From Opitutus sp. GAS368 (lineage in GTDB: Bacteria; Verrucomicrobiota; Verrucomicrobiia; Opitutales; Opitutaceae), in the NCBI GenBank assembly GCA_945871085.1, contig CAMBVX010000009.1, positions 1-45,800 of the forward strand: a stretch of DNA of 45,800 nt. The letters run 5' to 3'. Of this stretch, positions 1 to 45,800 are shown piece after piece. Within the stretch, counting starts at the first letter, position 1. Each line of letters begins with the position of its first letter. The translations under genes and the position numbers were made by a program. A model generated the notes under the pieces. It searched no databases. It saw only the letters and a program-made list of their open reading frames with translations, and was not told the DNA's origin.

Positions 1-773
1 ACCTTGCCCTGGCCAAACTGAATCATGGCGTCGCCGTTCTGTGCGACGCAGTCCTTGCCCACGAACGCCGAGACGTGCTTCACGACTGGCTCCAGTTCGG
101 CGAGCGAATCCTTGCCGGTGTAGAAGAGGACGTTGCCCGGGTCATACCAGATGCCGAAGTTCGCGTGGTTCACCTTTTCCAGGCACTTGAGGAGCTCGGC
201 GGCCGCGGCGTTCACGCCACCGTGTGGCTTCGTCACAATCTGAACTCCGCGGTCCGCGCCATAGGCGGCGGCAAACGCCATCACCCGATACCACGCATCG
301 TAGTGCTCGGGCTTGCCCGTGCCGGTGTTGATTAACACGCGCAGCCCGAGCTCCTGCGCCCGGTCGATCTGCAGGCGGATCTCGGCGGTGGCGTCGGCGA
401 AGGGCTTCGCCTCCTGCGTGGAGAGCCGCCCCATCGTCGCCTTGAGTCCGCGCGCGGGAATTTTTTGTTTCAGTGCGTCGAGATGTTCACGCGTCGCGTC
501 CGGGCCGATGAACGGGTTCGCCTTCGACACGGTTTGCAGACCGAGCGTGCGGAAGCCCGCGGCCTTCACGCCGTCGAGCATCTCGTCGAGACTCCACTTC
601 ACCCACGGGCGGTTGAGGCAGCAAATCTCCCAGGGCCCGCCCGAGGCCGCGGCCGCAGCCGAATGACGGGAAACGGCCGCAGCCGTGAGCGCGACGGCGG
701 CACTCTTGAGAAAACGCCGACGCGTGGAGTGGGCCGCGGAGAATGCGGCGACAGACGGGAAACTCGATTTCAT
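1..773 (-). CDS. Sugar phosphate isomerase/epimerase-like (xylose isomerase-like TIM barrel) with Tat-type signal, 3' end truncated by window edge
   Basis: Minus-strand reading from ATG at 773: MKSSFPSVAAFSAAHSTRRRFLKSAAVALTAAAVSRHSAAAAASGGPWEICCLNRPWVKWSLDEMLDGVKAAGFRTLGLQ...VNHANFGIWYDPGNVLFYTGKD..., open to base 1. The ORF track omits it because it runs off the edge. Confidence 0.8.
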   Translation of the reverse strand, partial: MKSSFPSVAAFSAAHSTRRRFLKSAAVALTAAAVSRHSAAAAASGGPWEICCLNRPWVKWSLDEMLDGVKAAGFRTLGLQTVSKANPFIGPDATREHLDALKQKIPARGLKATMGRLSTQEAKPFADATAEIRLQIDRAQELGLRVLINTGTGKPEHYDAWYRVMAFAAAYGADRGVQIVTKPHGGVNAAAAELLKCLEKVNHANFGIWYDPGNVLFYTGKDSLAELEPVVKHVSAFVGKDCVAQNGDAMIQFGQGK

Positions 774-822
774 GTGCGGGACGGGTTGGGGGTTTAGACT
801 TTTTGAGGACGGCAAAAAGCTC

Positions 823-850
823 TGTCATTTTGAGCGGAGCGAAGAATCCA
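823..850. repeat. TCATTTTGAGCGGAGCGAAGAATC-type dispersed intergenic repeat
   Basis: tgtcattttgagcggagcgaagaatcca; reads as the spurious peptides CHFERSEES / VILSGAKNP seen in many genomes (from memory). Confidence 0.5.
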
Positions 851-870
851 CTGGGGTGCAGGCAAAAAGG

Positions 871-954
871 GTCAGGTTTTAATATTTATGTGTCGCCCAC
901 TTCTTCCGCAGGAGAGCTCTCGGCATGGCGCGACATTGAACATTAAAACCTGAC
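871..954. repeat. Short inverted-repeat element (REPIN/MITE-like)
   Basis: Perfect 13-bp terminal inverted repeat GTCAGGTTTTAAT (871-883) / ATTAAAACCTGAC (942-954), nested TGTCGC/GCGACA arms, and a central palindrome GAGAGCTCTC (912-921). Confidence 0.7.
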
Positions 955-968
955 ATCGTCCGACTCTC

Positions 969-1727
969 TCACTCTCGGCCAAGTTCAAACTTTCCACCGG
1001 CTTTGAGTTCGGTGCGCTTCATTTCTCCGCCGCCGCGCGCGTCCAACACCAGCACTGTGCTTTTGCCGCCGACTTCAAATTCGTTTCCTTTCACGATGAC
1101 GAAGGTGGATTCATCAATCCCCACACCGAGCAACTCGGGGTGTGCTTGAATTGCCGCGCGCAGTCGCGTCTCGCGTCCGCGCTTCACGAAATGCTGGTCC
1201 ACGATCGCGCCGGACCACAGCCCCAAACCTTCGCCGAGCGGAGGCGCAACTTTCCCCTCCTTCGCGTCGCCGGTGCCCGTGATCATCACTTTCGACATCA
1301 CCGCCGCGCCCGCGCTGGTGCCGCCGATCACCGCCCCCTTCGCGTATCGTTCGCGGATCGCCTCCACCGCTCCGAGGCGGTTCAACTCCGCCATCAGCCG
1401 CGTCTGATCACCGCCAGGAAACCAGATCACCTCCGCCGCGCGAACAGCCGCAAGCGCGGACTTGGCGTCGTTGGTCGGGATTGCCGAGACGTGCGTGGCA
1501 CCCACCTTGCGGAACGCTTCGACAGACGGCGCGCCGTCGCTGGTCGAGGAGGAAGCGAGCGGGACGACGAGCACATTCGCATTCGTGCCGCCCGCGAGAT
1601 CGAGCAACCGGCGATGAAGTCCGCTCGGTGTCGTTCCCCCACCGACGATGACGAGCGTACCTTTCGCGGCTTCGGAATACGTAACTAGCGCAGAGGCGAG
1701 GAGGGCAAGTGTCACGAGCGATTTCAT
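969..1727 (-). CDS. Cyanophycinase-like / peptidase S51 family protein, secreted
   Basis: 252 aa with signal peptide; GGTSAGAAVMS nucleophile-elbow motif; VIWFPGGDQTRLM; VGIDESTFVIV. Confidence 0.8.
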   Translation of the reverse strand: MKSLVTLALLASALVTYSEAAKGTLVIVGGGTTPSGLHRRLLDLAGGTNANVLVVPLASSSTSDGAPSVEAFRKVGATHVSAIPTNDAKSALAAVRAAEVIWFPGGDQTRLMAELNRLGAVEAIRERYAKGAVIGGTSAGAAVMSKVMITGTGDAKEGKVAPPLGEGLGLWSGAIVDQHFVKRGRETRLRAAIQAHPELLGVGIDESTFVIVKGNEFEVGGKSTVLVLDARGGGEMKRTELKAGGKFELGRE

Positions 1728-1860
1728 TCGACCATACTATCCGTCATTTCGGCGATGAATTTGAGGCTGAAGGATCGAGGTCTTTGAATTCAAAACTTCC
1801 GAAGGTCAAATTGGTAAAGTGTTCATCAAACTCGGCGGGCTTGTCTGAGAAGAGGTCTTG

Positions 1861-1909
1861 CTGAAAAGGGACTGGATTTTCAGGGGGATCGAATCCGGGA
1901 GGGGGTTTT
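1861..1909 (+). repeat. TBDR-region G-rich repeat copy 1
   Basis: ctgaaaagggactggattttcagggggatcgaatccgggagggggtttt; overlaps the 3' end of the sialidase CDS. Confidence 0.85.
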
Positions 1910-3151
1910 CACGAACGACTTCTCACTATCCCAAACCACCACGCCCATGTGATAATTCTTGGCCGAGTCCCAAGGATCTTCCGGCAAGGCCGACGCATAG
2001 TAGGCCGTCACGAGCTGTCCATCCGCACGCTGGACGGTTGAAGGATAGCCGCCATCGAGACCGTTCCAGTCGAGCAGCCGGATCGCTTCGCTCCAAGTTT
2101 CACCTCCGTCGGAGCTGATCGCCGCCTCGATTCCGCGGGAGGCCGTGGGGGAAAGCCGGGTCATCGCCTTGGCCCGCGCCGATGCTCCGGGATCGTTGCC
2201 GTGATTGGCGAAGGCCGACATGCGATCGCCATAGGTGAAAAGGACCCGCCCGTCCTTTAATTTGGCGAGATGACCGTTGACGCGCTGATACCCGGTCAAC
2301 GCCCGCTTGAACTGCCAGGTGCGGCCGTCGTCGGTGGAACCACATAGGATCAGGGCATCTTTTTTTTCCACTCCCGTGCCGGTGCGCGCCACGGCCAGCC
2401 AGCGGCCGTTCCCCACATGCAGCGCGGTGGTCTCGTTGGCTTCCGCCACCCGCACCGGATTGCCCCACGTCCGACCGTCGTCGCCACTGCGATAGAAATA
2501 AGCGGAAAACTTCCGGTCCTCGTATTTGTCCAGTCGCGACTCGGTCGTGTAAGCGATCACTCCCAAGTCTCCGTTCTGCGCGATATGCACATCGCCAAAC
2601 GGCGTGTTCGGCTGGCCCGTCGGGCCTCGTTCAGGAAATCCCCGCTGATCAATCCACCACGACAACCCACCGTCGGGGGAACGACTGAGCCATGGCCCCA
2701 AGGAATCATATCTAAACCTGCCGCGCGCCCGCGTAATTCCCGGCGGATAGCGATCTGTCCAGCCCGCCGTGAGTACGATCAAATCGCCGTTCGCGGCCAG
2801 GCCGGCGGCGTGGTTCATGCGGATCGTATCGGGCTCGTGTTGCGTGACGGCACTGCCGAATTTCCACGTCGCGCCGCCGTCGGCACTGAGCCAGCATTCG
2901 ACGTCGCCCGGGCGACTGCCGTGGCTGGCGTTGTTGAAGATGACCGCCGCCAGCGTGCGACCGTCTTTCAGTAATTTGAGATTCGGCCACGCGCAGTGAC
3001 CGGGCGCAGTGATCGATGGCTTGGGTCTCAGGCCCTCGCGGTTGACGGCATAGATGGACGGCGGAGGACCGTCGAACAACGGCGCCGCGGCAGCCCAAGC
3101 GTGCGACTCAAGACCCGTGGAAAGAAGAACGAGTAAAAAGCGGGAAATCAT
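1880..3151 (-). CDS. Sialidase / BNR-repeat exo-alpha-sialidase-like protein, secreted
   Basis: Start MISRFLLVLLSTGLESHAWA at 3151 rather than the 3259 ORF start. Five Asp boxes: SADGGATW, SPDGGLSW, SGDDGRTW, STDDGRTW, SSDGGETW. Confidence 0.85.
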   Translation of the reverse strand: MISRFLLVLLSTGLESHAWAAAAPLFDGPPPSIYAVNREGLRPKPSITAPGHCAWPNLKLLKDGRTLAAVIFNNASHGSRPGDVECWLSADGGATWKFGSAVTQHEPDTIRMNHAAGLAANGDLIVLTAGWTDRYPPGITRARGRFRYDSLGPWLSRSPDGGLSWWIDQRGFPERGPTGQPNTPFGDVHIAQNGDLGVIAYTTESRLDKYEDRKFSAYFYRSGDDGRTWGNPVRVAEANETTALHVGNGRWLAVARTGTGVEKKDALILCGSTDDGRTWQFKRALTGYQRVNGHLAKLKDGRVLFTYGDRMSAFANHGNDPGASARAKAMTRLSPTASRGIEAAISSDGGETWSEAIRLLDWNGLDGGYPSTVQRADGQLVTAYYASALPEDPWDSAKNYHMGVVVWDSEKSFVKTPSRIRSP

Positions 3152-3168
3152 GCGTGGAAAAATCGTGA

Positions 3169-6100
3169 TCAAAACACACCGCGAAAGCCGACCGTGAATG
3201 CCGCGCCGGCAAACTGCAACTGATCTATCCGGGCATACTCGGGCGTATTCGGAGCCCAAGTGCCCGATCGTTGCGGCGCACCGTTCAGGTTGCGCACGTC
3301 CGCATAAATCGTGGCGTGCTTGAGGAGCAGGTAGGCTAGCGAGACATCCACTTTCGTCTGCGGCGCATACGTGTTGTAACTGTTCGGCGGCACCGTGGCG
3401 CTGGCTGCGACCGGCGTGCGCCGCCGGTACCAGGTGTAATTATAGCCAACTTTGGCGCTGAATCGTTTTCGCGTGAAGCTGAGCGTTTGCTGAATCGTGC
3501 GCGGATTGAAATTAGTGAAGCTGTTGGCGTTTTCCCCGCCGAGCGTCATGCTGGTCAGGTTCGAGAACACCTGCAGGCCGCGTCCCCAACGGCCGAGCAC
3601 TTCGAGCGACTGGCGATAGCCGAACTCGACGCCCGTGATATTGGCTTTGCCCACGTTCCGCTTGGTGACGATGTCGTATCCCAGATACTCGTCCGGCAGA
3701 TCGAACTCCGCGAGCGTCGCGGCCGTGGCGACGACGCGCGTCGAACCGAAGAAGTCCGTGACGTTCTTGCGAAACATGCTAACCGATGCCACCGCACCTT
3801 TCACTTCGTACATTTCCAAGCTGAGATCGTAGTTGTCCGACGTCCACGGGCGCAGCGCCGTGTTGACCACAGTCACGATGCGACTGCCGGCCGGCGCATC
3901 GGGATCAGTGGCGGTCACTCCCGGAAGAATCTCGGGAAAATTTGGCCGACCAATCGTCCGCGCATACGCGACGCGGGCCACGAAATCACGCGTGAACCAA
4001 AAGCTCGTGTTCACGCTGGGGAAAAAGCCGTCGTAACTGTTCTCGGTGTGCGTGCCATGCCGCAAGTACTGGAGCTTGGCCGCGTCCAGAACATTGGTGG
4101 TGATGCGGACCAGCGCGCCACTGGCGTTGCGGACGAAATTTCCGTCAGGGCCGCGCCGATACGTGTTGCGCACGTCGTTAAGCGGCCCCCAGCCTTCGTC
4201 GTCCGTTCGCTCGAAACGAATCCCACCCACCACCCACAAACGGTGTTCGAAGAATTTGGCGTCGCCGCGCAGATAAGCGGCGGTGATCTGCTCCTCGATC
4301 GTCTTGGCTGCGTTGACCGCTGCGGTGTAGGCGCCCGATTCGTTGAAGACGAACCAGTCGGGATGCGCATCGTAGAGCGACTTGATCCTCGCGAGGCTCA
4401 TCCACTGGACGGGGACCGCGTGGCCGTTTGCATCGGTAAAGTGATTTCGCGCCGAGAACCCATCCGCGATGAGATCGTAATTCCCAATGAGCCGCGCATT
4501 CGCTCCACCCGGCGGACTAAACGCCCAGCTCTTGTTGCCGCCCACGATTTCGTTCCGCGTCCAATTGAAAAGGGCGCCGGTCTTGAGCGTGAAGATAAAG
4601 GGCAGATCGAGTTCGCAGGACACGTTGATGGCCGCCCGCTTCCCCTCGTTGTTGATATCCGATTCGGCACTCGAAACACCGATCAGCGTGTAGTTATTGC
4701 CATTGTGGATATCGACCGGAGCTCCGGAGCGGTTCAGTGCGGTGACAATCGGAGTGCGCCCCGATGCCGCCGCGCCAAGCTGATCGTTGCGCAGGATCAG
4801 ATTCGCAATCGTGGTCGACGCCGCGCGCGTGAAGAAGCCGTCCGATATATCCGTGAACCGGGTTCGGACTTTCGAGTACGCGGCACTGGTGTCGCTTTTC
4901 CATTTCGCGCCGTTGAAGCGCTGCACCACGGTAAACAAATCCAGCGTCTTGAGCGCGTTGGTCCAAATGGGATCCATCGCCACGCTGCCCACCCCCGTCG
5001 CCGCCCCTGCGATAAACGTCGGTCCACCCGTGGCGTTGGCGCCGAAGGTCGACGTGATGACATTCTGCCGCGTCACCGGCGCCTGGCTCGAATGCGAGCC
5101 GCTCACGCTGATCGTGTTATTGGCATTCAGTTTCCAATCGACGGTGCCCGCAGCGAGCAACTTGCTCTCGGCGATCGCCAGCGCGTTCATCGAGTTGCTG
5201 GTCAGCCGCAGATTCACCTTGTCCCAGATCGGGCGGCGGTAATCCCAGTCGCTATAGCGATCGGATTTGCTGAGTGAAAACGCCAGCCCCAGCGAAGGAC
5301 TGACGGGAGCGAGATAGGACAGATTCAGGGACGGCTGGATCCGATGCCTGTTGGATTTTCCGTCGGGACCGTCGCTGCGCGCGAAGATCGAATCGAGGCC
5401 TTCTACGCCGTCCAGCGTCGTGAAGGTCGTATAGAGATTGTAGCTGAACAGCGGCTTCTTCCGGCTGAAACCACTCTTCGTGATCAGGTTGATCATTCCA
5501 CCGACGGCGTTCGCCGGCATGTCGGGCGTGGGGACTTTTGTGACTTCGATGCGATCGATGTTTCCCGTCGCGGTCACGCCGAGATCCGTCTCACGCCCCG
5601 AGGTGTACGAGTTCGAAGCCATCTCCATGCCGTTCGTCGTCACCAGCGTGCCGCTGGCCGGCATGCCGCGGATCGAAACGAACTGCGGACTCTGCGGGCT
5701 TTGATCAATGCCGATGCCCGGGACGTATTTGAGAAATTCGCCGACGTTACCTTCACCCGTGTCCACATCGATCGCGATCACGTTCTTGATGTTGGGCGCA
5801 TTTCGCCGCTCGTGCAGCGCCACGGCCTGACCGGTCAACTCACGTTCCAGCACCGTGAAAGCCGCCAGGCGCACAAGCTCACTACCGCGTGCGCCCAAGC
5901 CCTCCAAAGCGAGTTCAAAATCCAACCGCACGACCGCGGCACCCGTTACCGGTACTTCGGTCGTGCGCGATGTGAGGCCGGTGTAGGAGGCCGTGACGCG
6001 GACGTCTCCTGACGCCACGCCCGCGAGCCGGTATTCTCCGTTTTCGTTCGTGAAGGTTTCGAGATTCGTACCCGCGAGATGAATCCGCGCGTTGTTGAGA

Positions 6101-6558
6101 AAGCTGCCGCTGGTGACGTTGAGCACGCGCCCTTCCACGGTGCGGGTCGCAGATGGTTTCGAGGAGCTGATGGGGAAAGGACGGTCGCTACTTGCGTCCA
6201 GCGGCGCCGCCCGCGCCGCGTTTGGGTCGGCCTCCTTTCGGACGGCAATCCCCTCGGTTCGCGAGTCCTGACCGGCGACGAGCCCCGTGCCCGCGAGCAA
6301 TGCCAGCAAGGCGTCGTTGGGCGTGAGTTCACCGCGAACCAACGGTGTGCGCACGTCGCCGATCAGCTCGGTCGAAAACACGATCTCGCGGCCGGCTTGA
6401 GCGGCGAACTGTTTGAGAGTCTGTGCGGCTAGACCTGCCGGCAAATCGAACGACCGCTTGGTCTCGGCCGCGATCGCGGTGAGCACGAGCAATGGCACCC
6501 AAAGGAAAACACGGAAATTCCGATTCAAGCCGAGAGGGAGGCGGAGACAGCGCGTCAT
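3169..6558 (-). CDS. TonB-dependent receptor 1 with N-terminal STN domain and CarboxypepD_reg-like domain
   Basis: Start MTRCLRLPLGLN at 6558; STN-like FDLPAGLAAQTLKQFAAQAGREIVFSTELIGD; plug motif RNAPNIKNVIAIDVDTGEGNVGEFLKYVPG; C-terminal Phe (GFRGVF). Confidence 0.92.
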   Translation of the reverse strand: MTRCLRLPLGLNRNFRVFLWVPLLVLTAIAAETKRSFDLPAGLAAQTLKQFAAQAGREIVFSTELIGDVRTPLVRGELTPNDALLALLAGTGLVAGQDSRTEGIAVRKEADPNAARAAPLDASSDRPFPISSSKPSATRTVEGRVLNVTSGSFLNNARIHLAGTNLETFTNENGEYRLAGVASGDVRVTASYTGLTSRTTEVPVTGAAVVRLDFELALEGLGARGSELVRLAAFTVLERELTGQAVALHERRNAPNIKNVIAIDVDTGEGNVGEFLKYVPGIGIDQSPQSPQFVSIRGMPASGTLVTTNGMEMASNSYTSGRETDLGVTATGNIDRIEVTKVPTPDMPANAVGGMINLITKSGFSRKKPLFSYNLYTTFTTLDGVEGLDSIFARSDGPDGKSNRHRIQPSLNLSYLAPVSPSLGLAFSLSKSDRYSDWDYRRPIWDKVNLRLTSNSMNALAIAESKLLAAGTVDWKLNANNTISVSGSHSSQAPVTRQNVITSTFGANATGGPTFIAGAATGVGSVAMDPIWTNALKTLDLFTVVQRFNGAKWKSDTSAAYSKVRTRFTDISDGFFTRAASTTIANLILRNDQLGAAASGRTPIVTALNRSGAPVDIHNGNNYTLIGVSSAESDINNEGKRAAINVSCELDLPFIFTLKTGALFNWTRNEIVGGNKSWAFSPPGGANARLIGNYDLIADGFSARNHFTDANGHAVPVQWMSLARIKSLYDAHPDWFVFNESGAYTAAVNAAKTIEEQITAAYLRGDAKFFEHRLWVVGGIRFERTDDEGWGPLNDVRNTYRRGPDGNFVRNASGALVRITTNVLDAAKLQYLRHGTHTENSYDGFFPSVNTSFWFTRDFVARVAYARTIGRPNFPEILPGVTATDPDAPAGSRIVTVVNTALRPWTSDNYDLSLEMYEVKGAVASVSMFRKNVTDFFGSTRVVATAATLAEFDLPDEYLGYDIVTKRNVGKANITGVEFGYRQSLEVLGRWGRGLQVFSNLTSMTLGGENANSFTNFNPRTIQQTLSFTRKRFSAKVGYNYTWYRRRTPVAASATVPPNSYNTYAPQTKVDVSLAYLLLKHATIYADVRNLNGAPQRSGTWAPNTPEYARIDQLQFAGAAFTVGFRGVF

Positions 6559-6637
6559 AGGGTGAAAGGGGTGGGGGGCTCCTAAGAAACTACACTTGTT
6601 AATCGGTTGGGTTTCAACGTTGACCCTGTTTATTTCT

Positions 6638-6717
6638 GTCACGGCCAAAATCCGATTCCGGGGCGGGGGCTGAGAGGAAACTGGATTTTCAGGGGGAGCG
6701 GATACGGGCAGGGTTTA
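6638..6717 (+). repeat. TBDR-region G-rich repeat copy 2 (long form)
   Basis: tgtcacggccaaaatccgattccggggcgggggctgagaggaaactggattttcagggggagcggatacgggcagggttt; abuts the TBDR 2 stop codon. Confidence 0.85.
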
Positions 6718-6719
6718 AG

Positions 6720-9700
6720 TCAGAAACTTCCCTTCAGTCCGACGGCGAGGGCGATGCCGAATTCCGACTCGCGAAGTTGGCGGGCGTACTCGGGGGTCAC
6801 TGGGCCGTAACGCAAGAGGGTTTGCGGCACATTCAGGGCGTTGCTGACACTCATATTTAACGAGAATTGTTTGTTAATCTGATAGGCCCCGTTCAGGTCG
6901 AGCTGCGTGCGCGCGGCATAGTACTGGAATGCATCGGGCCCGTAGGCGGGCTGCGCGCCCAGCCGGTTGAGCCCGCGATAATTCCACTTCGCGATCAAGG
7001 TGATTTGCTTCCGGCTGAAGGAGACGCCCCAATTCGCCGACTTGGGGATGAAACTGGTGAAATCGGCCTGGCTTGGCCCTTCGAGCTGAAGCTTGGTGGC
7101 GTTCGCAAACACCGTGAAGTAGGCGCCCCAAGCTCCCAGATTCCGGAGCGCCTGCCGGACGTTAAACTCCGCGCCTTTGATGCGGGCGTTCCCCGCGTTG
7201 AACTTGGTGGACAGATTCCAATTCACGTAGCGGGGGTCGAGGCCCACGCCCGCCAAGTCTTCCAGCTTGGCGACTTTCACCGAGCTGCCAAAAAAGTCTT
7301 TGATTTCCTTGAGGAAAAGCCCGCCACTCGCCACGCCGCCACTCTGCGTATAATATTCAAGCGAAAGGTCATAGTTATCCGCGGACCACGGTTTCAAGGC
7401 GGTATTCCGGATCGTCACCGTACCTCGGACCACCTCAGGATTATTCAGGTCGGCGTCGGAAAGGTCCCGCTCGCTGAAGGTGGCATTGGGAATGATGTCC
7501 GTGAAGTTGGGGCGGCCGTAGGTTTTGGCGTAGGCCAATCGCGCCAGAAAGTTTTCCCGGATGTTGTAGGTAGCGTGGAGGCTGGGGTAGTAACCGTGGT
7601 AAGATCGCGCGTTGGTGAAGGCGCGTTCCTGGCGGATGATGCGCAACTCTTCCATTGAGCCCACGGGGCCGGCCTCCGGCTTGCGGAGGCGGGCGCCCGC
7701 GGCGTTGCGCGCGAACGTCCCGTTGGCCGCGCGAATCCAGACCGCATCCGGATCGAACCGCGAACCCTCTCCTTGGTCCGTCGTTTTTTCAAACCGGGCG
7801 CCGGTGAGCAGGTTGAGCCGGTTGTTCAGCAGGCGCGCCTCCGCTTGGAGATAAAGAGCGGATACGGTTTCTTTGATGTACTCGGAATTGGTCAGGCGGT
7901 AGCTTTCCTCGGCGACGACTTGCGCTGCAGTTTGCGTAAACAGTTTCGGATTAGCCTGATTCGCCGCATAGGCGCGGTTAACCGATGTCCACGGCACATT
8001 TTTGAAGCCATAGAAAGGATCCTGCCCCTTGTACACCTGCATCAAGAATGGTTCCGGACTGTCGGCCGTCGCCGGATCTCCGTCTGGGCCATTGTAGGTT
8101 AAGCCGCTGCTCCCAAGGCGGGTATCGACGCCGAGCGTGCTCTGAAAGGCGCCGGTCTGCACGGCGAAGGGAAAGCTAAAGAAGTTGAAGCGGCGTTTCA
8201 GGTTCACGTTCGCGGATCGAAAGATCGATGCGTTATCGTAGGGTGCCGTTGTTACCGTGTTCAGCCGGTAATTCTTGATATTGTAGAGGTCGACCTCCCG
8301 GTTGCTGTTGTCATACGCCTTGATCGCGCCGGGCTGATCGGGGTTCGCGTCGGTGAACGAGATCCGCACGGGATTGATCAAAACGGATGTCATGCCGGAA
8401 TAGTGTCCGGTATTTGGGCGCGACCGCGTCGAGGTCGAGGTATTCATGCCCGCTTCGACTTTCCAGTGGCCGTCGTCAAATCGGTAATTAAGATTGGCGA
8501 CATTCGTATCGCCAAGAAATGTTTGCGCGCTCCCTGAAAGCGTCGCCGCGCCGCGCCCCGTCGCTCCAACCGTAAAATTATTTCCGTAGCTCATGGGTAC
8601 GCCACCCACGATGCTGGGTGTGCCAACGGTCCCCGCACTCGTTGCCCAGCTGAGCGTGCCAATGTAGATCACAAATTTGTTAGTCTGCGCACCAAAGGAG
8701 AGGACCCCGCTGGGGCTCACCCGCCAGTCCGCCTTGAGGCTAAAGGCGGTGCGCCGCTGGCTCCGGGGGCCGTCTTGCAGCGTGTGCTGTTGCAAATAGG
8801 GCTTATCGAACGTCGCCCCGCTCGCGGTGCCGGCGGCATTGTGCAGCATCGTCGAGAGATGCTGCTCGTTATATTTGTCGCTCTGAAAACCTGTCACGAT
8901 GAGGCCGAAATTCTTGTTCAGAGGGAGCGTGTAGTCGAAATCCCAGCCCGGCAGAATTTTGCGCGTGTCGTGATCCCCGTTGGAATGGGGGGTCCGGCTG
9001 AGGGTCAGATTTTCACTGTTGGCCACGAAATTCAGGCCGAAGTTGAATTGGGCCCGACTCCGCTCAAAGGCACTCTTGCTCACCATGTTAATCGACCCCG
9101 CCAAGGAATCGGCGGGTGTCGCCGGGGTAGGCACTTTCGTCACCTCCACCCGGGAGACATTATTCAATGAGCTCACGTTCATATTAAATGACCGCGACGC
9201 GGCCCCACCTGCAGCCGAGACCACGGAGGCGCCGTCCGATGTGAACGACGTTTTATCGGAGCCGAGCCCGCGCACGGAAATTCCGACAATTTCAACTTCG
9301 CTGTACTCGGTGGCCAGACCGGGAATAAATTTGAGGAACTCACCGACGTTGCCGCCGAGGACATCGCCGAAGGAATCGGAGGCCAGGACGTTCTTGATGT
9401 TGGGCGCAAACCTCTGCTCGTTGATCGCAAGGGATTTTCCGTCGGTCTCGCGGTCGGAGGTGACCACAAAGTTGCCCAGCTTTACGATGTCCGGTTTCTC
9501 GCCGTAGCGCGCCTTGCTCGTGAGCTCCACGTTTTGTTCGACCGCTCCGCCGGGCGGGACCGTGATCGCGATTTGCTGGGGATCCAGATCGGTAAAAAAG
9601 ATCTCGAGGATGACCGGCCCGATCGGAACGTTGACGAGCCGGTAGCCCCCGAATTCATCCGTGTAGGTGATTGCGTCCGAGCCTTTGATCGAGATGCGCG

Positions 9701-9896
9701 CGTTGTTAAGGTAGCGGCTCGTCACTACGTTCTGGACGCGGCCGGAGATCGAGCTCGCCCGAGCGGAGGCTGTCGGGGAGCTGCCTCCGGCGGACGCTGC
9801 TCGGGCCGGCGCCAGCGAGAGGAGAAGCCACATCCCGAGGAGAGCGAGGGGCATTTGGTGGCTCACGGCGCGAGACGGCTGGCGGATTTGATTCAT
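6720..9896 (-). CDS. TonB-dependent receptor 2 (CarboxypepD_reg-like + plug + barrel)
   Basis: 1058 aa; SISGRVQNVVTSRYLNNARISIKG; NEQRFAPNIKNVLASDSFGDVLGGNVGEFLKFIPG; C-terminal GLKGSF. Confidence 0.92.
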   Translation of the reverse strand: MNQIRQPSRAVSHQMPLALLGMWLLLSLAPARAASAGGSSPTASARASSISGRVQNVVTSRYLNNARISIKGSDAITYTDEFGGYRLVNVPIGPVILEIFFTDLDPQQIAITVPPGGAVEQNVELTSKARYGEKPDIVKLGNFVVTSDRETDGKSLAINEQRFAPNIKNVLASDSFGDVLGGNVGEFLKFIPGLATEYSEVEIVGISVRGLGSDKTSFTSDGASVVSAAGGAASRSFNMNVSSLNNVSRVEVTKVPTPATPADSLAGSINMVSKSAFERSRAQFNFGLNFVANSENLTLSRTPHSNGDHDTRKILPGWDFDYTLPLNKNFGLIVTGFQSDKYNEQHLSTMLHNAAGTASGATFDKPYLQQHTLQDGPRSQRRTAFSLKADWRVSPSGVLSFGAQTNKFVIYIGTLSWATSAGTVGTPSIVGGVPMSYGNNFTVGATGRGAATLSGSAQTFLGDTNVANLNYRFDDGHWKVEAGMNTSTSTRSRPNTGHYSGMTSVLINPVRISFTDANPDQPGAIKAYDNSNREVDLYNIKNYRLNTVTTAPYDNASIFRSANVNLKRRFNFFSFPFAVQTGAFQSTLGVDTRLGSSGLTYNGPDGDPATADSPEPFLMQVYKGQDPFYGFKNVPWTSVNRAYAANQANPKLFTQTAAQVVAEESYRLTNSEYIKETVSALYLQAEARLLNNRLNLLTGARFEKTTDQGEGSRFDPDAVWIRAANGTFARNAAGARLRKPEAGPVGSMEELRIIRQERAFTNARSYHGYYPSLHATYNIRENFLARLAYAKTYGRPNFTDIIPNATFSERDLSDADLNNPEVVRGTVTIRNTALKPWSADNYDLSLEYYTQSGGVASGGLFLKEIKDFFGSSVKVAKLEDLAGVGLDPRYVNWNLSTKFNAGNARIKGAEFNVRQALRNLGAWGAYFTVFANATKLQLEGPSQADFTSFIPKSANWGVSFSRKQITLIAKWNYRGLNRLGAQPAYGPDAFQYYAARTQLDLNGAYQINKQFSLNMSVSNALNVPQTLLRYGPVTPEYARQLRESEFGIALAVGLKGSF

Positions 9897-9945
9897 GGCA
9901 GCAGGAGGTTGTTTGGGGTGGAGTCTGGGACGGTTCGAAATGGGG

Positions 9946-10218
9946 CTAGCTTACGAGCGCGGTGACGAACTGGCGGGCTTTCCTCGCTTCGGCCGTCAAC
10001 TGCGCGGCGTCGCCGGGCGCGAGGCCATTCACGATCAGGGGACCGCGCGTGAACCCACCGCGGTGGAGGTGCGCAAACACTTTTGGGAAATCGACCTGCC
10101 CGGTGCCCGGCGTCACCATGACGTCTTTCGGCGCCCGATAATCTCTCACACACATGCCAAACATCAGGCCGGCCGCCGCGAGCGCGGAGGCGAAAACAAT
10201 GGACGCGAGGCGGATCAT
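9946..10218 (-). pseudogene. Remnant of sugar phosphate isomerase/epimerase (signal peptide joined to C-terminal TIM-barrel segment)
   Basis: MIRLASIVFASALAAAGLMFGMCVRDYRAPKDVMVTPGTGQVDFPKVFAHLHRGGFTRGPLIVNGL...; matches only the C-terminal end of the family. ATGA overlap with the upstream ceramidase-like gene. Confidence 0.6.
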
Positions 10219-11885
10219 TTCAGCTGCGGAGGCTGGTCGCCGTAGGCCCAAGGCTTGCCGATCGGACCGTTCGGACGTTCGGGCAGCTTCGCGGGCTTCA
10301 TCTTCGCGGCGAGTTCGAGGCCGACGTTCATGAACTGCGTGCCGGCGGTGATCTCGAGATTGCTGTAGCTCGTCAGCCGCGTCTCGTAACCGCCGCCGTG
10401 CGGACCGAAGGCTTCTTCGTCCGGCACATAGCCGACGCAGCCATTCGCGAGTTCGACCGGGAAGGTCATCGGGAATCCGCTACGCTTCTTGAGCTGAAGT
10501 CCGTAGGAGACAAAATACTCGGCGGGATTGGAGAGACAGACCACCGGACCGACCTGAATGGCCTGCACCTCGACCTCGACGTCACGCTTCTTGGCGATCA
10601 AGGCGTCAAGCAGGAGAGTTTCCTTGGCCCAGACCCAATCTTTGTGGGCGGGCGGGCCCTTGATGCGTTCACGGGCCTCGGCGATGTGCTCAGGGGTGGG
10701 AATACGGCGATGTACCTCCCAGATCTTATGGTCGGCGGCCAGCGGTACTTCGGCCGTACGGGTCTGCGACATGCTCAGGAGGACTTTGAGGGATTCAGCG
10801 CCCACGCGGCCGCCGACGAACTGGGACCAGTCGTCGGAGGCCGGATTGGCCTTGGGGTCGAGATTGTTGACCTGGGTGATATCGCCGCAGGCACCCTGCA
10901 GGAAGACCACCTTGGCGTCCTTGCCGTAATACCCCTGGATGACCTTCTCGGTGTAATAGATCCAGTTCGCGCCGATGCCGTCGGAGTTCGTGGTGGCGTG
11001 GCAGGAGAAGTTGACAATGCAGCCCGCGAGCGTGCCGTCAGGGCGCCAGACGCCGATCACGCCGACCTCATCGTCGATCGGATTGGCGAACTCGACCACG
11101 TCAGGGTTATTCTTACCCGGATGAGAGAAGGTGAGACCGTTCTTCATGCGCACACGGCGATTGAAAGCCACCTGGCTCTCATGGCCGACGCCGTAGCCGA
11201 CCGTCACCGTAGCCTTGGTCTGATCGGCCGCAACGATGGCTTCGACCGTGGCCGCGACGACTTTCTTGAGATAGCCCGCATCGGCGCAGGATGACTTTTT
11301 GTAAGCGAGTTCCTGGATCTCGGCAGAAGCGTGGTCGAACTCGCCGGGCAGGATCATTCCGATCGGACCGGAGGAGTGGGAATGCGAAGCGCCAATCATC
11401 ACGTCGGTGATGCCCGTGGCGGCCTTCACCAATCCGCGGATCTCCAACACCGTCTCGCGGCGGATCATCAAGGCGTCGATGCCCACGAGTGCCACGCGCT
11501 TCTGCCCATCGTCGAAGACGCTCGCACGCACCTTGCACGCGTCGTGGATCTTCTTCGCGTAGACCTTCCCGTAATTGCCCGGGACCTCCATGCCGATGTC
11601 GGGCGTGATGTCGCGATCGGCGAACCCCACGCGTACGCCGGGCTTGGCCGGCGGCGCGGCGAAGAGGGTGACGGAAGTCAGGACCAGCAGGACATGGCGG
11701 AAACCGAGTCGGGGAAAACTGATAGGGGTATGAGCAGGTATGCGGGGGGGAAGGTTCCCGGGACAAGCGCACGAGTATGGGGTCAGACCGACTGATCGGG
11801 GACTACGGATACTGATCGGCAACTGGATTTTCAGGGAGATCGGGTCCGGGAGGGGCATGGTGGGAGCTGGATGAGTTAGCCGCAC
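10215..11885 (-). CDS. Neutral/alkaline non-lysosomal ceramidase-like protein (true start uncertain, probably well downstream of 11885)
   Basis: VRVGFADRDITPDIGMEVPGNYG; IGASHSHSSGPIGM; FSCHATTNSDGIGANW; FLQGACGDITQVN. The N-terminal about 50 residues translate repeat copy 3 (PLPDPISLKIQLPIS). Confidence 0.8.
   Translation of the reverse strand: MRLTHPAPTMPLPDPISLKIQLPISIRSPRSVGLTPYSCACPGNLPPRIPAHTPISFPRLGFRHVLLVLTSVTLFAAPPAKPGVRVGFADRDITPDIGMEVPGNYGKVYAKKIHDACKVRASVFDDGQKRVALVGIDALMIRRETVLEIRGLVKAATGITDVMIGASHSHSSGPIGMILPGEFDHASAEIQELAYKKSSCADAGYLKKVVAATVEAIVAADQTKATVTVGYGVGHESQVAFNRRVRMKNGLTFSHPGKNNPDVVEFANPIDDEVGVIGVWRPDGTLAGCIVNFSCHATTNSDGIGANWIYYTEKVIQGYYGKDAKVVFLQGACGDITQVNNLDPKANPASDDWSQFVGGRVGAESLKVLLSMSQTRTAEVPLAADHKIWEVHRRIPTPEHIAEARERIKGPPAHKDWVWAKETLLLDALIAKKRDVEVEVQAIQVGPVVCLSNPAEYFVSYGLQLKKRSGFPMTFPVELANGCVGYVPDEEAFGPHGGGYETRLTSYSNLEITAGTQFMNVGLELAAKMKPAKLPERPNGPIGKPWAYGDQPPQLK
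11812..11854 (+). repeat. TBDR-region G-rich repeat copy 3
   Basis: ctgatcggcaactggattttcagggagatcgggtccgggagggg, with a duplicated left half at 11791. Confidence 0.8.
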
Positions 11886-12285
11886 ATCAGTCGATTTTGA
11901 GAGGGCGGCGGGGACGGCTAATGCTGGGGACTTGGCGTGGGGAACGGCGGCGGCGGAAAGGGGGATTTCGGGCGCGAATCGAGGTACTGCTTGCCGTTTG
12001 GGGGCAATCAGCGCGGGGTGGGGATGCGCGGATGCAGTGATTCGGATCGCTCGGAGTCAAGGAGCCAGCGTTTTTAGAATCGCGGTAAACTCCTAACCGG
12101 GGTCGGACCCGCTTGCGCGGACGCGCCGCCAATGACACCCCACACGGCCTTCGGGATCAGACTGCTAGACGGGCTTAGAAAAATACCCGGGTAAGGACGA
12201 TGGATCGCTTGCCTCGCGGAAAGAACCGCTCACCGGCATGCACGATCTGCGGCGATATTCCGGCCTCGCGCACGGTGTTGCTTTT

Positions 12286-12356
12286 TGTCACGGCCAAAAA
12301 TCCGATTTTGGGGCGGGGGCTGATAGGAAACTGGATTTTCAGAGGGATCGGATCCG
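12286..12356 (+). repeat. TBDR-region G-rich repeat copy 4 (long form)
   Basis: tgtcacggccaaaaatccgattttggggcgggggctgataggaaactggattttcagagggatcggatccg. Confidence 0.85.
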
Positions 12357-12403
12357 CTGATAGTAAACTGGATTTTCCGGGGGATCGGGTCCGGGAGGGG
12401 TTT
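12357..12403 (+). repeat. TBDR-region G-rich repeat copy 5, in tandem with copy 4
   Basis: ctgatagtaaactggattttccgggggatcgggtccgggaggggttt. Confidence 0.85.
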
Positions 12404-12484
12404 GCCACCGCTCGCTCACGCTCGCAGCTACGCTGCCTTCGTTTTTCAGAGGTTACCCAATTCTCAACGGCATGATCTTTTCGT

Positions 12485-15400
12485 TCAGAACGTCCCCTTG
12501 ATGCCGATCGTCCACAGGGAACCGTAGTCGATCTGGTTGCGGAAACGCGCCGAGGCCGGGGTGAGGGCATTGTAGATCTGCGTTTCCTCGGGCTCGGCGG
12601 TGAGGTTGCGCATGCTGGCGAAGACGGCGTAGCGCTTCCCCAACGTGTACTCGGCTTGGGCGTCGAGCGTGACGCGTCGCGGCACCCAGGTGAAATTATC
12701 CGTTGGCAGGCCGGCGCCCGCGACGGCGGCGCCTTGGCGCGCGCTGCGGTAGTTCCAATTGCCGCGGATGCTGAAACGCTCGCGTGTAAGACTCACGCCC
12801 CAGCTGCCGCTGCGCGGGAAGAAATTGAAACCGGAGTTGCCCACCAGCGCTCCGGTGCGGCGCTGTGTGGAGACGTTGCCGAAAATCTGCACGCCGCGGG
12901 CCCAGACCGGCAAAAAGGTGAGCGCCTGCTTGTAGTTCAGGCTCGAACCTTCCATGCGGACCGTGCCGGGCACGTTGTATTGGGTCTCGACGTCGAACTT
13001 GCCGTAAAGCTCCGGATCGAGGTCGTAGAGCGCGAGAAAGCCGGGCGGCGCGGCGGCGCGCGTGCCGCCGAAGAAATTCGTGAAATCGCGGCGGAACGCG
13101 TTGAGCGAAAGCTGGCCGACGCCGGCGAAGTAATATTCGAGGCGCACGTTGAGCGTGTCGGCGCTCCACGCCTTGATGCCGACGTTGTTCACGACGATCC
13201 GATTGGCCGGGGACGGGATGGCTTCGGCATCGGGCAACGTGACGCCGCCGGCGTACTGGTTGAAATCGGGCCGGCCGACCGAGCGGTAAACGGCGGCGCG
13301 GGCGATGAGGTTGTCACGCAGGTTGAAGCTGGCGTTGAGACTCGGGAACAGACGTAGGTACTCCTTATCGGCACGGCTGCCGCGTTCGATGAACGTGAGC
13401 CGGGAGTACTCGAGCGAATTCGTGTTGGGCACGATCGGCACGCGCTGGCCCTGGGCGTTGAGCTGGAAGTTGCGGGTCGGATCGGTGAGCGGGCCCTCGG
13501 CGTCGATGTTGGTTTGTTCCGCACGCAGGCCGCCGACGAGCTTGAGCCGGCGGGAAAAGAAGTGCGCGTCGCTGCGCAGGTAGGCGGCCGAAATCGTTTC
13601 CTTGGCATGCTTCGAGGATGTGACGATCGAGCGGTAGTCGTTGTTTGCGTTCAGACTGAATTGCGCGGGATTGGCGGCGTAGTGCTCCCACACCAGCGCG
13701 TTGCCGATGCCTTGGATCGCCGGCAGGCCAAACACGCCGCGGCGCGCCGAGTACACGGGATCGAGAAACGGCGCGGCGCTCTCCGCCGTGGCGGCGTTGC
13801 CGTCGGCGCCGAGGAAGGTCCACGCGGAATTGCGGTTGCGATTGTCGCGGACCGACTGGCGGACGTGGAAGCCGGTTTTCAGCCGGAGCGGGATCCGGCC
13901 GTAGAAATCGCGCGCGAGGTTGCCGTAGGCGGTGCGCTGCAAGTCGGACGTGTTGTTCTGGATCGCGCCGGCGGTATCGAGCGTCTTGCCCGCGATGGAG
14001 TAGGGATCGACGACGGCGCCGGTGGCGTTGTCGGTGACGGTGATGCGGTCGGGCCGCACATCCTGCATGCCGTCGAAGGCGATGGTGAGATTCCGGCGGA
14101 AGCCGGTGGTGCTGAAGAAGAGGCCCTTGTCGATGTCGCGGTTGCGGTTGGTCGAAGTCGAGTAGCCGAGACCCACATCGCCCTTCCAGGTTGGGCCCTG
14201 GTGCCGCCAGACCAAGGTCGGCGTGTGCGTGCGGTTGTGGCGGTCACGCACGAGATTGCTCAGCTGCAATTCGCCTTGGCCCGGCGCGCTGCGCGTGGAC
14301 AGCACGCTGAATTCGCCCGGGAGCACGCGGTTCAGCGCAAAGGTCAGCACTTGGTTCGAACCGTAGAGATGGAAGTAGGAAAACTGGTAGCCGAGGGAAA
14401 CCTGGTCGTAGCGCGAAACCTTTAAGTCGACTGTGGCCCCGAGGGAATTGCGGGTCGTGACCTTGGTGCCGTCACGATAGACGAAGCTGGTGAGGTACGG
14501 CCGGTCCGGCGTGGTCGCCGGGAAGTTGCCGCCGGTGGCCGCGCTTGTGCCGCGCCACACGGTCTGCGTCATGGGCTCCGGCGAAAAGTTGGTCGCTGAC
14601 CCACCCGAGATCGTGAAACCGAAACGTTTGCTGACCGGCGCGACGTAGGAGAAATCGAAACCGGGATCGATCTTGCGCGACGGCGTGAGCCGCGGGCCGG
14701 GCGTCTTCTTGAAATCGTGCTCGCCGCTGCGCATGATGAGGAAGGCGCTGGCGTTGAGCACCGGGCGGGCACGCTCGAAGGCGGAACGCGGCACCATGTT
14801 CACGGTGCCGGCGAGGGCATCGCCCGACGATTCGGGTGTCGGCGAATATTCGACCTCGATGCGCGAGAGATTGTTGATCGACACCATGTCCATCGCGACG
14901 GAGCGGCCGGTGTTGGTGTCGCCGACGCCCGCGCTCGCGAGGCTGAAGCCGCCGACGGTGATCGGCACGTTGGCGGAAGGGACGCCGTTGATCGAAATGG
15001 AGCGGGCGTTGCCGCCCGAGTCCTCGACCGTGATGCCGGGGAGAAATTTCAGGAAATCCGCGGCGTTGCCCTCGGCGACGAAGCCGAATTCGTCGGTCGA
15101 GAGCACGTTTTTGATGTTGGGCGCGAAACGCTGCTCGTTGATCGCGAGCGCGGACGCGGACATTTCCTTCGAGGTGGCGACGACGAAGGCGTCGAGCTGC
15201 ACGGTCCCGGCGTCGCCCGGCCGCGCGCCGAGCGTGAGATCGAGTTGCGCCGTCTGCCCGTTCGCCACCGCCACCGTCGCGGCCTGCTGCGCCAATCCGG
15301 TGAAGAACACGGTGATGCGGGCGGAGCCGGCGGGCACACCCGAGAAGCGGTAGTTACCGCCGTCGTCCGTAAAGGTCTCGAGCGTCGTGCCCTCGATGGT

Positions 15401-15559
15401 GAGACGCGCGCGTTCGACATAAGCACCGCTGGTGGCGTTGCTCACGCGGCCTTCGATCGAGCCAGTCGGCACGCCGTCGGCGGCATGGACGGAAGGGACC
15501 GGCGTCAGGGCGACAGCCAGCCAGGCAACGAGCAGCCGGAGGGGATTTTTGAGTTTCAT
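12485..15559 (-). CDS. TonB-dependent receptor 3 (CarboxypepD_reg-like + plug + barrel)
   Basis: Start MKLKNPLRLLVAWLAVALTPVPSVHAADG at 15559 rather than 15718; GSIEGRVSNATSGAYVERARLTIEG; NEQRFAPNIKNVLSTDEFGFVAEGNAADFLKFLPG; C-terminal GIKGTF. Confidence 0.92.
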   Translation of the reverse strand: MKLKNPLRLLVAWLAVALTPVPSVHAADGVPTGSIEGRVSNATSGAYVERARLTIEGTTLETFTDDGGNYRFSGVPAGSARITVFFTGLAQQAATVAVANGQTAQLDLTLGARPGDAGTVQLDAFVVATSKEMSASALAINEQRFAPNIKNVLSTDEFGFVAEGNAADFLKFLPGITVEDSGGNARSISINGVPSANVPITVGGFSLASAGVGDTNTGRSVAMDMVSINNLSRIEVEYSPTPESSGDALAGTVNMVPRSAFERARPVLNASAFLIMRSGEHDFKKTPGPRLTPSRKIDPGFDFSYVAPVSKRFGFTISGGSATNFSPEPMTQTVWRGTSAATGGNFPATTPDRPYLTSFVYRDGTKVTTRNSLGATVDLKVSRYDQVSLGYQFSYFHLYGSNQVLTFALNRVLPGEFSVLSTRSAPGQGELQLSNLVRDRHNRTHTPTLVWRHQGPTWKGDVGLGYSTSTNRNRDIDKGLFFSTTGFRRNLTIAFDGMQDVRPDRITVTDNATGAVVDPYSIAGKTLDTAGAIQNNTSDLQRTAYGNLARDFYGRIPLRLKTGFHVRQSVRDNRNRNSAWTFLGADGNAATAESAAPFLDPVYSARRGVFGLPAIQGIGNALVWEHYAANPAQFSLNANNDYRSIVTSSKHAKETISAAYLRSDAHFFSRRLKLVGGLRAEQTNIDAEGPLTDPTRNFQLNAQGQRVPIVPNTNSLEYSRLTFIERGSRADKEYLRLFPSLNASFNLRDNLIARAAVYRSVGRPDFNQYAGGVTLPDAEAIPSPANRIVVNNVGIKAWSADTLNVRLEYYFAGVGQLSLNAFRRDFTNFFGGTRAAAPPGFLALYDLDPELYGKFDVETQYNVPGTVRMEGSSLNYKQALTFLPVWARGVQIFGNVSTQRRTGALVGNSGFNFFPRSGSWGVSLTRERFSIRGNWNYRSARQGAAVAGAGLPTDNFTWVPRRVTLDAQAEYTLGKRYAVFASMRNLTAEPEETQIYNALTPASARFRNQIDYGSLWTIGIKGTF

Positions 15560-15757
15560 TGGGGTTTCGAGGGGGAGCGGGGTAAAGGTGAAGTTCCGGG
15601 CGGCGCGGCCGTTCGGGTCGGGTTGGCGCGCGATCCGCAGCACGCCGGAGCGCGCGCGCAGCGCGGCGGTCAGCGGCGTGCCGGCGAGCAACCGCACGAT
15701 CGCCAGCGAGGGCGCCATGCGGCCGCGGACGGCGTTACTGATAGGGGATTAGATTTA

Positions 15758-15804
15758 CTGACAGGAAACTGGATTTTCAGGGGGATCGGATCCGGGAGGG
15801 GTTT
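15758..15804 (+). repeat. TBDR-region G-rich repeat copy 6
   Basis: ctgacaggaaactggattttcagggggatcggatccgggaggggttt; ends 1 nt before the TBDR 4 stop triplet, with a left-half duplication from 15737. Confidence 0.88.
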
Positions 15805-15805
15805 G

Positions 15806-18799
15806 CTAAAACATGTACGTCGCCCGGACCGTCCACCCGTGGCGGACCCGCGGCAATTGGTAGCGGAGGACCGTGCCCGGCGTCGCCGCCGAGAACGGCA
15901 GGAGATCCTCCTGCCGGAAGAGGTTTTCGACGTTGAGCTGCAGATCGAGCGACTGGCCGCGGCGGATCCGAATCTGTTTTCCGATCATCAGGTTGAAGAG
16001 GATCGAACTCTGGCCATAGATCGGGTTGTTGTCGTTCGCGGCATCGAAACCGATCACCGCCGGGCCGCGGTAATTGGCGCCGAAGCCCACTCGCGCGGAG
16101 CGGAGCAGCGCCGGGACGCCCGCGGAAAAGCGATAGCTCGTGAAGGCGTTGAACGACTCGCCGACGAAGGAGAGCGGCGGCTTGCCGGTGCCGTAGTTCA
16201 CGATGTCCACGAGCGACTGCACGTAGTCGTAGGCGTCGTTGAACGTCGCAGGGTTGAGCACGAAGTCACGCGACGGCGTGTTGTCGCGCGCGCGGACGAA
16301 GGTCGCGACCGTGGCGGGGGTCGATTCGAGCGGTGAACGGCTGCCGTCCCACACGGCCTGGTTTTCAGCGAGCAAGCCCTTGATGCTCGGTGCGAGGTCG
16401 GTGAAGACGATTTCGGGCCGTGCGTAGTTGAGCGAGACGCTCCAGCCCGGCGCGAGCCGGCCGGTGATTTCGATTTCGCTGCCGCGGCCGTCCGACGTGA
16501 CCGTTTCGCGGTACTTGGAGGTTCCGACCTGGGTGGTGCCGCGGGCGGTGAGACTGGCGGGCAGCGGCTGGCCGGTGCGCAGCATCGTGGTGAGGATGTT
16601 GTTCAGGACGGGAATGCCCTGGCCGCGCACGGTGTTGCTGGTCACATCATGAAACTGATCCTGGCCGATGTTGCGGTAGGTGCTCACGTTCACGTAGAGG
16701 CGGCCGTCGAGGAGATTGAGGCGCATCGAGTAGTCGCGCCCCTCGCCCTTGCTCGGCACCAGCAGGCGGTCGTAGATGTCGGTGAAATTGCTCTGGGGAA
16801 AAACGCTCTCGGACTGGTTGTACGAAAAACCGAGCCACGGCAGGGGCATGACGACCGCGCCAAAGGTCTTGGTGGCGCCGGAGTACGAAGCGGCGGTGGA
16901 GTCATCGAAGATAAACGGGCGCGTGATCCACAGGTTGGTGGAGTTGGGCAGGCGCTCACCGCCGAGGGAGGCGTTGTTGTTGTCGATCGACTCCCGTCGA
17001 TAGCCGGCGGTGAGGACGATGCGATCACCCGGGAACCGGCTTTGCGCCGCGAGCATCCCGCTGGTGCTTTTGGTTTCGTTCCAAGGGTACGAGTTGTTGA
17101 AAATGTAGGCCGCCTTCAGGCCCTTCGCGTCGGGGATGGGGTTGGCCCAGGGGTCGAGCGCACCGCGGGCGCCACCGGGACTCCAAAAATCGAGGTAGGT
17201 GCGGCGGAAGATGATGTTCGTCGCGGAATCGATCGGCTGGGAGTTACCGGGGGCGATGTTGTATTCGCCCACCACGCCATTGCCGAAGACGTTGTTGTTG
17301 TGCTGCCATGATCCGGCGAAACTGTGGCGGCCCCACCAGGGGTGGCGCCGGGTCAGGTTGAGTTCGTAGCCCACACTGGCGCGCATCGATTCGCTTCGCT
17401 GATCGAACAGTTGCTGCGTCACCTGGCCCTGGACGTAGGGCAGGCCGACGAAGGGATTGGCCCGCGCGATGTCGGGCAGCAGCGTGCCCGGGTTGCGGCC
17501 GCCGGTGATCGCCGAATCGCCGTCGGCGTAATAGGCGCCGGGGAGGACGGGGTTGGGGTCGCCGATCGCGTTGGCCGCGGACTGGGTGAATCCGCGGCGG
17601 TAGGTCGTGCGATTGTAGCCGAACTCGAAATTCAGTCCGCCGACCCGCTGGTCGATGAAGACGGAGTAGAGCGTGTAGTTGTAGTTGGCGTTGCGGCCCG
17701 GGCCGGCGAGGTAGGCGTTGGCCGGGATGACCTGGCCCCAGTACGGATCGTCGACGGTGTTGCCGATGGGGGCGTTGGCCCCGGAAATCGTTTCCCAAAA
17801 ACCACTGGCCTGCGTACCCGGGAGATCCGGACGCAAATCGGCCCCGACCATGGAGAGGCGGAACGGCTGCGGACGGACCTGCGGCGCGAACACCACCTGC
17901 TGCGTGTTGCTGGAGCGCAGAAGCGCCGGGGCGGGATTCGTCCCGGGCAGAAGCGGGTTGCCCGCGAGCGGCGAACCGTTCTTCACCCAGCGCGAATAGC
18001 CAAAGTCGGCGTGCGGAAAATTACCGCCCGTCACCTGATCGCGGACCATCCGCTCGACGCCGGCCCGGACCTGCGTGCCTTTGAAAGGCTGATACGTCGT
18101 CGCCAGCGCGAAGCCCTTCTGCCGCTGCATCTCGAACTCAAACCAGCCCTCGCGATCCTCCCAGACGCCGTTGGTGCGCAGCGCCAGCTTGTCCTTGATC
18201 AGCGGCACTGCGAAATCGAACTCGGTGCGCTTCTTGGCAAAATTGCCCACCGTGAGCGTGACCGATCTCTGCCGGCCGTTCAGGACCGCCCGCTTCGAAG
18301 TCAGATTGAGCGCCCCGCCCGGGCGGCCCGCGCCAAAGAGAATGGAGTTGGGTCCGCGGCTCAGGTCGGCCCGGTCGACGTTGAACCGATCCGAGGCGAG
18401 AATGCCCCGGCCCTCGACCATGTTGGGCAGGTAGTCGCGCGAAATGACGGACTCCGTGAAGCCACGGATCGTCGCGCGCACATCGAACGCCTGTTGGATG
18501 CCGCCGGAGGGATCGCTGCGTTCGTGTTCCGAACTCATCGCGAACTTGAGCATGTCGCCGACGTTCTCGGCTCCGATGTCGTCGAGAAATTCCTTCGTGA
18601 GCACGGAGATCGCCGCCGGCGTGTGCAGCAGGCTCGTGTTCATCCGCGTGCCCGAAAGCGTATTGCTCGCCCGATAGCCCTCGTCGCCCTCGCTGGAGAC
18701 GACGAAGGGCGAGAGATTGATGACTTCGTTGTCCGCGGCCGGCAGGGCGGTCCCGAGGATGAGGATGGCCGCGCATGCGGCGGCCCGGTGGTGTGTCAT
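15806..18799 (-). CDS. TonB-dependent receptor 4 (siderophore-receptor-like, no CarboxypepD_reg domain)
   Basis: Start MTHHRAAACAAILILGTALPA at 18799; VINLSPFVVSSEGDEGYRASNTLSGTRMNTSLLHTPAAISVLTKEFLDDIGAENV; C-terminal RATYMF. Confidence 0.9.
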   Translation of the reverse strand: MTHHRAAACAAILILGTALPAADNEVINLSPFVVSSEGDEGYRASNTLSGTRMNTSLLHTPAAISVLTKEFLDDIGAENVGDMLKFAMSSEHERSDPSGGIQQAFDVRATIRGFTESVISRDYLPNMVEGRGILASDRFNVDRADLSRGPNSILFGAGRPGGALNLTSKRAVLNGRQRSVTLTVGNFAKKRTEFDFAVPLIKDKLALRTNGVWEDREGWFEFEMQRQKGFALATTYQPFKGTQVRAGVERMVRDQVTGGNFPHADFGYSRWVKNGSPLAGNPLLPGTNPAPALLRSSNTQQVVFAPQVRPQPFRLSMVGADLRPDLPGTQASGFWETISGANAPIGNTVDDPYWGQVIPANAYLAGPGRNANYNYTLYSVFIDQRVGGLNFEFGYNRTTYRRGFTQSAANAIGDPNPVLPGAYYADGDSAITGGRNPGTLLPDIARANPFVGLPYVQGQVTQQLFDQRSESMRASVGYELNLTRRHPWWGRHSFAGSWQHNNNVFGNGVVGEYNIAPGNSQPIDSATNIIFRRTYLDFWSPGGARGALDPWANPIPDAKGLKAAYIFNNSYPWNETKSTSGMLAAQSRFPGDRIVLTAGYRRESIDNNNASLGGERLPNSTNLWITRPFIFDDSTAASYSGATKTFGAVVMPLPWLGFSYNQSESVFPQSNFTDIYDRLLVPSKGEGRDYSMRLNLLDGRLYVNVSTYRNIGQDQFHDVTSNTVRGQGIPVLNNILTTMLRTGQPLPASLTARGTTQVGTSKYRETVTSDGRGSEIEITGRLAPGWSVSLNYARPEIVFTDLAPSIKGLLAENQAVWDGSRSPLESTPATVATFVRARDNTPSRDFVLNPATFNDAYDYVQSLVDIVNYGTGKPPLSFVGESFNAFTSYRFSAGVPALLRSARVGFGANYRGPAVIGFDAANDNNPIYGQSSILFNLMIGKQIRIRRGQSLDLQLNVENLFRQEDLLPFSAATPGTVLRYQLPRVRHGWTVRATYMF

Positions 18800-18871
18800 G
18801 AGGCGGGGGAAAGGCTGGGGGCTGAGATGCATCGATCCAGTTGAGAGATGAGGATTGAGAGATCGATTTTG

Positions 18872-18916
18872 CTCATCGGAAACTGGATTGGCGGGGGGGG
18901 GGGGGGGGAGGGGTTT
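18872..18916 (+). repeat. TBDR-region G-rich repeat copy 7, degenerate with a 16-nt poly-G run
   Basis: ctcatcggaaactggattggc(G)16aggggttt; G run at 18893-18908. Confidence 0.75.
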
Positions 18917-18934
18917 GGGGTACCGCCCAAATCC

Positions 18935-21892
18935 TCAGAACCGGCCGTTCACGCCCGCGGTGACCGTCACGAAATTATAGAGCGTGCGCTGGGAGCGGCT
19001 CTTGAAACCGCGGTAGAACGCCTGCGGCTCGTTGAAGAGGTTGGCCACGTCGAAACTGAAACCAAGCGACGGGCTCACTTGGTAGCCCACGCCCACGTTC
19101 ACGGTCTTCATGGAGAAACGATAGAGGTGCAGCGCCGGGCTGGTCGCGTTATAGGCCGTGATATATTCGCCCGTGAAGTTATAGAGGATGCGCGCGCTGA
19201 ATTTGCGATAACGCCACGACAACGACGCGTTGGCGGCATACGGGATGAAGCCCGGCACCTCGTGCCGCGTGAGGTAGACGTTGCCGTCAAACATTCCATG
19301 CGTGTCGATCCATGTGTAGTTAAAAGAACCGGCCAGGCCCTTGAGCAGGCCGGGCAGAAACGTGAACTGCTGCCGGTAGCTGAACTCCCAGCCCTGGGCC
19401 ACCGCGGTGCCCCCGTTGACCGAGGTGCGCTCCGTCCAGCCCGAATATTCGCCATCGTAGCCGTTGTCGGGTCCGCTGGGGATGATCCGGATTTCCTGGT
19501 TGTCGATGATGTAGTCGTGGATCTCCTTGTGGAACCAGCCCAGCGAGAGCTGGCCGACCGGTTCGAAATAATACTCGAGCGAGGTGTCCCAATTCTTTGC
19601 CGTCTGCGGTTGGAGGGCGGGGTTGTTGACGCTGAGACGCTGGTTCGCCTCGTCGGGCGTCTCGTTCACAAAAAAATTATTGAGCGCGGCGCGCCCGTAG
19701 CTGGTGGAAAAGCTGGCCCGCAGTTTCAGGTTCGACATGAGGTCGTGATGCGCATGCAGGCTCGGAAACGCGTTCGTGTAGCTGCCGTGAATCTCGCGGG
19801 CATTGTTCGCGTAATCACGCGCGGCGGAACCCGCCGGATCCGCCGTCTGCTGCGCCGCGGTGCTCAGGGCCCGCGACCGCACCCAGCCCCAACTGTCGAC
19901 CGTCGTTCCCTCGACGCGCACGCCGCCGAGGTAACCCGTCCGTCCCAGGAATCCATCGCGGCCCAGCCGCCCCTGCGCCATCGCATAGGCCGCCGAGGTT
20001 GACTCCGTGAGACTGCGCGTAGCGGTGAATTTCTGCGTCTCGTGATAGTAAAGATCCTCGCGCCAGACCGAGGGATCGCGCGGCCGGCGCTCGTTCATGA
20101 ACATGTGTGACTGCCACCGCGGAAAACGCAGGCCGGTTTCGCGCGCGGAATACCCGAGCAGATTCGGATCGGGGGCCAGCGGCCCGCCACCAATATAGGA
20201 CCAGCGATGGTTGTCCTTGCTCCAACTGTCCAGGCCCTGCTCGAGCCACGCCCCGCCGATCTTGAGAAACAGCGGTGTGGCAACCGGTGCCTCATAACGC
20301 ACGTTGAAACGGAACTGCGTCACCGACTGATCGGTTTGATTGTTGGTGTTCGTGAGCCCGTTGGCCGTCGGCCGGTAATTGTCGGGATTGAGGAAATCAG
20401 GGCCGCCGTTTTTCAGGAAGCGCGGAAACACATCCGACTCGGTGCGATCGAGGATCCAGGCTGCGCCCGCCAGTCGCATCGTGAGCTGACCGGCCGTCCC
20501 CTGCCCCGTGTTGAGATTGGTATAGCCCATGCCGCCCGCGTAATCGATCTGCCAGCGGCGGTATTTGTGCTCGCCCGTGAAATCCACCTGCCGCGTGCGC
20601 ACGTAGAAGTTGAGCGGACCGTCCATCAGGATGTCGATGTTCGAGGCAGCCAACGGACGGACGACGGTGATCTTGTCGGTGAACTGGCCGGGCACGACTC
20701 CGGTCGTGGTCGCGTTGGGGACGGTGTTGGCATTGCCCGTAAAGGCGCGCACCTCCATCCGCCGCCGGTGCCGCTCGAAATTGTCGTTGCCGAGCAGCGT
20801 CACCGAAAAACGCGTCGTCGGCGACCACTGGTAATCGGTCCGCAGGTTGACGCTCGTCTGCTTCCGGTTGTTGATGTTGTCCCACTGGCGGAAGTCCCAG
20901 ACATACGCGGCGGGCGCGAGTGTGTTCTGGTAGTCGAGCGTGGTGCTGGCGCCACCGACCGCGTTTTCGCTGTAGAAAAGATTGAGCGAGACCGCGAGGT
21001 TGCGCGTGCCGCCAAAGACGTCGAACACCTCTTGGTGGGCGAGGCTCGCCAACGGATGCGCCCGATGCTTTTCGCGCAGCGGCATCTGCTCGAAAAACGA
21101 CGGCGCGATGCGCGCCGTCAGGCTGTAGGTGGTCCGCCGCTTTTCCCGCATGGTCAGCGGGGAGCGGGTCTTCAGGTTGATGGTGCCCCCGAGGGAGGCG
21201 GCGCCCGTGTCGGGCCGGTGCCCTTTGGTGAGCTCCAGCGCCTCGAACATCGTGCCGGTGATGCTCTGCAGTTGGAACGTGCGGTTGGTGTTTACGCTGG
21301 GCAGCACACCGCCGTCGATCGTCACGGAGTTGAGCTGCGGATCCATGCCGCGGATGTTGAACCAATACGCCAGCCCTTCGTCGGTCGGGCTGCCGGCGAC
21401 GCCCGGCAATCGCATCACGACTTCGCCCGCGCTCATGTTGGGCAGGTTGCCGAAGGAATCCATCGCCACGATGTTCTTCACGTTTTCGGCGTTGCGCTGC
21501 TGCGTGATCGCGGCGGCATCACCCTCGCGTTCCCCGGTGACCTTGAATGCGTCCATTTTGTAAAGCGCCGTCGTGAGATCGAAATTCCGCCGGACCCGCC
21601 CGCCCGCCTCAACCGTCACCGGAGCGCGGACCGCATCGAGGCCGATATAGGTGACCTCGAGGTTGTACGTGCCCGCCGGAACACCCGTGAGCACGTAGCG
21701 ACCGGTCGCGTCGGTGAAGACGGAGTGGCCCAGCTGGGGCAGGACCACCCTGGCGCCCTCGAGCAGGTTACCCGTGGCGACATTGCTCACGGCACCGCTT
21801 ACCGTGCCGGAGCCCGTCTCGGCCGCGAAGCCGCGCGTGAAAATGAGAACGAGCCAGGTCAGAAGGACGGCGATGGGGTAGTTGGGTTTCAT
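18935..21892 (-). CDS. TonB-dependent receptor 5 (CarboxypepD_reg-like + plug + barrel)
   Basis: Start MKPNYPIAVLLTWLVLIFTRGFAAETG at 21892; GTVSGAVSNVATGNLLEGARVVLPQLG; QQRNAENVKNIVAMDSFGNLPNMSAGEVVMRLPG; C-terminal GVNGRF. Confidence 0.92.
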   Translation of the reverse strand: MKPNYPIAVLLTWLVLIFTRGFAAETGSGTVSGAVSNVATGNLLEGARVVLPQLGHSVFTDATGRYVLTGVPAGTYNLEVTYIGLDAVRAPVTVEAGGRVRRNFDLTTALYKMDAFKVTGEREGDAAAITQQRNAENVKNIVAMDSFGNLPNMSAGEVVMRLPGVAGSPTDEGLAYWFNIRGMDPQLNSVTIDGGVLPSVNTNRTFQLQSITGTMFEALELTKGHRPDTGAASLGGTINLKTRSPLTMREKRRTTYSLTARIAPSFFEQMPLREKHRAHPLASLAHQEVFDVFGGTRNLAVSLNLFYSENAVGGASTTLDYQNTLAPAAYVWDFRQWDNINNRKQTSVNLRTDYQWSPTTRFSVTLLGNDNFERHRRRMEVRAFTGNANTVPNATTTGVVPGQFTDKITVVRPLAASNIDILMDGPLNFYVRTRQVDFTGEHKYRRWQIDYAGGMGYTNLNTGQGTAGQLTMRLAGAAWILDRTESDVFPRFLKNGGPDFLNPDNYRPTANGLTNTNNQTDQSVTQFRFNVRYEAPVATPLFLKIGGAWLEQGLDSWSKDNHRWSYIGGGPLAPDPNLLGYSARETGLRFPRWQSHMFMNERRPRDPSVWREDLYYHETQKFTATRSLTESTSAAYAMAQGRLGRDGFLGRTGYLGGVRVEGTTVDSWGWVRSRALSTAAQQTADPAGSAARDYANNAREIHGSYTNAFPSLHAHHDLMSNLKLRASFSTSYGRAALNNFFVNETPDEANQRLSVNNPALQPQTAKNWDTSLEYYFEPVGQLSLGWFHKEIHDYIIDNQEIRIIPSGPDNGYDGEYSGWTERTSVNGGTAVAQGWEFSYRQQFTFLPGLLKGLAGSFNYTWIDTHGMFDGNVYLTRHEVPGFIPYAANASLSWRYRKFSARILYNFTGEYITAYNATSPALHLYRFSMKTVNVGVGYQVSPSLGFSFDVANLFNEPQAFYRGFKSRSQRTLYNFVTVTAGVNGRF

Positions 21893-21945
21893 GGGTGAAT
21901 TGTAGCGGTGGGGAACGGCGACGTACAAAGAAGACAACGACCTTG

Positions 21946-21992
21946 CAGAAAGGAAATTGGACTTTCAGGGGGATCGGATCCGGGAGGGGTTT
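21946..21992 (+). repeat. TBDR-region G-rich repeat copy 8
   Basis: cagaaaggaaattggactttcagggggatcggatccgggaggggttt. Confidence 0.85.
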
Positions 21993-22220
21993 AAGCAGAG
22001 GGTGACGGATGGAAACGGATTCAGACTCTTGTAGTCCCGCAAGCCTCAAGCCTGCCTGACCGGCCAGCGGCGCGAAGAGCCGGTTAACGAAAATTTCCTG
22101 CCGGAAAATCAATAACTCGTTCAACCTCGACCCGGCGCAGGTGGATCGTTGGACGTCGGGGGTGGCGAGCAAGAGGCGAAGAAACAGACCTCCCGCCAAT
22201 CGCTGTCAACCGGCGAGTTT

Positions 22221-22550
22221 TCAAACTGATTCCAGCGCGTCTGCCTCGACGTCGCACGCAGACATGTCCGCCGGGACGAAGCCGTCGGCTGGACAGGCCT
22301 GCTCGGCGCCGCCGGTCCAGCGCACCTGCTCGATGCACCCGCCGAAGTACAGGGTCCGAGGACTGCGAATGATCCAAACCGGCGCGTCCCAATGAGCGCC
22401 GATTTTGCAACGCAACCATGCGCACTGGTTTCGTGACCGAAGGTATCGATGCCAAACAGCGGGCGGTTTTGAAACGCTGGACAAGTCGGCCTCCCGGCAA
22501 AGCAGGTCCGCCGCGTAGGCGAGGTATTCGCGTGTCAACCGCCCCCCCAC
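22221..22550 (-). CDS. Small hypothetical protein (about 109 aa, GTG start)
   Basis: Starts 7 nt after the HDOD stop; GC-rich third positions; LTREYLAYAADLLCREADLSSVSKPPAVWHRYLRSRNQCAWLRCKIGAHWDAPVWIIRSPRTLYFGGCIEQVRW. No recognisable family. Confidence 0.4.
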   Translation of the reverse strand: MGGRLTREYLAYAADLLCREADLSSVSKPPAVWHRYLRSRNQCAWLRCKIGAHWDAPVWIIRSPRTLYFGGCIEQVRWTGGAEQACPADGFVPADMSACDVEADALESV

Positions 22551-22557
22551 CCGCCGC

Positions 22558-23439
22558 TCAGAACGTCACCGCACCGTGCGTCAGTTTATCCTGCAAGCGC
22601 GCGCGGGCGCGTTCATGCACGATCGCCATCGTCTCTTGCAGCAATTCCGCCGTGAACCCCCATTCGAGGAGAAAGTCCGTATTGAGTTCGAACAAAAATC
22701 CGTCCTCGGAAACGCCGGGACCAAACGAGGTCGCGACATATTTCGCGGCATGCAAATGCGCGAGCAGCGCCAACGCCTCGGGTGGAGCCTCGGTCGGCCG
22801 CTCACAAAATTCTGCGGCGGAGATCAGCGCGGCGGGAAAATTCCACGCGCGCAACAAACGCGCCCCCACCTCAGCATGGGTGTAGCCGAGCACTTCGCGC
22901 TCGGCCTCCGACCACGTGCCGCCACGCGACGAGCAATGGGTCCGGATAGCCGGGAAAAACGGCGCGCACGCATGCGCGATGGCGAGCTTGCCCAGATCGC
23001 ACACGAGGCCGGCCGTATAGGCCGCTTGCGGGTCGATGCGCTCGCTCGTCTCGGCCAGCACCTCGGCCGCCAGCGCCGTGCACAACGCATGGCGGCAAAA
23101 ATCGCCGGGCTCACCCCGCCCGCCCGCACCAGTCTCCCAGCGGCCCACGAGCGCGAGCGCGGCGAGGCGATAGAGTTCCCGTTGGCCGAGCCGAATAACC
23201 GCATCCGTCACACTGTCGGCTTTACCGCCCGCACTGAAGAACGCGGAATTCGCGAGCCGGAGCGTCGAAGCGGCGAGCGCCGAATCGACCTTGATCAAAT
23301 CGGCCACCTCGTCCGCGCTGCTGTCCGGCGACACGAGCACCGAAATCAGGCGCGGCAGCAGCGCCGGCGAACAAGGCAAACGCAGGGCGCGTTCACATAC
23401 TTGATCAATCGAAGGACATGCGGAGGTAGTGAGGGTCAC
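22558..23439 (-). CDS. HDOD domain-containing protein
   Basis: LPRLISVLVSPDSSADEVADLIKVDSALAASTLRLANSAFFSAGGKADSVTDAVIRLGQRELYRLA, typical HDOD. Confidence 0.88.
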   Translation of the reverse strand: MTLTTSACPSIDQVCERALRLPCSPALLPRLISVLVSPDSSADEVADLIKVDSALAASTLRLANSAFFSAGGKADSVTDAVIRLGQRELYRLAALALVGRWETGAGGRGEPGDFCRHALCTALAAEVLAETSERIDPQAAYTAGLVCDLGKLAIAHACAPFFPAIRTHCSSRGGTWSEAEREVLGYTHAEVGARLLRAWNFPAALISAAEFCERPTEAPPEALALLAHLHAAKYVATSFGPGVSEDGFLFELNTDFLLEWGFTAELLQETMAIVHERARARLQDKLTHGAVTF

Positions 23440-23458
23440 GGCAAAAATTATGTTGGGA

Positions 23459-25633
23459 TCAGGCAGCGTTGAGGAGCGAACCCGGGTCGAGAATGAGCGC
23501 GATACTGCCGTCCCCCAGGATCGCGGCGCCCGCCACGCCCGGGAGATTTTGCATGAAGCCCCCCAGATTCTTAATCACGACCTCTTGCTTGCTGACCATC
23601 TCGTCGACGAGCAGCGCCGAAACTTTGCCGGCGTTCTCCACGATAACGACGATGCCGTCCCACGGGTTGAGCGCCTCGCCGGGAATTCCGAAACGTTGAT
23701 GGAGCCGATGAATCGGGATGAATTTCCCGCGGAGATCGAGCACTTCGCCCAAACCGTGCACGGTGGAAATATTCTCGCGGGACGGACGCAGCGCCCGCTG
23801 CACCGAAGTCGTCGGCAAGATGAAGCGATCCTCGCCCACGCGAACCACGAGACCATCGATGATCGCCATCGTGAGCGGCAGCTTGATCTTGAACGTGGAG
23901 CCACGGCCCAACTCCGAGGTAATTTCAATCTTCCCGCGCAACTTCTGGATATTGCGTTTCACGACATCCATGCCGACGCCCCGCCCGGAAACCGACGTGA
24001 CCTTCTCCGCGGTCGACAAACCCGGAGCGAAAATGAGCGCGAGCATTTCATCGCGGGAGAGTTGGGTGCCGGCCGCGATGATACCCTTTTCAACGGCCTT
24101 ACGGTAGATGCGATCCGCGTCGATGCCTTTGCCGTCGTCCTGCAGCTCAATCACGATGCTGCCACCTTGGTGATGGGCGCGCAGGTGCAGCGAGCCAGTC
24201 TCGGGTTTCCCCTTGGCGACGCGATCGGCGGTAGGCTCCAAGCCATGATCGAGCGCATTGCGCACCATGTGAACCAACGGATCGCCGATTTCCTCCACCA
24301 CGGTGCGGTCGAGTTCGGTGTCTTCACCGCTCGTCATGAAGGACACTTTTTTGCCGAAGTCGCGCGCGAGATCGCGCGCGAGGCGCTCCATTTTTTGGAA
24401 CGTCGACTTGATGGGGATCATGCGCAGCGACATCGCCGTGCTCTGCAGCTCCTTCGTGATGCGGGAAAGTTGGGCGACATTGCGCTGGAGCCCCGTGCCG
24501 ACGCCGCCGTTCAGACGCGACGTTTCGATCAGTTGGCTCTGGACGATCACGAGTTCGCCGACGACATCCATCAACGAGTCCAGCTTGTCGGTATTAACCC
24601 GCACCGTCTGATTACCGACGCCGGACTTACCCGTCGCCGCTGCCTCGATGGCATTGGAGGTAGCCTTGGGCGGAGCGGGCACCACCTCTCCGTGCTCCTG
24701 GCTGGGGTCGGGAGCCGGTGCCGTTGGCGGGGCGGCGAAGAACTCCGTCACCACCGGTGAGGGGACTGACGGCGCACCAGCGGCGACCGCAGCCAACTTG
24801 CTGGCGGGCGAAGCATCGCGATCGGCGACCGCCAGTTTCTTTACCGCGCGCATCAAGTGACTGACCGGCACGATTTGGTCTGGCAGCAAGCCTTGTTCGA
24901 GCGCGCGGGCGACCTGTTGGGTCAGGGCAGCGAGTGCGTCGCGGCTCCGCAGAATCTCGGTGATGATGACGGCGGTGAGGCGCAGCTTATGATTCCGCGC
25001 AAGGTCGAGCAGCGACTCGACTTCATGCGCGAGCGTCTGCATCGGAACGAGACCGAGGAAGCCCGCATTGCCTTTGATCGTATGAAACGACCGAAAAATG
25101 GAATTGAGCGCCTCCGGATCGTCAGGCTGTTGATCGAGCGCGAGCAGCGCGGCCTCGATCTGCTGGAGGTGGTCCACGGCCTCGGCGTAAAATTCACCGA
25201 GCAGTTCCTTGTTATCCTCGAGATGTAAATCCAGCAGCACATCCGCCGGAGATTTTTCCTCGCCCGCTGGCGCCGCGACCAACGACGCCCCCGGAGCAAG
25301 GGCGACGGCACCCGCACCACTCGCGGGGAGGAGCTTCCCGTGCTGCAAACACTCCATCGCGACCGGCAGCCACTCGACCAAGAAACGGAGTTGGGCGATC
25401 GTTGCCTCGTCAAATGGCTGGGCGTTATCCAGCAGCTTGTCGAGGGCCGCATGCGCCGCAGCGATCGGGGCCTGGAGCGCCGGTTCAGTCGCGCAGCCAT
25501 CCCGCAAGTCCCCGAGCAGACTATAGGACGGCACGAGGCCGTCATCGCGCCCAGCTTGGGCGAGAATAGATTCGGTCGCGAGGCGGTTGATCGTCTCTTC
25601 TATATGGCAGGCTTGCGCGGTGGTGAGAGGCAT
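23459..25633 (-). CDS. cheA: Chemotaxis histidine kinase CheA
   Basis: HPt FRSFHTIKGNAGFLGL; VRVNTDKLDSLMDVVGELVIVQSQL; HATPase MVRNALDHGLE, GRGVGMDVVK; C-terminal CheW-like domain. Start MPLTTAQACHIEE at 25633. Confidence 0.93.
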   Translation of the reverse strand: MPLTTAQACHIEETINRLATESILAQAGRDDGLVPSYSLLGDLRDGCATEPALQAPIAAAHAALDKLLDNAQPFDEATIAQLRFLVEWLPVAMECLQHGKLLPASGAGAVALAPGASLVAAPAGEEKSPADVLLDLHLEDNKELLGEFYAEAVDHLQQIEAALLALDQQPDDPEALNSIFRSFHTIKGNAGFLGLVPMQTLAHEVESLLDLARNHKLRLTAVIITEILRSRDALAALTQQVARALEQGLLPDQIVPVSHLMRAVKKLAVADRDASPASKLAAVAAGAPSVPSPVVTEFFAAPPTAPAPDPSQEHGEVVPAPPKATSNAIEAAATGKSGVGNQTVRVNTDKLDSLMDVVGELVIVQSQLIETSRLNGGVGTGLQRNVAQLSRITKELQSTAMSLRMIPIKSTFQKMERLARDLARDFGKKVSFMTSGEDTELDRTVVEEIGDPLVHMVRNALDHGLEPTADRVAKGKPETGSLHLRAHHQGGSIVIELQDDGKGIDADRIYRKAVEKGIIAAGTQLSRDEMLALIFAPGLSTAEKVTSVSGRGVGMDVVKRNIQKLRGKIEITSELGRGSTFKIKLPLTMAIIDGLVVRVGEDRFILPTTSVQRALRPSRENISTVHGLGEVLDLRGKFIPIHRLHQRFGIPGEALNPWDGIVVIVENAGKVSALLVDEMVSKQEVVIKNLGGFMQNLPGVAGAAILGDGSIALILDPGSLLNAA

Positions 25634-25888
25634 GGGAGCGATGTTTCTTCGCAAGCTGTGTCATCGGAACGGCGCCCCGATAGTTAAAGAGAATCTCCGC
25701 AATGTTTGGTCGGGGTGCGGCCACGACGGCGTGCGATGCCGGACTGACCACCCTTCACTCGGGGTCACTTCACCCGTGGGCCGTGGCGATCGTCCGTTTT
25801 TCCTAAAGTCCACCGAAACGTGGCCGAAGAATGGACAGCGCCTGGTCACAACCCGCCTGACCACCCGCGCGAAACCACTTTTCCCATC

Positions 25889-26398
25889 ATGTCCCACGCT
25901 CCCACCACCCTCGCCCCCGTCGGCGGCAAGAATTCTCTCGCCGGCAAATACCTGACCGTCGTGCTTGAAAGTGAAGCCTACGGCATCGCGGTCCTGAAGG
26001 TCCGCGAAATCATCCGCCTGCAAAAGATCACTCCGGTGCCGCAAATGCCGGCCTTTGTGAAAGGGGTGATCAACCTTCGTGGCCGCGTGATTCCCATTGT
26101 AGATCTACGCGTAAAATTTGGGCTCAAAGCTGAATTCACCGAGCGCACCTGCATCGTCGTCGTGCAGGTGAAACTTCCCTCGGACCAAACCGTGCAGATG
26201 GGGTTGATCGTCGATCGGGTGGAAGAAGTGGTGACGCTGGCGGCGCACGAGATCGAACCAACGCCAGATTTTGGCGCTTCGATCAGCACCGAATACCTCC
26301 TCGGGATGGCCAAGGTCAAAGGCCAGGTAAAGACGCTGCTCGACATCGACCGCGTCGTCGCCCCGGACACCGTCCACGCCATCGTGTTGGCCGTGTAA
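25889..26398 (+). CDS. cheW: Chemotaxis coupling protein CheW
   Basis: YLTVVLESEAYGIAVLKVREIIRLQKITPVPQMPAFVKGVINLRGRVIPIVDLRVKFGL; start MSHAPTTLAP at 25889. Confidence 0.93.
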   Translation: MSHAPTTLAPVGGKNSLAGKYLTVVLESEAYGIAVLKVREIIRLQKITPVPQMPAFVKGVINLRGRVIPIVDLRVKFGLKAEFTERTCIVVVQVKLPSDQTVQMGLIVDRVEEVVTLAAHEIEPTPDFGASISTEYLLGMAKVKGQVKTLLDIDRVVAPDTVHAIVLAV

Positions 26399-26429
26399 TC
26401 GACCTCTCCTCCCCATTTGTTAGCGCAAC

Positions 26430-26468
26430 CGGCCCGGCTGGAGACGCAGGTTTCCACCGGGCCGTTTA
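26430..26468 (+). terminator. Intrinsic terminator after cheW
   Basis: Perfect 8-bp stem CGGCCCGG (26430-26437)/CCGGGCCG (26457-26464) followed by tttaattt, between convergent cheW and the NtrC-type gene. Confidence 0.7.
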
Positions 26469-26504
26469 ATTTCCACCTCAGAGGCACGCCGGCTATCACC
26501 AACG

Positions 26505-27863
26505 CTACACCGGATCGACCGCCACGCCCTCGGACCTTAACCGTTGAAGTTTGTAGGTGAGTGCGCGACGGCTGATCGCCAACTCCTTCGCGGTTTCGGT
26601 GCGGTTGTAGTTATTTTTCCGCAGCGCGTGGAGGATGGCCTCGCGTTCAATTTGCTCGAGGCGCTGCGCATCGGCCGGTGCGAGCGGAGGCACGGCCGCT
26701 TGCGTCACAATTCGCGCCGGCAGGTGCTCCGGCAGCACGATTTCTCCACGAGAAAGCAGCGCGGCCCGCTCCATCGCATTGCGCAACTCGCGCACATTGC
26801 CCGGCCACCGGTAGCTCGCCAAACAGGCCGCGACGGTGGCAGAGAACCGTGATTTCTGCCGCGAAAATAATCCGATAAAATACGTGGCCAACGGCAGGAT
26901 GTCTTCCGGGCGCTCACGGAGCGCCGGGAGGTGAATTTCCATCACATTCAGCCGGTAAAAGAGATCCTCCCGAAATTGTCCGGCGGCGATCTGTGCTTCC
27001 AAATCGCGGTTCGTGGCGGCGAGGACGCGCGCGTTCGTGTGAAAATCCCGACCCGAACCGATCCGATGAAACGAACCATCCTGAATCACGCGTAGTAATT
27101 TTGCCTGCAGCAGCAACGGTAAGTCCCCGATTTCATCCAGAAAAATTGTCCCGTGGTTCGCCTCTTCGAATCGTCCGATGCGCTGCTGGGTGGCACCGGT
27201 GAACGAACCTTTTTCGTGCCCAAACAATTCGCTCTCAAGGAGGCTTTCCGGAATCGCCGCGCAGTTCACTTTGACGAGCGACCCGGCGGCCCGCGGACTC
27301 CAGCCGTGGATGACCTCGGCGACGACCTCCTTCCCAACCCCGCTCTCCCCCGTGATCAGCACGCGCGTCTCGGAGGGCGCGATCACGGCGGCGTCGCGAA
27401 AGACGGCCTGCATGAGTGGGCTCACCGTCACCACTCCGGCCGGCAGAGTGCTTTCCGTTTGCGTGGAGAGTGGGGCGACGCCGCGACGCTCGGTCGCGAG
27501 CCGGACGGTCGCGATGAGTTCGTCGAGATCGATCGGTTTGGCCAAATAATTGACGGCGCCGTCGCGCATGGCGGCGACCGCGCTGCGGATATCGGCAAAC
27601 GCCGTGACGAGGAGCACCGGGAGCGTCGGGTGTTTTTGCCGCACGCGGCGCAAAGTCTCGATGCCCGACATACCCGGCATGCGCACATCGCTGATCATCA
27701 TCGCGAACGGCGTGGCGAGCAGCTGCTCCAGCGCCGCTTCACCCGACGCGGCCGATTGCGTGTGGTAGCCTTGGGCGCGCAGAAACGATTCCAGCAGACT
27801 GCGCTGACCGCGATCGTCATCGACGATGAGAATGGAGACGGCCGCAGAAACGTCGGGCTTCAT
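26505..27863 (-). CDS. NtrC-family sigma-54-dependent response regulator (REC-AAA+-Fis HTH)
   Basis: VSILIVDDDRGQRSLL; MISDVRMPGMSG; GESGVGKEVVAEVIH; ELFGHEKGSFTGAT; C-terminal Fis-type HTH. Confidence 0.94.
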   Translation of the reverse strand: MKPDVSAAVSILIVDDDRGQRSLLESFLRAQGYHTQSAASGEAALEQLLATPFAMMISDVRMPGMSGIETLRRVRQKHPTLPVLLVTAFADIRSAVAAMRDGAVNYLAKPIDLDELIATVRLATERRGVAPLSTQTESTLPAGVVTVSPLMQAVFRDAAVIAPSETRVLITGESGVGKEVVAEVIHGWSPRAAGSLVKVNCAAIPESLLESELFGHEKGSFTGATQQRIGRFEEANHGTIFLDEIGDLPLLLQAKLLRVIQDGSFHRIGSGRDFHTNARVLAATNRDLEAQIAAGQFREDLFYRLNVMEIHLPALRERPEDILPLATYFIGLFSRQKSRFSATVAACLASYRWPGNVRELRNAMERAALLSRGEIVLPEHLPARIVTQAAVPPLAPADAQRLEQIEREAILHALRKNNYNRTETAKELAISRRALTYKLQRLRSEGVAVDPV

Positions 27864-29332
27864 GCGGCGGGGGCGCTGAGTTTTAATCCGGTGAACCGAA
27901 AGAGCGCACCGCGCGGGACGTTCGCATCGCAGGCCACGCCCCAGTGGTGCGCCGAAGCGATCTGCTGCACGATCGCGAGCCCAAGGCCGACCCCTTTGGG
28001 TCGCATCGTCACGTAGGGTTTGAAGATATTGGCCCGCTCCGCCGCCGCGACGCCCGGACCGTCGTCACCGATTTCCAAAACGGCCTCGCGGAGGCCGGAC
28101 TGCGTCAGCCGCACTTCCACGCGTCCACCGGGCAACACGGCTTGCAGCGCATTCAGCAGAACATTGAACAATGCCTGGCGGAGTAATTGTTCGTCGGCTT
28201 CGATCACCAGCGGGGACTCCGGTGGGACCAAGGTCACCTGCTTTTCCTCGATATCCGGCACCAAGGTGCGCGCGACGTCGGCCACCAAGCGCCGCACCTC
28301 GACGGGGCCGAGGTGAGCTTCGCGGGGCTTCGAGTAGTTGATAAATTCGTTCAACTGCACCGTCACGCGGTCGGCCTCTTCGATGATGGTCGATGCGTGC
28401 TCCTTGAGCTTGGGCGAGCTGCCGGCCTGCATGGCGATCATCTGCGCCAAACCACGAATGAGGTTGAGCGGATTGCGCGTCTCGTGGGCCAGACCGGCGG
28501 CGGCGAAATTCATCCCCTTGAGATGGGTGTTCATTTCCCCCGCTTTGACTAAACGGATCTGCAGTTCGGAATTCTTTGAGAGATTGCGCCAGGCGAGGAC
28601 CGACAACACCGCGCCCCCGAGCGCCAGCAAGCTGACGAGCGACCGGAGCAGTAAATTGCTCTGCACGGTCCGGCGCATTTCCGCCGTAGACAGGGAAATC
28701 ACCAGGCTGTGGGCACCTTGTTTTTGGATCACCGCATCGTATTCCTCCTTCGACATCCAAGAGGGACGGCTGAAGAGAGGCCGGGCCGCCGCCGCACCGG
28801 CGGACTCAGCCGCTGGAGTGACGCCGGACTCGGTTGGCCGGCGCGATGGGAGCGGACGAAACGCCCGGGTGAGCCGTTCATCCGAGACGACGATCGCCGC
28901 GGGAGGCCGGACACCGTCCTCGGTGGCGGCCGCGCCCAAATCCATCAAGTTCAGAATCGTCAGCGAGTGCTCGCTCCAGAAAACACCGCGCGCCCGCAGC
29001 ATCTCGGGCGTCAGTTCCACCGCATGGCCAGCGCTCGCGATCGGTTCACCCGTGGCACCAAGAATCGCAATGGACTCCAATTCCTCCGGGCGAAGCAGAT
29101 CCTGCAGCGCGGACTGTAGACGCTCTTTCGAAACCACGATACCGTTGCGCCGCTGAGAGCGGACCACGACGCCGAGCGTCGAGGTGATGTCCCGCCCGCG
29201 GTGGATGAGCGCTTGGGCGGCGTCGCGCTTGAAGCGGACGTGTTCCTCCAGCTGCCACCCGCAGATCCCCAAACCGCAACCGATCAGGGTGGCGGAAACG
29301 ATGAAATTTCGTTTTGCGGACGGCCAAATCAT
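27860..29332 (-). CDS. Membrane sensor histidine kinase (partner of adjacent NtrC-type regulator)
   Basis: H-box GLAHETRNPLNLIRGLAQMI; N-box LFNVLLNALQAV; G-box IGDDGPGV...GVGLGLAIVQQI; ATGA overlap with the response regulator. Confidence 0.93.
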   Translation of the reverse strand: MIWPSAKRNFIVSATLIGCGLGICGWQLEEHVRFKRDAAQALIHRGRDITSTLGVVVRSQRRNGIVVSKERLQSALQDLLRPEELESIAILGATGEPIASAGHAVELTPEMLRARGVFWSEHSLTILNLMDLGAAATEDGVRPPAAIVVSDERLTRAFRPLPSRRPTESGVTPAAESAGAAAARPLFSRPSWMSKEEYDAVIQKQGAHSLVISLSTAEMRRTVQSNLLLRSLVSLLALGGAVLSVLAWRNLSKNSELQIRLVKAGEMNTHLKGMNFAAAGLAHETRNPLNLIRGLAQMIAMQAGSSPKLKEHASTIIEEADRVTVQLNEFINYSKPREAHLGPVEVRRLVADVARTLVPDIEEKQVTLVPPESPLVIEADEQLLRQALFNVLLNALQAVLPGGRVEVRLTQSGLREAVLEIGDDGPGVAAAERANIFKPYVTMRPKGVGLGLAIVQQIASAHHWGVACDANVPRGALFRFTGLKLSAPAA

Positions 29333-29385
29333 AGGGGGCGTGGGCCACACTCAGGCCCAGACCACGGGCCGTTCCAAGCCCGCAA

Positions 29386-30543
29386 TCAGGGGTTGCCGAG
29401 GTATTTCTTCATCTCCTCTTTCTCGAAGGTCTTCGGAGCCAGCTCCAGTTTCGCGCGCTCGTCCTTCGCCATCCCGGCCAAATCCTTGGGGTCAGTCACC
29501 ACGTGCGGCGTGAGGAAAATGAGCAGCTCCGTCTTCTGATTCTTTTTGATATTCCGCTTAAACGCGTAACCCAAAATAGGGATATCCCCGAGGAGCGGCA
29601 CTTTGTTTTCCTGGTCGATCACCTGCGTGGAAATCAGGCCGCCGATGACAACAGTTTGGTCGCTGGGCGTCACGACGACGGTGTCGGCCGAGCGTTTGTC
29701 GATCACCGGAGAATTGACGCCCGTCGAGATCGGGACGGTGGTCGCGCTCAGCGAGGAGATTTCCGGCGAGACGATCATCTCGACCAAGCCGGCCTGCGTG
29801 ATGAACGGCGTCACGCGTAATATGATACCGACATCCTGGTAGGAGACGGTGTTGATCGTCGTGTTATTCGTATCGCTGACGCGGGAGTTCGTGATGATCG
29901 GGATCTGCTGGCCGACCAAAATCGTGGCCTGCTGGCTGCTCCGGGTGAGAATCGAGGGCCGTGAAAGAATTTCGGTCTTACTTTTCACCGCGAGCGCATG
30001 GAGCGTGGCCTCAAGACCGTGCTGCCCACTGATGTTGTAAAAGGCACCGTATTGGGTCGCATCGTCGAGCGCGTTCCCCAAACCAAACTTGGTCGTCGCG
30101 GTGCCGATCGGCCCGCCCTTGATCGCAATTTTCCCTCCGTAGGTGGCCTCGGCGCCCAAATCGAGATCGTCGCCGTGCGTCACCTGGAGGAAGACCACGT
30201 TGATCAAAACCTGGGGCTTTGGCTTATCGAGACTGGCGATGATCGTCTTAATATTTTCGTTCGTATCGTCGTCCGTGACGATGATGAGCCGGCGCGACTC
30301 CATGTCGCTCGTGATCATCGCATCGCCGAGCATGGTGGAGTTTTGATACTGGCGGCTGCCCGCACCGCTACTACTGCTGCCGCCGCCAGTGCCGGTAGGA
30401 CGTGTCGGAGTCGCCGCGCGCGTCGGAGTCGCCGCGCGCGTCGGCGTCTGGGGCGCACGGGTCTGGGCGAAAACTTCGGCGGCGAGCAACAGGGAGGCGG
30501 CGATCATCAGCCCCGAGCGAAGTGAAAAACGAGATAGATTCAT
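29386..30543 (-). CDS. T2SS secretin, C-terminal half (barrel domain) with its own signal peptide
   Basis: MNLSRFSLRSGLMIAASLLLAAEVFAQ; secretin signature VPLLGDIPILGYAFKRNIKKNQKTELLIFLTPHVV; KPQVLINVVFLQV. Confidence 0.9.
   Translation of the reverse strand: MNLSRFSLRSGLMIAASLLLAAEVFAQTRAPQTPTRAATPTRAATPTRPTGTGGGSSSSGAGSRQYQNSTMLGDAMITSDMESRRLIIVTDDDTNENIKTIIASLDKPKPQVLINVVFLQVTHGDDLDLGAEATYGGKIAIKGGPIGTATTKFGLGNALDDATQYGAFYNISGQHGLEATLHALAVKSKTEILSRPSILTRSSQQATILVGQQIPIITNSRVSDTNNTTINTVSYQDVGIILRVTPFITQAGLVEMIVSPEISSLSATTVPISTGVNSPVIDKRSADTVVVTPSDQTVVIGGLISTQVIDQENKVPLLGDIPILGYAFKRNIKKNQKTELLIFLTPHVVTDPKDLAGMAKDERAKLELAPKTFEKEEMKKYLGNP
30402..30447. repeat. 18-bp tandem repeat encoding (RAATPT)n in the secretin N-terminal linker
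   Basis: gtgtcggagtcgccgcgc / gcgtcggagtcgccgcgc / gcgtcggcgtc. Confidence 0.7.
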
Positions 30544-30581
30544 GAGAAGGCCTTAAATTGAAAAAGTGCGACGGAGGTGAG

Positions 30582-31799
30582 TTAGCGGCGACCGCTGGTC
30601 GAGAGCGTCGAGTTGGCGGGCGTCGTCTGGCTGTTGTTGGCGGCGCGGGTGGCCAGCGGATCGTTTTGCGTCGAGGCCGACGCGCGCGAGTTACTGGATT
30701 GGAAGAGATTTTTCAGGACCGTTTCGACCTGCTTCACATCGGCATTCTCCAACGTGTAAACAAAGACCTTTTGTTTACGGGCCGGACTCGCATCGAGCTG
30801 CGCGATGATTTCGCCAATCTCCGGCATCGTGTCTTTGCTGGCCGTCACAATCACCGAGTACGTGCGGGCATCGGCAATCGCGACCACCGGCGTCGAACGC
30901 GACGTCGAGGAGGCGCCACCTCCGCCGGTACGGCCACCGGCCCCGCCGGTGCGACCACCACCACCCGTGGTGCCGCTGCGTCCACCGAAGCCCGGAAAGC
31001 CGGGAAAGCCGCCGCCGACCCCACCGCGACCGACGGTCGCGCCTTGGCCCTGACTAGGACTCGAAAAAATGTTCGTAATCAGCTGAGCCATTTCCACCGG
31101 GTCCGCGTTCTTTAGCTGAAACATTTTCATGGTCGACACGGTGTCGGCCGAGGTGTCGAGGGCGGACACGATTTCGACGATGTGGCGGACGTTGATGTTC
31201 GTGTCGGTGACGACGAGGGAATTGCTGTCCTGATTTGCGGTGAGCGTGGCGGAACCAGGGATCAGCGTCCCCAGATCGCGCGCGGCCTGGGTGGCATCGA
31301 TACGGCGCAACGGGATGATCTGCATGACGAGTTCCGCGTTCATCGGAATTTCTTGGGGATCATTGCCGGTGCGGATGGGGATATTTTTTTTCTTCGCTTC
31401 GTCCTTGGAGCTGACGATCAGGCTGCGGCCCTGCACGCTGGCGCTGTAGCCGTTTTTGTTAAGCGCTTGGTTGAGCAACTGGACCGCTTCTTCGCGCGTG
31501 ACCGGCTGCGAGCTCCACATATCCACCGTGCCGCGGACGGGGGTTTCGAGGACGATGATAAAACCGGCGGCGTCGCTCATGTAGTTGAGCACGGTTTCGA
31601 GCGGAGCGCCGCGGAAATTGAAGCGCAGCTCGCCTGGTTTGGGCGCGGGGCGCGCGGCCGGTGGCCGAGTGCTCGGATCCGGCGCAGCGGCCTTCACCGG
31701 CGCAGGCGCGGGGGCGGGAGCGACATTTTGAGCTGAAGCGCCAGCGGCGAAGGCGGCGAAGCCGAGCAGGAGAGACGGGGTGAATCGGGTCGTTTTCAT
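30582..31799 (-). CDS. GspD-like protein, N-terminal half (N0/N1/N2 domains, no barrel)
   Basis: MKTTRFTPSLLLGFAAFAAGASAQ; LRFNFRGAPLETVLNYMSDAAGFIIVLE; IPLRRIDATQAARDLGTLIPGSATLTANQDSNSLVVTDTNINVRHIVEIVSALD; ends TSGRR without secretin domain. Confidence 0.88.
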   Translation of the reverse strand: MKTTRFTPSLLLGFAAFAAGASAQNVAPAPAPAPVKAAAPDPSTRPPAARPAPKPGELRFNFRGAPLETVLNYMSDAAGFIIVLETPVRGTVDMWSSQPVTREEAVQLLNQALNKNGYSASVQGRSLIVSSKDEAKKKNIPIRTGNDPQEIPMNAELVMQIIPLRRIDATQAARDLGTLIPGSATLTANQDSNSLVVTDTNINVRHIVEIVSALDTSADTVSTMKMFQLKNADPVEMAQLITNIFSSPSQGQGATVGRGGVGGGFPGFPGFGGRSGTTGGGGRTGGAGGRTGGGGASSTSRSTPVVAIADARTYSVIVTASKDTMPEIGEIIAQLDASPARKQKVFVYTLENADVKQVETVLKNLFQSSNSRASASTQNDPLATRAANNSQTTPANSTLSTSGRR

Positions 31800-32476
31800 T
31801 GTTTCAATTGTTGTTGGCGTTTCTCCATCAGACGGCGGAGTGCATCGGAGGCATCGGCCGGGATGGCGGGGGGCGCACCCGGGCCAGGATTGGCGGCGGC
31901 TTCGGCGGCACGCGCTTCACTGCGCACGGTTTCGGCGCCGATCACCGACCACTCGCCGCCCTCGGGGCGACGGAGCTGTTGGCCCATTTTCAAGGTGAGG
32001 GGCTGGGACTCGCGTTCGAGTTCGACGCTGTCGCTCGTGATCCCCTTGACTGTAAATTTCCCGAGCGCGCCGCCTTCGTTGAGGGCCTTGCGGTAGGCGG
32101 TATCGGGGCTGTCGAAGAAGGCGAAGAGGCCTTTCTCATACTGCATGGTGCCGACAAACGAGATGACGTCGGTGCGGGACGCGCGCTCCTCGGTGGCGCG
32201 ACTGCGGCCCGTGCGGTTCGGATTGAAGATATTGCGATCCCCAATGAGCCGATAGGTATCGAAGGTCGGACCCGCTGGGGCCACGACCTTGGCACGGTCG
32301 GCAGCTTTGGAGGACGTCGCCGGTTTGGGCGCCGGCTTGTTGGCCGGTTTGGGCCCGACCTTCGGCACCTCGACCGCTGGTTTCGTCGGTGCTGGCGGCG
32401 CTTCTGCGGCCCAGCCGAATTCGACGGCGAGCGCAAAGACGAGTGCGACCGCACCGAGGGGATGACGCAGGTTCAT
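31796..32476 (-). CDS. GspC/PilP-like T2SS protein
   Basis: YRLIGDRNIFNPNRTG motif; ISFVGTMQYEKGLFAFFD; position in the operon. Confidence 0.65.
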   Translation of the reverse strand: MNLRHPLGAVALVFALAVEFGWAAEAPPAPTKPAVEVPKVGPKPANKPAPKPATSSKAADRAKVVAPAGPTFDTYRLIGDRNIFNPNRTGRSRATEERASRTDVISFVGTMQYEKGLFAFFDSPDTAYRKALNEGGALGKFTVKGITSDSVELERESQPLTLKMGQQLRRPEGGEWSVIGAETVRSEARAAEAAANPGPGAPPAIPADASDALRRLMEKRQQQLKQ

Positions 32477-33018
32477 AGTCGGCCCTCCAACGGGGACATC
32501 CGGAGTCCGCTAACGATGAGGCCGAGCGTGAGTTTGTTGCCGCCTTCGTCACGCGCCGTCAGCTCGACGGAGTCGACGCGGAGGGCGATCGGGGATTTTT
32601 CCAGCTCGTAGAGAAAACGGCTGAGCGTCGCCAGAGTTCCGGAGGCATCGACCCGGCACTCGAGGGTGGAATAGCGCGTGGTGCCGCGTTTCCACTGCGG
32701 CTTGATGGAGCCGAGTTCGATGCGGTTATCCCGGCCCCACCGGTCAATCGCCGAAATCAGATCCTGCTCGGCTTGCGCGGCATCCTTGGGGAGTGCACCG
32801 GTCTGCATCTCGGTCCATTTCCGCTGGGTCTGCGGGCCGCGCTCGATCATGCCGCGACCGCGGGCCACGTCCTTTTTGAGCTTCACGATTTCCGCCGCAT
32901 GCGCCTGCCACGTCTTGGTGAGCGGGGTGAGCAGGACGGCATCGAGCACGTAAAGCGCGACGGCTGCAGCCGTGGCGATCAGGAGCAATTTCTGACGATT
33001 TTGTGGGTTCAGATTCAT
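32473..33018 (-). CDS. GspM/PilO-like T2SS protein
   Basis: Single N-terminal TM (KLLLIATAAAVALYVLDAVLL), coiled coil, ferredoxin-like tail (LATLSRFLYELEKSPIALRVDSVELTARD). Confidence 0.65.
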   Translation of the reverse strand: MNLNPQNRQKLLLIATAAAVALYVLDAVLLTPLTKTWQAHAAEIVKLKKDVARGRGMIERGPQTQRKWTEMQTGALPKDAAQAEQDLISAIDRWGRDNRIELGSIKPQWKRGTTRYSTLECRVDASGTLATLSRFLYELEKSPIALRVDSVELTARDEGGNKLTLGLIVSGLRMSPLEGRL

Positions 33019-34430
33019 GAGCCGGCATTTCCTTTCCAACGAAACGTAAACGTAAACTGCGCGGGCACCTTGCCGCGGATCTGTTCGACTTTCACGGCTT
33101 GGATTTCCTTCACCTTACGCAGTTGGTCGAGCGTGCGCAGCAGCGAAGCGTTATCGCGCGCCGTGCCGCTGATGCTCACGGTCTGCGCGGTGATCCCGTG
33201 AACTTCCACGGAGCGCGCCGTCACACTGCCGTTGTCCGGGAAGCACTCGGTCACGCGGCTGAGGATCGTGAGGTTGCGGTAAGATTCATCATACCACGGA
33301 CGGAATTCGCGGATACGATCCTGCACGACATCGAGGGCCGTGACCTCCACCGCCATCGCCTCCCATTCCGCGCGGAGCGACCAACGGCTGTATTCCTGCC
33401 AAGCAAAAAAGCCCAGCGCCAAGACGGCCGCGCCGCCGACCGCGAAACCCGCCGTCGCCAGGCGCTTCGAATTATACCGGGCCACGATCATCGCCCAACG
33501 CCCCGGGTGCGGCGGCAGGAACTCGAGGTCCGGGCCTTCCGACGCCAGCCACCGCGCCGCGACGTGCTCGGCCATCTGATCGGAAATCGGTTGCTGCGAC
33601 ACCGCGCTGCGGGTGACGGCCAGCCCTTCGGCCTCGGCCCACTCGGTGAGTTTTTCCGCGAGCTGACGGCTCATCGACTCGTCGCCGCAGAGCGCAAGTT
33701 GCGTGAGCTCGGCCCGCAAATCGACCGGCACCTGCTCGAACGTGATGCGGAGTTCGCGGGCGACCGCGTTACCGTTGACCACGTGCTCACCAACCTCGGA
33801 CTCGACCGACGCTTCGCACGTGCGCAAGGCCGCGATCCCGCCGCCCGCAGAAATCAACAGTGCCGCGCCCTTGGGTTCGACGGCGACGGTGATGCGGCCT
33901 TGGCCAGCGGGAGCAATCACGTCGGGCAACGCGGCGAGACCGAGCGAGAAACTAACGACCTTCAGTCCGGCGGCTTTCAACGCGGCGGCCAACTGTTGGA
34001 TCTGCTCTTTGCGCACCGCCAACTGCGTAACGTAAGCCGGGCCGGCGGAGCGGTGGAAAGACCGCGCAATCTGCAACTGCGCCGGATCGCACGGGAAGCC
34101 CTTCTCGGCCTCGATCTGGAGAAAACTGTGCGCATCCGCGGGCGAGAGCTCCGGCACCATCGTGTGCTGGCTCATGATCCAGCCGGCCGGGAGCGCGACC
34201 ACACAATGGCGTTCGCGAATGCCGGCGGCATCGAGGTGATTCCTGATTTCGCGGCCCACGAGCTCCGACTCCGGATGCAAGAGATCCAAGGTGAGGGCGG
34301 CCGACGCGGCCTTGACGACCTCGTTGGCGCCCTTGGCGCGGGTGACATGGCACGCCCGCAGGTGGCCGTCGGTAAAGGCGAGTCCGACGACCGAGGTCAG
34401 CCGTTTTTTAGTTTTCCGTTTCGTGATCAC
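33015..34430 (-). CDS. GspL-like / PilM-PilN fusion T2SS protein (GTG start overlapping gspK stop)
   Basis: Actin-like N-terminus (VVGLAFTDGHLRACHV...CVVALPAGWIMSQHTMVPEL), TM FAVGGAAVLALGFFAW, PilN-like periplasmic domain. Confidence 0.75.
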   Translation of the reverse strand: MITKRKTKKRLTSVVGLAFTDGHLRACHVTRAKGANEVVKAASAALTLDLLHPESELVGREIRNHLDAAGIRERHCVVALPAGWIMSQHTMVPELSPADAHSFLQIEAEKGFPCDPAQLQIARSFHRSAGPAYVTQLAVRKEQIQQLAAALKAAGLKVVSFSLGLAALPDVIAPAGQGRITVAVEPKGAALLISAGGGIAALRTCEASVESEVGEHVVNGNAVARELRITFEQVPVDLRAELTQLALCGDESMSRQLAEKLTEWAEAEGLAVTRSAVSQQPISDQMAEHVAARWLASEGPDLEFLPPHPGRWAMIVARYNSKRLATAGFAVGGAAVLALGFFAWQEYSRWSLRAEWEAMAVEVTALDVVQDRIREFRPWYDESYRNLTILSRVTECFPDNGSVTARSVEVHGITAQTVSISGTARDNASLLRTLDQLRKVKEIQAVKVEQIRGKVPAQFTFTFRWKGNAGS

Positions 34431-35875
34431 GATGGGTTGTTCGTTCCTTTGAGGGTTTGTCGGACCTGCGAGCCAAGCGCCCAGCCATAAGCGCTGAGGT
34501 CTTGGTGGTAGATGATCCGAGGGGTGCCGGTGCGGGTGTCGAAAATAACTTTCTCGCGACAGTAGCCGCGACCGAAACGCCCCACGGCCGCAATGTCGGC
34601 GGTGAACTGGTAGGACTGATCGGTGATGTAGCGGCCGGCTTGGCGGATCGCAGCGGGCGGCAACACCTGCGTGAGCCACGCAAACGAAGTGAGCACGTCG
34701 GGATGGGTGACCCGGTAGGCGGCGAGCGTCGAGGCATTGGCGAGGCCGATGCCGGGGATGCAGGCGAGGACCGCCTCGCTCGCGGTGTTGACGTTGATCA
34801 GCCCCGGCTGCGTCGCGCCCGTGGCGGTCGTGATATCGGCATGGATCAAAACAAATTCTTCAGCGGTCATCTGGCTCGCGACCATAAACTCGGCGACACT
34901 CGTCAGATCCGGCCGCGGCGGCTGACCACCCGGGAAACCGCCGCCCGGACCACCCGGGGGAGTCGCTGCACCAAAGGCACTGTTCACGATCGTGGCCACG
35001 CGCTGCTGCTCGATGTTCTTCGCGAGCAAAAGCTGGATGAGTTGCTGGCGATTCTGGCCGTTGCCGTTGGTGACGTTGACCCGCCGCGTGCCGTCGGCGC
35101 GCGTGTTGGGCTGACGACTGTAAACGGTGACGTATTCAAAAATCCCCAGCAGCATCTGGCCATCCTGATTGTCGCGGGGGGCGGACAACTCGCCATCGTC
35201 CTCGTGAGCATCGAGGGCGCCATTGCGGTTCGTATCTTCGCCGAGGAGAAGATCCAGCGTGGCACCGTCCACGAGCCGGAGTTCGTCCACGGACTCGAAC
35301 GCGCCACCTTTGTTCAAGCGAGGCGGATCGAGGCGGGCATAGACACTCTCGGAGCCGCCGCCGGTGTCACCGGTGTCGCTGCCCGCAGCTTGCGCGTTGG
35401 TCGCCCGGCGCCAACTGATAATGGCCTCGACGAGTTCCGGCGTCATGGTCGGCAGCTCGGTCAACATCGCGCGCGTCGCCGTGTTGAGATTGAGCTTCGA
35501 CGCTTCATCGATGAGGCCGAAGACGGGCTCGGACGTGGGGGTCTGGCTGTTGTCACGACCGATCATCCAAAACTGCGCCTCACCCACGGGCAACGCCTCG
35601 GACTTGTAGTCGGCGACGTTGGGCACCGCGCCGTTAGTCGCGAAATTGGCGAGGATGTAGCCCGCGTAGCGAATGCCCCCCGCGACCGCTTGGCGGGCCT
35701 CGATCTCGGTGACGCGGTTGTCGGCCGCGCGCAGCTCCGAGCTCATCGAGTTGGCAAAATAGAGCGTGAGCGCCACGAGGCCGAGACACGTCCACATGAC
35801 GATAATCAGCACCGAGCCGCGCCGGGAACGGAACGACGACGGGAATGAAGATGACGATGAGGCGCGTGCGGTCAT
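34427..35875 (-). CDS. gspK: T2SS minor pseudopilin GspK
   Basis: RRGSVLIIVMWTCLGLVALTLYFANSMSSELRAADNRV; FGLIDEASKLNLNTATRAMLTELP; INVNTASEAVLACIPGI. Confidence 0.88.
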   Translation of the reverse strand: MTARASSSSSFPSSFRSRRGSVLIIVMWTCLGLVALTLYFANSMSSELRAADNRVTEIEARQAVAGGIRYAGYILANFATNGAVPNVADYKSEALPVGEAQFWMIGRDNSQTPTSEPVFGLIDEASKLNLNTATRAMLTELPTMTPELVEAIISWRRATNAQAAGSDTGDTGGGSESVYARLDPPRLNKGGAFESVDELRLVDGATLDLLLGEDTNRNGALDAHEDDGELSAPRDNQDGQMLLGIFEYVTVYSRQPNTRADGTRRVNVTNGNGQNRQQLIQLLLAKNIEQQRVATIVNSAFGAATPPGGPGGGFPGGQPPRPDLTSVAEFMVASQMTAEEFVLIHADITTATGATQPGLINVNTASEAVLACIPGIGLANASTLAAYRVTHPDVLTSFAWLTQVLPPAAIRQAGRYITDQSYQFTADIAAVGRFGRGYCREKVIFDTRTGTPRIIYHQDLSAYGWALGSQVRQTLKGTNNPS

Positions 35876-36606
35876 TCGAACCCTCCCCCGCTGGCGGCCG
35901 CGGCGGCGTCGGTCTGAGATGTGGTGGTGGTCGCGAAGACAGGCACCACCAGCTCCACGGGACCGTCGGTTTCCACGTTGCTACCGGGGCGCGCCATCAC
36001 GAGGCGGAACTTGATCGCGGTGGGCAGCGTAGACGTGACGGTGGAATCCCAATCGGGCACCCAATCGAAGCCGTCGTAGAATTCGATCTCGGCCGAGGCG
36101 ACGCCGGACAGGATGACCTGCTGGTCGTCCGGGCCGACCTCCTGCACGGGCAGGAGATTGCGGGTGATCGCGCGCACGAGCGACTTGCCGTTGGAGCCGT
36201 CCGTCGCTGGAGCGAGAAAGTAAGCGATTTTCTGCACTTCAGAATAAGGATTCCAACCGTCGATCTTACCGGAGTTCGTATAGAAATCGGCACTCACGCG
36301 GTCGCCGGCCGGATCGTTCGGCGACGAGGAAAACTCGGTCGTCTGGAGTGGCCCGGCCAACACGGTGCCGTTACCGCCCGTCGGCAACATGAGCCCCGCG
36401 AGGTCGCGCCGCACGATGCTGAGGGCGCGTTGCTGCACGAGATCAAAGTCGATTTTCTCGTGCGTGGTATTGTGCAGTCGGAGCGCGCCAAAAAACGTCG
36501 TGTTGATCGCGAGCAACACAATCGCCGCCACCGCCGTCGCGATGAGTAACTCCAGCAGCGTGAAGCCGCGGAGCGAGCGAAAGGGTGGGCGACGGCGGGT
36601 CTTCAC
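35872..36606 (-). CDS. gspJ: T2SS minor pseudopilin GspJ-like
   Basis: LRGFTLLELLIATAVAAIVLLAINTTFFGALR; GTG start; position between gspI and gspK. Confidence 0.8.
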   Translation of the reverse strand: MKTRRRPPFRSLRGFTLLELLIATAVAAIVLLAINTTFFGALRLHNTTHEKIDFDLVQQRALSIVRRDLAGLMLPTGGNGTVLAGPLQTTEFSSSPNDPAGDRVSADFYTNSGKIDGWNPYSEVQKIAYFLAPATDGSNGKSLVRAITRNLLPVQEVGPDDQQVILSGVASAEIEFYDGFDWVPDWDSTVTSTLPTAIKFRLVMARPGSNVETDGPVELVVPVFATTTTSQTDAAAAASGGGFE

Positions 36607-37037
36607 AGCGCGAGGGGACTGGCGGCCGCAGCGGTGCCGGCGGTCGCGTCAAACAGCGTGCTCGCGCTGATATCGTAGCTGTTACCTTGGATCGAAAAGG
36701 TCACCCTGACGGTCACCTGCGTCATCGAATCTTCGCTCCACGGCTCGGACTGCATGGTCCACGGATAACTCGTGTCGCCGTCAACCACGCTGCCGCTGGA
36801 GGACGTTTGGTTCATCTCACCGGTGACGATCAGCTCATTGAGCATGCGCTCGGCGACGCGCATGGCGGCGGCTTTGCGTTGGCCGAGGAGCCCCGCGCGG
36901 CTCGCGATGCTCATGCCCTGCATCGCGACAGGGATCACAATCGCCATCAGCAAAAGCGCCGCCAACACCTCGATGAGGGTGAAGGCACGACGGCTCCGGC
37001 GTGGGGGGTTAGTTCGCGGTGGCGGGGCGAATTTCAT
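36603..37037 (-). CDS. gspI: T2SS minor pseudopilin GspI-like
   Basis: MKFAPPPRTNPPRRSRRAFTLIEVLAALLLMAIVIPVAMQG; start at 37037 rather than 37127. Confidence 0.8.
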   Translation of the reverse strand: MKFAPPPRTNPPRRSRRAFTLIEVLAALLLMAIVIPVAMQGMSIASRAGLLGQRKAAAMRVAERMLNELIVTGEMNQTSSSGSVVDGDTSYPWTMQSEPWSEDSMTQVTVRVTFSIQGNSYDISASTLFDATAGTAAAASPLAL

Positions 37038-37584
37038 AACCGAGCCGGTTGGCGGTCTGGACGACTTCGAGCGCGTTTTCATTCCCGTCGCCCTGGCGTA
37101 AGGTAATTTTCCGCACGCTCGACTCATCGTAGAAACCGTCGGGCGTGAACCGGATCACGGGCAGTCCGTCGGTGAGGCCGAGTTTTTCTTCGTCCTGTTC
37201 CGAGACGGCCGTCGTGTCGGTCGCGGGCGTGTCGAGTTTGATCGTGGAATCAGCGGTGAAGCGGGTCGCTGGTCCGTCGCCCCCGGTTTCAGTCGAAGGC
37301 AAGCGCAGGCCGTAGCTCGAATCTTTCGAATTGATCCAGAGCAGCACCGGCACGCCGTCGGCGATCGCGCGGCTTTGTCCGTAGTGCACGAGCGCGAGCA
37401 CGCGTCTGGCTTCCGAGCCGAGCAATCGACCGCGGTAGAACGCGGCCATGCTCGGCGCGACCATGGCCGCACCGATGGCCAGGAGCACCATCACAAAGAT
37501 CAGTTCGATCAACGTGAAGGCGCCTGCGCCGAGGCGACGGCGGGCGGCGCCGCGCGGAGAGTTACTTTGCCGAGATGGACGCAT
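37009..37584 (-). CDS. gspH: T2SS minor pseudopilin GspH-like
   Basis: AGAFTLIELIFVMVLLAIGAAMVAPSMAAFYRGRLLGSEARRVLALVHYGQSRAIADGVPV. Confidence 0.8.
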   Translation of the reverse strand: MRPSRQSNSPRGAARRRLGAGAFTLIELIFVMVLLAIGAAMVAPSMAAFYRGRLLGSEARRVLALVHYGQSRAIADGVPVLLWINSKDSSYGLRLPSTETGGDGPATRFTADSTIKLDTPATDTTAVSEQDEEKLGLTDGLPVIRFTPDGFYDESSVRKITLRQGDGNENALEVVQTANRLGYEIRPATAN

Positions 37585-38014
37585 TCACCACATCGTCTTG
37601 AGTGTTGGCCTGACCGTCGGGGCCCATGGAGCGGATGTCGTAGCCGCTCGCGTTTACTTTGCCGGGGAATTCGTAGACGTAGACGTGACCCCACGGATCG
37701 AGCGGGATGTCGCTCTTGAGATACGGCCCGCGCCAACCCGTGACATCGGCCGGCTGCGCGATGAGTTGGTTCAAGCCGTCCTGGCCGCGCGGGTAGCTGC
37801 CGGTGTCGACTTCATAGGCGTCGAGCGCGGTGCCAAACGTCGCAATTTGCGTCTGTGCCGCAGTGATGCGCGCCTGCTCCGTGCGGCCCGTAAACTTGGG
37901 TAACACCAGTGCGGCGAGGATGCCGAGGATGACGAGCACGAGGAGGAGTTCGACGAGCGTGAAGCCGCCGCGAGCGGAGAGACGGGCGCGTTGTTTCGAA
38001 TGGGTGAGTTTCAT
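37562..38014 (-). CDS. gspG: T2SS major pseudopilin GspG
   Basis: MKLTHSKQRARLSARGGFTLVELLLVLVILGILAALVLPKFTGRTEQAR...YPRGQDGLNQLI...PLDPWGHVYVYEFPGK; start at 38014. Confidence 0.93.
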   Translation of the reverse strand: MKLTHSKQRARLSARGGFTLVELLLVLVILGILAALVLPKFTGRTEQARITAAQTQIATFGTALDAYEVDTGSYPRGQDGLNQLIAQPADVTGWRGPYLKSDIPLDPWGHVYVYEFPGKVNASGYDIRSMGPDGQANTQDDVVNASISAK

Positions 38015-38022
38015 GGAGAAAA

Positions 38023-39303
38023 TTATTTGATGTGATCTTGGAGCGAAAAAATGGGGTAAACCATGCCGATGAAGATCGTGCCGATGAGTGCCGCGATGAG
38101 AAACAGCATGAGCGGCTCGGCCAGCGCGACGGCGCTCTTCAACTGGCGGTCCAGGTCGCCTTCGGTAACATTCGCGATGCGCAACAGCTCGGCGTCGAGC
38201 TTGCCGCTCTCTTCCGCGACCGAGATCATTTCCACGATCGCGCCGGGGAAGAGCGTGCGGTTTTTGGCGAGACTCTTGCCGAGGGGTTTGCCCTCTTTCA
38301 CGCGGTCGATTGACTCCGACACGGCATCGACGAGCACTTGATTGCCGATGGAGCGGCGGGCGACGTTCAGCGAGCTGATCAGGGGCACGCCCGCGCTGAG
38401 GAGCGTGCCCAGCATGCGGGTGAAACGCGCCATCGCGAACTGCGCGAGCAGCGGGCCCACGATCCACGCCTTCAGCACGAAGCCTTCCCACGCGCGCCGA
38501 CCCACGGGGGAGTTGAACCAGCTCTTCAGCGAAATACCGGCGACGACCAAGCCCACTAAGACGAACAAGCCGTAGCTCCGAATGATGTAACTGGTGTTGA
38601 TGATCAGCTGCGTCAGGAGCGGGAGTTCGGCGTTGAAGCCGGCGAACACCAACTGAAAGCGCGGGATGAAAAAAACCATGAGGAACACCAGCACGCCGGT
38701 CGCGAGAAACAGCAAAATCGCGGGATACATCAGCGCCGCACTGACCTTCGACTGGATGTCTTTTTCGCGCGCCTGGAAGTCGGCGATCTGCGCGAGCACC
38801 ACATCGAGGAAGCCCCCCGCTTCGCCGGCCTCGACCATCGCCACGTAAACGCGCGGGAAGGTCTCCGGCGAACGCTCCATCGCCTTTGACAGCGACATGC
38901 CGTCGATCACGAGGTCGTGGATTTCCTTCCATTTTTGCTTCGCGACGGGCTCGGCGGATTCGCGGTGGAGAATCACCAGCGCGCGGCTGAAGGGCACGCC
39001 CGCCGCCAGTAAGCTGGAGAGCAAACGCGTGAAGTTCTCGAGCATCCGCGGCGTGATCTTTGGTTTGCCGCCGAACGAGAAATTGAAACCCGCCGCGGGC
39101 GCGCTGCCAGCGGCGGCCGCCTTGTCCGCGGGATGTGCCGCGGCGGAATTTTTCGGGGCCGCAGTAGCCGACTCCGCGAGCTTGATCGGCTTCAACCCAC
39201 GGCCTTCCACTTGGCGCATCGCCTCGTGGCGGTTGCTCGCATCGAGAAAACCTTCCGTCAGCACGCCGTCGCGCTGCAGCGCCTTGTAAACAAATTGAGG
39301 CAT
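38023..39303 (-). CDS. gspF: T2SS inner-membrane protein GspF
   Basis: MPQFVYKALQRDGVLTEGFLDASNRHEAMRQVEGRGLKPI; two GspF domains; FRF LSSLLAAGVPFSRALVIL. Confidence 0.92.
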   Translation of the reverse strand: MPQFVYKALQRDGVLTEGFLDASNRHEAMRQVEGRGLKPIKLAESATAAPKNSAAAHPADKAAAAGSAPAAGFNFSFGGKPKITPRMLENFTRLLSSLLAAGVPFSRALVILHRESAEPVAKQKWKEIHDLVIDGMSLSKAMERSPETFPRVYVAMVEAGEAGGFLDVVLAQIADFQAREKDIQSKVSAALMYPAILLFLATGVLVFLMVFFIPRFQLVFAGFNAELPLLTQLIINTSYIIRSYGLFVLVGLVVAGISLKSWFNSPVGRRAWEGFVLKAWIVGPLLAQFAMARFTRMLGTLLSAGVPLISSLNVARRSIGNQVLVDAVSESIDRVKEGKPLGKSLAKNRTLFPGAIVEMISVAEESGKLDAELLRIANVTEGDLDRQLKSAVALAEPLMLFLIAALIGTIFIGMVYPIFSLQDHIK

Positions 39304-39316
39304 CGCGGCGGAGGGC

Positions 39317-41089
39317 TCAGATCAGTGAGCGGGGCAAGGCCGGCTGTTCACCCGTGGCCGCAGTTGCCCGGGATTCCGCGACCACTTTGTCCGATTCCAT
39401 TTCGTGGACCGTCGTGACGCTCAAGACTTCTTCGATCGTGGTGATCCCCTCCTCCACCAGCCGTCGGCCATCTTCGGAGAGGGTCTTCATCCCGGCGCGG
39501 CGCGCGGACTCACGAATCGCATCGGTCGAACTGTTTTTAAGAATGAGCGAACGAATTTCGCTGCTCGAATCCATCCATTCGAAAATCGCACGGCGACCAT
39601 GGTAGCCCGTATTGCGGCACTCGCGGCAACCGACGGCGCGGTAAACTTCCGCCTTGGGCGAGATCCCCAATTTGGTCCGATAAACGTGCGACTCCGGCGT
39701 CGTATCCACTTTCCGACAATGCGGACACAGCAAGCGCACGAGCCGTTGGGCGAGCACCGCTTCGAGCGAGGAGGCGACGAGATACGGCTCGACGCCCATG
39801 TCGACGAGACGCGTGAGCGCGCCCGCGGCGTCATTGGTATGCAGCGTCGAGAAAACCAAATGCCCCGTCAGCGAAGCCTGCACGGCGATCTGCGCCGTCT
39901 CCTGATCGCGGATTTCACCGATGAGCACGACGTCGGGGTCGTGGCGGAGGATCGAACGCAGGCCGCGGGCAAACGTGAGGCCGGATTTCTCCGAAACCTG
40001 GATTTGGTTCACGCCTTTCAGCTGATACTCGACCGGGTCTTCAATCGTGATGATCTTGCGCTCGGAGTCGTTGATTTCGTTGAGCGCCGTATAAAGCGTC
40101 GAGGTCTTGCCGGAGCCAGTCGGACCGGTCACGAGCACGATGCCGTGCGGGAGCTGAAGCACGCGCTCCAAACACGTGAGCTCGCGCTCGCCCATGCCGA
40201 GATCACGGGCGCCGCGGAGCTTGGAATTCTGCCGCAACAAACGCATGACGACGGCTTCGCCGTGGAGCATCGGGATGATCGATACGCGGATATCCACCTC
40301 GGCGTCTTCGATGCGAACTTTAATACGTCCATCCTGCGGGAGGCGTTTCTCCGCGATGTTGAGATGGCTGAGGATTTTTACGCGCGCCACGATCGCGGGC
40401 TGGAAACGTTTGATCTGCGCCGGCACCGGCACCTCCTGCAAAATACCGTCGATGCGGTAGCGGATGCGTAACTCGTCCTCGAAAGGCTCGAGGTGAACGT
40501 CCGACGCGCGGAGCTCGATCGCGTCCTTGAGGACTTGGTTAACGAACCGGATGATCGACGCATCCTCGGCAGCTTCGTCGAGATTGTTGTCGGTGCCCCC
40601 ATCTTCATCGACCACTTGCAAACCCGCCTCGTCGTCGAGCGTATCAATCGTGTCCGCCCCGACGCCGAGCCGCTTTTTCATTTCCCGCTGGATCACCTCG
40701 GTCGGGGCCAGCACGGGACGGAGACGGAGCCCCGTGAGCGCCTTCAATCCATCGAGACCCTGCGTGGCGAAGAGCCGGCTCGTCGCGATCTCAATGTGAT
40801 TGTCGACGCGCCGCAGCGGGAGCAATTCATCGCGCAGCAGCAGGCGCGCCGGAAACAACGAGAGCACCTGTTTGTCGGGCTCGAGTTCGTCGAGCGCGGC
40901 GTAGCCGACGCCGTATTCCTGCGCGAGCCAGCGCAAGACGCGCTCTTCGGTGAGCGCGTCGGCCGGAGGATGCTGCGCGAGAAATGCGCGCGCATCCGTG
41001 GTCGTGAGCTGTCTGGCCGCGATCATGCGGCCGAGCAGTTCGGGCACAGCGTTATGGGCGCTGCCTACGGGGGAAGATTCGGTCAGCAC
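39317..41089 (-). CDS. gspE: T2SS ATPase GspE (start approximate)
   Basis: Walker A GPTGSGKTSTLYTAL; ITIEDPVEYQL; LRSILRHDPDVVLIGEIRDQETA; zinc tetracysteine LCPHC...GCREC. The ORF-track start at 41383 overlaps another coding frame; likely GTG at 41089 or ATG near 41026. Confidence 0.92.
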   Translation of the reverse strand: MLTESSPVGSAHNAVPELLGRMIAARQLTTTDARAFLAQHPPADALTEERVLRWLAQEYGVGYAALDELEPDKQVLSLFPARLLLRDELLPLRRVDNHIEIATSRLFATQGLDGLKALTGLRLRPVLAPTEVIQREMKKRLGVGADTIDTLDDEAGLQVVDEDGGTDNNLDEAAEDASIIRFVNQVLKDAIELRASDVHLEPFEDELRIRYRIDGILQEVPVPAQIKRFQPAIVARVKILSHLNIAEKRLPQDGRIKVRIEDAEVDIRVSIIPMLHGEAVVMRLLRQNSKLRGARDLGMGERELTCLERVLQLPHGIVLVTGPTGSGKTSTLYTALNEINDSERKIITIEDPVEYQLKGVNQIQVSEKSGLTFARGLRSILRHDPDVVLIGEIRDQETAQIAVQASLTGHLVFSTLHTNDAAGALTRLVDMGVEPYLVASSLEAVLAQRLVRLLCPHCRKVDTTPESHVYRTKLGISPKAEVYRAVGCRECRNTGYHGRRAIFEWMDSSSEIRSLILKNSSTDAIRESARRAGMKTLSEDGRRLVEEGITTIEEVLSVTTVHEMESDKVVAESRATAATGEQPALPRSLI

Positions 41090-41105
41090 AGCGGGAGTTT
41101 CCGAC

Positions 41106-41729
41106 TCAGGGTAATAGGCCGAACATGACCGCGATGGCCTCTTGGCGAACGGAGAGCACGGCCCGCAGCTCTTCCTGCGCTTTCGTGAGCTTCGCTTCGT
41201 GCTGCTTGCGCACGTCGCGCAGCCGATCGAGGCGGGACTTGATTTCAGCATCCGGCAACTTGTCAGTGATCGCCGCGCGCAACGCATCTTGCTCAGGATT
41301 GCCCGAGGGTCCGCGAGTCGGGCGAGTTCCGCCGCCGCCGCCGGGAGGACCGCCACCACCGCCGGGAGGACCGCCGCGCCCAATACCGCCGCCCGCGCTG
41401 CGGCGAATCTCGCTCACTTTGGTGAGGCGTTCGGAAATCAACGCCCACTCGGCGTCGTCGGTCACGCCGAACTGTTCGCGCAGGCGCTCCTGCATCGCCG
41501 CAGGATCGAAACTGCCGCGGCCACCTTTACCGCCGTTGTCGCCGCCATTCGCATCGCCACCTGGGCGTCGACGGCGATCGCCGTTGGGATCGGCAGGCGC
41601 GGTGTTTTGCGCGAAGACACCTACCGAGAAAGCACTGACCGCAGCCAAGAGGGCCACCGCGCGAAACAGGCGGTGGCGGGAACAGCACACAGCCGGAGCA
41701 AACGAAACGGAGGGTGAGATCGATTTCAT
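41106..41729 (-). CDS. Secreted Gly/Pro-rich hypothetical protein preceding gspE
   Basis: Signal peptide LFRAVALLAAVSAFSVGVFAQ; low-complexity GGGIGRGGPPGGGGGPPGGGGG; C-terminal coiled coil LDRLRDVRKQHEAKLTKAQEELRAVLSVRQEAIAVMFGLLP. Confidence 0.75.
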   Translation of the reverse strand: MKSISPSVSFAPAVCCSRHRLFRAVALLAAVSAFSVGVFAQNTAPADPNGDRRRRPGGDANGGDNGGKGGRGSFDPAAMQERLREQFGVTDDAEWALISERLTKVSEIRRSAGGGIGRGGPPGGGGGPPGGGGGTRPTRGPSGNPEQDALRAAITDKLPDAEIKSRLDRLRDVRKQHEAKLTKAQEELRAVLSVRQEAIAVMFGLLP

Positions 41730-41803
41730 GGGGATTCCTCACGTTGCAGCACGCGCGGCACCCCTGTAAACACTTATCCTCTAAGGATTTCTCACAGATT
41801 GTG

Positions 41804-41851
41804 TGCGCAGAGTTTGCGCAGACGCCACCCCCTATGCGCAGAAATTGCGCA
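41804..41851. promoter_or_regulatory. Operator-like array of four TGCGCA palindromes upstream of the T2SS operon
   Basis: TGCGCA at 41804, 41815, 41835, 41846 (centre spacing 11/20/11). Confidence 0.5.
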
Positions 41852-41866
41852 TCGCCGGACCGGCGC

Positions 41867-41906
41867 AAAAAAGAGCGGGCGGCGCGCCACAACACGCACC
41901 GCCCGC
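41867..41906 (-). terminator. Intrinsic terminator after the REC-REC-STAS gene
   Basis: Minus strand: GCGGGCGG-16 nt loop-CCGCCCGC then TCTTTTTT. Confidence 0.8.
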
Positions 41907-41945
41907 CAGTTCTCGTCTTAACACCCCTGACAATTCGTTGGACGC

Positions 41946-43109
41946 TCAGCCGACCCCCGCGAGTTGCGGAGTCGCGGATGCGCCCCGGCTGACACCGGCC
42001 TTGGCCTCGTCGAGCGAGTCGTAGAAAGTCCAGCCGCGCGTATCTTCGAAGCCTTTGCACTCGGAGATGATTTGCGCGTTGCCGACCAACGTAAACTGCA
42101 TGCCGAGGTCGCGGCAGATCTGCATGGCCTGAAAGAGCAGTTTGATCACGCCCATGTGGAGCGTGCGGAGTTGATGAATATCGATGACCACTTTGTTGAG
42201 TCCCGCCTCGACCGCATCGGAAAACTTGGGCTTCAAGTAATTCGCGGCCTCCGCGATCACGACCGGCGAGCAATTTTCGGGCAGGCGCATCACGAGGCAC
42301 CCCTGCTCCGTCGCGTAGTAACGCTGCGAGGTATCGAGATTCATCGCCTTGGCGATCTTCGTTTCCAAGTCGGCCGTATCGATGGGCTTGGTGATGATCG
42401 CGCTGAAGCCGAGCGTCTGGGCCTGCTGCTGCTGGACGGTTTCCGTTTTCACCACGAGCGCGAACACCGGCGTGTATTTGGTCTTCACGTTGGTGCGAAT
42501 AAGGCGGAAGAGAGTGAAGGCCGATTCTTCCGGCAACGAGAGACTGACAATCACCACATCAGGGGCCGTCTTGGCACACTGATCGATCGCTTCACCCTGC
42601 GTGCTGACGCCACGGATTTTCCACGGGGTGTGCTTCAAGCCTTCCTGAATCTGCTGCACGATGGCCGGCTTGTCCTCGACCACAAGAATGTCGGCAGGGT
42701 CAAAAATAGACTTAGCCTTCGAGGCCGCATCGTTCAACGGCTTGAGATCAATGACGCGACCGCATTTTTCGAGCAGCGTTTCCTCCTTGAAGGGCTTCAC
42801 GAGATAGTCCCGCACGCCAATTTTGGCGATCTTGAGCACGTTATCGCGACCACCCTCGGCGGTGAGCATCATCACGGGTATGGCCTTGAGCGCGGGGTCC
42901 GACTTCAGTTTTGTGAGCATCTCGACGCCGTCCATGACTGGCATCGTGACGTCGAGGAGAATCAGGTCAGGCATTTCCTTCGCGGCGATGGCGAGGCCTT
43001 CGACGCCGTTACCCGCCTCGAGAATTTCGCAGTCATAGGCCTTGAAGGCCTTCTTCACAATAATGCGGACGGTCTTGGAATCGTCTACGGTGAGAACTTT
43101 GTAGCGCAT
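41946..43109 (-). CDS. REC - degenerate REC - STAS domain response regulator
   Basis: First REC VLTVDDSKTVRIIV...LILLDVTMPVMDG...KPFKEE; second REC ILVVEDKPAIVQQ...VVIVSLSLPEES...ITKPID lacks the Asp; C-terminal STAS-like LVMRLPENCSPVVIAEAANYL...KVVIDIHQLRTLHMGVIKLLFQAMQICRDLGMQFTLVG. Confidence 0.85.
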   Translation of the reverse strand: MRYKVLTVDDSKTVRIIVKKAFKAYDCEILEAGNGVEGLAIAAKEMPDLILLDVTMPVMDGVEMLTKLKSDPALKAIPVMMLTAEGGRDNVLKIAKIGVRDYLVKPFKEETLLEKCGRVIDLKPLNDAASKAKSIFDPADILVVEDKPAIVQQIQEGLKHTPWKIRGVSTQGEAIDQCAKTAPDVVIVSLSLPEESAFTLFRLIRTNVKTKYTPVFALVVKTETVQQQQAQTLGFSAIITKPIDTADLETKIAKAMNLDTSQRYYATEQGCLVMRLPENCSPVVIAEAANYLKPKFSDAVEAGLNKVVIDIHQLRTLHMGVIKLLFQAMQICRDLGMQFTLVGNAQIISECKGFEDTRGWTFYDSLDEAKAGVSRGASATPQLAGVG

Positions 43110-43130
43110 GGTAGTAGAAAATAATGGGAT

Positions 43131-43652
43131 TCAATCTTCCGACTTGATGAGAATGTCGGCGACCACGCGGTGTTCAGCGCAGTCAAAATAGTAAATGTGA
43201 CGAACCGCTTGACCGATCGATTCGATGGAGAAATTACTGCCGCGCAGGATCGAAGGGATCGTCAGTTTGCAGGGGTAACCGGCGTCGCAGAGCGCGTTCT
43301 TAAAGCTTCCAACGGTCATATTGGTCAACTCCCCGATCGCGTCGTTGATCACCTCGTCACCCGCTTCGTCCAACTCAACTTCGGTCATGCCGAGCAGGTG
43401 GCACGTGCCCAAACGAGCGAAAGCCAAGTCAAAGTGCAGGTAGATGAGACCGTTGATGTCACCCACAAAACCGACGGTGCCGACCACCTGGGGGCGATGG
43501 CCTTCGAGGCCGCTGCGGGCCTCAGCGTCGCTCCGAGGGATCTGGGCGCTAGACGTCGCCTCACGGCCCAGCATGGTCTTGAAGACATCGGCGACCGCGC
43601 GGTTAATATGATCGCGGATCAAAGTTTCGGTAATTTCAGCGGTAGCGGGCAT
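43131..43652 (-). CDS. CheX-like chemotaxis phosphatase
   Basis: DEVINDAIGELTNMTVGSFKNALCDAGYPCKLTIPSILRG typical of CheX. Confidence 0.85.
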   Translation of the reverse strand: MPATAEITETLIRDHINRAVADVFKTMLGREATSSAQIPRSDAEARSGLEGHRPQVVGTVGFVGDINGLIYLHFDLAFARLGTCHLLGMTEVELDEAGDEVINDAIGELTNMTVGSFKNALCDAGYPCKLTIPSILRGSNFSIESIGQAVRHIYYFDCAEHRVVADILIKSED

Positions 43653-43845
43653 AGGGAGGAACGGGGTTTTCCGAGATGCCTGTTCTATCGGCCCGTTCTT
43701 CCAGGGGTTTAACGCGGAACTCGCTCAAACTGAAAAAAAATCCGCCTGCGGCGCATCGGCCCGCCAGCGCCCCCGACACGGCCCTACCGCCGCCTGCGCC
43801 AGTAGCGTCGGGGCACCCGCGGAACGCGGGGGACCGACCGCGCCG

Positions 43846-45333
43846 TTACGCCTCGGCCGGATCGATCCCCGCGTCCACCGGAGCACCCGCCTCGCGGTAT
43901 TCTTGCAGCTTGTTTCTCAACGTCCGAATGCTGATACCGAGCGCTATCGCGGCCTGCGTGCGGTTGCCGCCCGTCTGTTTTAATGCCGCCCGGATCGCAT
44001 GTTTTTCCAGCTCATCGAGCCGGAAAACCTGTCCCGCCGCATCCGTGAGTCCAGAGCCGGAGCCCGCACTCGCGCTCGCCGTCTCAGATTCATCCGCCGC
44101 CAGCGGCTCGTCGCTCACGCCCGCATGCGCCCACGGAAGCGTCGAGCTGGCCTCAGTGGGCGCAAGATCCCCGGGCAGTCCGAGCCCCGCCGCCGTGACG
44201 GGACGCCCCGGCTCCGAGAGAATCACGGCCCGCTCAATCGTGTTTTGCAATTCACGCACATTGCCCGGCCAGCGATAAGCCAGCATGGCCGCACACGCTG
44301 AATCGGAAAACCCGGTGACTTTGACGCCGTGCTTGCGGGTGAAGCGCCGGAGAAAGTGATCGGCCAACAATGGAATATCCTCCACGCGCTCGCGCAGCGC
44401 CGGCACATGCACCGGAAAAACATTCAACCGGTAATACAGATCTTGGCGGAATTCACCTTTGCCGACGTGCGCCAACAGATCGCGATTCGACGTGGCAATA
44501 ATGCGAACGTTGACCTTGATCGTGCGGCTGCCTCCGACCCGCTCAAATTCACGCTCCTGCAATACGCGCAGCAGTTTCGCCTGTAGGGCCGACGGGATTT
44601 CACTCACCTCATCGAGCAGTAACGTGCCGTTGTGGGCCAGCTCGAAGCGCCCTTCCCGTCGCTCCGTCGCGCCGGTGAACGCCCCGCGCTCGTGGCCGAA
44701 AAATTCGCTCTCGATCAGATGTTCCGAGATCGCCGCACAGTTCATCTTGATGAACGGCTGCCCGCGCCGGGGACTGCGGCGGTAGAATTCGCGCGAAACC
44801 ATCTCCTTGCCGGTGCCGCTTTCGCCGGTGACAAGCACCGTCGCATCCGTCGGTGCCACGCGTTCGACGAGCTGCCGCAACCGCGTCATCGCCGGACTGC
44901 GACCGACGAGCAGCGCATCGTCGTCCTCCGGATCGTCGCTGAGGAGGCGGCTGACGCGCACGAGTTGCCGGTAGGTCTGCGCCTTGCGCAAAATGACATC
45001 AATCTGGCTCGGCGAAAAGGGCTTCATCACGTAGTCGAAGGCGCCCGCGCGCATGCACGCCACGGCCGACTCGATCGAACCAAAACCGGTGACCATGACC
45101 ACCAGCGGGCGCTCGGGCAGCGCCGCGACGTGCTCAAGGAACTTCAGGCCGTCGCCGTCCGGCAGCCGCAGATCGAGCATCATCAAGTCATACGGCTCCC
45201 GCGCGAGATGGGCCGACGCCTCCGCGAGATTCGCGGCACAACTCACCGGCAATTTGTGCCGCGAAAAAATGGCCGTGAACAGATTGCGGATCACCAAGTC
45301 GTCTTCGACGATCAGGATTTTCTCAAATGACAT
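43846..45333 (-). CDS. NtrC-family sigma-54-dependent response regulator (REC-AAA+-Fis HTH)
   Basis: Start MSFEKILIVEDDLVIRNLF at 45333; MMLDLRLPDGDG; GESGTGKEMVSREFY; EFFGHERGAFTGAT; GNRTQAAIALGISIRTLRNKLQEYR. Confidence 0.94.
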   Translation of the reverse strand: MSFEKILIVEDDLVIRNLFTAIFSRHKLPVSCAANLAEASAHLAREPYDLMMLDLRLPDGDGLKFLEHVAALPERPLVVMVTGFGSIESAVACMRAGAFDYVMKPFSPSQIDVILRKAQTYRQLVRVSRLLSDDPEDDDALLVGRSPAMTRLRQLVERVAPTDATVLVTGESGTGKEMVSREFYRRSPRRGQPFIKMNCAAISEHLIESEFFGHERGAFTGATERREGRFELAHNGTLLLDEVSEIPSALQAKLLRVLQEREFERVGGSRTIKVNVRIIATSNRDLLAHVGKGEFRQDLYYRLNVFPVHVPALRERVEDIPLLADHFLRRFTRKHGVKVTGFSDSACAAMLAYRWPGNVRELQNTIERAVILSEPGRPVTAAGLGLPGDLAPTEASSTLPWAHAGVSDEPLAADESETASASAGSGSGLTDAAGQVFRLDELEKHAIRAALKQTGGNRTQAAIALGISIRTLRNKLQEYREAGAPVDAGIDPAEA

Positions 45334-45595
45334 GGCGCAAGTTGGTGATGTAGGCGACGGAACAGATCGGGCGATACCACGTAACATCTGATGCGCGTGC
45401 AAACAAATGTTCCGGGCGCGCGACCCAGCGTGAGCCGAGCGGGTCTTCGCCGCGGCCTGTCGCCCGCCCCGCGAATTACACCGGTGGGAACTTCGCCCGT
45501 TGGGGTTGCCGCGGTGCTCCGCCCATGAGGATCCGCGCCCGAGTGCCCGGACCTCGCGCGTTTCCTCTCTTCGTGATCAGCACGGCGTGATTACT

Positions 45596-45800
45596 TCACC
45601 CGGCGAGCGCCCATCCGGCCACCCCGCGCGCTCTCGTCCCTGCCACCACGTAGTCTGGCAGCGGGCGATTGACGAAGCCGGCGGGCGGGGCTTGGGCGCG
45701 CTGGGCGGCGCTCCAGTCGTGCGCGAGTTGCCGACGAGGGAGCATCACGGCGTTGGGCGGCAGCAACGCGCCGAGTATCTGGCGCGCAAACGTGTCGTCG
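45596..45800 (-). CDS. Partial hypothetical protein (C-terminal end, runs off window edge)
   Basis: Open minus-strand frame DDTFARQILGALLPPNAVMLPRRQLAHDWSAAQRAQAPPAGFVNRPLPDYVVAGTRARGVAGWALAG*. Confidence 0.4.
   Translation of the reverse strand, partial: DDTFARQILGALLPPNAVMLPRRQLAHDWSAAQRAQAPPAGFVNRPLPDYVVAGTRARGVAGWALAG

Follow-up and report, generated by a model that had tools for sequence, protein, structure and literature searches.

What is the short G-rich repeat that recurs, always reading the same way, through the first 22 kb of a 45,800-nt stretch of the Opitutus sp. GAS368 draft genome (hereafter, the window)? An initial annotation made from the sequence had listed eight copies, placed them exclusively among genes for TonB-dependent receptors (TBDRs), and proposed either a functional element at gene 3′ ends or a mobile repeat that targets such ends. 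Our comparisons indicate that the repeat is very probably the oriIS-side (right) terminus of an Opitutaceae IS91-family rolling-circle (HUH) transposon.

The repeat was present at all eight listed positions, on the plus strand; two of the listed starts, 6638 and 12286, take in a second block, C, that adjoins the core (Table 1). With up to three mismatches allowed, the 22-nt centre of the repeat matched the window five times, compared with zero matches in dinucleotide-preserving shuffles. As annotated, copies lie downstream of stop codons when read on the gene strand, and the 22–45.8 kb half is free of them (none reaching E = 0.1 in a profile search). Read on the strand of the genes, which is minus in the window, the core is AAACCCCTCCCGGATCCGATCCCCCTGAAAATCCAGTTTCCTATCAG, 47 nt long (47–48 nt by the profile of copies), and conservation falls steeply at both of its ends. 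These two ends are unrelated by inspection, with no terminal inverted repeats, and matches between flanks did not exceed those of shuffled pairings, from which we infer no target duplication. Neither strand of the core folded better than shuffles (z-scores of −0.68 and −0.33), no hairpin or imperfect palindrome was found in it, the oriIS secondary structure described for the IS91 family was not evident in it, and Rfam yielded no matches in the window at gathering score. The core has no dyad and was rejected as an integron attC site. A coding role was rejected as well: the core does have an open frame, continuing into the 5′ extension A1, but variation does not follow codon positions.

Table 1 Copies of the repeat core and adjoining blocks in the window
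Feature	Position	Strand	Evidence
Core, probable solo IS91 right end, transposase-sense strand	1860..1907	-	profile E = 1.7e-12
Block C, palindrome near its start, ends GTTTCTTAGGAG, directly after core	6577..6668	-	
Core, 3 nt past stop of TBDR 6720-9896	6669..6716	-	profile E = 1.9e-13
Core, probable right end of a composite non-autonomous element	11812..11855	-	profile E = 3.9e-12
Block A2, 5′ extension of core, also at four other places in the genome	11859..12081	-	
Block C, immediately past truncated core; composite element's apparent left end	12276..12318	-	
Core, 5′-truncated, stacked on copy 12357..12403	12319..12356	-	profile E = 7.8e-12
Core, ~80 nt past stop of TBDR 12485-15718	12357..12403	-	profile E = 6.5e-15
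Core, 1 nt past stop of gene 15806-18832	15758..15804	-	profile E = 1.2e-16
Core, degenerate	18872..18916	-	profile E = 0.11
Core, terminating a longer probable IS91 fragment	21945..21992	-	profile E = 1.6e-14
5′ extension of core 21945..21992	21993..22223	-	comparison with reference element

The window copies differ in their state and surroundings. The degenerate copy has its middle replaced by a run of about 16 G (plus strand), the copy at 15758..15804 is followed by a partial 20-nt unit, and 21948–22223 forms a 276-nt IS91 right-end fragment with 79% identity to the reference element. The open reading frame of a BNR-repeat gene (1880–3151) ends at 1880, its last codons and stop being supplied by the core copy at 1860..1907. 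On contig C207 (11876), a core is preceded by the same upstream 60 nt as at this gene (window 1860–3151).

Searches of the whole genome and of other Opitutaceae, which the annotation had suggested, showed the family to be widespread in both. In the 7.37-Mb draft genome, a profile search at E ≤ 1e-4 gave about 30 core copies spread over 14 contigs, so that the supposed confinement to the TBDR region does not hold; within most of its contigs, copies share one orientation. A 24-nt pattern recovered the family from many Opitutaceae metagenome-assembled genomes, amounting to at least hundreds of copies, all such counts being lower bounds. Genome-wide counts derive from searches; across the collected loci, which are fragmented drafts with contigs breaking at repeats and include loci of related genomes, 251 copies were scored. 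Taxon labels are doubtful for some contigs: copies were also seen in L120, L121, L138 and L142, on contigs labelled Rubrivivax, Akkermansia, Chthoniobacter and Cytophagaceae, which are probably mislabelled bins and possibly cases of transfer.

Five genes adjoining window copies encode TBDRs, one recognized by its plug domain only, and TBDRs recur beside copies on contigs C207, C430 and C79. The annotated link to TBDRs is nonetheless a local one: neighbours elsewhere include a sulfatase, Gfo/Idh/MocA oxidoreductases, a 3-keto-disaccharide hydrolase, an M19 dipeptidase, LacI and an amidohydrolase. Overall, copies are associated with catabolic clusters rather than with TBDR genes in particular.

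The identity of the repeat emerged from its longer copies. Eleven loci have an IS91 transposase gene, whole or as its 3′ part, on the same strand as the core and upstream of it (C332 and C77 in the window's own genome; L211, L172, L190, L194, L121, L184, L175, L109 and L197), with the transposase C-terminus mostly 120–300 nt from the core. The window's own draft genome yielded transposase fragments only, with no intact gene seen, and relatives carry full-length transposases. One of these, the L277 protein, matched Y2_Tnp (1.7e-19), Zn_Tnp_IS91 (2e-16) and the NCBIfam IS91 equivalog (162 bits, cut-off 125), and bears the motifs HPHVHV (HUH) and YYGWY (tyrosine pair). The L277 and L280 proteins both match PF04986 and PF14319 and score above the NF033538 cut-off; against ISCR clade Ia they reached 107.8 and 117.4 bits, respectively, compared with a cut-off of 925. 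In an all-against-all comparison, copies of A1 shared a single 3′ end and reached upstream for 80 nt to ~1,000 nt; in the longest, the same strand also encodes the C-terminal part of an IS91-type transposase. The fixed end thus lies 3′ of the transposase gene and truncation affects the opposite side, as is typical of the IS91 family. The combination of 5′ truncation and a fixed 3′ end had hinted at a retro-element, a reading that we dropped once the upstream gene was recognized as encoding an IS91 transposase.

Solo units could be tied to the IS91 element of their own genome, because end variants are shared within G249 and four other genomes. In G249, the genome of L277, the right end of the full-length IS91 is diverged, AACCCCCACCCGACCCAACCCCAGCAAAATCCGGTTTCCTTCCAG, and lies ~230–250 nt past the end of the transposase gene; this sequence occurs there as two copies with a 5′ extension and as seven solo 45–48-nt units, 98–100% identical and with starts no more than two bases apart. 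In L280, L281, L284 and L286, a transposase-linked or nearby end is paired with a copy of the same variant 2–3.3 kb away.

Two further observations were made at such loci. L277, L280, L281, L284 and L286 each hold a gene-sized segment (2–3.3 kb) between near-identical right ends, near an IS91 transposase gene. In L279, full-length IS91 homology to relatives ends at the 5′ boundary of the core (~2238, transposase-sense), the core being missing or replaced there.

Three blocks recur beside the core: the 5′ extensions A1 and A2, which run into it without a gap, and the 3′ block C, which nearly always follows directly after a core or another C end. Near its start, block C has a palindrome, CCARAATCGGATTYTGG, the two sides of which vary together in the window (CCAAAATCGGATTTTGG / CCAGAATCGGATTCTGG; 6577–6668 and 12276–12318). 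The block resembles a left end, both for A2-type elements and for an ~88-nt mini-element ending GTTTCTTAGGAG, and its copy at 6577..6668 is probably a second, stacked mini-element. The layout of the ~0.5-kb C–A2–core composite at 11812–12318 recurs on contig C99. Full and 5′-truncated cores also occur in arrays, with one orientation per array.

The left ends suggest how solo cores might arise. Among 98 distinct left ends mapped on the reference element, 54 coincide with AAAC, the site at which the core begins. The last 150 nt contain two NAAC sites only, AAAC and TAAC, and independent truncations stop at TAAC too. Outside the AAAC hotspot, 4 of 30 truncations were at NAAC (2.0 expected; 12 versus 6.8 in a wider set), which is only suggestive of a tetranucleotide rule. 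The right flank, a candidate target, was TAA in 47 of 158 cases and CAA in 16, a weaker preference than that described for IS801. No clean empty site was found, and a search of the genus of G249 gave no simple filled/empty pair.

Trapped right-end fragments of the IS91-family element IS801 end at a GAAC-like tetranucleotide and sometimes carry upstream DNA along, and have been attributed to one-ended transposition (PMC3189936). By analogy, the solo core may be the product of an IS801-like one-ended transposition with a much nearer stop site. The transposase would nick at the oriIS end, and replication would peel off the G-rich strand, starting CTGATAGG, towards the transposase gene. Most events would end early, at the first NAAC (AAAC, ~47 nt in), and insert a 47-nt ‘solo ori’; less often, they would stop further in to give 5′-truncated copies of 80 to ~1,000 nt, or replication might continue into neighbouring DNA. 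Movement would be in trans, and new copies would preferentially insert next to the right end of one already present, making arrays grow on that side. What the data themselves show is the transposase linkage, the common 3′ end, the graded 5′ truncation, the genome-specific identity of solo and full-length ends, the arrays and the orientation bias; the enzymatic steps and the movement in trans are inferred.

G249 may hold an instance of capture. Two contig termini, the last part of C71 and the first part of C89, align to adjacent and overlapping segments inside the C19 region (L318 end, L299 start, L317 1612–1837), and each is bordered externally by a core, as if this stretch had possibly been copied with a solo end on either side. 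The overlaps are exact over 127 nt, which is probably the word length of the assembler; this possible event therefore rests on assembly joins and is not proof.

Copies were then placed relative to neighbouring genes, which were called with a custom codon-usage gene caller. Among 137 distinct intergenic copies with both neighbours known, 76 were sense to both, 6 antisense to both, 33 in convergent and 22 in divergent regions; in those loci, background gene pairs separated by 48 nt or more were co-directional (279), convergent (78) or divergent (74). Copies are therefore not concentrated at gene ends; between two neighbours running the same way, their orientation is constrained. Those with an identical counterpart in their own genome, and for that reason probably young, were sense to both neighbours in 11 cases and antisense to both in none. 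The single orientation first noticed in the window is thus real (76 versus 6), and the survey of orientation and stop distance bore out the bias but not an enrichment at stop codons. Distances from the upstream stop ranged from −2 to more than 1,000 nt, medians between co-directional genes were 120 nt to the stop and 145 nt to the next start, with the stop not favoured, and only 13 of 129 copies fell within −2 to +3 of a stop. As for a mobile repeat that targets gene ends, the mobility stands, but the targeting does not, given the spread of stop distances and the 22 copies in divergent regions.

Transposition alone does not account for the orientation bias. Its cause is perhaps selection, whether favouring an outward promoter or disfavouring mRNA that contains the G-rich strand; alternatively, targeting may be strand-selective. 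An exapted outward promoter, by which sense ends were kept for driving the downstream gene, is compatible with the repeat being an IS91 end and would account for the orientation; we consider it conceivable, if on balance unlikely. The oriIS of ISCR1 offers a precedent, with two outward promoters and co-oriented downstream genes (PMC6218425), and copies in divergent regions lie nearer the sense start in 17 of 22 cases (p = 0.0025). However, a promoter pair is not evident by eye in the 47 nt, in convergent regions there is no gene for a copy to drive, and the TAA flank is independent of downstream gene direction. It was found in 27 of 77 copies when the downstream gene was sense and in 15 of 32 when it was antisense, giving no sign of promoter selection on this flank.

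The functional 3′-end element proposed by the annotation (a terminator, a Rho-loading C-rich tract, or an RNA stability or protein site selected after stops) is very improbable. Such an element would suit the strong sense bias, the C-rich, G-poor composition of the gene-strand copy, which is like that of a Rho-loading site, and those copies that abut stop codons. Against it, copies span the whole intergenic space and lie as near to starts as to stops, 22 are in divergent regions, which contain no gene end, and there is no significant fold or Rfam match; the repeat, moreover, behaves as the end of a transposon, transposase sequence being present in its longer copies. The position data likewise do not fit a Rho site or terminator. 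A REP-like or MITE-like repeat moved by an IS200/IS605-type TnpA-REP or a DDE transposase would be short, intergenic, sharply bounded and numerous, as this one is, but the family has no palindrome, terminal inverted repeats or target duplication and its linked transposase is of the IS91 type, leaving this origin barely credible.

If the repeat is taken as an IS91 right end, many Opitutaceae genera appear to have accumulated copies by one-ended transposition, in tens per genome and mostly as 47-nt solo ends, which would form a natural record of rolling-circle transposition starts, stops and insertions. The 76-to-6 orientation rule poses a testable question: promoter, cost of G-rich mRNA or strand-selective targeting. 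A bolder proposal, which we regard as speculative and improbable, is that the 47-nt solo end is a self-contained unit mobilized in trans that copies and stacks catabolic genes, such as those for TBDRs and sulfatases, into co-oriented arrays. If true, the solo end would be among the smallest mobile units described, rolling-circle replication would start wherever one sits and run into upstream DNA, and polysaccharide-use islands would undergo Helitron-like gene shuffling.

The family can be compared with four known systems. It shares with REP elements and bacterial MITEs the form of short, dispersed intergenic repeats and, probably, movement in trans, whereas REPs are palindromic and MITEs have inverted ends, features that the unit lacks. 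Helitrons, for which rolling-circle movement is likewise proposed, resemble it in having truncated copies, capturing flanking DNA and inserting beside copies already present, but are eukaryotic and have a transposase with a helicase domain (PMC4778049). ISCR elements such as ISCR1 have a related HUH transposase, and genes past their ori end are co-oriented with the element (PMC6218425, PMC13393415); the Opitutaceae transposase, in contrast, matches the IS91 equivalog and falls far short of ISCR clade Ia (107.8 versus 925 bits). Closest are the one-ended products of IS801/IS91, with an intact right (ori) end, a truncated left end at a GAAC-like tetranucleotide and occasional carriage of upstream DNA (PMC3189936). 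One-ended transposition in the IS91 family is known from trapping, and in Pseudomonas syringae few genomic fragments have been attributed to it (PMC3189936). Those IS801 products are 229, 360 and 679 nt long and few in genomes (PMC3189936), whereas the Opitutaceae unit is 47 nt, occurs in tens per genome, and is arrayed and oriented with genes. New here are a mobile solo end of so small a size and its copy number, along with the growing arrays and the orientation rule.
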